From the NCBI GenBank assembly GCA_964017155.1, contig OZ024861.1:27830060-27894059 (forward strand): 64,000 nt of DNA, written 5' to 3'. This document shows positions 1 to 64,000 of this stretch, in pieces. This DNA is from Oasisia sp. SBJ-2009 (lineage: Eukaryota > Annelida > Polychaeta > Sabellida > Siboglinidae). The stretch's first letter is position 1. Every line of letters begins with the position of its first letter. Under the pieces are notes generated by a model. That model did no database searches. It worked only from the letters and a program-made list of their open reading frames with translations, and had not been told where the DNA came from. A program made the translations under genes and the position numbers.

Positions 1-1253
1 ATCGGATTGGCCACGGAATTACATAGATTCAGGAAGATGCCGGCGAGCTGCTGCGGCGAATCGAACTCGTACTCCGTCACGCCCATGGAGCTGACGAAAA
101 AATAGATGACGTCATATCCGACGGTGAGGACAAAGATGGCGGTGACGGCGACTGCGCACTTGGTGACGCGCAGCGTCATAATGCTCAGACAGTTGGCAGC
201 GCCGAGCGAAATCGGACGCATTCGGCGACGTATCTTGACGAGCACGTGACCATAGAGCGCCGTGAACGCAGCGACCGGAAGTAGGTACGCCACCAGCAGG
301 TAGAATATGGCGTAGCCGTAGTAGAGTTTCTCGGCGATTTCCGGCGGAAGTGACGAGATGCGCTCGCACGTTCCGTCGGCGGACACGCGCACCATGAACA
401 GCGGCGGCACGCACGAGCCGAACGCCCCGGCGTGCATCGCGACGAACGCGCCGATCACGTGACGCGAAGACACGCACTTGTGACGCATTGGAAGGCAGAC
501 GGCGACGCAGCGGTCGACCGCCATGAAGACGATGTTCCACGCCGACACGAGCGAGTAGGTCCAGTAGAAGAACTGCGTGTGCCAGAAGTGGCACACGACC
601 CAATCGACCCAACGGACGCCCGTCCACCACATGGCTGGCTGCAGGAACAGAACCATGGCGGCCACGCACAGGTAACCGTCGATCACGGACTGATGACGCA
701 ACAGGAGCAACGTGAAGCGGCAGAACACGCTGCCGTGTCTCGCGAGAGTCACGCACGTGAGCGCGTTGACGAGAAAGCCGAACACCGACAGCGCCACCTC
801 GACCGATTTCACGGTCGGTCCGACGCCGTCACTTCCGGTCGGTTCGCCGCTTCCGGTTGCGTCGTTATCCCGCACGATCGCTGCCCACGATGTCACTTCC
901 GGTGTGTCAGCCGATGTTGTTACGGATGTGTCGTTTCCGGTTCTGACTCCGTGGACAAACGCCGCGGTCACAATCATGTCGTGAATATGTGACGTAGTTG
1001 CCAACTCCAACCATGTTGCTGTGAGCTTTCTGTCCGAAATGTTGGCTATTTCTGTCTTCTCTGTGCAATTATTTGTCCCACTACCCGTGGTGCGTAATTC
1101 TAGTACGGTCAAAACACCACCGGAAGTGCTTGCATCGCGATGTTCCGACGTCGACGTCACAAAGTCTCCAACCACATTTTGTTCGAGCGCGTTTACAGCG
1201 GAAGGCTGCAGTAGCAGACACAAGCACATTGCGACAGAGACCTGCCCAAACAT
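1..1253 (-). CDS. Rhodopsin-type GPCR, intronless, C-terminus cut by window edge
   Basis: An uninterrupted reading frame of 417 codons runs on the minus strand from an ATG at 1253 to the left edge, with no stop reached. Residues 1-22 look like a signal peptide (MFGQVSVAMCLCLLLQ). An extracellular tail of about 150 residues follows, with N-glycosylation sites at N62, N71 and N107. TM1 is about 152-171 with the conserved N163. TM2 carries D192 (RHQSVIDGYLC). C221 at the top of TM3 should pair with C296 in loop 2. TM3 ends in DRC (247-249) in place of DRY. TM5 has P326. TM7 reaches LCNSVANP at 410-417, the start of NPxxY. These are class-A GPCR marks; the ligand cannot be told. The gene is GC- and CpG-rich against AT-rich surroundings. 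The DRC variant and the missing CWxP motif in TM6 (FVLTVGYD instead) suggest a divergent, lineage-expanded orphan receptor. Overlapping frames on both strands look like shadows of this one. Confidence 0.9.
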   Translation of the reverse strand, partial: MFGQVSVAMCLCLLLQPSAVNALEQNVVGDFVTSTSEHRDASTSGGVLTVLELRTTGSGTNNCTEKTEIANISDRKLTATWLELATTSHIHDMIVTAAFVHGVRTGNDTSVTTSADTPEVTSWAAIVRDNDATGSGEPTGSDGVGPTVKSVEVALSVFGFLVNALTCVTLARHGSVFCRFTLLLLRHQSVIDGYLCVAAMVLFLQPAMWWTGVRWVDWVVCHFWHTQFFYWTYSLVSAWNIVFMAVDRCVAVCLPMRHKCVSSRHVIGAFVAMHAGAFGSCVPPLFMVRVSADGTCERISSLPPEIAEKLYYGYAIFYLLVAYLLPVAAFTALYGHVLVKIRRRMRPISLGAANCLSIMTLRVTKCAVAVTAIFVLTVGYDVIYFFVSSMGVTEYEFDSPQQLAGIFLNLCNSVANP

Positions 1254-2232
1254 CGCCGCCATCAATATTGTATCTCACAGCAGCTCAATCTACAGCGGTT
1301 ACTTCATGTAATTTTTGTAGTTTTCCTCAGCAGACTTCGGCTCTATTCGTCCAACGAGAAACCTCCTCACCCCTCGTGTACTCTAATGAAACTGTTCACA
1401 CGTTTCAATGCGAAACAATGATGTTGGAACTTAATATACATCAACTGGTTGAATGATTGTAGCCCTGTACATAGACGATCTTCCCTAAAAAGATTGCATG
1501 TTCATTGTATGGCGTTGCATCTACAAAAAATTACATAATTATTATTAATTGTATTAACATACATTTTGCATTTATAAAAATTATTAATATTCCTTTTGAA
1601 AAGAAATTATTTTTAACATCTATAACAAGATAATTTAATTTTAGTTGTTTACTTCAAGAATAATAATTTTGATGGCAATTGTTACTCGTGGCATCAGAAG
1701 AATATGAAATTGTTAATTCGTCAGATGTCTGAAATGTCAGTCACAGCTGTTATTAAAGTTAAAAAAAAAGGCAACAGTTTAGTGTTATGCACCTAAAAGA
1801 GTTTACACTAGCTAATCATTTGCATCTACAATCCAATTTTTCACCTTAGTGGTTACCTCAGAAAGTGGTCTTAAAGTGGGAAAATCTAGCTAAATCACCG
1901 ACACCATGAACCGGCCCATCTTGGACCTTGCAACCAATCACAACCCAGCAGTTTGGAAAAGTAATACGTCAGAGAGTCGTCTGCTGGTTCAGCTGTCATA
2001 ACAGAGAGCCAAGCGGTACGCTAAAAGTTGCCTTACGACGGTTTACCACGAAATCGCGACAGCAATATGCCACACTGTTCCTCATACGCTTATGGTAACA
2101 GTACAGTGAAAGACAGTATCACTAAGATGTCTTCTTGTTAACCTTTGAATCGAGCAGAACTGAAACAGTGTTTCGGTGGATTCGTTGGGACAGTCACAGA
2201 CACAGCGCCGATCCAAGACGACCCAATTTGAT
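1254..2232. other. Gene-free flank upstream of the GPCR
   Basis: This AT-rich stretch holds the presumed promoter and 5' UTR of the minus-strand receptor. I see no clear TATA box, exon or repeat. The reading frames present are short and lack coding character. Confidence 0.5.
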
Positions 2233-3724
2233 TGACCTAACCATCAAAACGACCACCAACAGCCGCCAAACTTATCCTAACGTATGTTACATACATATAC
2301 ATATACATACACTACGTTATAAAATAAAATCACTTGCATTCCTCTAACGAAGAAAATCCATAAAACAAACGCGCTGATGTCGACGGCAATTTCGATGACC
2401 GCTGGCCGATACCGTAAAATCGCAAACATTAGCCTTAGTTAGTTAGCCTTACACAAAATGCCATTAGACGGCACGTTTGTGCGCGCGAATATTGATAAAC
2501 TTTACTTACTGCATTCGCACGCGCAAAATAGTTTAATTAATTGTAAATAATATAGTAATAATTAATTATTATCATCACTATGATTTACAGGAAATTATAA
2601 GTTTTATTATAATATAGTATTTTATTTATATAGCGTTACATCCATAATTGGTTGTGGCGTTTCACAACATGCTGCTATTAAAAATACAATAAGAAGAATA
2701 CTACCCACAGATAATATTTCAACATAAATAATGAAAATATGTGTGTCTATGTAATTAACTAAGTGACCTATCAGTATTAAAAAGAACCCATACAAATTCC
2801 ATAACAACAATAGTGGTAAATTAATGTAAAGGTAATAAATAATTAAGATGGTAAAATAATTGCGACGTAACAATAATTTTCATTCAGCACATACACACAG
2901 TATGCATAAGAAAATATTATTGAAGCTATACATTTTTCTACTCATTAATTATATTTCCACCACCAGATATGTAATAATAATAATTTTTGGACAAAACACT
3001 GTATTAATTATCGGGACAATAAATCACTGAAATTTAAGCAGAATATGAATATAATATGGGAAATATATGGTGGTAGAAAAAGAAGGTTTTGGAGCATTCA
3101 AAAATAATAATATTCTATTGTTTCGTTATCATTGTTAAAAACATCGTTTATATAATATAAGCTTGCATGCTTGCAGTACACGCGGGATGTTTATAGAAAT
3201 ATTCTAAAAATTAACAATGTGACATCATCGAACAACACAATTTTTTTATTTTTTTTAAATATTATCTGTGGGTAGCATTCTTCATATTGCATACATTTTA
3301 ATAACATCATATTGTGAAGCGCCATAAACAATTATGGATTTGGCGCTATAAGTAAAAAAATATTATAATTATATTATAAGAAAACTTAACATTTTCTGAA
3401 GATCTTTGTAATGATAATAATTAATTATTACTTGATTAATTAAACTATTTCGCGCGTGCGAATGCAGTAAATAAAGTTTATAAATATTCGCGCGCACCAC
3501 CGCGCCGCCTAACGTTATTTTGTGTAAATCTAACTTTTATAGCGATGTTACGATAACCGAAGAGCCTGAGTTGCCGTCGGGATCTGCGATCGAGTTACTT
3601 TTGTGAATTTTCTTCGTTAGAGGAATGCAAGTGATTTTATTTTATAACATAGTGTATGTATATGTATGTAAGACAAGTGATGAGAAGTTTGGCGGCTGCT
3701 GGCGGTCGTTTTCATGGTTAAGTC
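2233..3724. mobile_element. Long foldback (inverted-repeat) element, about 1.5 kb
   Basis: Two arms of about 470-490 bp, roughly 2233-2719 and 3257-3724, are inverted copies diverged by perhaps 15-20%. Matching landmarks read inward: AACGACC(A/G)CCA(A/G)CAGCCGCC; CACTTGCATTCCTCTAACGA (2331, and its complement near 3617); the CGCGCG/GCATTCGCACGCG block (2510 and 3450); ATCCATAATTG (2640 and 3335); and TACCCACAGATAATATTT (2702 and 3257). The AT-rich loop of about 540 bp codes for nothing visible. This fits a non-autonomous foldback-type DNA transposon or an old inverted duplication. I did not find a target-site duplication. Confidence 0.8.
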
Positions 3725-4802
3725 GGACAGTACATGTCATTGTTGACACCAGTCGATGCCTCTGGACTGGTTGTTTCTCTTCTCGTCATTTCAATTTCCC
3801 TTGGGCTTGGGTCTTCACCACCACGCACATCTGGTCTGTCTGACAACACAAGCCTTTGTCTTTGTGGCTGAAATCTATATCCAGCCACTTCTGAATCCGT
3901 GCAATTTCCGTCAGACGAAGAATCAGAAAATCCATGTTATTATTTACGGCCTATTATTTACGCTCTTTTGTGAGCGCAAAGTCACAGCGCCACCCGACGG
4001 AGTTGCCAAGAAGTAGTACGACAACCACTGGCCTATCAGTGGCGGCGAGTCTCATACGTCACTGTTTTTCTAAAATGGCGTTTTCCATAGACTTTCTATA
4101 GATATATGTTCTACAATTTTTTTCTGCTAAACCACTGACGTTAAAAATGTGATTGAGGTTGGAAATTGTTAGTTTTACTTAGCTCTATTAGGCCCATATC
4201 ACCAAACCGTTGCCTTTGTTTTCCCTTTAATATTGCTTTGTACTTTAGCGTCTTGCCGACAATTTCGTTCGAACGCAATCCTTACTTTCAGTGGGAAGCA
4301 TTCAGCCTTCAACATTTATTGCACACATATTATTCGTTCACACATATCCACCATTATATATATATACTGGGTACACGTTTACACAACTGGGCGAACTAAC
4401 GCAATGCGGAATAAACGAAATTACCCAAACTACGAAACTTCGGGAAAATATTTTGAAGCTGGATTCTCAAAGCTGGGTTCTTTCGAATGAGGGCCCGAAG
4501 TTCTGTTCACTAAAATACTATTCTCCGCTAAATGTTGGGCCGTGCCGAACCCGTATGGGAATTTACAGTCATTTTTGCATAGCCGAAAGATGCATGCGCA
4601 TGCACGCACCTGTACATCAAAGCGAAAGGCTGCAGTAGCAGGTGGATATGTGTGAACGAATAATATTTGTGCAAAAAATGTTGTGTCTGATACAGACGAG
4701 ACAGGCTCACGACAGACAACACCTTGTCAAACGGAATGAGAGAAATGTGTTTTTCTTGTGTGCGCGAACCACTACGCCACGTGTAACTGGGTAAGAGGCG
4801 TG
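3725..4802. other. Gene-free stretch with a small inverted repeat
   Basis: No exon is recognised. Arms of about 45 bp at 4308-4352 and 4641-4684 are inverted copies (core TATTATTCGTTCACACATAT), about 290 bp apart, and probably mark another short TIR element. Confidence 0.55.
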
Positions 4803-5244
4803 GTCGCGCTTACATTTTTCTGGTCGTTATAAACTTTCCGATTGGCGTTTCTGCGCATCCGCGATTAATGTAAAATCATCAATGTGCAGCAAAACTACAA
4901 AAAAATTGTATAAATGCCACCGGCTGTTCGATAACTCTCCTGTGATGTTCACAGTGAAGAGTTGCTTAAAATTTCGTTCAATACAATAAAATGTTATATT
5001 TGTTTAAATCACTTTCACATGAGTTACGCTTGCTATCAAAACATGCATCAAAACTTGTTTGTCTTATTTTAATATGCGACAAATAACTTTGCTGAGAGGT
5101 TACATACATCCTAACGAACAACCTGTGGTATTTATACCATAAACGCTTTGTTCTTTCGCCTCACATTGATGATGTTACATTCAACGCGCTTGCGTAGAAA
5201 CGTCAAACGGAACGTTTATAACGCCGGAAAAATGTAAGCGCCAC
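4803..5244. mobile_element. MITE family A, copy 1 (TIRs of about 80 bp)
   Basis: The element begins GTCGCGCTTACATTTTTC and ends with the inverted form GAAAAATGTAAGCGCCAC. Each end continues as an imperfect inverted repeat for about 80 bp (CTTTCCGATTGGC...ATCATCAATGT). The same roughly 440-bp sequence, TIRs included, recurs at 28260-28696. It has no coding capacity. Exact ends are uncertain by a few bases, because the inverted symmetry may extend slightly outward and no clean duplication is seen. Confidence 0.85.
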
Positions 5245-6895
5245 AGCGGTCGTAATCAGCCGGCGTGAAACGCCACACGTTCAACCGACGATAGCATTCT
5301 GATCAGTGTCGAAAAGGCCACATGTGTCACCATCACGCACATAGACAATACTTCATTTCGGACGACTGCAATACACAAGGGCTGCTAGTACTGTTGGTCA
5401 CGGTATCTTTATAAATAAGTTGTGGGTGAAATTAAGAGCTACCTCGTAAACAAGAAGCAATTTGTTTTTTATTTCGTTGATGATATCAGCCACACCAGCT
5501 GCACTGAAAGGAGATGTTTCTAGTTGTATTTCTAAATTTTCTGTGATAGTAGAATATTGAAAACGCGTAATGTACTGTTGAATGCGGCAGCACTGCCAAT
5601 AACTTCGTGCCGAACTCTATTTTTGTGGCAAGAACGTCGGGCTCTCACTGAAGGGAACCCAGTTTTGAGAATCCAGTTTCAACATATCTCGTTGCTGTTT
5701 CGGTGCTTGAGTAACTGTGTGAAATTTGCAAAAGATGTGTTACATAATATAAATCATATAAGTTGCACGTTGGTTTTATTCATTAATAAATTGCGCCTAC
5801 TATTTTATGTACACGCACACGTTGACTTAATCACATTGTATACTTTTTATTATGAGTGAATGTATTATTATTATTTGCTTAACCACGCCCGATTATTTTT
5901 CACAAATAGTAACACTTGAACTTGTTAAATCATATATTACATGCAATTAATACATTATTTTAATGTAACGGCTGATCATTTGCATTGGTAGATTTCTTCT
6001 ACAATAATGTATCCAATACATGGAAAAATAAATACGACTATTGTACGCCCAATCTCATCAACGTTGATGTTTCTCTCTAAAGTTCTAAACCACGGTGGAC
6101 CCCAGGCAAACATTCAAAATCCAGCGTGTCCAAAACAAGCCAAGGTGGTGTTCTATTGACAACCTTAGGTATGTCGAAAAATAGCTTTGAAGACCAGAAA
6201 ATACGCTATATGAAATTGTCCTTTACTTTACACTATGTTAGGTAAATGAAACGATAATAATTTGTTTTACTTTTCAGTTTGATTTGTCCAGTTTGCCAAA
6301 TAATCTTTTACAATAGATTTTACAGTTAGACTAGTAATTGTACCATGCTAATGTTCTCCAAACCAGAACCAACATGTTCTCAAAGTGCGTGGTACTTACG
6401 GCCCTGCAACGTTAACGAAATGTGTATACTTAGTTTTACTTACCATCAGCAGAAAGCTGCTCTCCTGCATGGCAAACTAAACAAACATGTAGCGTTGTCT
6501 GTCGGACTCTGACGACTGAACAACGTCACGTAGCGCTATAACCTCAGCTGTAGGTTGTTGCTTATGTCCACGCATCCGACGTCATCTGTACCACAATGAC
6601 CATCACAGTCCGCGTTCTTAATCAACGGATGCCCATTACGACAAATGTCACGCCGACGTTGGGCTGTCGTGTGACGGTCACCCGACTCACACGGTTCCGC
6701 GGCGTTTATCACAGTCGTGTGCCACACTCCCCTGTCCTGACCGTTGTATTAGCAACACGCATCTGCACGCCGTGATTAACGTCGATGGCGTGTGGCAGGA
6801 ACTGCGGCCACTTGCCGACAGTGACGCATTCTGCTGCTACCTGTTCTGTTCTTAACGGGAGCCCGTGTCCACTTATATATCTGGCTACTTTGTCT
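5245..6895. other. Gene-free stretch
   Basis: AT-rich DNA with scattered short frames. The frames lack codon bias, splice signals and recognisable motifs. I see nothing else in it. Confidence 0.5.
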
Positions 6896-7055
6896 AGGTG
6901 GCTACTTGCTAACCACTCATGTACAAATGCTTGTGAAAAGTACCTCCAGCCTAACCCTAACGTTAACACTAACCCTAAGAATAACCCTAAACCTTATTCC
7001 ACATAAGAACAAAAAAATGCATTTGTACCTGAGTAGTTAGCAAGTAGCCATTGAC
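6896..7055. mobile_element. 160-bp MITE with 11-bp target-site duplication
   Basis: Near-perfect TIRs of about 32 bp (TGGCTACTTGCTAACCACTC at 6899 and its complement ending at 7050) enclose a short centre containing telomere-like CCTAACCCTAACG and AACCCTAA runs. The element is flanked by the direct repeat CTACTTTGTCT at 6885-6895 and 7056-7066, a convincing target-site duplication. Confidence 0.85.
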
Positions 7056-7066
7056 CTACTTTGTCT

Positions 7067-8402
7067 GCTGGTACAATAAGACAAGGTCACGTAACCATGC
7101 TAATCAATCCACACCACAATGGACGACAAGATGAGACATTTACGAATGAATTAGTTTACACAGTGTACGCGATTACTTTTCTCTAGTTCTCGTGTCAGTG
7201 TGTGACGACAGTGCTACAGTATCTCGTGTACAACTCTGGTGGTCTGCCGATATAACCTGCGAATGTGTCGCAATGTAATTTGCTCAATTATTTCTTCTCA
7301 CGAATGTTATTTTGGTAGTAATAATAGTCCTTATATAGATACTTTATAATTTCGTCGCCAACTGCAGTGATTTCATCGCAGCATAATCACGAATCATGTG
7401 CTTCTAATAACTGGGTGGAAATTGTGGTTATATTACCACAACGCACAAACGATGCAGTAAGTAAGGCGAATGTGTTGTTGAAAATAACGAAATGAAAGCA
7501 AATACATGCACGTGCGACGGTCCTACGAAAATCCATAAGCATAATTGCTGCAGAAACCCACTTAGCAATTTGCTATTTTGTTGAACCCGCAACCAGCTCG
7601 ACTTCGCCATTGTTTTGCCCAAATGTTACACACCATTTAAAGTTATCAGTAGCATACTGGATATTTTATATTATGATATTTTATATGCGTCTTAGCACAC
7701 TCGAGGTCAAAGAATGTCCCAGTTTGTGCCACACGTAACACGCTTCTATATTGCTCACAGCGGTAACGCAAGCAAAGGCAGAAAAGGCACAGACGTTTGT
7801 AGGTATAAATCAAGTTGACTTGTCTTCAAAATGCGCTGAGATGCAATAATATTATCTTAACATATAGCTATACCTGGGATGGCGTTGAATACTTGAACTA
7901 AAGCATTGACGTATCGAATTTAGGCAAAAGAATAGTTAAACGGCGAAATCGAGGTGGGTAAGGATTCGACAATTAACATTGTGCCAATCATTTATAGTAT
8001 ATAAATTTCGTTGGTACTACAATGGACCAATGAGTTTACCTAACTGCGGGTAATCCCGATGTATAGATCCTATTAGTCGGGGAGCACTGGTCCTAATGTT
8101 GGGGGTTGTGGACGCCTCGTGCTATTTTGGTTGCCCTGTGTATTATTACTGTGAAACCTTCCGAACAATATTCCAGTTAGCAGTCCTCTCATGTAAGTGT
8201 ACTTCACGCCGAAAATTGCGCTTATATTCAGGCCTAAGGCACTGACACATTGAAAGGCATAGGCTTTTTTTTTTGGGGGGGGGGTTCAGAATAGTTCGAA
8301 AGAAGAGGGAGGCATTTTAGGGCGAATGCTTTCCGCATACATCTAGCATCCTCCTGGAATGCTTTCCGAATGCAGCTCGAACGGTTCGATTGGTTTAATA
8401 TT
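7067..8402. other. Gene-free stretch
   Basis: No exon or repeat family is recognised. The only striking feature is a poly-T/poly-G run near 8263-8284. Confidence 0.5.
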
Positions 8403-8411
8403 CGTCTCAAA

Positions 8412-9220
8412 GGTCTAGGTCCGTTATAGCTGCTTCCCGTTATAGCTACAGTTTTTTCCCGTTATAGCTACTCGTTAAGTTTGACAGGCAAACTAGTCCC
8501 GTTATAGCTACTTATTTAATTACACAATTCAGGAGGGGACAGCAAGAGGGAGCATTAACTGTTTCAGATTACTGTAAGATTTCTACATGAAATGTATTAA
8601 TGAAGGACACATTTTAAAAGTCATAAGAATGGTATAAAGATGTAACTGTCAGTTATTTGAAATGGATTTTTTTTTCAAAAGACAACTACATTAATTGTAT
8701 TCAGTGCAGAATTGCATTTATCAAAAAGTAATGAATGTCATCAATTATTCTTGTGATATGGCGGTGGGATGGCAGCATTATGTTTAGCAACCATGAACTG
8801 GAAGATGTTGGGATGGTGTTCCCCCACCACTTTTGCAAACTTGGAATTCCATCCCTCAACATGGTTGTTTTTTCATTTGTCAGATGCTGTGTAGACATTC
8901 CACATGTCCATGGTGATTTTTTAATCATCACCAAGCCATGTCTCCACAAAGTACTCGTTAAAAATTATCATTTGACTTTGTGGAAATTCTTCAGTGGGAC
9001 ACACTTACATAAAAGTAGTCCACCCCTCATGGACATCAGCTGGATGGAGATGAAATAGTTAATGCTCCCTTATCTTGTTACATTGTAAAATGGTGAAATA
9101 GAAAAGTAGCTATAACGGGACTAGTTTGCCTGTCAAACTTAACGAGTAGCCATAACGGGAATAAAAAGTAGCTATAACAGGAAGTAGCTATAACGGGAAG
9201 TAGCTATAACGAGAAGACAC
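8412..9220 (-). mobile_element. Decayed Mutator-like (MULE) transposon with 9-bp TSD
   Basis: Arms of about 150 bp at 8412-8560 and 9060-9220 are inverted copies. Both are built from repeated CCCGTTATAGCTAC motifs around the shared block AGTTTGACAGGCAAACTAGT. The flanks CGTCTCAAA (8403-8411) and CATCTCAAA (9221-9229) look like a 9-bp target-site duplication with one change, the length typical of MULEs. The interior carries a transposase relic on the minus strand. Confidence 0.8.
8765..8925 (-). pseudogene. MULE transposase C-terminal relic
   Basis: On the minus strand one frame reads WNVYTASDK, then a TGA stop, then KNNHVEGWNSKFAKVVGEHH followed by PNIFQFMVAKHN. The NN-x-V-EGW...F...HP...F pattern is the conserved tail region of MULE-type transposases found in many animal genomes. 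The in-frame TGA sits where an arginine codon (CGA) is expected and fits CpG decay. No full-length catalytic domain is present, so this copy is inactive. Confidence 0.75.
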
Positions 9221-9229
9221 CATCTCAAA

Positions 9230-10532
9230 CACTCTCCGAACAGTTCCTAAACACTTCCGAATAGGCCGAAAGCTTCTCGAATAGCCAGTTTCCTTTCCGT
9301 TCGCTTTCCGAACGCGTTATTTTTCTTTTTCGGCTTGCCTTCATATTGATCCGAGTACAGCCGTGTTGACCTGAGGCGTGTACACGGGTATTAGTGTCCG
9401 TTTTGTACCGAATAAATATTGTGACGTCACATGTTGGTGGCTAGCACCGGATTAAGTAATCTCCGTTTCAACAATAGAACATAAAAGCGCCGTGTTGCAC
9501 ATTAAAAAGGATGTTTAATACAGTGTTGCGCATAGCAACGGGGTGTGCCTTGACAAATACCAAACATCTATAGACGATATGTAGTTAGAAATTAGTTATA
9601 TATATTGTCTATAAAATTGTATGAGGTCATAAACGTAGACGCAATCTCCTACAGCCGGTCTTATATAATTATGTTTGTTTTTATAACGTATTACCGACTA
9701 AATTACGAGATCTGTAATAGGGTGACATAATATATCTACTGCAAAATGGTGACAGAATATATCTACTGTAATAGGGTAACAGAATATATCTAAACACAAA
9801 ATGACATAAAAACAACTGTAGATTCAAAATTATTGGTGCAGAAACGTTGATAACTCCGCAGACACGACGCGAGCCAAATCCTGACTGTATCGTTCACGCT
9901 CGTCACAAACAGACGACACGATCAGAGTCCACGAGAATGTATTGTTCCTACGTCAGCAAACGTCACTGTCTCCATGGCAACATATATTATAGTCTTGCCG
10001 TTTTGCAACACAACGTTGTGAGTGATACAGTTCTCAGTTCAACGAGTTGTTGGTGATGATGGTATCACCACCAATTGTTAGAAATGTCTCAAGTATTTCG
10101 ATCGTTGGACGATCGGGGCATGTGTCTTGACTGACATGGTAGACTGGCAATGACATCAGCGGCGGATATTTTGCTTTTCGTCAGATGCAGTCGGTGTTTC
10201 AGTTGTCATTCGCCAGTCTTGTTGACATCCGGTTGCACCAAGAACCTCAACCAAATACTAAGCGAGCAAACATTCACAGCCGTAATAAATTAAAGTAGCA
10301 TTTAACTACTCGTCTTCACGTCTATAACCTAAAGTAACATTTAATAATCCGTCGTCACGTTCACTGAGATCGTCACCCCCTGTGCCCCTCATAAAACTAA
10401 AAATAGAATAAATATAAAAACCGGACATGAATAGCAACTCGTCGAAGCCGATTCGTCAGGAGTTGTCGCTGCTGATGCTTCTCTGATATTCGCAACGAAG
10501 ACCGCGTTGGAATACGGTCGGCCGGCAGAATC
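9230..10532. other. Gene-free stretch with a 27-bp tandem repeat
   Basis: No exon is recognised. At about 9714-9797 there are three copies of a roughly 27-bp unit (TAATAGGGTGACA-AATATATCTACTG). At about 10293-10370 there are two diverged copies of a 39-bp unit (AAGTA(G/A)CATTTAA...). Confidence 0.5.
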
Positions 10533-10750
10533 CAGGACATAATCCCCTCGGACAAAATCCCCTTATTAACGTTTCAATTCGGACAACGTATTGTGTAAAA
10601 AACATTGAATCCCTCAGACAAAACCCTAACCATATCCCCAACACCTAACCCCAACACCTTACCCCAAAACCTAACCCCGTCACCTAACTTCCTAAGTGAA
10701 TAAACGGGATTCTGTCCGAGGGGATTTTGACTGAGGGGATTCTGTCCGGT
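10533..10750. repeat. Short inverted-repeat element with C-rich centre
   Basis: The left end GGACATAATCCCCTCGGACA and the right end (complement GGACAGAATCCCCTCAGTCA) are inverted copies. The right arm carries one extra copy of the motif. The centre is rich in CCTAACCCCAACACC-type runs resembling degenerate telomeric repeat. It codes for nothing and is probably a MITE or foldback fragment. Confidence 0.6.
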
Positions 10751-11015
10751 TAGCCTGCCGGCAACAGCGATTCCGCCGGCGTACGGGGCGGAAGCGTGAG
10801 GCACCTGAAATACAAAGATAACCGATAATTAGTTAAATTGTTACTAATGTTGTTAATGTACCCGTTTTTTAACGCTATTGTATGGACCCACTACCATAAT
10901 TTAAGGTTCTTCTGGCTTGACTAGGCGTTCCTGTTGTTGCGTCAGCCCTCTCTTGACATATATATGTTCGGACTATGCGCATGCGTCTACCATTCGTTCG
11001 TACTGTGCGTAAGCG

Positions 11016-11017
<2 letters not shown>

Positions 11018-11098
<81 letters not shown>
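11018..11098. repeat. (AT)n microsatellite
   Basis: About 40 uninterrupted TA dinucleotides. Confidence 0.97.
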
Positions 11099-11101
<3 letters not shown>

Positions 11102-11383
11102 TCACCAACAAATCTGACGAGACTGAATCTGATATCAGACTTCTATAGAGCAATATCCTACTCTAACGTCGGAGGGTGGGTGTCCCAACCGTGGAGTACT
11201 GCGTCAACGGTTACACTCCACACTTCTGCAGTGCCTTCACGTGTGCGTCTCTTTGTCATGCGTCTATTAAAACAATGAAACCGTAGAAGAACCATAACAT
11301 TGTAACCAGATCCTATACAGACTAGACAGTTATTCAGTTAATAGAACCATACCGAGTGTTGGAAACCACTAAAACAACTAGAA

Positions 11384-11530
11384 CAAGAATACAGCATACA
11401 TGATTGTCAGCTCAAGGTGACAGACAAATAGACAAATCTATTTATTTTTGACCACAAGTGTACATATTAGAAATAAATATGTCTATATGTCTGTCACCTT
11501 GAGCTGACATTCATGTATACCGTATTCTTG
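11384..11530. repeat. Inverted repeat, about 60-bp arms
   Basis: Arms 11384-11446 and 11471-11530 are near-perfect inverted copies with a core TGTCAGCTCAAGGTGACAGA, separated by only about 25 bp. It could form a strong hairpin. It directly abuts the LINE remnant. Confidence 0.85.
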
Positions 11531-11539
11531 GTGGTGTTA

Positions 11540-11790
11540 GATCTGCCATGAACAAGCCACATCTAAAACAAGTGCCATTGACATCTATTCCAAAAGTAGC
11601 CATGCGCTGGACTCCTGGTGGCAAGAGAACACGGGGAAGACCAAAGGAGACGTGGTGAAGATCGCAGAAGCGAGAGATGAAAGCAATCGGGTGGAGTTGG
11701 AGCAAGTGACGAAATTGGCAACGAACAGGAAATAGTGGCGTTCTTTTGTTGTGACCTTGTGTGTGATCCTACAAGAAGAGGATTAAATAA
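11540..11790 (+). pseudogene. 3' end of a non-LTR retrotransposon (LINE) ORF2
   Basis: The plus strand encodes RWTPGGKRTRGRPKETW, a stop, then RSQKREMKAIGWSW and, after a frame change, LATNRK, stop, WRSFVVTLC...EED-stop. RGRP-x-TW-R...M...G-W...A-R-WR...LC...EED is the usual C-terminal signature of LINE ORF2 proteins (reverse transcriptase tail). It ends in TAAATAAGTAAGTAA, like a simple-repeat LINE tail. It is broken by stops and a frameshift and truncated at its 5' side. Confidence 0.8.
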
Positions 11791-11799
11791 GTAAGTAAG

Positions 11800-12990
11800 C
11801 CACGTAGCTCACCGGTTTGGTGCGATGCGGACACGCGGTTGCAAAACGCGGTGTCGGTGGCTGGCATTGACGGAGTCGTAGCGAGTCTGCCATTAGGCGA
11901 TGTCGGCGTGTACGTAGGCTACACCCTCCTGCCGTCGGCGTGCGAGATGTTCCGTCAACGTGAAGAGGTGTTGGTCTCGCTCATGGCCGCTGACAATCTG
12001 AGTTTCGGTGTCGTTCTCAACACATGCATATAGCCCTTGGCTGTTGGGATTGGTTACGGTAACGTTTCATGACGTCATAGGCGGAATATAAACCAATCAG
12101 CGTATCGAATATTCGCGGTTTTGGTAACGTACGTAAGACGGCGAGGATGCTACGTTGTACGTTATAATACAACGGGACGTCCGACGTGCTATTGCGAAAA
12201 TGTGCTCAGAGGTCGATCTGTACGTACATTTGTTCGTCTGTTTGCACACACTCATGTTTTGGGGTGCGTGGTGTTTTACCGAAATTATATAGGGCAGATC
12301 AGTTGTTACTGACTGGGATCACATACCGCCGAGGTATGCTCCAGTATTGGTCGGACTAGGCCTTTGAAGCAATGAGTCTGGACGGAGCTGGAACATATTT
12401 CGGCACTTGTGTGGAATTTGGACCCACCTCAGGTATCAGGTGGTTTCCTCCAAACAGCCCAAACTTGCGCTAACGCAGGAGTTTGTAGTGTTTCTTCTCA
12501 ATCTTCAAATGCGCTTAATCTGTTTGCCTTTGCAGCTGCGGATTATAAATGTTTGCCCCAGTGAAGAGTCTGTGAGTTCGACTCCCAGGTACTTGGCACT
12601 GGCGTCTGATCACATAGGTGGCGCCCCTTGCGGATTTGCAAACACTAATTTAACCACCGGAACCACCGGAACGTCGCCGCTTGAACGATGTCAAGTTTGC
12701 TCGCAAGACGGGCATAAACTCGTATTTAACCACCAAAACAAACCTTCTAATCATGAATGTGTTGGCATTTGATTGGAGGAATTGATGTAACCCGATATGG
12801 ATGCGTGGTAAGTTGTGACATATTCAAGGCACAGCGAGTTGAACTAATGTCTGGATTAACTGGTGTTATATGGGATACGATGGCGACTAGTCTCGCTTAA
12901 CCGACTGTCGGTCGGCTGCGGAACTACGCCGAGAAGACAGTCTGGCTACATTAACGGCTTTTGTTTGCCAATTGGGTAGCAGCCGTGATC
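11800..12990. other. Gene-free stretch
   Basis: Moderate-GC DNA with several short frames and no recognisable domain. The GTGAGTTCGACTCCCAGG piece near 12569 resembles a tRNA B-box and may belong to a worn SINE. No full tRNA is present. Confidence 0.4.
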
Positions 12991-12994
12991 TATA

Positions 12995-13480
12995 AAATGC
13001 TGCCACCTCACGGACACTGCCGTAATATATATTTTTTATAAACAACTGCAAATTTGTATTTCTATTTATTTTGTGTTAATATAAGTTTAATTTTGAATAG
13101 TTTTTATAATACAGCATTATTTGATCAAAAGGTTTCCTTATTTAATTTGTATGCCTATCCGTGTCGGACTAGACAATGCTGCCACCTCACGGATACTGGT
13201 TAATCCTGCCGTAATTCTTGTTTTATAAACAACGGTAAATTTGAATTTTTATTTACTTTTGTGTTAATATAAGTTCAATGGTGAATACTTTTCATATGAT
13301 ATTATTATCTTGTAAAACTATATCGTTATTTAAATTTTTATTTCATAGTTGGCCTGAGAGCCAATCAGCGTCTCTACCCTAATCTGGGGTAAGGCTGCCC
13401 GGATGTAGAAACTTAAGCCCATATACTGTCCCAGGCGGAGTTGAGGGGGCTTAAAAGTGGTGCCACCTCACGGAGTCTGA
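12995..13480 (+). repeat. Diverged tandem duplication of a unit of about 180 bp
   Basis: (A/C)TGCTGCCACCTCACGGA(C/T)AC starts at about 13000 and again at about 13177. Each is followed by similar sequence (GCCGTAAT...TTTTATAAACAAC, GTGTTAATATAAGTT(T/C)AAT). A third copy of the opening motif is at about 13458. It codes for nothing. Confidence 0.75.
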
Positions 13481-13599
13481 GTAACCAAGGCTAGGTGGCG
13501 ACTCGATGGCCGACCACTGGGGCCGGCAGACTGGGCACTGGCCTGGGTTTGGTATGGTGAACTGTCAGAATTTGTTGTCAGGTTTAATAACATTAATAA

Positions 13600-13675
13600 T
13601 AATATGGTAATTCCGTTTCTTAATATAACGCTTTTTAAGTAATCAATTACCAATAAAAGCGCTTCACATTATATG
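13600..13675 (+). repeat. Interspersed repeat, GTTTCTTAATATA..GCGCTTCACATT family
   Basis: The segment TTCCGTTTCTTAATATA-CGC-TTTTTAAG...CGCTTCACATT matches 41350-41402 (TTCTGTTTCTTAATATAGCATTTTTAAG...TGCTTCACATT). This shows a dispersed family, probably a SINE or MITE terminus. Confidence 0.6.
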
Positions 13676-14284
13676 ACGTGTTGACTAAATCTAAAATATA
13701 AATTAATTAAATGCATAATTAACGCTAAGATAAAATAAATAAGCTAAAATAAGTAAATATAAGTAATTAAGCGAAGCTAAATAAATATCTATAAAATAGA
13801 AACCAGTATCACCATGGCATATGATGCAAGCAAAATAGATAAGTTTTGAGTTGTTTCTAGATAGCTACCAATGTTCCGGTTGAACGCACTCACTTTGACA
13901 AGCTGTTCACACATTTGGGGCTGCCTCCACAAAGTTGCTCCTTCCAATTGTTCTCTTTGACACTGACACTGTGGTTTGGCACTTGTGGCTTTTTCCAGAA
14001 TGTGGTTTTGGTGACCTGCTGTTGGATGCTATATATATATATATATGACACTGGGTATTGCGCATGGCCTAGGAGTTCCTTACAAATGTGGGATGTCGTT
14101 TGCATAATTTACTAATGACTCTTCTAGGATATTCCATTCAGTAAAAGTGTGAGGGAAAATTATAATAATAATTATATTCTTTATTTATATTCTTCATTTC
14201 ACTCTCTTCAGTACTGGCTATGATATGTTTGTGTTCATACGGGTGATTTGAGCACATGTCTGTCTGCTAGCTGGTACTAATTGT

Positions 14285-14615
14285 GGCATAGAATTCTCAG
14301 AGGTTGAGACAGTGTTTGACTGAACAGAACTGCCAGGGGCAGGGAGTCAAGTGTAAAGCTCTGAACAATCCTGATTTTCACACTACTTTGCTCCAGTTCA
14401 TTCAGCTTTATAAATGAGTACCTGGCTATAGAGAGTGGTGGATACGTGTATGAGCAGCCTTCACGCATTAATTGCAGCATATGGCTGGATGTTTCCCAGA
14501 GAAGTTGAAACAGTGTTTGACTGAATAGGTCTGCCAGGGAAGTAAAGTGTAAAATAATTTTGAGCAGTCTCGAGGACTGGATACTGCGAGCGCTATAAAG
14601 AACTTGGCTTTACTT
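14285..14615 (+). repeat. SINE fragments (core and tail)
   Basis: The core CCAGTTCATTCAGCTTTATAAATGAGTACCTGGCT is at about 14393. The tail (AAACAGTGTTTGACTGAATAGG-CTGCCAGGGAAGTAAAGTGTAAA...GCGCTATAAAGAAC) runs to about 14612. A second copy of the tail lies just upstream at 14289-14375. Both share the core/tail pattern of the copies at 17.4, 22.9, 39.7 and 57 kb. Confidence 0.7.
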
Positions 14616-16165
14616 TTTTATGTCTGAAAGTACATTTTGGATGGACAAAAATATGAACCTGCAACATTACCTGGTGGGTAGATATGCATAAAGATCAGAG
14701 AAGTAGATGTTTACTAGAAATTTGAATATTATACAATGAAAATAAAACACATATACACACCATTTATTAACTTTCAGACAAAATTCTGATGAGAACTCAT
14801 AAAATATGTTATTTGGCAATGTATTGTTGTCTGCCCAGTACCCATGTAGACAAGTGACTTGACACAACAACTGTAAGAAATGCAGATTTGTTACTATGGG
14901 TAGGACTAACACCATAGACCTTGGACTGAACTAAGGCAATGTGTTGAGATCTAACTTGTTGAAGTTTTGAAATGGCTGCAAGAGGATTCCAACTTCTGAC
15001 TATTTAGGCGTAACATTCCTTAACAATTCTGGGCACCTAACATTATTAAGAGCTCTTAATTCTATTTTGCTCTTTAAAAATAAATTTTGATCCTTAACAG
15101 AACTGGATGCCTGAAAACTGTCAACACCACAAAGCGCCTGCAGGATTTTGTTGCTGGTTGTTGTCAAAACAGTTTCCTAGGTAACACGGCAATGGGTATT
15201 TGCGTTTTGAAAAAAAAACATTATTTAACCCAAACAAATTGTTTTAATGATGGGTTTTCCTTAAGAGCTCTTGATCTTTATGAAATGGCCCCCTGCTGAA
15301 CTTTTGCAACTTCATTTGTATCAGATATCTCGTGATTTCCCTCCAAACCCTGATTGCAATCTGTCACTCCCGGGCTACTGATACTGCACAAGCATAATTC
15401 AGATGAGATAACTTAATACTAACTATGCCTTCAAGGCTGGTCTACCAAGTGCGTGCACCCATTGCTACCTTGGGTAACAGATAACAACAGATAACAATAT
15501 GTTAGTAGCAGGCCAGGTAGACGCTGTTCATAAATATTGTTTAATTTACTGAGTAAATATCACAGACACACACACACGTGTATACATGTGCATTAGCAGT
15601 GTGTGTTCACACCTGGTCTTACCTGGCGTCATGGGAGATCTGTGCACACCTGTCGGACAGGTGACACATGACGTAAGACCCAGAAATAAAACCATAACAT
15701 TATGTGCTAGAAATTGTGTAGCATAATGGATTGTTCGAATTATTGATAAAACTGCAATTGTACTGCTCGTTAAAAGTTAACATTGTCACATCATAAAGTG
15801 TTACTTTGGAATTTTGTGTCTAAATAAAGTTACTGTTATTTGTTGTTTTACTATTGTATGTAATGATAGAGGAATCATAGTGATACATCTCATAGGCATT
15901 TCATGACTGCATTTTATTGTATTTTAGCAAACATACTCTATTTAATCTCACTTAAGAGCCATTGTGAATAGTTCTGTTATTTTTATTAATGTAGTAATTA
16001 GGGTTGTTATTGTTTATTTCATGATAAATTAAATATATATAAATCAACCAATTAATACACGGACCACACAGATTTTATCCACCAACAAAGCCACTGATGC
16101 AGTCTACACATGCAGTGATTAAGGGGAAATAAAATTCAAATAAAATCATCAATCACCCCCATATC
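14616..16165. other. Gene-free stretch
   Basis: AT-rich DNA with a short (CA)n run near 15565. CTGGTCTTACCTGGCGTCATG and CATGACGTAAGACC (about 15610 and 15668) form an imperfect inverted repeat. No exon is recognised. Confidence 0.45.
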
Positions 16166-16169
16166 ACGA

Positions 16170-17119
16170 CAATGAGGTGTATCCTGCATGTGAACTGTCC
16201 ATCGAACCTGAATTAGGGGGGTCAGTGATACCCCCTTTGCTGGACAACAATGGGCCGGTAAATAACCCATCTGTTCCCACCTACGGGCGCCCGTCACACA
16301 TTCTTTGGCGAGTGATTAATTTGAATCTCTCTGCAAGAGCGATGGGGCGTGTGCCCCAATTTGCCGCCTACATTACCGTTGTCATCGGTGATGGGCGACG
16401 TGCGATGAAGGCACCTTCCTGGCCTCACATTCGGGAGAGGTAGATTGCCAACGGGCGCCCAATCCTGCTGTGTCTTTGTGTTCTGATGTTAAGCTTTGTC
16501 GCCGTCGCTAAAGTGATTTATATCAGGTTCATGGCCACCTGTACGACAGCCTGGCCACCTGTTATGGTTGGTCCACCTGTCACAACGGACACTGAGTCGA
16601 TCTGAGGAGTTCCCCAATCATAGAACACGGCCTGTTCACTTGAACGTGCATTATCGTGTGTTGTCGCACGAGTTGGATCACTGTGTACAACCGAGTGAAA
16701 AATTGAGAGTGGTCACTGCCTCGACAACCCTAATTGGCAAACAGTGAGTATGCACTAACGGCCCCCCGCTCAACTTTCATTGTGCGATCATAACTCACTG
16801 TGTACGCGCAGATACCGATCTGCCTCTGGGCCGCTTTTTGCTAAGTATGCGCCGCATTGCCAAGTCGTTGTAGCCGCGGTGCTCTGATCATTTGAAAGCG
16901 GCTCCTGTGAAGTGTGCATGCTCGGATTCGACCGGTTCATGGGATAAGGATATTTGCTGGCCCATTCTGGAATGCTTAGCTTTGTCAAGTCTCACTGATG
17001 GATCGGACGCTTTTGATCACTTGTGGAGAGAATTAATGAAGCCTGCGTCCACTGTTTAAGTTCACAACGGTGTGAATGTCCGCGTGTGAGCATTGCATTA
17101 GGATTTACATATCGTTTAC
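16170..17119 (+). promoter_or_regulatory. CpG-rich candidate promoter / 5' UTR region
   Basis: Base composition shifts here to clearly higher GC and CpG than in the kilobases on either side. Just downstream, an ATG with an in-frame upstream stop leads to a splice donor. This resembles the CpG-rich surroundings of the other candidate first exons further right. No core promoter element is identifiable. Confidence 0.3.
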
Positions 17120-17179
17120 ATGCAGAAGGGACCACCGGAGAGGTTTGACAATATGATTGATGTCACCGATCGGAGCGAG
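17120..17179 (+). CDS. Candidate first coding exon (20 codons, phase 0)
   Basis: ATG at 17120 opens MQKGPPERFDNMIDVTDRSE and runs directly into GAG|GTAACT, a fair splice donor. An in-frame TAG lies seven codons upstream, so the ATG would be the initiator. The exon ends in phase 0. It could therefore join the ankyrin exon at 59161 but not the 58376 exon, where phase 0 reads TGA. That would need an intron of about 42 kb across other candidate first exons. It may belong to another gene, or not be an exon at all. Confidence 0.25.
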
Positions 17180-17399
17180 GTAACTTTTTTATTTACTTGC
17201 TGACTGGTGTATTTGGTGTAAACAAGGTTTAAGATTTAAAACTTTAAATGTCAATGTGAATATTGTTATAAGTCAAAATGGTGTGGTAGCACAGGCACAT
17301 CTCTGGTCAGCACAGCTGTGTAGAACGTTTCAAATTCATTACAGAATTGTAATTTTAGAATTGTTTGTACAAAGACATAAAGTAGACAAATGATGTATT

Positions 17400-17645
17400 G
17401 AAGGGGGTTAACGTGGGACTTGGCAGGCTAGTAGTTACAACATCAGACTCGACCGTTCGATTTTTAATCCTCTTACACTTACAGCCATTACAATTGCTTA
17501 ATCCCTTTTGTTCACGCCACATTGCTCTAGTTCATTCAGCTGTCAAAATGAGTACCTGGCTTTATCGACGTCTAGACAGGCTGCAAGAAGACATTACAGC
17601 ACGGATTGAATCAACTGATCAAGTCTGTCAGGAAATTAAATGTTG
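17400..17645 (+). repeat. tRNA-derived SINE copy
   Basis: A degenerate tRNA-like head (GTAGTTACAACATCAGACTCGACCGTTCGATTTTTAATCC) is followed by the family core CTAGTTCATTCAGCTGTCAAAATGAGTACCTGGCTTTA and a tail. It is in the plus orientation. Confidence 0.65.
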
Positions 17646-18281
17646 AACACTTTGAACCGTCGTTAAGCTTGGATTTGAATTGGTCAAACTTCATCCTCAT
17701 CTCATGGACTTATCATTGGTCAGGCTCACTGGTCAGTCTGATAAGTTTGAATATAGTTTTTGAATATTTTCAAAGAAGTACCACACTAATGCCAGTGAGA
17801 AACCAAAGTTTAAGAAAAGTCTTCTTCTTTTTTCATTAAATGACCTCGGTCAACTTGCTGACCATTATTGTCAATGGGTTTTAGAGTTGTCCTTCTCTAC
17901 AATTAGAGAGTCCACGGCACTACAGGTTACACATTTACCCCCTTTGTGGGATCTTTTACTTCCCCTGGCATAGACACCAGATAGAAGGGACCACCGGCTT
18001 TTAGTGTCTCTTCCAAAAAACACAGGCAAATGTGGGGTTACGAAATTGCCTAAGTTTCAAAACGGCGGTAGGTGGGATTGTGGTCAAATAAAAAAGTGAC
18101 ACTTGCTCAGTGATGTACCATAAATGTAATCATACACCTCACCCTAACCATAAACCTAACCCTAACCTAACTCCAAGTATAATTAACCCTACTTGGTATC
18201 TTCTATATCAGGATATTATTACATTTATTAATTTGTTGCCACTTGGTAGCTGCCCATATTTGTATTTGACCATTTGGCAAC

Positions 18282-18747
18282 TGTCCACCGGACAACTGTC
18301 CACTGGACAACTGTCCACTGGACAACTGTCCACCGGACAACTGTCCACCGGACAACTGTACACCGGGCAACTGTCCACCGGACAACTGCCCACTGGACAA
18401 CTGTCCAGTGGGCAACTGTCCACTGGACAACTGTCCACTGGACAACTGTCCACTGGGCAACTGTCCACCGGACAACTGTCCACTGGGCAACTGTCCACCG
18501 GACAACTGTCCACTGGACAACTGTCCACCGGACAACTGTCCACTGGACAACTGTCCACCGGACAACTGTCCACTGGACAACTGTCCAGTGGGCAACTGTC
18601 CACTGGACAACTGTCCACCGGGCAACTGTCCACCGGACAACTGTCCACCGGGCAACTGTCCACCGGGCAACTGTCCACCGGACAACTGTCCACCGGACAA
18701 CTGTCCACCGGACAACTGTCCACCGGACAACTGTCCACCGGACAACA
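18282..18747. repeat. 15-bp minisatellite, about 31 units
   Basis: The unit is CAACTGTCCAC(C/T)GGA, with variants GGGCAACTG and CAGTGGGC. It is nearly self-complementary (GGACA-ac-TGTCC), so single strands can form serial hairpins. Fifteen bases hold no stop in most frames, so long TGQLS, DSCPV, WTVVR and HRTTV repeat peptides are open on both strands. I regard these as artefacts of the array. Single units of the same motif occur at 47.8-47.95 kb and degenerate ones at 42.8-43.0 kb. Confidence 0.97.
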
Positions 18748-18759
18748 TCAGTAACTGAC

Positions 18760-19527
18760 AAATCCTGCGACTTAGTTTTCCTGTTTTTGATTCATTTTGT
18801 GTGTCAATAAAATGTAAAATAGTGTAAAAGACAACATTTTGTCATAACACTTTGCAAGAGTGTTATTTAAAATCACAGGTGATTTGACGAAAATTTTGAT
18901 TTTAATTATCTAATCGCAATGACCTGCTAGGTTGTTTGATGCTGTTTAAAATAGATATGTGGTTTTAATTTCACAGATAACCCCTTATGCGCGGCTGTCA
19001 TCTGAGTACTGCTTATGTGCAAGTTTTTGCTCGTATTTTCCTGCAGTCTTTGTTCGGATGTCTCGTTGTTGCGCCGTATTTAACACAAGGCCAATACATC
19101 ATACAAAGGAACGTTTATTCACCTAACTCAGTGCCACGCCTCCCCAGAGCGGCAAAGAAAATATTCCACACACTGCAGTTAATAATAGGTTAATACTTAG
19201 ACAGATATAATTAGGCGTCTCACATTTCACGTTTCGGAGGGACATTGTCTGTTTGTTTTTATTGTAAAATTGTGTTTACAATATAAACGGTGTATGTATT
19301 GTAGCATACTTACTGACTGAACATGTTTATACAAAGTGGAAGCAACTTTTGTATATGCGTCTGATGAACACAATAATGTAAAAGCGCCATGAGCGCCACC
19401 ACGTGGCAGATACCGGCACTATATAAATTGCCATTATTATTTTGAATTAAGCAGTCCAGTGGTAAAAATTCACTAAGCTGTCACTTGGATCTCTGGGTAG
19501 TGAGTTTGAATAATTGCGAGGAAGGTA
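18760..19527. other. Gene-free spacer between two minisatellites
   Basis: AT-rich unique sequence. No exon is recognised. Confidence 0.5.
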
Positions 19528-21270
19528 ATGATCCAACAAGGGAAGGTGACAACTCAGCAACAAGGGAAGGTCATGATCCAACAACTCAGCAACAAGGGAA
19601 GGTCATGATCCAACAACTCAGCAACAAGGGAAGGTCATGATCCAACAACTCAGCAACAAGGGAAGGTCATGATCCAACAAGGGAAGGTCATGATCCAACA
19701 AGGGAAGGTCATGATCCAACAATGGAAGGTCATGATCCAACAAGGGAAGGTCATGATCCAACAAGGGAAGGTCATGATCCAACAAGGGAAGGTCATGATC
19801 CAATAAGGGAAGGTGGTCCAACAATGGAAGGTCATGATCCAATATGGGAAGGTCATGATCCAACAATTGAAGGTCATGATCCAATAAGGGAAGGTCATGA
19901 TCCAACAATGGAAGGTCATGATCCAATAAGGGAAGGTGATGATCCAACAAGGGAAGGTCATGATCCAACAATGGAAGGTCACGATCCAACAAGGGAAGGT
20001 CATGATCCAACAAGGGAAGGTCATGACCCAACAAGGGAAGGTCATGACCCAACAAGGGAAGGTCATGATCCAGCTAGGGAAGGTCATGATCCAACAGGGA
20101 AGGTAATGATCCAAACAAGGGAAGGTCATGATCCAACAATGGAAGGTCATGACCCAACAAGGGAAGATCATGATCCAACAAACGAAGGTTATGACCCAAC
20201 AATGGAAGATCATGATCCAACAAGGGAAAGTCATGATCCAACAAACGAAGGTCATGACCCAACAATGGAAGGTCCATGATCCAACAAGGGAAAGTCATGA
20301 TCCAACAAGCGAAGGTCATGATCCAACAAGGGAAGGTCATGATCCAACAATGGAACGTCATGATCCAACAAGGGAAAGTCATGATCCAACAAGCGAAGGT
20401 CATGATCCAACAAGCGAAGGTCATGATCCAACAAGGGAAGGTCATGATCCAACAAGGGAAAGTCATGATCCAACAAGGGAACGTCATGATCCAACAAGCG
20501 AAGGTCATGATCCAACAAGGGAAGGTCATGATCCAACAAGGGAAGGTCATGACCCAACAAGGGAAGGTCATGACCCAACAATGGAAGGTCATGATCCAGC
20601 TAAGGATGGTCATGATCCAACAGGGAAGGTAATGATCCAAACAAGGGAAGGTCATGATCCAACAATGGAAGGTCATCACCCAACAAGGGAAGGTCATCAC
20701 CCAACAAGGGAAGATCATGATCCAACAAACAAAGGTCATGACCCAACAATGGAAGATCATGATCCAACAAGGGAAAGTCATGATCCAACAAGCGAAGGTC
20801 ATGATCCAACATGGGAAGGTCATGATCCAACAATGGAAGATCATGATCCAACAAGGGAAGGTCATGATCCAACAAGGGAAAGTCATGGATCCAATAAGCG
20901 AAGGTCATGATCCAACAAGCGAAGGTCATGATCCAACAAAGGAAGGTCTTGATCCAACAAGGGAACGTCATGATCCAACAAGGGAAAGTCATGGATCCAA
21001 CAAGCGAAGGTCATGATCCAACAAGCGAAGGTCATGATCCAACAAGCGAAGGTCATGATCCAACAAGGGAAAGTCTTGATCCAACAAGGGAACGTCATGA
21101 TCCAACAAGGGAAGGTCATGATCCAACAAGGGAAGGTCATGATCCAACAAGGGAAGGTCATGATCCAACAAGGGAAGGTCATGATCCAACAAGGGAAGGC
21201 CATGATCCAACAAGGGAAGGTCATGATCCAACAAGGGAACGTCATGACCCAACAATGGAAGTTCATCAAA
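19528..21270. repeat. 21-bp minisatellite, about 83 units, with higher-order structure
   Basis: The unit is GGTCATGATCCAACAAGGGAA. The first units (19540-19665) alternate with an inserted AACTCAGC. Variant markers (CCAGCTA(G/A)GGA; the frame-shifting CAACAGGGAAGGTAATGATCCAAAC; AACGAAGG/AACAAAGG) recur at about 20071 and 20597. They show a higher-order repeat of about 525 bp, or 25 units. Because 21 is a multiple of three, HDPTREG, MIQQGKV, PLLDHDL and CWIMTFP repeat peptides stay open in several frames. There is no sign that they are genes. Confidence 0.97.
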
Positions 21271-21692
21271 CTCACCAAGAAATATACGTGTAACATAATA
21301 CACATATTAATATCACGTAATAGACTGATGAAATGAGACCTGAGGCAAAGTCTTTGAAAGAGGTGCACAGTGTCATATAAAGTGTTAAATTTCAACAACA
21401 GAATTATTAACTAAGGCATTGGAGGTTAGTATGTTACTATTCACATAGTTTATATCATAAAACGATTCTGTGATAAAATTGAAAGGCTAATGTCCCGTTA
21501 ATGGTAGGTTAAATCGTAGACGTTTATAATAAAACTTATCACTTTTTCATTTTTAAATCTGTAACATTTTGCTGTGATGACGACTGTTTCTGCTACATTT
21601 CACCATTTACCAATCAATAAAATATACCAATGGCCTTAATATTTTGTCAGACCATATCTAGTGCAACCTTCTCAGGCTAGAAAATATATTTT

Positions 21693-21694
<2 letters not shown>

Positions 21695-21763
<69 letters not shown>

Positions 21764-21817
21764 AATATATATATATGTATATATATGTATATAATATTAT
21801 ATATACCCAGTATATAT

Positions 21818-21853
<36 letters not shown>

Positions 21854-21855
21854 TC

Positions 21856-21934
<79 letters not shown>

Positions 21935-21935
21935 C
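21695..21935. repeat. (AT)n microsatellite block
   Basis: Two long AT tracts with interrupted TATATGTATA units between them. Confidence 0.97.
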
Positions 21936-22315
21936 ATCATTCAGTGTGATTATTTTAGAGTAAACTCAAGAAATTATGTATGTTATAATAATTTTTACAT
22001 TTCATGCAAGGTTTACGTGTAAAATGTTTCTTTTTAAAGCTGCCAATGACACCCATCCGTTGACAATTCATGCGTTGTTTTTGATAATGAGATTACTGAA
22101 TCCCTTGGTTTTGCTGTGCCAGTGAACTTGATTTTTTTGGGATGCTTTCACATTAAAGAAGTCACTTGATAATATTTCATCATGATGACTGTGTTATTCA
22201 CAGTATCCAAAAATCTGTAAATTTTTATGGGAGATCTTTCAGTAATCCACTACCGTCATCAATGGTGATTTAATAAGATGAGCGTTCTTCGTCTGTGTAG
22301 TTGCCACATGTGTTA

Positions 22316-22390
22316 CAGTGAAATGATCCAATCTGATGTGTACACAGTGACACTACACACTACACAGTGACACTACACACTACACAATGT
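22316..22390 (+). repeat. Short direct repeat
   Basis: CACAGTGACACTACACACTA occurs twice in tandem. Confidence 0.8.
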
Positions 22391-22839
22391 GTGTCAACTT
22401 GACCATTCCCGGACCCATTTGTCAAAGAAATTGTTTGTGACAATTTCAATTCAGCAGATTAAACGTTCAGACAGGTTCAGTGGTGTTGGAATGTTGGCGT
22501 GTGGCCATGTGGCTGTGTGGCTGTGTGGGTGGCTGGGCACTGTTGTTTTGTGCATAGTTTTGTCACTTCACAAGTGAAAATATGAGTTAGAGAGGTGGCT
22601 AATCGTCCTGTTTACACTTTCACCAGTGGTCAACCGTCTGACTGACAGGGTCATAATGTCTACCATTGTGAACTTAACCCCAGCAGTCAACAGTCGACTC
22701 TTGACAGATCTATATCTATAATTTATTGATACGAATTGAATTTCTTCTGAATGAAATAACTAGACAAGAATCTAATTTCAATAACAGCCATTGATTAAGT
22801 AAACGAAATTGTTGCAAAAAGATTCTGCAGTAGAAACGT

Positions 22840-23110
22840 GGACTTGTGGTATGAACTGCAGTGGCACAGTGAGTGGAGTATCCCACTGTCAGCCCAGAGA
22901 GTGCGTGTTCAAACCCGGTTTTGTTGTGTCGAATTTTGGGCAAGTTTGTTCACTATATGTTGCCTCAGTTCACTCAGCTGCATGAATGGGTATCTGGTTG
23001 TAGACATTGGTTGATATGTGTATAAATTAATATCTTAACTGCAGTGTGACTGAATTCTTGTCTTGTCAATGTTTGATTGAACGGAATTGCCAGGGAGTAA
23101 CGTGAATCAC
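22840..23110 (+). repeat. tRNA-derived SINE copy
   Basis: The head has a B-box-like GTGTTCAAACCCGG near 22908. It is followed by GGGCAAGTTTGTTCACTATATG, the core TCAGTTCACTCAGCTGCATGAATGGGTATCTGGTTGTAGA and the tail TTGATTGAACGGAATTGCCAGGGAGTAA. This is the most complete plus-strand copy in the window. Confidence 0.75.
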
Positions 23111-23974
23111 CCTGAATACCATGGATATAACAACTTAATGTTTACTGTATTTGTGGGACTATACTGACTAGACGATTGCACCCTGAATTGCGATCCTGTT
23201 TTGGATTGCTCAAAAATAAAAATCGGAATTCAAGTGAGATACTGCATATGTTTGAGGTTGAGATAGATGGTGGTTTGAACCAGAGCAAACTGTAGCACGT
23301 ACATGTAGACCTTGAAAATGCATGGGACCATCCTGCACATCGTAGTACACGTGTATAATTTTTGCTATTTTCTGCTAATTATTTTACCAGAGCATGTCAA
23401 AACGATTGTGTTTGTTGTTTCTTTACCCAAATAAATTTGCTAAGAATTGATTTTTCTTGTCTTGGATGTACTACCAGTAGGTACATTGGAATTGTGTGAG
23501 ATGTATAAAGAGTAAATAACAAAAAATAAATGAAGATGCCTCTTTGTTAAGGTAATTATAACCATTACTACTACTGTACTCTAATTTTTGCATACTCTTA
23601 TAAAACACACTAACTATGTATATTATTGTCTTCTGTATTTTTCAGGTCACCATCAAGCCCAGGCAGGATGATTTCCTATATACATGACCTTCATACGTTC
23701 AGCAGTTTTAATGGAGCATTATTTTGCAATACACTGAACAGCAACTTGCTTGCTTTGCGCAACTTCATGACAGACGAATGCCAATATGCAAATCATTGAT
23801 AGGAAATTATTTCATTATACAACATCACCTAGCAGGATGTATGACAACAGAAACTCAATGACGAGATGCTAAAGTCGGGTGGTAAATTATTTCGTTGCAC
23901 ACCGTCATCCTCGAATAGGATCACGATAACGGATGTAATGCTGTAAGCTGTCGTGTGAAAAAATATGAACCACG
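23111..23974. other. Gene-free stretch with one splice-acceptor-like site
   Basis: TCTTCTGTATTTTTCAG at about 23629-23645 is an excellent acceptor sequence, but the following frames close quickly (VTIKPRQDDFLYT-stop in one). It could begin a 5' UTR exon for the 23975 coding exon. Nothing else is recognised. Confidence 0.3.
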
Positions 23975-24275
23975 ATGCAGCAGTGCGCAGAGAACGAAGG
24001 TGGCACCACTGGTACTCACGACATAAGCACCGAATCGGGGCGGCGTTTCTCCGATGATTTTCACTCAAGCGGAACAAGTTTGTCATGGGATGCAGAGTTT
24101 CTCACCGTGACCCCCATAATCCATGCTGAGAATACCACGGATAAGTACAACCCTTCCCATGATCCTAAGGGTTGTCGGACTCAGAATCCGGGTCGTGTAC
24201 GTGTGACGTTTAGGGATGACGTAAAAAGTGAACTGCCAGAGAATGGATGGAAAGAAGGCAGGACGTGGAAAGGAG
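23975..24275 (+). CDS. Candidate alternative first coding exon (100 codons, phase 1)
   Basis: ATG at 23975 is preceded in frame by TGA (TGA-ACC-ACG-ATG). It opens a polar, probably disordered 100-residue segment beginning MQQCAENEGGTTGTHDIS and including SGRRFSDDFHSSGTSLSWD. The exon ends TGG-AAA-GGA-G|GTAGGA, a usable donor in phase 1. The acceptor at 58376 needs exactly one carried-over base, so this exon can splice in frame to the ankyrin exons. It is GC-richer than its AT-rich surroundings, as expected for coding or promoter DNA. No known domain is seen. Alternative donors exist (for example CGT|GTACGT), so the 3' end is provisional. Confidence 0.4.
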
Positions 24276-25211
24276 GTAGGACAAATTTCCAGTATTTGGT
24301 AACAGGATTGGGTTTGGTTATGACATAACAAGGTAATCCTAAATGTAATTCGTTACACCAGGAGCTGTAATTGTAATAGTGTAATAACATTGTTTCTGTC
24401 TAATTAACATGTGATTACAATCACATAAAGTGTTGAGTAACTTTTTTCCCTCCACTGGATGTTGCTTCATGGCTACATGTGACATTGATGTGACAATCAT
24501 GTGACATTGGTGTGACAATTCTGAAACATCTTCTACAAAAGGGACTGAAACTATAAACTGAGTTCATAAAAATCATCATCTTTTCATGATAATAATAAGA
24601 ATTCCATAAACTTGATATTAATACAAAACAGATGCATGCAGTAACTAAACCCAGTTCTGTTTGCCTGCTGTTATTAAGTTGATGTTACATTTGTAAATAA
24701 TGGGTGAATCTGACAGTCATGTAACATTTTTGTGCGGTGACTTCAGGAATCCACTAGTAGTGTTTTTTTTGCAAAATGCACCCCACCATCTAACCACATC
24801 CCCCTGCAAATTCAAGGTTTAATATCCTTCAGGTGCTTACAGCTACTTTGCCGGTAATCCAATCTGCTAAGCAGCTATAGAGGCCCCAAATTGTTAAGTA
24901 AGAGATTACACTAAACTCGAATCAAATAAGCTTACTAAAAGTTAATTACCACCATTAATTGCAGAACAAATAGTAGTCTTGGTGTATTTGTTTGTAATAG
25001 CCAATTAGTGATTAGCTTTTGATTAGCCTTAGTAAAGTAATTAGCAACATTGAGGTTGTTATGAAATTATTGTTATGTAATAATAGGAATGATTTTAGCT
25101 TGTGAGTGTGTTTTACTATAATCAAAATTATTTTGTTTGTTTGGTCTAGCTGGTTTGTAACAATTTTGCAATTTAGTTTTGTTGTATTATAAACACACAT
25201 GTACAGTCATA
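24276..25211. other. Putative intron sequence
   Basis: AT-rich DNA without exon-like segments. Confidence 0.4.
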
Positions 25212-25246
25212 CACACACACACACACGCATGCACGCACACGCACGA

Positions 25247-25278
<32 letters not shown>

Positions 25279-25332
25279 CACCACACACACCACACCACAC
25301 CACACCACACACACCACACCACACCACACACA
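25212..25332. repeat. (CA)n / (CACG)n / (CACAC)n compound microsatellite
   Basis: A CA run passes into ACGC tetranucleotides and then CCACA units. Confidence 0.97.
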
Positions 25333-28259
25333 TTTTGAATGGGGAAAAAATGTACAGACAAAAACATGACTGAAGCAATAATGCACCAGTGCCTGGCTGA
25401 AAGGTTAGTGATGTAATGTGGCTAGTAGTCACCAGATGGTGCCACCATCGTATAGCATTCCACTTGAAGTCATGGCTGCTGGTGACAGGACCAGGTAGAC
25501 AGACCACTGCCTCTTGTGACTTGAATTAATTCCAGCCTTCAGCCTCTTCTACTTATTGTGAAGTAGTTAAGAACATAAAATCATAAATGACAAAATGTTA
25601 TTGCTGCTGTTATGTTAATATCTATGCAAAATATATATAATTATATATATTTGTTTAGCATAAATTGTCTTGTTGTTGGTTAAATGTACCACTAACATGT
25701 TATTTGTTATGAATTTATACCAGTTATAACATCATCACGTTATTGTTTTCCCTTCAGAATTGAATTTTCTCCACTCAGATTTGATTTATATCCAGCGAAC
25801 AAAGCTGTTTAAACAATTTGATCAATCATGTTATCCCATTACAGATGACTGTGACTTAACTTTCATTTAACTGGTTTTGTTACCAAATACACCAGATGTC
25901 ACAATCAATTTGCATCACATTTTACTGCAGTTCAAGTTCCACTTGACAGGATGTAGTTAAAAATAATATTTTAATCTCTGTAATAGAGGGATTCTTCGGA
26001 TGTTTGTCTTATACAAATTTGTTTATCTGCCCACTCGGGTTCTTCTCTATAACGGAACTTTATCAGAAGATCAACTATTGTTCTCCGTAGTCAATTGCTT
26101 TGCACTTTTCTTTGTCAATTTCACCTCTGGATAATAATTGTGGGTTTCACCTTCAACGCAATCGTTCATTTCAATCTAATCAGTAACAGTATTTCCTCTG
26201 CGGGCTCTTTGAAGTCAATGACCTGTAGCTGATACAGATCAAGAGCTTTTGGGGCACATATATTCTGGGGTCAAACTGAAGGTGCAATTGTGTGAATCAC
26301 ACATCAATCTGTTGTTCATTTAACGTTGCTGTTTTTGACATTTTCCCCGGAGTTTTTCACCTGAGCCATCAGTCTAGGTAAGCCCAGGTGACACATAACG
26401 CTGTCATGGCCAGAGCACTGCTTAATCAGGTAGACTCTGTCGAGTCTCAGGTAAAACCTTTGATTACACAAGAATAGCTGGTGTTTAGTACTGCGTAGTA
26501 CTTGCTGGTGCCCAGTACACTCCTAACTCTCTCTGTGGTTTACCTGACACGTGTTCTCAAGTTAACAGACTGGTAAGCATGCGTGTGTCGTTGTCTTTCG
26601 AAGACAAACTTGTTTATTCCAACATTTTAGATAAGGTTTAATATAAATGTAATTTATGTAATATCTAAATTAAAATTGTTTAGAGACAAGCTTTACTTGA
26701 TGTATTCTAAAGATTTTTTTATTTCTGTATTTCAGATATGTTTTGTGATTAACATGTTTTAGAAACTTTTATCTGCAATTTTAAGAGGATGTTTGTTGTT
26801 ATCTTTGACTGTCTACCTGCTTGTTTGAAATGTTGAATGAACTTGGATAGGACCGTTAAATAGTTTAGGTTGGAAAGGGTGCTATATATGGCTACTCAGG
26901 AAGGGTGGATTATCTTGGATATGATACAGGTCTTGTCTTTGTGTTGCAATATGGTTGTGAAAGGTACTTCTTCTGACCAAATAGTGGTCAAGCTGACCGC
27001 CGTCCACCATCCTGTGTGATTGTTGTATTGACTCAAAGGCACAAATGTATGTTCCACAGTTTATGGAGGCCAATTTAAAAATTGAGATAATTTATAATTT
27101 AAGCATGGTTGACACATTGAACAATTAAAATGTCCTTCACATCTTGACTGGAAGGAACATATCAATTGCCTTCTGTGATATTTGAATTAGGAAGTAGACA
27201 TTTGGAATACCACAGCAGTTGAGATTCGGTGTGAACTTCCAAACAAATGATGACTGAACTAAACATACAGCCATCCAGACTAATCCAATGTCTGTTTGGC
27301 AGTACATGTGTGTGTATCCTGGTAAGTTGGCTGGCTGGCAACGATTGCTGTGTCAGTAAACTCATTATGCAGGACCTGTAGTTGTCAGATGTAACTGGAA
27401 TGATATGGAAACTGCCATACTAGACTGGTGTCTGAATTAATGTTTTGGTATACATTAATTTGCAGACAGGATAGAAAAGTACAAGTCTTTGGATGATTGA
27501 TTACTGGATTGTGTTTGGTTCACTAAAGAAGTATAAACTTGGGGTGGTTGGTTATTAAAAATTAGCAATTCCATAAACATAACAGCTGTTATGCCATTTA
27601 GATTACCTTAATTTTTATTTTAACACACAATTCAAATGCATACAATAAAAAGCCACATGACACCTTAGCTAGGATTTACTAGTAAATGTATGTTTACTAT
27701 AGTTACCCATCTGGTTACAACCAACCACATAATCTCGGGTGACTACAAAAAACATGCAACAGACATCAGTATAATTTGTCACAATTATTGGTGACGATTG
27801 TAGTATTTGACCCCAGCCCAGCTATCTCCTTAGCCAAGCTGTCACCAATGCACATAAAAACCTAGGATGTAGTTAAACCCTTGGGCCAATAAGACCAGAA
27901 TGTCCTGGCTTTTGTCATGTCAGTTCTTGTATCTTTAATGTCGATCACGTAGGAAACCAAATTTGGGCTGTTGACAATAGCTGGCATGTGAGGCAGGACA
28001 AATTGTAGATTTAACAAGATTTAGCAAGATGGTTATCCGAAAGAACAATATCTGCATGACATGTGAACAGGACTCTGTGACTTATCACATGGCCAATGAA
28101 TGTAACATATTTTTCGTTCCCAGCCCGTACTTGTCCAGTGGTGATTCTGTGCAGTAGATGTCTTCTTTTCCTTGACGTCTCCAATCACTACTATAATAAC
28201 AAGTAGTCACTCACAAATGTGAATTGTAACAATCTACCCATCCTCGTGCTGGTTACGTT
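25333..28259. other. Gene-free stretch / putative intron
   Basis: About 2.9 kb of AT-rich DNA with only short frames. I see no exon with matching splice signals and no recognisable repeat copy. Confidence 0.45.
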
Positions 28260-28696
28260 GTCGCGCTTACATTTTTCCGGTCATTATAAACTTTCCGATT
28301 GACATTTCTGCGCATGCGTGATAAATGTAAAATCATCAATGTCCATTGTGGGCTGTTCGTTAACTCTCCTGTGATGATTACTGTGAAGAGTTGCTTAAAA
28401 TGTTGTTCAATACAATAAAATATTATGTTTGTTTAAATCACTGTCACGGATTATGGCGCACTACAGTCATGTGATTTACGCTTGCTATCAAAACATACCT
28501 CAAAACTTGTTTGCCTCATGTTAATTTGTGACAAATAACTTTGCAGAGAGGTTATATACATCCTAATGAACAGCCCATATTATTTATACCATATATGCTT
28601 TGTCATTTCACTGCACATTGATGATTTTAAATTTATTGCGCATGCACAGAAATGTCAATCGGAACGTTTATAACGCCGGAAAAATGTAAGCGCGAC
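28260..28696. mobile_element. MITE family A, copy 2
   Basis: This has the same structure as the copy at 4803-5244: it begins GTCGCGCTTACATTTTTCCGG and ends CCGGAAAAATGTAAGCGCGAC. The TIRs are better preserved here, with TTCTGCGCATGCGTGATAAA mirrored by TTATTGCGCATGCACAGAAA. The internal sequence aligns along its whole length (GTGAAGAGTTGCTTAAAAT, CATACCTCAAAACTTGTTTG). It codes for nothing. Confidence 0.88.
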
Positions 28697-29212
28697 ACCG
28701 TCAGCACCGGGCCGTAGTACCCCTGGCTGGTTGCTTTGCAGAACTCTGAACTTATAAGCTCAGCCAATGAAATCACTAACCATGAGTGTGGTTCGCCTGT
28801 GATCACATGAAATAACTTGTTGATTTCAACCACTTGATGCTTGTGTTACATGTCATGTTTGGGATGTAGACGCAAGTAATAAAAACTTATTAGGCGAACG
28901 GTTCATTATACAACTGTACTGCAATTTCCAGAAATTGTTTATCCATCTTCAAATTGGGGCGGGTATGTGAACTATTCTCACGGATGATACAGTCGTGACT
29001 GACTAACTCACAACTCATCTAACTTCCATACTTTGCATAAGGGATCTATCTGCCTGTGCCCGGCCTAGTTGTGCATGGCAAACAGCCCTGTCTTGAGAGG
29101 ATGCAACGATCTATTTAGTGACACTAAAATAATGTTTAAAAAGAATCACCTCACACATAAGTAATGAAAATATAAAAAAGAAAGAAATATTTATTCCTCT
29201 GTTATGATAAGA

Positions 29213-29336
29213 GATACGATACGATACGATACGATACGATACGATACGATACGATACGATACGATACGATACGATACGATACGATACGATACGATACGAT
29301 ACGATACGATACGATACGATACGATACGATACGATA
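29213..29336. repeat. (GATAC)n pentanucleotide microsatellite
   Basis: About 25 perfect units; all frames are open (RYDTI / YRIVS peptides) and are artefacts. Confidence 0.98.
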
Positions 29337-29507
29337 AATGGACAAGAAGATGTGAAGTAACATTAGTGAAGGAACATTGCAAATTGGATATCAGAAATTA
29401 TTCATGCTCAGATAGGGCAAAATTGAATTGATCAATACTGATTATCTGCTGATTAATAATGGGTGCATTAGCAGTGTGGATGTGTGTTAAAATGATGTTG
29501 ACACATG

Positions 29508-29580
29508 CATGTAACACACCTGTATAACACACCTTTATAACACACCTTTATATCACACCTGTATAACACACCTGTATATT
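29508..29580 (+). repeat. 14-bp tandem repeat, about 5 units
   Basis: AACACACCT(G/T)TATA is repeated, with small changes, in tandem. Confidence 0.85.
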
Positions 29581-30097
29581 GTTACCATGGTTGTGACATT
29601 CCATGCTGTTCCGTGGAAAGATATAGTCATTCAAAAAAGTCACGGTAGGGAAATGGTTAGCAAAGATAGATGGATAAATGGACAGTTTATTTTTGTAAAT
29701 CATAAAAACAAATAAACAAACATAATCAGCAAATATAACAATAAATGATATAATATATGATTCTAGGTTAACAGAGGAGCCAATTAAGGCTATAGCCAGT
29801 GAATTGAAAGAATAATGATAGGAGAGGATGAGTACATAAATAAAGACAACCAACAGCTGTCACCCCAGCACAATAGCTGTATAAACAATACAATACTAAA
29901 TTAACGCATAGAATAAGGATTACATTTCTGAAGTTGATTCGATTTGAGAAATTTAAAAACAGTAATGTTAAGTAATTAATGTAGACATAAATAATATTGC
30001 AGACATGTTACACATTTGTTACAGCTGTTTTATTCAAATACTGACTAGTACTTAAATATTTGTTTCTAACGTTGCAGTCTTGTAATTGAGTCTGATC

Positions 30098-30118
30098 AAA
30101 ATACTTGAGCATCATAAA

Positions 30119-30193
<75 letters not shown>

Positions 30194-30207
30194 TCATATA
30201 TATACAG

Positions 30208-30255
<48 letters not shown>

Positions 30256-30408
30256 CATGATTATAGGATGATATGTATATATCATATATATACATGTATA
30301 TATATATCATATATATATATATTATAAAATTATGTTATATGTGAAATATATATATACATTATATAAAATAATTTTATATAGTTTATAAAATCATGTTATA
30401 TATATATA

Positions 30409-30446
<38 letters not shown>

Positions 30447-30470
30447 GATTTTATGATGCTCAAGTACTTT
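30098..30470. repeat. (AT)n block bounded by a 24-bp inverted repeat
   Basis: ACTTGAGCATCATAAAATC at about 30103 and its complement GATTTTATGATGCTCAAGT at 30447 enclose about 320 bp of mostly TA dinucleotides, with only one mismatch over 24 bp. The whole unit is a near-perfect long hairpin. Confidence 0.9.
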
Positions 30471-30872
30471 ATAACAAACACATTACATCTGCTATGCCCT
30501 GGTCAGACGCCTCAGGTAGTTAGTTGGTGTGCAGTGCCTCTACCTGTGACTCCTTTGATCTTGTCACCAATCAGACACCACCCTCCAGGTATTATTATAA
30601 TGTCAATTATGTTGACTGTGTCACACTTTATGACACTGAAGTTCTGACCACATCAGCTGATAAGTGTGTGGCTCTCACACCCACATTTTGTCCGAGACAG
30701 CTGAGAAGCGACAAGTCTTTACCCAATGTGCGCTATGGCTGTCATTACTGAGGTAGAGACATCAACACCACTCTTGACTCTGAAACCGAATCTGTAATGA
30801 TATCAAACCCCTCCATTGCCCCAGACTCTATTTACTGACTCAACGCAATTAGCCAGAGACAGGGAAAGTCAA

Positions 30873-31280
30873 TTACAGACTCAACAACAATGACGTTGTG
30901 GTGTGAGTGAGTTTGAAGATTTGACATTCTTGGTCGTAAGTGCTGTGGTATAGAGGCTTTGGGGTGTGGATTGTAATTTGTAAAGATTTGTTTGGGTCTG
31001 ATGTAGTCGGGATGTAGACTTTGGCAGTGACAGGGAGTGTGCTTGAAAGGGGTGCCGTTGTTGGGGTAAAGAGATTCGCTGGAGCGCGACTGATGGACAT
31101 ACATGGGTGGCTGCTCCGGTCCGTTTGGGATCCGTTTGTGCCAGCCAGAGACATAGCAGTTCTATTATTGTTCGTCGTCGCTCGGCTTTGAAAACGAACC
31201 AGGACGCACGGGTTTTTTCTTGACGAGAACACAGCATGATGTCATGCCTGCATCGGGGCACAGTCTGCGTCATGGGGCGT
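30873..31280 (-). other. Stretch open in three minus-strand frames, possible exon
   Basis: All three minus-strand frames stay open over roughly 90-130 codons because the strand is poor in T-initial stop codons. One frame (GWHKRIPNGPEQPP..., then MYVHQSRSSESLYPNNGTPF) has the most protein-like composition. It is preceded by TAATAG and I find no convincing donor or acceptor. No domain is recognised. It may be part of a CpG-richer regulatory region for the plus-strand gene. Confidence 0.2.
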
Positions 31281-31299
31281 CACGCTGCTAGTGGCAGTG

Positions 31300-33777
31300 T
31301 CAACTGAAATGATCATCCTGTGAACTTTGGAATCAGGTGTGTGTGTGTGCGATAGGGTCGTGGGTTGCTCAGGTGATAATTGGAAATATGTAAATGTGCT
31401 GTAGACGTGTGATCAATGTTGTGTGTACGGGAATGTTGTACAGTCATGGGTTAGGTAAAAGGGTGACTCGGTAAAAGAGTGTGTGTGTCTGTGTGTTGTC
31501 CAGTGAGACACGCTCATGTGTACTCGGGTTATTTACGTTCGTGCCTGTGAATCTGGTTTGTTCGATCACACCTTCGTTGTGACCTGACTGGCATTTCGTC
31601 ACGACTGCTGGCGGTCTGCCATCTTGTGCACACTGGATTATCTGTTAACCGGATTATCTCTGGTTCATTGAGTAAACGTAGAGATCGGACCGCGGATCTG
31701 TCTAATCACGTTGCTTGGCCATTGTGTTTGCATATTTGTATAGCACATTATATTGGGCCAGCAATGACGGTGCTATTAGACACACAGAGTGCCGCACTCA
31801 CATTGCGTGTGTCGGCCAAACGGAACCATGAAATGGGACTCGAGGTGTTGGGTCAATAACCTATGGTAAGACGTCTCGGTTTCTTTACTTAGTATTGTGG
31901 TGAGATAAGACATTGTTTACTATAAATTATAGTAACATGTGAGGTTTACTGCCACTGCATTCTCTGTCACGGTGGCTTCTTTCACAGTGATTCATAGATC
32001 ACAAAACACAACCGTGAAGCAAGGAGGTATATCCACTGTGTAGTGTACATAAACATTCAGATAAACAATCTTCTGTAGTCAGATTGAGTCAGTTGGTTTA
32101 TATTTATTCAGCAATATGTGTAGAGTATTTTGATTCTAATTGCAGCACCAGAAGTGCTGAAAGAACTTGAGAGATATTTGCATAATCTACTGAAGAGAAA
32201 GCGCAAGAGTGACCACAGAATGACCACAGAATGACCACAGAATGGCAGGCCGGGATTGGCGACAGCTTCCTGTAAGCTCTTGGAGAAAATAATTAAAGTG
32301 AGGTGAAAGCAATTCTGCCAGGGGATTAATGCATTCAGTGACGTAATTGATTGGAAGCAAGCACACACAAGCCACCGAGGACACCAGCTGTCACTCATTA
32401 CTCTGGCATGAGAGTATGGAAGGATTAACGGTGAATTGCAAGTATCCGAGAGTGTTGGGGATTGTTGACCCACTCAGAGAAGAATACAGCGAATTGTTAG
32501 TGCTATATGCAGACTGAGTTAAACGCAATATCACCCAAAGTGAGAAGTAGTTGCTTATGCTACATGTGCCTTTCAACAAAGGAGATTGGTTTCGATAGAC
32601 ATTGTGAATTCGAGTGGAAACGAATGTACTCAACCGACCGTCGCAGAAGAATGACAATATTGACTTCGGCGTGTGTGGATTGCAAAATACAGTTGCTTGG
32701 AGTGACAGGGTAGAAGCCGGGGCACCTGGTTGTCATTCAAGGCACGCACAGGACATTGTTAAATTGTTGACGCCCATAAACGGTAATAGCCTTCGCCGAC
32801 ACGTGGAATGGCAGCGACTGTAAAAGTGGGCACCATTTGATCTCTACGGCTTCGCCCCATTCAGCATCAGAGTTGTTCTGACTACAGATTGAAAAGACAA
32901 ACCCTGCAGGAATGAATCAGTGAAAAAAGCTTTCACAACGAGTCCGTCGGCTTCACCTGGCATTGGTCAGTCCGAATCCGTATTGTTGCCCAAACGGCAG
33001 GTGTGATTCCCCAGGTGTGGTCGCTCATGCGTGACGCCGGCTGCCTCAGGTACCGAATTCAAAAGCGTTCGTTATCAGCGCTGGGCTGGCCGCACGGTGC
33101 TTTGCAGTGACACTTTCAACACGGCGGTTCGATACACGCGTGTGGACTGGACGGGTGACTTTCTCAGCAGAAGACTGGACTGGTGACGGCCATCTGTCTT
33201 CACATTGCGTTGTTCTTTGTCGCTGGTTTCTGCGAATGACAGTCGTGGTTATCTGGAACTGCTGAAGGGCGTGGACCAACGTCACTTTGTGTGGATATGC
33301 TGTGTTGACTCAAGGTATGGTGGATACTGTGTTTGTCTGCAGATAAGTCTATTTATGATCAGTGGGAGTGTTTGTTGTCGGAGCTGTGGAGGGAGTGATA
33401 CAAGGAGACAGGATTGTTTGTGTGGCATTCTGGTGGCAGCAGATCACACGGTCATGTTCAGTTGACACAATCTGTAGACAACTGCGGAATTACCGAAGCC
33501 GTCAACATCATAAGGGGTAACTCAGGGACAACACTCGGCTATCTGATTAATTAACAAGATTGATTGACACCGTTAATGAGCTCGTTATGACAATGAAGAA
33601 TGAGTTGCAACTATGAATGATGGGCATCACATGGTCAGGAACAGTGTCGTGTAAATTGCGTCTTAATAATTGAGTCAACTATCCAGTTAAGTCGACAAGT
33701 GTACCAAACTGATACTTACAAATGTGTGCATGGATTGATTGAACAAAGAAAGTAACTGAATTTAAATCTTTCCGCAG
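31300..33777 (+). promoter_or_regulatory. CpG-richer region upstream of the large exon; candidate 5' UTR exons
   Basis: Two donor-like sites end plausible untranslated exons: CTATG|GTAAGA at 31865 and CTCAAG|GTATGG at 33314. Either could splice to the acceptor TTAAATCTTTCCGCAG at 33777, which lies 22 bases before the ATG of the large exon. The region is richer in CpG than the flanking kilobases. GACCACAGAAT is repeated three times in tandem at about 32209-32244. No core promoter motif can be fixed. Confidence 0.35.
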
Positions 33778-33799
33778 TACAATCTGTGGATAAACGAGG

Positions 33800-36398
33800 A
33801 TGTCCCAGGATCAGCCCAAGTGGGGCTTCCCAAAGTTCTGGAAATCGGCCAAGCGTGACAACCACGGTTCCGGGTCGACGCCGCGACCGGAGGAAAAACA
33901 CAGGTTCCATCTGAGGAAGAGCTCGTCACAGTCCAGTTTGTTCCAGACAAAACGGAACAGTCGGTCAACCGTGAAGACCGTCACAGATGACCGGAGCAAT
34001 GATCCGGAATGGGTGCCCTTTCACCGGAGTGTAAGTCCAAGGTTAAGGTCACCTGACTTGATGACGGAGATGAAAGGGAGGCTGGCTGCGAGATCACCAA
34101 TGGCAGAAGAGTGGAAGATGGCGAAAGACCAGAGCATGCTGGGAAATGGCAGGACTTTCGATCAGCAAATAACACCGGAAAAAATGCGGTTGTTGGAGAG
34201 CCAAAGGATGCTGGGTAATTACCGAGCGTTGAATAATCAGCAGTCATTCCAGAACGGGCGGAACGAGGCTTGTGACACCGCTGACCACTGGTCAAGTCAG
34301 AACTTTGACAACGTGACTGGGTCACCTAATTCAGGTGAAGTCACTTATAGAGATGGACAACAAGTTTCGGTTTCCAGAAGATTGTTTGACGAGAAGAACA
34401 GAATGCAGGAATCCCGTCCTCGTAGCTGTGAACACGTGCCCATGTCAACAGTCGTACAAGGCGTTGATGGACAGAACATCTCAGTGAAGCAGTGGATGGA
34501 TGGAGGTGATGATAATCCATGGAACATGCACAGACCATCAGCTACTGGGGTGACTGATGGCAGAATGGATACCCCAGGAAAACAGGGAACAAAACAACAT
34601 CAGCTACAAGCCAATGACGGTCTCCATTTGTCTCCTGGAATGGACAGACGAGAAACCACAAGGAGCCGTGAGACTGAAGCAATCAGTGACCGATTCAAAC
34701 TGACCGGCCGTTCAGCGAAAACCGCTGACCACCTGGACAGAAACGGAGCCGTAATGGGGCACCTTCCACCCCAGCAGGATACCATGGAGACAATCAATTA
34801 CACCCAGGTACATCACGCGAACGGTCAGCACTGGTCAAACAAATTGGCGTTGATTGACCACTACAAGAATGGAGAAGCGGTCACTGGTAATGACCACGGT
34901 CCACTGCTCACTGAGCAGGGCAACCAAGGAGGTTCCGAGATGTATCCTGTGGTCACTCAGAAGATGTTTGCCAACTCGCCGGGTCAAAACACCGAAAAGC
35001 AAATTGGAAACAACCGCATGGAGACTGACTACAGAAGCAGTGGACATAATCGGTGTCGTCCAGATGGTGCTGACCGTCCAATGCCCCGCCAGATGGTGTA
35101 TGTGGCGACACATGGTGACGTAATTGGCGACCGTGGGCAGGGCATTGTCCATGGAGATGTTTTGCCGGGCCAGCGTGTCGAGACTGACACACACAAGATG
35201 GATATCTACGGGAGAGGGCGCGGACAGTTACCGTGGGTGATGCAGGCTGACACTGTGGATTGCCGAGAGTTCCAGAATCATGGATTCCACCAACGTTATC
35301 TAGACAGAAGTCCACAGGTGAATAAGACGTATCAGAGAACCAGACCAGACACTACTCAGTATGACACTGAGAGGCCATCTCATGGCAATCCGATGTCTCA
35401 GTCACAAGCTGTACAATTCAATGACAGAATCCCCACAAGAACCATGCCATCCTATCATAAGGTCACTCAGAATCAAGACCCATCAGATAACTACGATGAG
35501 CAGGCCAGAATTGAGGACAGCATCAGAGTGGCTAACTTCCAGCAACAACCTGTGCCCGGTTTCAGACAAGCGGCGATCACGAGCAACAAAAGTCACGTTC
35601 AACAGACCCTACCCGGATATAAACCTCTGGAGACAAAATGCCGATCGCCCCAGGAGACTTGCACCATCTCCACGACATCGCAAGATTCTGGATTTGAGCA
35701 GCGGATGCAGAACTACCTCGCCGACTCACAGAATCAGTCGCTGATGAGCTCAATTCTGGAAACCAGTGTCAGCACGCCGCCTGCGTTCATGTCTGGGGAC
35801 AGCGGTGACGTGAAGGACTTCAGCCATCAGCGGAGAACACCAGGAGTACTACAGACTCACCAACTGACGAGGATCCCGTTGCAAGTCAACAGCGATTGGA
35901 AGCACCACAAGAACCAGGATGTAACCGACTCGAGCAGTGAAGCGAGCGACAGCGACGGCTCCAGCGATCTGTTTGTGCCAAAATCGCAGTCGCACTATGA
36001 CCTCACCAAGGCCTACAGACGTAGAGCAATGAGTGCGTCGCTCCGAGCGAAGTCACACAACCAAGTTTGGCCGAGGCGCGATGATATATCGGCGTCAGAC
36101 GGAGAAGGGCAAAGTATGGCCAAGTCGAGCCTTGTTTTACTGCGATCATCCGAGTTCGTATCGGCTGTCAATATGGCACATCAACATCACGAGCATCATC
36201 GAAAGCATCATCACCATCGCCACGGTGACGCGGCTGTAAAACAAGAGCAGATTCGGAAGTTCAAGTCGGCTGAGAATGTCGTTCCCGCGAGACAAGTGAA
36301 GCGGAAATCCGTCCAGCGAGTGACTGAAGAAGACAGGGAGCGACGGACGAGGTCTGACCACAGAGACATGGAGCATCAGGTGGACGTCTCTTTCGATG
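33800..36398 (+). CDS. Large disordered-protein exon, probable alternative N-terminus of the ankyrin-repeat protein
   Basis: A good acceptor (TCTTTCCGCAG, ending 33777) precedes the ATG at 33800. The frame then stays open for 866 codons to TTC-GAT-G|GTAAGTTG, a near-consensus donor in phase 1. Read past the donor it would stop at 36518. The protein starts MSQDQPKWGFPKFWKSAKRD and is hydrophilic. It has Arg/Ser-rich stretches (HLRKSSSQSSLFQTKRNSRS), two MLGN motifs, an acidic Ser run (DSSSEASDSDGSSDLF), a His cluster (HQHHEHHRKHHHHRHGD) and a basic end. I recognise no folded domain. Phase 1 matches the 58376 acceptor, so splicing to the ankyrin exons is possible in frame. It could instead be the start of a separate gene whose later exons I failed to see. 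Confidence 0.75.
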
Positions 36399-38700
36399 GT
36401 AAGTTGACCACCCACCTAGATTCTGCCCCCAGAGGGCAGTATTTACCCTCTACTTTTGTGTTACCAAAAATATTTTATTATTATTTATTTTGTGTTACCA
36501 AAAATGTTCTTGTTTATTAGTATTTAGGTCATAGTTTCTGTGTTGTTTGTCTAAGTATCTAAAGATGGTGATATGTGATTCAGGAATGATATCCTAAAAT
36601 GGATGTCGTGCAACTTGACGGGTTAACATCTCCACAGGGTGATGTAAAACACTGTAGAGTTTGATCCTGGTGTGCCAATTTATTGTTTAGATTTTTCTCT
36701 GTATCAGGTGAAATAACATAGTGGCATTTTGCATCGTCACAGTAAACAATTATTTGTGATTGCACAGTTGTAGTAGAACAAATCAAAGCTACCTCACTTC
36801 TGTCACATCATAAATTGCACATTTTTGTGTAACACCGGTGTGAGATGTTTAACAATTTTATTTCTTAAGATAACTCATCCTTAAACAACACAATCAGTAA
36901 ATAATGTATTCAAGTAATTTTATGTTCTATGTGAGAATGAATGGTTTCTTATATCGAATCTATGAAGATGCAGTATATAAATGTATGTATATATATCTAT
37001 ATATATATATATATACACATATAATATCATCTAATCCTTTTATATCTATGAGGTGAGAAAATAATTCTATCAATATTTTCGTGACTCAGTATCTTAGAAA
37101 ACTACTATTTTGGTCTCCTGTTCGTGTGAACCTAACCTCAATGCTCTGTAGCGCAGTTAAGTTAAATATATCTTATATATCAATCATATTCTTCTTCTTA
37201 TCTATACAAAGTCCTGGGATAACTAGTTCCACTCCTTCATTATCTGGTGAGAAATGTCAGAAATGCCCTCCTAAGTTGATGCTTATACAGGTTTGCTAAT
37301 GAGGCCTAACTAATGCATTACACAGACATATCATTAGCACATACATTCGACTGCTACATGATTCTTAAGCAGTTTCAAAATAGCACACATTCAGCTGGTG
37401 TGTGTATGGTATATAATTGTTTCTGCATAATTACATTTGGTCACATTAGTTGGCCTTCTAACCGGCACCTTATGGTGGGGATTATCTCACCAATTACATG
37501 ATTATCACTTTAGAACAGATCTGTGCAACGCGCATAACTGAATGTCTAATAGGGAACACACAATAGATTACTGTATTGTTGCGATGGTAATTATGTGTTT
37601 GAAATGTCAAGTGTCATATGGTCACATGACCGTCTCTTGTTGGACAAACTCAACCAGTGAAGCAACCTGTCAGTGATGCTAATTAGAACGATTCGATCAA
37701 TCAAGTCAGAATAACACATCTGTTACACACTTGTTTCAGCTAATATAGTACAGCCAATAGACATTGTGTAATTTTTATTTAGTTACTTTTGTAGCATCTA
37801 TAACTATGTTGTTGTATTTAATTTGTAATACCTGGTAATATATTACCATTTGTTCTATCATTACGATGATTTTATAAGATTAAATACAATTATATAGATA
37901 TTTTCTGTTAATATTTTTTATTTTATGTAACATTTGACTTTTACATTAATCTGACAATTGTCACAGTTTCATATAGATTTCTTTGTACACACCTCTTTAT
38001 ATTTTGGCATCTTATTTAAAATGCATCAAACTTCCGATTATACTTAATATTAATTCATTAATAATATTATTGTATTTAATAGAATTATTACAATTGCCTC
38101 TTGTGGTAATTTCCATCCATAAGGAAGTTGGGTGGTCACGTCATTGTTATGGTGTGTATTTGGGTTAGTTTGGAAATTACAATCCAATCTTTGTGAATTT
38201 GTTCATGAATAAGAATGAGCTAAATTCATTAAGTTAATAGATTTGTGCATTCAGGGTATTCTCTTGTGTGTTGTACGTTTGACAATTGATCGTGTGGTGA
38301 CAATTCACAGTAATTCAGACGTGGTTATAAATCATGATGTGGTACAGTTGAGATTTTTTCTCTTACATTGTTTGTTTTATTAGTGATATCCTAGAGAAAA
38401 TGTGGATCTTTAATTTTATTTTAAAGTGGTATTGGTTGGATTAACATACTGCACTTAAAGTAACACACCCTTAATTCAGTTCAATACTTTATTTCTAATT
38501 AAGAATACTTGTCACTTATGATTATTTTTCTGGTTATTTCCAACTGCAATCAGACTATACTTGATTCACAAGTAATTATAATCATAAAAATGTGCATTTA
38601 TTCGAATTTCTGTTTGATTACTTACACAGTGTTGACAATGCAACAGTGAAATCACCAAATCTCCTTTTCCTGTGGCCAATGTAACCATTTAAAACCTGAC
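36399..38700. other. Putative intron sequence
   Basis: AT-rich DNA. TTTTGTGTTACCAAAAAT is repeated directly just after the large exon (36455 and 36489). No further exon is seen. Confidence 0.45.
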
Positions 38701-39439
38701 AGTATTACTTTTGTGGAAAATCATGTTAACTGTAAGCATTCTTGCAGAACTGGTGGGGATATATATATATATATATATTGTTGTACACAGAATATAGTAA
38801 CAGGCAAAGTCAGTTTGACAATATGAGTGTGACACCTTTGTGGCTTTGTAGATATGTATGTTGATAGACAAATCTTGACCAGTGGCCAATCAGTGGCTGA
38901 CCAGTGGTGGTCAGCCAGCTGAACAGACTAGACTGGCTGCCCAGTAGTTGAACAGCTGACACCTTGGAACAATTAAACACCTAGCAATAGACTCTTGGGA
39001 GTCTAACTTTGACTTAGTTAGTTAGAAGCATTGCTTTGAAGTGTGTATTGACCACTATTGTTGGTGTGATTTATCCTGTTGATGCAATGTTTATATAATC
39101 AACAAGTTTACATGAAGGAACTCGATTTGTTTGATTGCAACTTGCCCTGCCCCTGGGTGCAGTCATCAAGGCAGTTTGTCTTCCTCTAGTCAAGTGTTGC
39201 TTTCAACTAGGATTTGGGAGTCTCTTATAGTGCTATGCCTGTAAATGCCTCAGGTAAAAGATACATCTGTTCAGTGATGCTTTCTCTGTAGCTGCGCCAA
39301 CAACCTGGAATCAAACCCCTATACAGTTAAATCTTCTGATACAATAGCCACTTTCATTCCATAAAAAAGTAAAACAAAATTGTTTGAAATTGCATTTACA
39401 AGTGTATACCATAATTTTATATTTCCTGCAATGACATGC
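38701..39439. other. Putative intron with a short (AT)n run
   Basis: About ten AT units lie at 38759-38779; the rest is unremarkable. Confidence 0.5.
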
Positions 39440-39575
39440 TCCGGTGTTCACTTTTGCCCGTCTCTGTCTATGATTACACCAAACGATTTTGTTTTTAGCA
39501 CCTCTGAGCTTGAAATTTCAAGGATATACACTAAAGATGTGTTTCTATTATTGTTATTTAATAATACATGACGAC
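39440..39575 (+). repeat. Interspersed repeat B, copy 1 (SINE-like 3' end)
   Basis: CTATGATTACACCAAACGATTTTGTTTTTAGCACCTCTGAGCTTGAAATTTCAAGGATATA, followed by a TTATTGTTATT tail, matches 60165-60320. This marks a second dispersed family besides the SINE with the TTCACTCAGCTG core. Confidence 0.6.
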
Positions 39576-39589
39576 TAATCATACACAAA

Positions 39590-39770
39590 TATCCACAACT
39601 GCCAGGTACTCAGTCATACAGCTGAGTGAACTGGAGTGAGCGATGTAGAGTGAACAAACTTGCCCAAGGTTCACGATTCAAACCAAAGATTGATAGATAC
39701 AATGCTTTACTTGCTGTTCAAGACACTGCGCTCTTGCAAACAGACATAAAACTGAGACATTCGCACCTGT
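39590..39770 (-). repeat. tRNA-derived SINE copy (minus)
   Basis: On the minus strand it reads GGTTTGAATCGTGAACCTTGGGCAAGTTTGTTCACT, then the core CCAGTTCACTCAGCTGTATGACTGAGTACCTGGCAG. This is the same order as the copy at 22.9 kb. Confidence 0.7.
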
Positions 39771-40091
39771 ATCAACATTGTGGTTTAGACAGACTCGGTG
39801 GAATCACCAAGATCAAAGGAACAAGTCACACACGGGACAAAACAGACTTGATGCTATAAGGCAACCGCTGAACAGTGAACACTGACAACAAATGTAGAAT
39901 TAGTCACAACTTTTACATGTACCATGATGGTTATGTTATTAACTTTCCCAGTTGTATTTACATAAAATTAAACACACTATTATAATAATATAATAATAAT
40001 ATAGCTTTATTCGCAGTGTACATTTCATGTAAAATAGGAACATGATCTGGCGTTTGACTCAGTGCAGCTGTGGCTATATAAAACAAAATAA

Positions 40092-40155
<64 letters not shown>

Positions 40156-42270
40156 TTGTATAATGTTCTTTCAAATGATAAATTATCCATTAAAATTTAC
40201 ATTTTTGATCAAATAAATAAATATCTCTAAGATGTCCTTTAAAAATAAAAAATAAATATCTATTTAAAAATAATTATGCTAAGCTAATACATAACTATTA
40301 CATATCTAAAATGTCCTTTAAGATGATAAATTATCTATTTAGAAATTATATATTAAGCTAATAATTATGGCAACTTTTGCAAAAACAGTTGTGCCACAGA
40401 ACTGGCAGCTTGTGACAGCTTCCCCCAAGTTATGTGACGGCTGAACACGTCATTTGCACTCCCAGTCACAGTGGCTGTGGCGTTTGTCACCAGCTGTCAC
40501 AGTGTCACCCGGTTTGACACTCGGAACAATGACAGTCATGTTCTTTGTCACAAGTTCTGCCTTGGGCCGGGGAAGTTGGCAAAGGTCGTTTAGTGAGGCG
40601 TGACACTTTCCAGGGTGGTGACTGGTGACAGCGGCCTGTGACGACAAACTGTAGAGGACAGAAGAAACATTCATAAAGACCTTGTTAGTGTCTTATTACT
40701 CACAATAGAACAACATAACAACATAAAGGAGTTTCTGTATGTGTTACGTTGTTAAAATATTGTTTTGCTCCCCTCACCAATACTAAGTAAAGGTAATGGC
40801 AGCCTGCTGTGCTTTGCTTGGTTTATGGAGCGAGAGATAGCAAGAAACAAATGTGGGTAGAAAATGGCAATGCCCTTTAATTTCTTATTAACAAGTAAAG
40901 GAGAAGACAAATAGTATACAAGACTATGAGCATTGCCGTTGGCCTAGATAAATAAAGCAAATCCCCTTAAAAGTAAATAGGTGTCATGTTTGTCAATGGG
41001 GATTGCACGAGAAATTATCTAAGCAACTAGCTGTCTAAGCAGAATAAATGTGGGGGCCAGAAACCACCTAACAACCCCCAAATATTGTTTATTGTATGTA
41101 CAATGTATTCAGACATGTGATCAAAATAACTAAATTGTGTCCACAGGGCAACTGTCAGACACACGCCATGCACACATCTGGCTAATTGCCATATCTCAAT
41201 CCACGAAATCGAAACAAGCCATAGTCATTTATTATTTAAACACATTTATGTCCAACACCATTTTACTGCGCTGTATAGAGATATAACGTATGTTGATTTG
41301 GTGATTTTGCTAGTGGCGTGTTTAACAAATATGTGTCTGAATGATAATAATTCTGTTTCTTAATATAGCATTTTTAAGGCTAATCAAAGTGCTTCACATT
41401 AACGTGATGTATAATATACTCATCTTAGTAAAAGTTCTCCAAAACACAGACAGCCATGCACCAAACTGTGAGAAAATACAAGTTTTAATTAATTTTCTCA
41501 GGCTTTTTACAGAATCTGATGAATGTAATTTGTTTGTCTCTGGTTTGATACGAAGAACACGCAATGATATCTCTGTCACACAACACTGTCTCTCTCTCTG
41601 TCTCTCTCGTGACTGCCTCAGTCTCATTGTGATGGTGACATGCATTGAAATGAAAGGGCGTCTTAAATCACAAACGCCCCATTCAGACACAGGGCATGTA
41701 GACAAGTTGATGGTATCTTATGGCCCTCTCTGTGTCATGTCACAAATAGGTCATTTCACAGGTAAAGCCATCGGGCAGGTGTATGTCAGGTAAGGGATGT
41801 TTGCGTAGGTAGTAGGTAGACAGGTGAAGAGATAATAGTGACAACTGACATGTTTCTGTCATTGTGGTTGCGATGGTGACGAAGCGTGACGGTGTTTCTG
41901 GTTTAAATCAAATCGTCTTTAGATAACAGCGGCTCAGTTTGAGCTGTGTCGTCAGCAGGTTGACTACAGTTGGTAGTTAGTGTCGGCAATTGTAGTCGAC
42001 ACTTCAGTGGAAGTGTGACTTCAGAGATGACACCTAAAGACGATTATGTTTTAATGATTTGTCCAACTTGTATTGTCACGAAGGTGTTTCTGGTTGTTAT
42101 GACAGACATCGGTGGATGTTTTTTTTGACCACACTGACAGTTTTGTCGTAGTATAAACTACACACAATTTAATATGTTGACCTTACTAATATGTTAATGG
42201 ACCACAGGATTATGAGTATTACTTGTTTTGGACAGTAAAGGTGTACATTGTACTTGCAGAATAGCTGTAC
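39771..42270. other. Putative intron, with (AT)n at 40097-40151
   Basis: It holds an (AT)n tract of about 27 units and, at 41341-41405, a second copy of the GTTTCTTAATATA...GCTTCACATT repeat seen at 13.6 kb. A 150-codon frame starting in that repeat (41341-41793) has no domain or supporting signals. Confidence 0.5.
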
Positions 42271-42655
42271 ACTGTGTGTGTGAGTGTGTATGCATGTGTG
42301 AGTGTGTATGTGTGTATGCATGTGTATGTGTGCATCTGTGTGTGAGTGTAATTGTGTATGTGTGTGAGTGTATATATGTGTGAATGTGTATATGCATGTG
42401 TGAGTGTGTATGCATGTGTGAGTATATGCATATGTGAGTGTGTGTGTGTGTGTGTGCGTGTGTGCGTGTGTGCGTGTGTGCGTGTGTGCGTGTGTGCATG
42501 TGTGAGTGTGCATGTGTGAGTGTGCATGTGTGAGTGTGTGTGTAATGTGTATGTGTGTGAGAGTATGTGTGTGTGAGTGTGTAATACTGTGTATGTATGT
42601 GTGTATGTGTGTGTATATGTGAGTGTGTATGCATGTGTGAGAGTGTATATGATTG
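42271..42655. repeat. (GT)n-rich microsatellite, irregular
   Basis: Runs of TG interrupted by GAGTGTG, GCATGTG and TATGTG units. It reads as His/Thr repeats on the minus strand, an artefact. Confidence 0.95.
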
Positions 42656-42837
42656 GTCATGAAAGAAAGGGTGAATTGGATATTTAGTGAGTGTTCAAAT
42701 AGTTATTCAAGTATAATGCCACATTCAGATTCACAACCAACCATAAATCAAAAAAAGAAAAAAATTATGTTTCAGATGCAATATAGAAAATAGTTTACTG
42801 TGAATTTATTTTAGCATAATTTATTTCCTGCAAGAAA

Positions 42838-43030
42838 ATGTTCACTGGACAAATGTTTGGTAAGCAGATGTTCTGCAAGCAAATGTTCTGCTAGCAAATG
42901 TCTAGTTAGAACATGTTCTGTCAGTACATTTCTGTGAGCAAATGTCCAGTGAGCAAGTGTCCTGTCAACAAATCTGCTGTGAGCAAGTTTTCCATGAGCA
43001 ATGAGCAATTATCCTTTGAGGAAATGTTGT
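42838..43030 (+). repeat. Degenerate array related to the 15-bp minisatellite
   Basis: Irregular 14-16 bp units of the type (G)AGCAAATGT(T/C)C(T/A)G(T/C)... include CACTGGACAAATGTT and CCAGTGAGCAAGTGTCC. They resemble GGACAACTGTCCACTG of the array at 18.3 kb. Confidence 0.55.
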
Positions 43031-44478
43031 CGTTAACAAATATGTTCAGGAAACAAATGTCAGTTTTCCATGTATTTCACATGCTAAGATTCTATTGTGA
43101 TTCCCAAAATGTAACCATGGCCCAAAATACATCACTATATTCGAACAGATTATTGTGATTAAATAAAAAATATAAACCAAATATTCATACATTTCGATAA
43201 ACTGGTAAACATCTACAAAAACAAGAAATGGAATTTATAATAATTATAAAACGTTCCACTGGAAAAGCTGCCCTTGGCAGTAACCAGCTGCCCATCATAC
43301 TGGCACCCAGTGCCTCCAACAATATCATAAACTAAATCAATCTTCATTTACCTTGCATTCTGATGTGGGCTCAAGTTTGATTTCTGTCAACTTTGGCAGT
43401 TTGGTGTTTCTGGCGATTAACGGTAACAAGATTAAAGATAACAACAGGTTATTGTTAGATAACAGTCTGGCAATTGTATCTTGGTCTGGGTGTGATTGTT
43501 TGGTGGAAATATTACGAGCAAGCATAGCTTTATGTAGAGACCCATCCACCCGTCATTTGGACAGGTAAACACCAATATGGATGGGTAGAATATGGGTGGA
43601 TGGCTGGTGGATGGGTAAAAAAATGAAGGAGAAAAAAAGTCTTGCAAACCCATAGATATTGTTTGTTATGCCTTGAAAGTGAGTGTAAATGGTGTCACAT
43701 GTGTGTTTGTAGCCCATTTCAGGTCATCAGACTAATTTGAAAGTTTGTAAACTAGCTTAACAGTTAACATCCATGTGTCCACCAAAACATGTGTGACTGG
43801 CAATCATGTTATCCTGCATAAAGCCCTGTGAGCAAGTGACCAAAAGCAGATCAATAGATCTTGAATATAATCTGTTCTCTGCTGTTTGTGGGTTACTTAG
43901 GGTCTGTCTTGTACAGTTTCCCTCAACCGCCCTCTGCTGTACTCTGTCTGTAACAGTCTTGTCACCCCACCTGTCCATATCACTTCTCTTCTCATAAATC
44001 TCCCCTCTAAGCTGCACTGTACCCTCAATTTCTTTCCCCCAGCCATTTTTAGTGTCCATTATAATGTTTTATGTAGCCAGGGTCAAGTCTCCTGTGGTCA
44101 GCCAGCTGTGGGCTTTGATCTAACATGTCATTATAGTGCAATTAAATTATAGATGTTAAGGCAGTTTTTTCTAAGGTGCTCAATCTTCAAGATTAAAAAC
44201 ATAAAATAATTAAGTCAAGGACGGGGCTAAAGATGGAAGCATGCTCAAACATGTGTCTGTGAATATTGTAACAGAATTAATAATGAAAAAGTAAAATGCA
44301 TTACCTTGTCCACAACAAAATTAATCAACATTTTATGGTGGGATAAAACTGGCTATTGCAAACTACAGCTTTGTGACAGGAGATTAGAAAATACAGAGTT
44401 CCTAAGTGCACGTTTTGTAAGTAATTTTTTCGTCTTGTATTGGATAGGTGTTTTATAATATGACTGAAAAAGCATCAT

Positions 44479-44479
<1 letters not shown>
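43031..44479. other. Putative intron sequence
   Basis: No exon is recognised. Short frames at 43337-44059 on both strands have no recognisable content. Confidence 0.45.
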
Positions 44480-44511
<32 letters not shown>

Positions 44512-44513
44512 TA

Positions 44514-44606
<93 letters not shown>
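44480..44606. repeat. (AT)n microsatellite
   Basis: Long TA tracts with two TTATATA interruptions. Confidence 0.97.
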
Positions 44607-44607
<1 letters not shown>

Positions 44608-46716
44608 CACATTTATGATAAATGTAATCTCAGTTATTTGGAGTTATTTTTGGGATGTGATTTTTACAACTTGACATGCAATTATTTTTAGTTAATTTAT
44701 TTTTTGATAGAACTAGACGGTCGTGGAGTTTCATGTAACATGAACACAAAAGTATAATGAGACAAATGTTATATATTTTATAAATAAAGTATTTGTTATT
44801 TAGCATTTGTCTTGCTTACATCATAAACTTATTGTGTACTTTTTTTAGATGTTAATAAATTTATTAAATATGAGCATTCACACGATCTAATTATGTGTGC
44901 AATTAGCAAGCTCACCCTTCAGCGACTGGATTCAACGAAAACCCCAAGTGTTGTAATCCAGCTGTTAACAGTTTGTTCCTGTTGACTTTGCCACTTCATC
45001 AGTCGCTTTCATTCCAAAAGCAGTTTGATCAACACACAATTTGTTTTCCTCGGTCCAGTGGTTATAACCAGTCAGCTGGATACATCTTCTCTGTGACACC
45101 AGTCACGAGTCTGTGTTAGTGGTGGTGATTACAAAGATATCACAGCCCCATACACAGTCCAACCAGTGCTCATCCATGCCACAAACCCACACAATTGCAA
45201 CAGTATTGTCTTCCAGAACAAAGCCCAGATTGAATGTTTACACAAGAGCAGGGATATCAGTCTTTGGGATTGGGTCTTTCTGATAGTTGCCCCTCCCCCC
45301 ACCCCCAGACCATTGTCTACAGGAAGACAGGAGATGATTGCATCAACAGGATGAAGTAGACTGTCTTTGTCTGTGTGTGGGAAGCTTTTAGTTGGCCTCA
45401 CCTCGGCTCCAGATGTCATGTTCCACACTTGAGTGGTCATTGTGGTCTGTAATAATTGCTCTGTTCCATTCACAGTTGTGTCTGGTTTGTTGGTAATTTC
45501 TTTTTGTTTCACTGACAACTTCTCAGAGCTAGTGTCAATAGCTCTGACAAACACAACTTTCAGGTCAAACTTATCTCTCTCACATTGTTAATAACTAAGG
45601 GAAACTGTCGGTTATGGAGAATATTACTACTTCTGTTTCATATTCACTTTCATCTGGTCGCAAATTTTGCCATTTTAATTTTGTGGTGTGGATAAGGAGA
45701 GAGAAAAGCAATTTAGTTTTATGTAGATGTCAATACAGAGGAAAGGTGATGGGAAAGGTTTTTAAAGGATTTTAATATAATGTGATCGCAACTGTACAAA
45801 TATTGCTGAACCAACTGCAAAGTTTTTTGGTCAAATATTACAATTTAGCTGCAAAGAAAATCAACATGACAGATGCTCCTTGTGAGATATATTTTACCAA
45901 AAAGAAAGTGACTTTGTGTGTGTGGCTATTTGCAGGGGATCTTTCCATCACAACAAACATAAACATCTCACCCTCAACAGCTGTTGTTATCTGCAAATTA
46001 GTAAACCTTTGCCACGTAAGTATGTTTTCGGGTGGCAAAAAATCTTGCAAAAAAGGAATCATCTTAAAATTGCTGGCGTTGTTTTCATGTACCCTGAAAT
46101 AAATGATTGACCTGCACTTTGAAAATAGGGATTTGGGAGAAGGACATGATTATCCCGGATATCTCTCTGTGGGTGGAGGATACGTGGTGCCACCTAGTGA
46201 CTCCGTACGGTACTAGCCAGCCACTTAGTGTATGAGGAGTGCTTGTCTGTCACGGCAACTCATCGTTTGTTTGATCAGGAACAAGCAGTGTTTGTCTTGT
46301 GTGTTGTGTTTGTCGTGTGTGTTTTGCACAAGTACAATGCATCGTTCATTCCATTCTGTGGCTGACTCATGAAAACATCAGTTGTCAGCTCTCTGTGTTT
46401 GTTGATATTGTATGTTGGGCAGAAGTTACTGACCAGAGAATGTTGCGAATTTGTGCGGTTTAGAGCAAATGCGTTGAGCACATAAACAGTGGAGGTGAGA
46501 TAATACTTGTATAGATCTGTCCCATCAGGTGAACGGTTACAACGGTTAGAGTCCAGACTTAAGGCACTCAGGGCATTTAGGACAGTCATGATAGCTATAA
46601 ATTGTTTAGAGACACAATTAGATAAGATAAGAAGATCAGCTTTATTGCCATGTGTTTTCATTGCAGTTACAATAAACTAGTATTGTGTGTTGGGTCGTCA
46701 TACAAGTATGTTCAGA
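44607..46716. other. Putative intron sequence
   Basis: A 141-codon minus-strand frame (45129-45554) and shorter ones lack domains, splice signals and a plausible promoter. I do not call them. Confidence 0.45.
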
Positions 46717-46778
46717 TGGTACATGTGAGTGTACCAAACGATTATTATCATAATCGTTTGGTACACTCACATGTACCA
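46717..46778. repeat. Perfect 29-bp-arm hairpin
   Basis: TGGTACATGTGAGTGTACC continuing to AACGATTAT is followed, after a 4-base TTATC-type loop, by its exact complement. A further direct copy of ACCAAACGATTATGATAA follows. It may be a very young palindrome or a precursor-like stem-loop. Confidence 0.92.
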
Positions 46779-47804
46779 AACGATTATGATAAAATATACT
46801 ACTTTAAATTAAATAAATAAATAAGACCAACCACATACAATAGGTCCGAATAAAAAGTTGTTCTGTAAAACATTGATAAAGAATAGTTTGTACGATCTAG
46901 TATAATATAAAATCATAAAATGTAGAATAAACTAATATATAATAAATTATGTTAGGTATACAGACTAAAAACACATTAATTTTGAACACATAGGAAGAAG
47001 TCCATAAAATGTGATGCTTCAGGTGCTGTTTTCTTTTTCAGTCTTCCACTGCCTAGTTATTCTTTTTAATCACAGTATTTTGACAGCTTTCAGTGGCTTT
47101 CAGCAGACCAACTCTGCTACTGTGTCACCATCTACTGACAGTTTGATGACAGCTAAACGTAGCCAAAACATGACAAAAAATTAAGTTGGGTTGGAAAATC
47201 AAGAAGCGAAACCAAAACAGTTAGCAGAATCTTTATTTAGGTAAACTAATAATGTTAAAGCTATGTTTTTGTTGTAGTTATAATAATCATGATTTGATAG
47301 TGTTTAGCAGGTTATTTTATAAACCTATCTAAAGTTTTTTTTTACATATATTGTGACATTTTATATAGTATAATATATACCGGGTGACTTATTATGACAC
47401 ATCTGTCAACATATTAATTGTCAATTGTGGCAATTCATGACATGTCGTTTTGTGTCATTGACATGGCGTCAATGACATGTGACATATCTTAATTTGACAG
47501 AGTTGATGACACTTTTACCACTGAACTGCTCAATCTCGCCCTCCCCCCCCCCCCAGTGACCAGTGGGTAGTGTGTCACATCAAAGTCAGTCCGGTGTGTA
47601 TGTTTCTCACCCCACCTGTCTGACCCCCCAGTGTCCTATTCACCCTGTTGTTTGCCTTTTGTGGGTTGCTAATTTTATCCCTTCCCTTTGATACCTTTGA
47701 TTGGGACCTTCCCCTGGGAGTGACTGGAAGGTGTAGCAGGGAACAAAGGGACTAAATTTAGCAATGATGTCATAGCAGGGATAAGACCAGGGAAGAAGGC
47801 CCAG
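46779..47804. other. Putative intron sequence
   Basis: AT-rich DNA. GTCATTGACATGGCGTCAATGAC near 47456 is a short palindrome, and a C-run lies at 47536. No exon is seen. Confidence 0.45.
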
Positions 47805-47970
47805 TCTCTTCCCAGTGGACAGTTGCCCAGTGGACCATACCAAGTTTATTGATTACATGTCATGATTTTATTACATTTACAAATTTTGTGTATCTCTGGG
47901 CAACTGTCCACATTTTTATTTGACCTCTGGACGAATGTCCACTGGGCGAATGGATGTCCACTAGGGGCGG
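47805..47970. repeat. Minisatellite-bearing element, solo form
   Basis: On the left, CCCAGTGGACAGTTGCCCAGTGGAC is the inverted form of the 15-bp unit. On the right, GGGCAACTGTCCAC and GAATGTCCACTGGGCGAATG are the direct form. The sequence between (GATTTTATTACATTTA..., ATTTTTATTTGACC) aligns with the unique sequence just left of the large array (GATATTATTACATTTA..., ATTTGTATTTGACC at 18.21-18.28 kb). This is a dispersed element, of which the 18.3-kb array may be an amplified copy. Confidence 0.65.
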
Positions 47971-48334
47971 GAAAACATGGGTGGGAGTAATTTAGTGGGA
48001 GGAAGACTTTAAAATAATGCAACACTAACCACAAAAAGATGATGTGTCCAAAGTCAATGGAATTGTATTGCATTTCAGTAAGTGCTACTAATAGGAATAT
48101 ATTTTTTTTCTCCTCTCACTGTGGCTGCCGTAGGACGACACCCACAAACACACCTGTATTTCAAGTAAGGCAGCATTTCCCATCTAGAGCAGGGAATCTA
48201 TTATCTTCAGAGGGGTAATTTGGAGGGTGTCAGATCCACTTACAACATAATCCTCTGAGTCATTAGGGGGCTTATGTTGAGGGGGTCCACTGTGAGAGGC
48301 AGGGGTAATTCAGGTGGGCTATGGTAATTTAGGG

Positions 48335-48440
48335 TTGGAGGTTTAAAGTTCTAGTTGTAATATAATTTGCAGTATGGTGGTCCTTGTGGGTTTAAAATTC
48401 TAGATGAAATGTAATTTGCAGTATGGTGCATCTTGTACAA
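48335..48440 (+). repeat. Tandem duplication, unit of about 60 bp
   Basis: GGTTTAAAGTTCTAGTTGTAATATAATTTGCAGTATGGTG is followed by a similar GGTTTAAAATTCTAGATGAAATGTAATTTGCAGTATGGTG. Confidence 0.8.
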
Positions 48441-49990
48441 AGCATGTGTAATTGTGTATCCTCAAATATTGAAAGATGTATTTTAAATTAACTTTTTAAT
48501 TAATAGTTATAAATAATTTATATTAAAAGGAACTGCTCGTTAATTGTTCAAAATAATAATTGTGTAATAACTAATTTGTAGTACTATATTAAATTAATCT
48601 GAAAAAACTTTCTGGTATGCGTTATAACTATATTTCTGTTGTTTACATGTATGTCTGAAACATGTAAATTATTTATTACTTGTTGTCAATTTTACTGCAA
48701 CTTTAACCTTAGTCTGATGAATATCCATTGTTTTCTAATGTGTTTGTGGACACTGTTAAAAAGGTAAAATATTGTGAATATTACGATAGCTCCACTATGA
48801 ATTAATCTAACAAACATATTGACTAACACGTGACATTGTATGCAATAAATAATTAAACCATGACAAATACACCCTGATCACAATCCAATTAATTGGGTGT
48901 ACTGGTAATTTTAGGCAGCACTTAATTATAATGTTGGCTGTTGTAATTATATTCTGATAAACGAAACCCAACATGCACTTTAATACTAAATATATAAAAC
49001 ACATTTTAAAATTGTTATTGTAATTGTTATATGTAGTTTCACGAATAGTTGTTAATTGCAGTAAATCATTAATTGATATAAGCTTAATTTATGAAAACTT
49101 GACAATTAATATATGTATTGAATAAACGGGTGGATAAATTTATAATCACATTTTATACAGGGCATGTGTGTGGATGATCAAGATTAGATTGCGTAACTAG
49201 CAAATCTTTGATATTGGATCTATGTAGAAATGGTTCTAAGGTTTCCTGCTTTTAAAACGTCTCCAATTGTTCAGTTTGATGCGCAGGTTGACAGGATAAT
49301 GTCCTTGCCATCTGGCATACAATAACCATAACATCTGTCTTGTTTACGACAGGCTCCATAAAAAACGAGCTGTTTCCATGGTTACTAGCAGCTAGTGCAT
49401 CTAACAGGCCACTTCAGGTTAAATAGACTTTTCCTGAATGTTATCTCTTTGATGGTAGTAGTTATAATTTGCAATACCCAGAGTCACAGCTCTGGCACAA
49501 GAGTGATGTCTTTCATAAGTTATGATGTGTCCATTTTGTTGTGAGTGTTAAAAATAACTGCCACAAATGTAGGGTGAATGTGATGATAATAATAGACTGC
49601 CTGGGGGGGGTGACAGGCTATTGTGAGGGCACAGGCCACAGGTAGCTGCTAGCTAGGCCATCTGCCTGTCTTCACACAAGGGGTATTATCTTCCCCCATG
49701 ATTGGCTCAGCCTAATTACCCTGTAAACAGTGCCCAGCCCAGCCCTCAGCAGGCAGCTCAATGCTGGTTGGCCGGTTTGAATTTTCAAACTGTCATCATG
49801 GTGTTGTGTCATGTAGTGACCAGCCCAGCTCTAGCCAGGGGTCAAGCCTAGTGGGCTCATTGGGTTATGTAACCAGCTGACTTGACCAGGCCAGTACCAG
49901 TGGTCAAGGAGTGAGGGAGTGGATTTTATCAGAGTGCATGCAGGAAGTGTGGTGATTGTGGATGGTTTTATCTGGATGTTTTTACCTGTG
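48441..49990. other. Putative intron sequence
   Basis: AT-rich, then GC-richer after about 49.6 kb. No exon is recognised. Confidence 0.45.
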
Positions 49991-50825
49991 TACAAGGTGT
50001 GTACCCGGAACACACTTGGAGGATGAACTTGTGGACTTTGAACACACCTGGATCGTGAAGTTGTGGAGCGTCAAAACTGTGTACTTTTAACACACTTTGA
50101 CAGCAAAGTTGTGTACTTGCTGGCAGACTCTGCTGTTGAATGAGATTCCTCATTGGCTTCATTGAATCACTTCTCAGTTGTTTGAAGCTTTGGCTCAATC
50201 AACTGGTCAAGCAGATAGTGAGTGACCACTGTGCAGTGCAGACTGGACTTTTAACCTGAGTGACCGCTTGTGGATTTAGCGGCAGGCGAAGTTTATCTTT
50301 TTACCTGTGGCCTTGTGAAACAGGTGGTTGACTCAGACTGACCTCATCACAAGGACTCAATCCGATCACGCCCACTGCATCCTGGATGTTGTGGTTCTAC
50401 TGTGGAATGTGGACTGACTTAGTCTGGTATCACAGCAGAGACATACGTGATACATGATTCGAGTATGATCGTCAATGTTATAAACGAGTTTCATGATCAG
50501 GTGACGTGTAACTGCATGTCATTCCGACGTCAACAATCACAAATGCTCGCGTCAACGAACAGGATTTGCCTAATCCGATTTTAACTTTGGCCAGGATTGA
50601 CATCATGAAATCACGCCCGTGTTGAGGATGCTTTTAATTATTGATTCATAAATTAACGATGTGAACTTCTGATTCAATCGTCACTATGATTCAACTTTAT
50701 GCAGACTTACGGCTATGTTATTAGATATATTATCTTGTTATCTATGAGACCAAAGTGAGTCACACAACGGACATCGGATACAGATGTATTTTGCAATTGG
50801 AGACAGCTAGGATTGTCGACTTAGA
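49991..50825 (+). promoter_or_regulatory. Region upstream of the 50826 exon; candidate promoter / 5' UTR
   Basis: At 49995-50120 there are about three diverged copies of a 35-40 bp unit (GTG(T/G)AC-TT-AACACAC-T-GA). Further right the sequence is CpG-richer (50.3-50.6 kb). An in-frame TAG six codons before the 50826 ATG closes the upstream frame, so translation should begin there. No core promoter element is certain. Confidence 0.3.
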
Positions 50826-50958
50826 ATGATGAAGTATGATCAGAACGCAGTCTTGACACGTCAGCTTTCGACAATGGGAATCAAACAGAACTTTCTCGAT
50901 GACGATTTGTCAGGATACTCGACAAAGTCGTCGATTGATCTTGACGCCACAGAAACTA
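50826..50958 (+). CDS. ANKRD6-like gene, candidate first coding exon (44 codons, phase 1)
   Basis: ATG-ATG at 50826 follows an in-frame TAG and opens MMKYDQNAVLTRQLSTMGIK, then a short acidic/serine segment (FLDDDLSGYSTKSSIDLD). The exon ends GAA-ACT-A|GTAAGTAG, a near-consensus donor in phase 1. Joined to the acceptor at 58376, the split codon becomes ATG and the frame runs on into the ankyrin exons. Of the candidate first exons, this has the best balance of start context, closed upstream frame and donor, so I favour it as a main start. No domain is visible in it. That it is used is inference from phase and order. Confidence 0.55.
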
Positions 50959-53900
50959 GTAAGTAGCACTTCATGTGTATATAATTTGTGGTGATTCGTA
51001 TAGTTTAGATTACTACGTTGACGGTTGACACCTGTGAGGCAATACCACTGCATGGCTTCTTCGAGTCCGTTTCTTCATCCATTTGCTTTGTCAGCTGTTG
51101 TATATTTATGTGGTCTGTTTGATTGATACCTTGTACATAGAATTAAGGCCTTTGTAGAATTAAGGGCAAAGATATACGTGAGGTGATCTCAAAAATACAG
51201 TGAGTCATGATGATTTGTTATAGTGATTGCGATAACAAATATACATGTTCGTACAAAATGGTTACATGTGCGTTAGGAAATTCGCCAAACAAATGGAACC
51301 ATGGGAAGGTTACACACAGAGTTGACATTATGTCATTATATTGATTGATGTATTTCGGTTATGCACTTTTGGGTGATAGTAATTTTTGATGTTATCTTTA
51401 ATCCATTAGTCTTTGAAAAACTACCCTCTTGCTTATCACATGACAGTTTCCTGCAGTTTCATCTTCTTGGGCAATAACCCCCAGTTGATGCCCCCCTAGC
51501 CACTGTGGTCACTCAGTCACCCCCATTCATCACGCATAAAACAACAGCCCTTTGACATTCCACACCCTTCCAGCAGGGTAGAAACCCCATGGTTTTGGCA
51601 GTTACTTTGAAACTGGAGTGTGTGACTGTTGGGTCAGCCATTGTGGGCTGGATGAGGTGTAAATGGCTTTGGAATGGGGTGCCATTTACCACCCCTTTGT
51701 AGGGTTGTGCAATGTGTTAATGTCAACTGCCCACAGCCAGATTAAATCAGCCTGACTCTGGGGGGGGGGGTATAATGGCACTGGGCTCTGTGACACTGTT
51801 ATGCATAATAATTATCTGTTGACACTGATCTATGTACTTCAGTTAATGAAGATCTCTTCTTGTGTATGGATACTGGATTGCAGACATTGACATAACACAG
51901 TTCTGGTTGAGAAAAACTCAAACAAATTAAAAAAACATGAACAAAAATTGTTTTAACAACCCTTCTAAAATGCACATGGGCAAAGTTTTGAATTTTCACA
52001 TTCGACTGTTGCTCTGCACACAGGTAACCATAATTATTATGATTATGAAGAAGAGTGCTATTAACTTTTGCATTAGCCCAACCATAAACAACTATTTTGT
52101 ATTTGATAGATTCTTCAGAGATTCTTGTTATAATTTGTTTCTGCATTTTATGACCTTTGGTGAACTCTTGCTCTGTGTAATCTTTAACATTAGAAAAATT
52201 GCAATAAGAACAAAAGCTTAACACATAAAAAATAAGAATAATGAAATGTTCACTTGTAAAAAAAACCTGTAATATTCCGATGAAATATTCAGATGAAGGT
52301 TTGTTAAGAGACATTGATCACATTGAAACCTTTTTATTAAAAAATTATGGGCGATAATAAAACGACAACAAAAATAATGTTTATTTCTACACTTTGACAT
52401 GTAAATAAATTTGAGGAATGAATCTTTTTATTTCACAAATAAGGTTAAAAAAAGGTACAATTAAAAAAAATTATATAATATATATGTATAATAAAATCTT
52501 ACATATATGTATAGATATACTTGAAATCATATTTAATATATATATTTGATAAATAACAAAATAAAAAGACATTTAAATAAATAAGATATAGTGTATATAC
52601 AATTTATACATATAGAAGGTATTTATGCTGATGATTATCGTTGATGATTATCTGTTTTAAAACCTTTACTAACTGGTAAATGTTATGAATGTGTGAATTG
52701 TATATTTAACTATATATAAATAACTCTATGTGGTTCCCTATGTGAGGTCCATGTTATGAAAGAGCAGATATGATCATGGCTTATCAATGCCACCATTTCA
52801 TGCCACGATAAAGTATAGCTCCAGGTAATTTTTGTAACTAGTTTGTATATTATGTTTTCATCACGCAAAATTTGACAGCTTGACAGTTGGCCGGAAGTTG
52901 GAAGTGCTCTCTGTCAATAGAGACATTGTTGCATAATTGGAACGGATGTTGGCCCAAAAAGTCCGATTGATTAGATGGTGTTGAAACAATGCTAGACTGT
53001 TGTAAATAGTCCAAATATTACGGTCGTACTGAATGGTTTCATGCCCCCACATTCATACTCTGTGGCTTACTGTACTCAGTAACCCAGAGGTTTTAGATGA
53101 CTTTGTTGTTAATGCAACCATTATTTCTTACTTAAACCTCCTTAGTTTGCTTTGGACTGAATGAAAGCTTCTGCATCTTTCTCTGTTTGTCTTTTTAACT
53201 TCAACCTAGATGGTCTCCATCTTCTTTCATTTATTGTTTTTTTATCTTCAACGATTTTAGAGAGATCTGTTTTTTCATTGATGATTCCTGTCTAAAGGGG
53301 CGGATAATCGTTGTTAGATAACTGACAATTGTTGCAACTCCTCCTTAAGATTGTCTTACATCACTGAATCATATTTGTTGTTGTCTTAAATGAATCAAAA
53401 CAAGAGTTTTTGCTAGATGAGGTAACCAACATCACACATTACAGGAGTAGGAAAATATTGTCTTTTGTTGTGATTTTTGTTTTTTATTAATAAAAATAAA
53501 AACAATCTTAGTTTAACATAAATATCATATAAAATAAAATAAATATACTATTGGAAATAAAATAATGTGTAATCCTGCAAGTTAGCTGGAAACTATGACA
53601 TGCAACAACGACTTTAACTCAGTGTCTTTAATCAGGGTCAATGTCTCTAACCAGGGGTACAGTTAGGATAGTTGTGTCCACTCCCCCCCCCCCCGCCAAT
53701 TACCCCAATTACCACATGTGTGATGATCACACGTTCTGATCACTCCTAGTGTTACTAGTATTTACCAAATGTTTATCACAGATATGTCACTCTTGAGATA
53801 TGTGTCAAATAAACTGTTGTAAATGTTAAAATACATCATGTCACATTCATGTAGTGATTAAGCATTTGCCAAATGATTTTTAGCGTTGTCTTATCTGAGG

Positions 53901-55250
53901 ATCAAACACCTTTGGGCAATACACAGATTTGTTGCCAACGTCAACTTCAGAACATGCGTCCCTCAGGTAGGTTAAGTTTTTTAGTTTAGGCTGTATTGTT
54001 GGTGTCATATCCTACCCTGACCCACTTGTAAAGTGACCCACCCCAGTGATCTGATTCCATCTCAACTCCTGGGGTAGTTTACTAGAGATTATCCCCAGCC
54101 GGAAACGTAGTGCCCTACTTTCTGATGGTATGTGATTGATGAATTGCTCCTTGTTATGATTAAGTCTTCAAAACAACAAATTTGCTTTACTTTTACTTCA
54201 ACGTTTTAAAGTTAGGAATTAATCTTTTACAAAATACAGTGAACCAAGAACTCAAAACGTTATTCTGAACTGTTTAAAGAGATTAGAACTCATTTAAACA
54301 ATGTTTGGGGAATACAATATATTTTTGAATATAGCAACATGTTTTTTAAAGGATTTTTTAATGTGCCATAAATAGAGTCATAAATTAATTGTAATATTAA
54401 ATTTGTTTTATTTTGTAAAAATAATATATTAATTAAATGATACTAGAAAAATTGTACTTTAACTTAGCTGTATTCATTAGCCTGATACTTACTTAGTTAT
54501 TATTGTATGTATATCATGCATATAACAAACTGCTCAGAAGTAAAAAAAAATTGCCAAACCACAAACACCAGATAACCATGTACATTCAAGATTTGGAAAG
54601 GTATTTACAACACATATCTGAAATATAAATTCAAGGAAAGCATTTAAATTCAGTAGAGAGGTTTACATGCATTACAACATCAACAGGAAACAAGTGCTTG
54701 AGAAGCACATTTTCATATTTCTGAGTGACAAGGGACCTCTGAACAAGTGAATAAATCAACCCAATAAAAAGTGTTTACAATATTGCAACTAATCACTGTA
54801 AATGAGTTACATTTAATACTTTTTCAATTTCTCAGGCTTTTGCACTATACTAGAACAATTTAAAATACCGGGTACACAACAAGGTTTTATGTAAGAAATT
54901 TTAAAGTTCAAATATGGTGGAAATATGTGTGAAATGTGCACAATACATCACGTTTCACATAATATTCTATGGACATTTCATATTAACCATCACATACTTA
55001 AGATACGTATGTAACATAAATATTAATTATTTATGAATTTACCCAAAATACCCACCAGAAACTAAATAAACGTGCACACAGTGTTGACTCAAGTTCAGTC
55101 GGTGCCATAAGGCCGCTAGTCACCAGTTTTATCACGACATCATATCTATGTCACATGGCCATGTATTTCTAAATGCATCAACATTTGTTTGTTTGTAAGC
55201 CTCCACAGTTTGGCACACTGTCATCATTGACAATACGATCTGAGTCGCAT
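50959..55250. other. Putative intron sequence
   Basis: AT-rich DNA. A 171-codon minus-strand frame at 51799-52314 has no domain or signals. Poly-G (51760) and poly-C (53683) runs are present. No exon is recognised. Confidence 0.45.
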
Positions 55251-55708
55251 CAGTGCAGTGGCTTCACAGCCAAAGGACGGTCCACAAATTACAGTGATTT
55301 AATATCGTCGCGGTTGACCTGTCGCGTGGCAAGACGCTGGTTTCAGTGAATTCTGCCCTCGGCAAAGATAACAGCACAGTTATGCTCGAAAAGTCACAGT
55401 TCATACACATTTCTAAGGAACCGCTATGAGACGTCACAATATTTGCTTTCAGCGATTGGCCAGTGACTTTCCCCTGCCTACCCGCAGAATCACTCGTCTG
55501 TGAATGCTGACAATTGACGTGTTTCATCGGTCGCGCTCCACTGAATTTGGCAGCGTTCCATTTCAGGTGTGAACGCACGGATTCGCGTGTTACACCCGTT
55601 GTGGCTGCACCGTACCGGCTGCAGGATCGTCTGTTATTTCGTAACGCAGAGTCGTCTGAAACTGACGGTGGTTTAGAAGTTGGAACTGGATGGATCTGTT
55701 GGTCACGC
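55251..55708 (+). promoter_or_regulatory. CpG-rich candidate promoter
   Basis: A sharp rise in GC and CpG against the AT-rich flanks ends at a well-placed ATG (CACGC-ATG-GCC). The minus strand is open here for 148 codons, most likely because of base composition. Confidence 0.4.
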
Positions 55709-55765
55709 ATGGCCGACCCTGATGGGAAGGAGATAGTTTACGAAGTCGTTTACAAAGTGCAGCAG
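55709..55765 (+). CDS. Candidate alternative first coding exon (19 codons, phase 0)
   Basis: ATG at 55709 in good context opens MADPDGKEIVYEVVYKVQQ and meets CAGCAG|GTGTGT, an acceptable donor. The frame is also open upstream to an ATG at 55514, so a longer N-terminus is possible. Phase 0 does not fit the 58376 exon, where it would read TGA. It does fit the ankyrin exon at 59161 exactly, which would skip the N-terminal cap. The CpG-rich setting supports a promoter here. Confidence 0.4.
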
Positions 55766-58375
55766 GTGTGTGCGTGATAAGTGTGGACAAACAACACTTA
55801 ACCTGTTGTGGAGAGACTTGACAAAGGAACGCTGTTTATTTCGCTGTGTAACAGGATGTTTGGATAGCTCGAGGAGTCAGGCGACTAGGTAGGTTTTGTA
55901 TTCGTACACTCTAGGAGTTGGGTCTGTTTTATTTAGCTGCTTAGATTATTATATACCTACAAGATGTACATGTTTTGCCACATTTTGCCTGGTTGATAAT
56001 GGTAGAACATTTGGGTGTTTATTCGTCACAGCAATCAGACTGTAAAAGCATGCACACAAGAAAATGTTGTGCATTTTATTTCCTTGCGTGGTGACTGGTT
56101 AGACTGTACTATTGAATTTGATGATTTCGGAGAATATGAGTAACAGTTCTTTAGGACAGATTGAGAAGATGACGTGACAAGTTCAGTTGATATTAGCTTC
56201 TATCCCCCTTCTCAAGTCCCTGCCTTTGTGTAGGTTTCAATGGGACTTGTCCATGCCCCACTTCATCAGAGGGACTTAAACATCAGAGGGACTTAAACAC
56301 TAGTAGTCGAATGCCCTGTGCACAATGACGAAGGGTGTGTGGCTATGACGACAGCATCTTCTCTCTGTGGTAACGTGTAATCACGACATGGTTTATATTT
56401 CAGGTTTAGTTTGTCTGAGCCTTTGTGGTGACAGAAACCCCACACCTGTTTCTGTGCTTAGCTAGTCCATAACGCCACGCGTAGATGTTGTCCTGCTGTT
56501 TTCATCCGCGGAAGTTTCTTTATTTCGTCTCTGCCTGTCTGGTAGGAAGCACCGTCTGGTAGGGCGGGTGGAAGGTATTTGTGACAGATGGCTTGCTTGT
56601 CATTGTCCGGGCTTCAGTTGTCACTTACTTGCAAGTCAGGGTGCTAAATTATGACAAATGTTGGACGTTGAGATTTCTCAGCTGTCCCTGCAAGTATGTG
56701 TTGACAGAAAACATTTGAAGATTTATCTTTTTTACTGTTCACATGTTTACGATTGACATTTCATGCTGGTCACAAGATCAATCACTGAGATAGTTTTGAT
56801 GTGCTATTCAGTTGGGGATACTAAGTATTTTGTTTCCATAATTATGTATGTGTATAGTTTTAAAATTGTGTTGTTGGTGGATGAGAACAACTAACGGTTA
56901 TCACATTGTGAACTATCAAACTAATCTGGATTCTAACCTTCACTGGTGCTGGTTGAAAGCTTTGTTAATTTGACTCGTCAGATTGCCTGATTAGTTCACT
57001 TAGTTACATTGGGGGATAACTGGTTGTAGACAGTGGTGTATATTAATTATTAATGAGCAAGTTGTCTTTGTACAGTGAGTACAGCATTGCTGAATTCTTC
57101 TTATAGAACTAGAATTGTGTTTTAAAGAATTGGACAGATAGAGGTTGAATAGAGGTACTTTTTGATCCGTCTTAGTAACATCAAGACAGAAAACAATGCT
57201 TCTGAGTTGGTGTTAGTGTAGTAGACAGGCTGTGCTCGTATCCAGAACACTCAGGATGACACCACTCAAACACTGGCATATGGTTCCTAACTAACCGTAC
57301 ACTCAGCTGTATGGTGTGAATTGTGTTATGGATTATGTCCATATTATTCTAGGTTATGTTGACAGTGTTGCACATGATTTATGCTGAGCTCATATACTGT
57401 TGGAATAAAGTAAAACGCCAAATAAATTAAAACACAAGCATGGGTTAATATTTGTAGTTTTACTTTATAATGGCCAATTGTAACATGTCAACACTCGACA
57501 GCTTTATCAGAGACACCTCATTTATAGGCAGGTTTTATTTTATTTGACATTTGTCAGTTGGGAAAGAAGTTTGTAATTCAAACATCTTCGTACATAGTTT
57601 CCATTGCATCAGGGCTTGTTCGCATACAGCTGTTTTGGCAAGTTGATTTACTGTTCTTTTATAACAACAGTCTGGCACAATAGGCTGTCTGTGGTACATT
57701 ATAAATGGAGTGATCTCATGGTTGTTGAATAGACGTTCATGATAAATAATATTAAGACCCTGGGAAGTGGAATTGACATCTGTTATAACTAGCAAAGCAG
57801 CAACTAACATAGATCATAGTATTGTACAAAGATTGTTTTATCATAGAATGTTACGACGAATCCAAATTTCCATTGTCCAAATAACTCTGAATAAATCAGT
57901 TTTAAACCCAGTTTGATGATATAACATTATAAAAACAGACAACACAGGTACCTGGTACTAGTGTTTGCCGTCAACACTATGATAAAATGTACTTCTAGTT
58001 TATTAAAATATATTAGTTAACCAGTTTGCATAGGACTGGCTTAGATTATAATATCCTACAGAACTTAACCTGCATGAAGAGCCAATGATAGTGACAAAAT
58101 CTGTTTGTAATTATTTAGACATAGTTGACATTGACAGAATATGATTCAAATTTTACACTGCTTGTCTTGTAGTTTTGTTAGAAACACTGATAATAATAAA
58201 TCAATGTACATTTTTAGATCCATTACACATTTTTGTGTCTGTTTATTTCAACAAATAAACATTTTAGGAATCCTGAGTGGCTTTGTTAAAAACACAACGA
58301 GTGGATCACTGCAATAATAACAATGCAACACATGTGTTTGGATAAAGATGTCTAAGTGTAGCTGTCTGTTCACAG
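55766..58375. other. Putative intron with a worn SINE copy (about 56880-57150)
   Basis: At about 56990-57140, AGTTCACTTAGTTACATTGGGGGATAACTGGTTGTAGACAGTGG...TGCTGAATTCTTCTTATAGAAC follows the core/tail order of the 22.9-kb SINE with many changes. No exon is seen. Confidence 0.5.
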
Positions 58376-58509
58376 TGACCATGGCCACAGACATGTCTGC
58401 TTTCGGGGGCTGCCAGCCCGCTGACCGCTTGCGACTGGCGTCCAGCAAAGGACAGATGGACAAGGTCAAGGAACTGGTCTTAGCCGGGACGTCCTTCCAA
58501 CCAGACAAG
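58376..58509 (+). CDS. ANKRD6: ANKRD6-like exon: N-terminal cap of the ankyrin domain
   Basis: The acceptor CTGTCTGTTCACAG ends at 58375; the exon reads TG-ACC-ATG-GCC... and ends CCA-GAC-AAG|GTTAGT at 58509, phase 0. It needs one base from upstream (phase 1), and also holds its own ATG at 58381. The peptide ADRLRLASSKGQMDKVKELV is the second half of a cap ankyrin repeat. It resembles the start of the ANKRD6/Diversin ankyrin domain (a D-R-L...A...KGQ pattern, from memory of the family). Diversin is a cytoplasmic scaffold binding Dishevelled, casein kinase I and axin in Wnt/planar-polarity signalling. The ANKRD6 assignment rests on three ankyrin exons only; another ankyrin-repeat protein is possible. 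Confidence 0.75.
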
Positions 58510-58651
58510 GTTAGTGTTGTTTGTAAATAATAGTAGAGTCACGCGAAACATGACAATAAAGAGTAACACAGTTTGTCCAGTAACAGGAAGAGAGTAACAG
58601 TTGGTTGCGAAATAAATAGCAAAAAAACATAATTCATTTTGCTACATAGTG

Positions 58652-59024
58652 TAGGGTCCGTACGGGGCCTTGAAAGTCTAGAAAAGCCTGGAATTTGATT
58701 GAACCAAATTCAAGGCCTTGAAATCCTTGACATTTCAAAGTAGTCTTGAAAAGTCTTGAATTTAATTGTGATCAATAAAATATTGTTTTGACTCAATTGT
58801 TGTGACGAATAACAACCAGAAATGCCTATGCACAAGAATAACTTGTGTTCACATTGGGCGATGGTCATTTCATTGTGGTTGGCGCCATTGTTTTCTTAGT
58901 TGAGTAAAAAAATTAATGTTAACTTAATTTACTGAGCTTAAAAGTACATAAGTTGTTTTTCAAATAGCCTTGAAAAGTCTTGAATAGCCTTGAATTTCAA
59001 ATATCAAGGTGTGTACGGACCCTG
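58652..59024. mobile_element. hAT-like MITE in intron, 373 bp
   Basis: It starts TAGGGTCCGTACGGGGCCTTGAAAGT and ends with the inverted form ACCTTGATATTTG (complement) ... GTACGGACCCTG. CCTTGAA motifs are repeated inside both ends. The flanks ACATAGTG and ATAGTAGG may be a worn 8-bp duplication (shared ATAGT). It has no coding capacity. Confidence 0.75.
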
Positions 59025-59160
59025 ATAGTAGGGTAAAAGAATACCATACATTTATTAGGAATATAACATACTTATGGATGCTTTACGTGACCAAATTTAG
59101 TGATGCTATATGTGGCCATATTCATTGATGCTGTATGTGGCTATTTTACTGACATTGCAG

Positions 59161-59259
59161 GAAGGTCGAACAGCTATCCACTATGCCGCCGTGAATGGTT
59201 ACGCCAACATAGTGAGCCTCCTGGCGGCAGAAGGGTGCGATATCGACAGTCAAGACAAC
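59161..59259 (+). CDS. ANKRD6: ANKRD6-like exon: one complete ankyrin repeat
   Basis: The acceptor TGACATTGCAG ends at 59160 and the donor AAC|GTAAGT starts at 59260. The exon is 99 bp, exactly 33 codons, phase 0 at both ends: the classic one-repeat-per-exon layout. It encodes EGRTAIHYAAVNGYANIVSL followed by LAAEGCDIDSQDN. The G-R-T-x-[IL]-H-x-AA start, G-Y/H-x-x-[IV]-V helix and GCDID-x-QD end follow the ankyrin consensus and match the second repeat of ANKRD6 well. Because it is symmetrical it can be skipped or joined to any phase-0 upstream exon. Confidence 0.93.
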
Positions 59260-60164
59260 GTAAGTGTAACTAGGATTGCATTCAACTCTCCCCAAGTCAC
59301 ATGTCTGTCATGTGACATATCGTAGTAACATGTCTGTTTTAACCTTAACTAATAAAGGCTTGGTGCAAAGCTTTGCAAACGGCCATTCCATCATCATATA
59401 TTTTGTTGATTTAAAAAATAAAAATTCTGTATGACAAAAAAGACCATTTTTTTTAGCTATATTTATGAGTGTATGTGTGATCATGCTGCCTTAATAATAT
59501 AATTCAAATTTATTACTATTTATAAAATATTGGCAAAATCTAAATTTAAAGTGCATAATTGGTATAATGATGTAGGGAAACAGCGTGATATAGAATTATC
59601 ACTTGTTTAAATATTAACATAAATGTGCAGGATGCATAAAATAATTAATAAATTAATTGATAACATGTGCACTAACATAGTAATAATGATAATACTTTTA
59701 AAGACACAGTGTGTCTTGACGTGACTACTGACTAGTTAGAATACGTGTATAGAAAGCATCCACCAAGTTAGACATACAAGTAAGACTTTAATTCACATAG
59801 AAACCTGACTTGAAACCACCCGTTTTAGTGTCACACATTTACCACACAAGCAGTTTTTGTGTACAGATCATAACTTGATCTTGAATGTCACGTTTGGTCT
59901 TTATACTGTGTGTGAGTAATACCTGTTCACACTTTGCAGAGGCTCTAGGCAGTAACTCAAGTAATTGTCTTCATGTGTTTGTGGTGTGTGGGTGGGTGGG
60001 TGGGTGGGGGGTGTTATCTCAACAAAACAAGGCTTTTTCTGGAACCCTCTCCAGTGGACAATGGTCAAGAACACACCCTGGGGCCTGAGCCAGGCATGTT
60101 TCTTGAAATTAAGTCATTTTTCTATCACTTGGCTGTATCTAGACATCTTTTCCCACGGTCGGTA

Positions 60165-60325
60165 AATTTTTTGGTTCTATGCTCCCTGTTTATGATTACA
60201 ATAAATGCTTTTATTTGTTATGCCTCTGAGCTTGAATTTTAAAGGATATAGTCACATTTTAAAGGACATAGTCACATTTTAAAGGATATATTCGCTGTAG
60301 AAATGTTACAATTATTATTATTATT
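60165..60325 (+). repeat. Interspersed repeat B, copy 2
   Basis: TTATGATTACAATAAATGCTTTTATTTGTTATGCCTCTGAGCTTGAATTTTAAAGGATATA with an (ATT)n tail pairs with 39455-39575. Confidence 0.6.
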
Positions 60326-60883
60326 CACAATGACCTTCAGCAATTTCCAAGTTTAGGTATATTAATAATTTTTCTCTCAAATGTCTTGCAAGCTGTAACA
60401 TAAGTATACGCACACTTTCCATAGTTGCTTATTCTAACAAGTTGTGATATTTGGCAACAATGTTAAACCAACATTGTGTAGAGGTATTTTGGATGAACTC
60501 TTTGGATCCTACAGGATTGAATGTTATGATGAGAAACAATGTGCTGAATGAATTGCTTCAGCTTTAAACATCAGTAACATTTGAAGAAAACTGGTTATAT
60601 TTTGAATGGTTTATTGAAATTAAGAAGTAATTTATTCCTCTGCTCAGTAACCAGTTATATTTGGAGCAGTGTTTTCTAATTAAACAGGTGATTGTAAGAC
60701 GGACAACTTGATTCAGTAAACACACTTGCCCACTTGGATAAGTTGGGTGATGTGAATATATTAAAACATAAGAGTTGATATTATATACAACATTATTTAC
60801 AATACACATGATTCAACTATGTGGTGTTAATATTATGCTATTTATAAGCTAAACTGATTCTGGGCCTAAGTGATTTATATCTA

Positions 60884-60885
<2 letters not shown>

Positions 60886-60925
<40 letters not shown>

Positions 60926-61004
60926 CATATATTATATACATATATATATATATACTTGTATATATATACATATATATATATATACTTGTATATATATATA
61001 CTTT

Positions 61005-61057
<53 letters not shown>

Positions 61058-61065
61058 TTATAATT
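60886..61065. repeat. (AT)n-rich microsatellite
   Basis: TA tracts with repeated TATACTTGTATATATA and TACATATA variants. Confidence 0.96.
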
Positions 61066-62937
61066 CAGTAAATGTAATTAGTGACAAAAAGTTCAGGCTT
61101 CACATAATTAGGTATTTACCATCATTAGTTTGTAGTGCTGATCCAAATATCAATTACATGTGATAAACCAAGATCCTTTCATCTCGTGTTAACTTATCAC
61201 TTGTAATTACTGACGCCATTCTTTGGTAAAACAACATAGAGCTATGATCCAGGGTTGTTTCATTGGTGTTCATCTCTGCACACCCCTGTTTCTATTCATG
61301 TGTTTATGTCAATGACACACCAAATATATAATCATTGTAATTAGTGACCAAAAAATGGTGTAATTAGGATTGAAAGATTTAGCCACACTCGTTTCAGTGC
61401 GTGAACATAAACCACAGATTCGTGACGAGTCCTTATCTTGCACGAAAATTACATTGAAGTGACACTAAATTACGGAAGTCAAGTCTCGTGTATGATATAT
61501 ATCTGACATTCAATCATTTGTGACTACAAGCTCATCAATCATGTAATTAGTGATATGTGATTAATTTCATTAGCGTTGACAGGAGCTCCATACGCCAGCG
61601 ATTTGAGATAAATCTACATTCATTCATGACTACTCATCTTTCGTGAAAATTACATTTAAATTACCCACTGAAATGACATACGCCAGCTCAGTTTGCAGAT
61701 TAATGATATTCAGACATTACTGTTGTCCATAAATTTGACACGTCTATACAAACTAGTATGAAGGCTGTTTGCTGCATTAACGTAGTAAATTATAAAAAAT
61801 GTCCCCGTAAAATGCTACTGTTTCCATTACAAAAGTTGATTACAGTTTACAAGACACATGTGTGAACATGTACGTTTGCTTAATATTGTCATAAATGTTC
61901 ATGTCCATGATATTTTATCACTAGTGCCAAGGAAGGGGATTCGCCTAATACTCTATTAATTATTATTATTATTTATTTATAAATTTTGTATAGAGTTCCA
62001 TACATGTTTTAAAATAATAACTGCACATTTATTTGTTATCAATTTCAATCAAAGTATGGCCAATACATGTTCTGAAACAGACACAGTATTTAACATATCT
62101 ATTGATAGAACTGTGTTATATATTTATTGAAACAATAGAACTTTTCTGTCAAATACGTTCCGACATCAGTATTTAAGTTGCTATGGAGCAAATTACGTCT
62201 AGTCACACCTGGGGCTCAGCCAAATTGCTTCGTTTACGATAAACGGGGACAAAGGATGAAGGTATTCGACTAGTGATCACCGTCATCGTCTCCACGCCAC
62301 CATGTTTACCAACTGGAAATTAATTTGAAATTAATGTGACATTTTTAGGTGGATACAAAGAGGGTAATTTCAATAATATTGACACAGTTAGGAACGCATG
62401 CAGATGACGTGTTTACACACCAGCGTGTTGGGTGAAGCCGGGTTGAATATGGCTGAACTATTACTGAAGTGGTCAAACAGAAGGCATTGTTAGTGTCTGG
62501 CTGGGAGACAGATTAGGGCTAGCATCTTATGGGAGTGGTATTTATGCTTTGTTATTTTAAGCATTTATAAATTTATGTGTTATGCTGTTCCTCCTACGGA
62601 GTTTATATCCGAGATGCCAAACTTTGACCCCCATGTGGATGTGTAACGAATTCTGTGCAAATTTTGGTACCAATCCAACTGGAATTGTTTTGTTTGATAT
62701 CATAAACTTTATAATAAATGTATGATTATGGTATTTGTCATTCTGCTAAGCACAGATTAGATGTTGATCATAAATCTATCTTAGCTGAATGAAATGAGTT
62801 TTATAAAGGAACTACCTGACACAAGACAGAATAGTTGTGATGTACATGTTCACATAGATGTATTTAAATGTGTACATGTGTGTCAGAGTGCTCATGCACC
62901 CATGTGCATGCACACACACATGACATACATGAAAGTA

Positions 62938-62959
62938 TGCACGCATGCATGCATGCATG

Positions 62960-63013
<54 letters not shown>

Positions 63014-63039
63014 AACTCTCACACACAAACAAACACACC

Positions 63040-63109
<70 letters not shown>

Positions 63110-63180
63110 ACACACCACACACACACCACACACCACACACCACACACACCACACACACCACACACACCACACACACCACA

Positions 63181-63211
<31 letters not shown>

Positions 63212-63230
63212 CACCACACACACACACACA

Positions 63231-63280
<50 letters not shown>

Positions 63281-63281
63281 T
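62938..63281. repeat. (CA)n compound microsatellite
   Basis: A GCATGCATGCACGC start is followed by long CA tracts, interrupted by CCACACACACC units and one CATAAACTCTCACACAC spacer. Confidence 0.97.
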
Positions 63282-63715
63282 CTGACCCCTAAGAAAACCT
63301 GGTTGATCAGCTAAATCCTCATAAATATTTAACAAAGATTTTCTCGCCAAGTGCAGCTATAAATGGCCTCATTTTCACAACAATAAAACACGTGGCGCCT
63401 TATTTTTTACCGTAGGCTGGGTCGAACGCCTTCCTTTGTGTGCAAGTGCTGTATACTCAGACCTATATAGCCCCACTGATAGCATCAAATAAACACCGCC
63501 TAAATAACCTCAGTCACTGCTTTCACAGATTGGTAATTACGAACGACAGCATAAATTTTATGACCACCAATTTAAAGTTAGGCGTATTCAACGTTCAGAA
63601 GTCTTGTTTGATGTCAGTCGTGTTTTTGCACGTCGCTTGGTCCACATAATGCAATGTCGGATTTAATTGCAGACGATTTAATATTATTAACAAATGATAT
63701 TTCATCTCCCGACAG
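63282..63715. other. End of intron before the last visible exon
   Basis: Unremarkable AT-rich DNA ending in the polypyrimidine/acceptor TTTCATCTCCCGACAG. Confidence 0.7.
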
Positions 63716-63814
63716 CTCGGCTACACCGCATTGCACCGCGCGGCGGCGCAAGGCCACCTGGAGGTGATTAAAATACTGCTCGGAGAAGGGTGCGCCATCG
63801 ACAGACAAGATGAG
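63716..63814 (+). CDS. ANKRD6: ANKRD6-like exon: next ankyrin repeat; gene continues past right edge
   Basis: The acceptor TCTCCCGACAG ends at 63715. The frame reads LGYTALHRAAAQGHLEVIKI, then LLGEGCAIDRQDE, again 33 codons. T-A-L-H-R-A...EGCA-[IL]-DRQD is the form of the third ANKRD6 repeat, which is the main reason for the name. The donor is either GAG|GTGGTA after 63814 (keeps 33 codons) or GTG|GTAATG after 63817 (better consensus, 34 codons). Both keep phase 0. The following repeats must lie beyond the window. Confidence 0.92.
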
Positions 63815-63904
63815 GTGGTAATGTCAAATTTGTGATATCCTATTCCCCTTCCCTTTGTTGCAATAAGCAAGACTTGCCTTTCCACTTAGTAAATTGTCCA
63901 CATT

Positions 63905-64000
63905 TGTTGTGGGGCCTGGTGGTCACGCAGCAGAGCACCCGACTGTCAATCGAGGGGACGGTGGTTCGATACTACCTACCGCCATTTCGAAACTTATGCA
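63905..64000 (+). repeat. tRNA-like SINE head, cut by right edge
   Basis: TGGTGGTCACGCAGCAGAGCACCCGACTG resembles a tRNA A-box region. GACGGTGGTTCGATACTACC is a B-box. The two are about 40 bp apart, as in tRNA-derived SINEs. It does not fold as an intact tRNA, so I read it as the start of a SINE. Confidence 0.6.

Follow-up and report, generated by a model that had tools for sequence, protein, structure and literature searches.

The window analyzed here, a 64-kb stretch of DNA with 39% GC, carries at its right end an ankyrin-repeat core of three exons, and upstream of it, on the same plus strand, several ATG exons that end at usable donors. It is probable that these elements form one plus-strand gene with interchangeable first coding exons. 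The preliminary description had assigned this role to five exons; it is best supported for those starting at 23975, 33800, and 50826, which have relatives at the protein level, whereas codon usage is what speaks for the exon at 17120, and the one at 55709 found no support.

The ankyrin-repeat core

The first core exon (58376-58509, plus strand) encodes the N-terminal cap, is entered in phase 1 and left in phase 0 (acceptor score 4.2, donor 4.0), and is 98% identical to two ORFs, P0010 and P0011. Each of the two following plus-strand exons, 59161-59259 (acceptor 0.9, donor 3.2) and 63716-63814 (acceptor 5.3, weak donor, -0.1), has 99 nt, phase 0 on both sides, and encodes one repeat; the window ends after the latter. 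When joined, the three exons match the Pfam family Ank_2 at 6e-21, confirming that an ankyrin core lies beside the five exons, and among solved structures they retrieve 470 distinct ankyrin chain sequences at E up to 0.001.

Vertebrate ANKRD6/diversin, the functional counterpart of Drosophila Diego, continues with several more repeats, and its long C-terminal part interacts with casein kinase I. Against residues 11-106 of a provisional human ANKRD6 sequence, the core gives a gap-free alignment with 43 of 96 residues identical (45%) and 86.3 bits, as compared with 55.5 bits in the next repeat register of the same protein. Based on a provisional reference and on ANKRD6 as the one family compared, this match is a lead to the ANKRD6 family rather than a proof of membership. 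Inversin has a long ankyrin block with IQ motifs, and it is possible that the core belongs to inversin instead, as the parts that would tell the two apart lie beyond the window. In PMC4818920, inversin (INVS), like the core an ankyrin-repeat protein, is grouped with Dgo and ANKRD6, mentioned with an IQ domain, and listed from two molluscs; the same paper states that Dgo can be replaced by ANKRD6 in Drosophila, though homology is not confidently demonstrable. A brachiopod with a diego/ankrd6/diversin orthologue is reported in PMC11414264.

The first core exon also contains a usable start of its own, ATG 58381, in the strong context GTGACCATGG, and translation from it may give a plain form of the protein lacking any N-terminal extension. 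The core frame is moreover open in the 5' direction through the acceptor at 58376 up to ATG 58348 (58348-58380, plus strand), and P0011 reads through upstream likewise, with MSKCRCLLTVT before MATDM; an intronic start at ATG 58348 is possible.

The candidate first coding exons

Re-reading of the sequence upheld the coordinates, frames, phases, and splice motifs reported for the five plus-strand exons. The exons 17120-17179, 23975-24275, 33800-36398, 50826-50958, and 55709-55765 have sizes of 60, 301, 2599, 133, and 57 nt and thus end in phases 0, 1, 1, 1, and 0, respectively. As had been claimed, the three phase-1 exons suit the acceptor at 58376, from which the joined frame is stop-free through 58376, 59161, and 63716, and the two phase-0 exons suit 59161 instead, since they run into stops if joined to 58376 and into none with 59161. 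The claim that four of the five have a stop or an acceptor close upstream also stands, the nearest in-frame stops being at -21 (17120), -9 (23975), -9 (33800), -18 (50826), and -201 nt (55709). In particular, the pattern of alternative first exons is seen at 23975, 33800, and 50826, three ATG exons with relatives, nearby upstream stops, and phase 1 throughout.

A phase match alone is weak evidence: of the 26 plus-strand ATG-to-donor candidates (donor scores of 3 or more, lengths of 55 or more, starts within 1300-58300, repeat arrays excluded), phases 0 and 1 account for 10 each and phase 2 for 6, and one start, 33800, takes up three of the rows through its alternative donors. Homology and codon usage, rather than phase, are what tell the candidates apart. 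The 50826 exon, with a donor score of 2.8, falls outside these 26, and the other four exons top the list by codon score, but the 33800 and 23975 exons had been part of the training set for that score. Positive scores were obtained for 7 of the 26 plus-strand rows (three of them start 33800) and, on the minus strand, which has 33 ATG-to-donor candidates, for 10 of the 15 rows listed (2.0 to 12.2). The suggestion that several first exons sit in CpG-richer islands proved weakly true: counted over the 600 bp surrounding each of the five ATGs, CpG ranks at percentiles 75.5 to 91.4 of the window, a modest enrichment that makes CpG islands weak evidence of promoters. Common ancestry of the five exons was considered and rejected, as none of the ten peptide-pair local alignments rose above its 300 shuffles (lowest fraction, 0.17).

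The largest candidate, 33800-36398 (plus strand, phase-1 donor GATG/GTAAGT), encodes 866 aa and has seven related ORFs aligned over 100% of the query at 42-100% identity; one is practically the window's own, and the others show 85, 55, 43, 43, 42, and 42%. Conservation is highest at residues 1-80, 601-680, and 721-840, and the protein begins with a conserved basic-aromatic stretch, K-W-x-F-P-K-F-W-K. Against the five relatives at no more than 55% identity, the 30 residues that lead up to the donor show 76 identical letters of 150, and past the donor the identity falls to 16 of 78 letters with gaps left out (0.08 if gaps count as differences). The G-K pair at the exon boundary, which a phase-1 GTAAR donor would encode, is kept in seven of seven sequences, the window's own copy counted. 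An in-frame TAA lies 9 nt upstream of ATG 33800 and an acceptor, TTTCCGCAG/T (score 2.5), ends at 33777; this makes 33800-36398 a first coding exon, which a noncoding leader probably precedes, and 33778-33799 (plus strand) is the putative spliced 5' leader, which would use this acceptor. The 866-aa piece is polar (9.9% Ser, 8.8% Arg, 8.4% Gln), has few order-promoting residues (0.19), and is probably unstructured. In Pfam, neither this peptide nor that of the 100-aa exon matched any family at E up to 1. A search for the DNA of relatives with alignment A1, in which own-genome records were possibly excluded, confirmed none among 50 pattern-matching stretches in genome contigs and 59 in viral sequences.

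The 23975 exon (23975-24275, plus strand, phase-1 donor GAG/GTAGGA) encodes 100 aa and has two related ORFs, P0008 (96% over 100% of the query) and P0009 (74% over 85%). The former sits on a contig of 706 bases and may come from the same species as the window; the latter is close over the first ~50 residues and then drifts. G-R stands at the expected donor in all three sequences, the window's own included, though the alignment is uncertain there. Similarly, the 44-aa exon 50826-50958 (plus strand, phase-1 donor ACTA/GTAAGT), whose true start is perhaps the second ATG, at 50829, has two relatives (72 and 67%), P0012 (E 6.5e-9) and P0013 (E 1.4e-4), and shares with both an invariant block of 17 residues, DDDLSGYSTKSSIDLDA. 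At its donor, S-K is present in three of three sequences, again counting the window's own, as a phase-1 GTAAR donor gives. Searches with either exon returned no more than two relatives each.

Codon usage was further compared with that of open stretches, using scores trained on the 866-aa exon only; the fractions of stretches that reach a given score are not probabilities, because open stretches overlap one another. The score of the 23975 exon was reached by none of 158 GC-matched stretches and none of 226 without GC matching, and that of the 50826 exon by 0.0066 of 1661 GC-matched stretches and 0.0601 of 6059 without matching. The 20-aa exon 17120-17179 (plus strand, phase 0, with no in-frame entry to 58376) scored 12.9, reached by 0.0008 of 5035 overlapping GC-matched stretches; among the candidate rows it scores 11.8, just under the minus-strand top of 12.2. 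Its codon usage is thus suggestive, and it is possible that this exon is coding, but it was picked from many candidates. In the case of the 19-aa exon 55709-55765 (plus strand, phase 0, good donor, 6.0), the score was reached by 0.0889 of 6973 GC-matched stretches, which is the null range, and its 3.8 among the candidate rows lies within the noise of the positive minus-strand rows. Perhaps it is a 5' leader exon.

One reading of the two phase-0 exons, put forward in the preliminary description and compatible with the single gene preferred here, has translation begin in them and the ankyrin cap lost through splicing to 59161. Both would join 59161 stop-free and 17120 is coding-like, but 55709 lacks coding character and phase 0 is as frequent as phase 1 among the candidates; we regard this reading as unlikely, phase being what suggests cap-losing isoforms through 59161. 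A more radical alternative holds that only the 58381 start yields ankyrin protein in quantity, the upstream exons serving mainly as 5' leaders and the 17120 and 55709 frames ending at a TGA formed at 58376. Although the context of ATG 58381 and the stops met by the phase-0 exons at 58376 agree with it, leaders would not keep protein relatives such as those of the 866-aa, 44-aa, and 100-aa exons, and the codon usage of 17120 is coding-like, so that we give this alternative very little credence.

One gene or several

Relatives of different exons turn up on contigs of equal size. P0002 (866-aa exon) and P0011 (core exon) are both on contigs of 123935 bases, P0003 (866-aa exon) and P0012 (50826 exon) on contigs of 1077571 bases, and P0006 (866-aa exon) and P0013 (50826 exon) on contigs of 156554 bases. 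We read equal-sized contigs as the same contigs, which places a relative of the 866-aa exon once beside the core and twice beside the 50826 exon; co-location was judged here from sizes. P0001 to P0013 look like unspliced ORFs, and none of them reads from one exon into another; the splice junctions are therefore predicted ones.

These observations leave room for a different arrangement, in which the 866-aa exon, perhaps together with that at 23975, opens a separate plus-strand gene whose short exons were missed, and the ankyrin gene starts near 50.8 or 55.7 kb. Neighbouring distinct genes would share contigs as well, and the junctions of the preferred model are predicted. As for an unrelated gene structure between the 866-aa exon and the core, named in the preliminary description as the contrary outcome, the plus strand of 36.4-58.3 kb shows no internal-exon candidate above 9.9 bits outside repeats in a scan with little power for short exons, and of the 70 top-ranking codon segments listed, not one lies there on that strand. 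Over the whole window, the only plus-strand internal-exon candidates above 10.1 bits outside masked repeats were fragments of the 866-aa exon and the first core exon. The low power of the scan is evident from the core itself: the exon 59161-59259 scores 0.1 for codon usage, a value attained by 0.1203 of open stretches (0.2477 with GC matching), and would be missed, and 63716-63814 fails the donor cut. Since, in addition, all three phase-1 exons suit 58376, we consider two separate genes improbable, if the most serious competitor of the single gene.

Proposed isoforms and comparison with known scaffolds

Under the single-gene model, the window would contain, on the plus strand, the 5' half of an animal gene of ANKRD6/diversin type. 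Transcription would begin at three or more separate sites, each supplying an ATG exon that ends in phase 1 and would be spliced to 58376 past the other first exons. All products would share the ankyrin-repeat scaffold encoded downstream and would differ before the ankyrin cap, carrying 100 aa (from 23975), 866 aa (33800), 44 aa (50826), or nothing; in the plain form, a noncoding leader would be spliced to 58376 and translation would begin at 58381. The 866-aa piece may act as a flexible arm with a docking or membrane-targeting motif, changing the location of the scaffold. This arm would re-target the scaffold because diversin binds Dishevelled via its ankyrin repeats, as given in PMC12381922.

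We lean, by a small measure, toward the stronger statement that this animal lineage produces four or more versions of an ANKRD6/diversin-type polarity scaffold, distinguished solely by a conserved N-terminal module (in one version, the 866-aa disordered arm), and that promoter choice re-targets the scaffold to different sites. The arm is about as long as diversin itself. To our knowledge, no 866-aa N-terminal extension has been described for vertebrate ANKRD6; in contrast to ANKRD6/diversin, the gene in the window has three N-terminal coding exons with relatives preceding the cap. If such isoforms exist, one planar-polarity/Wnt ankyrin scaffold carries conserved targeting modules chosen by promoter, which suggests how a single gene of this kind serves several sites and yields defined peptides; vertebrate-guided annotation could miss such N-termini.

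A comparable organization is found in the dystrophin superfamily, where several first exons, known from transcripts, feed one common body, whereas the gene in the window is predicted from genomic evidence. Alternative promoters and different N-termini of that superfamily are described in PMC1790709. Among the papers searched, the sole match for ANKRD6 with "alternative first exon" concerns ankyrin-G, and none has ANKRD6 together with gastropod; diversin is absent among the matches listed with PMC1790709.

Several other features of the window were recorded. Searches found no Rfam family at gathering scores and no tRNA genes. On the minus strand, a 157-aa open frame (55264-55737), without a Pfam match, runs across the CpG-rich segment 55201-55900 opposite the 55709 candidate, and within it lies the top minus-strand internal-exon candidate (55482-55718, 25.1 bits). 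The left end (1-1300; 58% GC, CpG-rich) harbors, at 3-1274 on the minus strand, an open frame that encodes a G-protein-coupled receptor of the rhodopsin type (7tm_1, 9.8e-13) and runs off the window. Finally, two tandem arrays, 18278-18746 (15-bp unit, 31.3 copies) and 19654-21266 (21-bp unit, 76.8 copies), have units that are multiples of three and several open frames, and are likely noncoding repeats.
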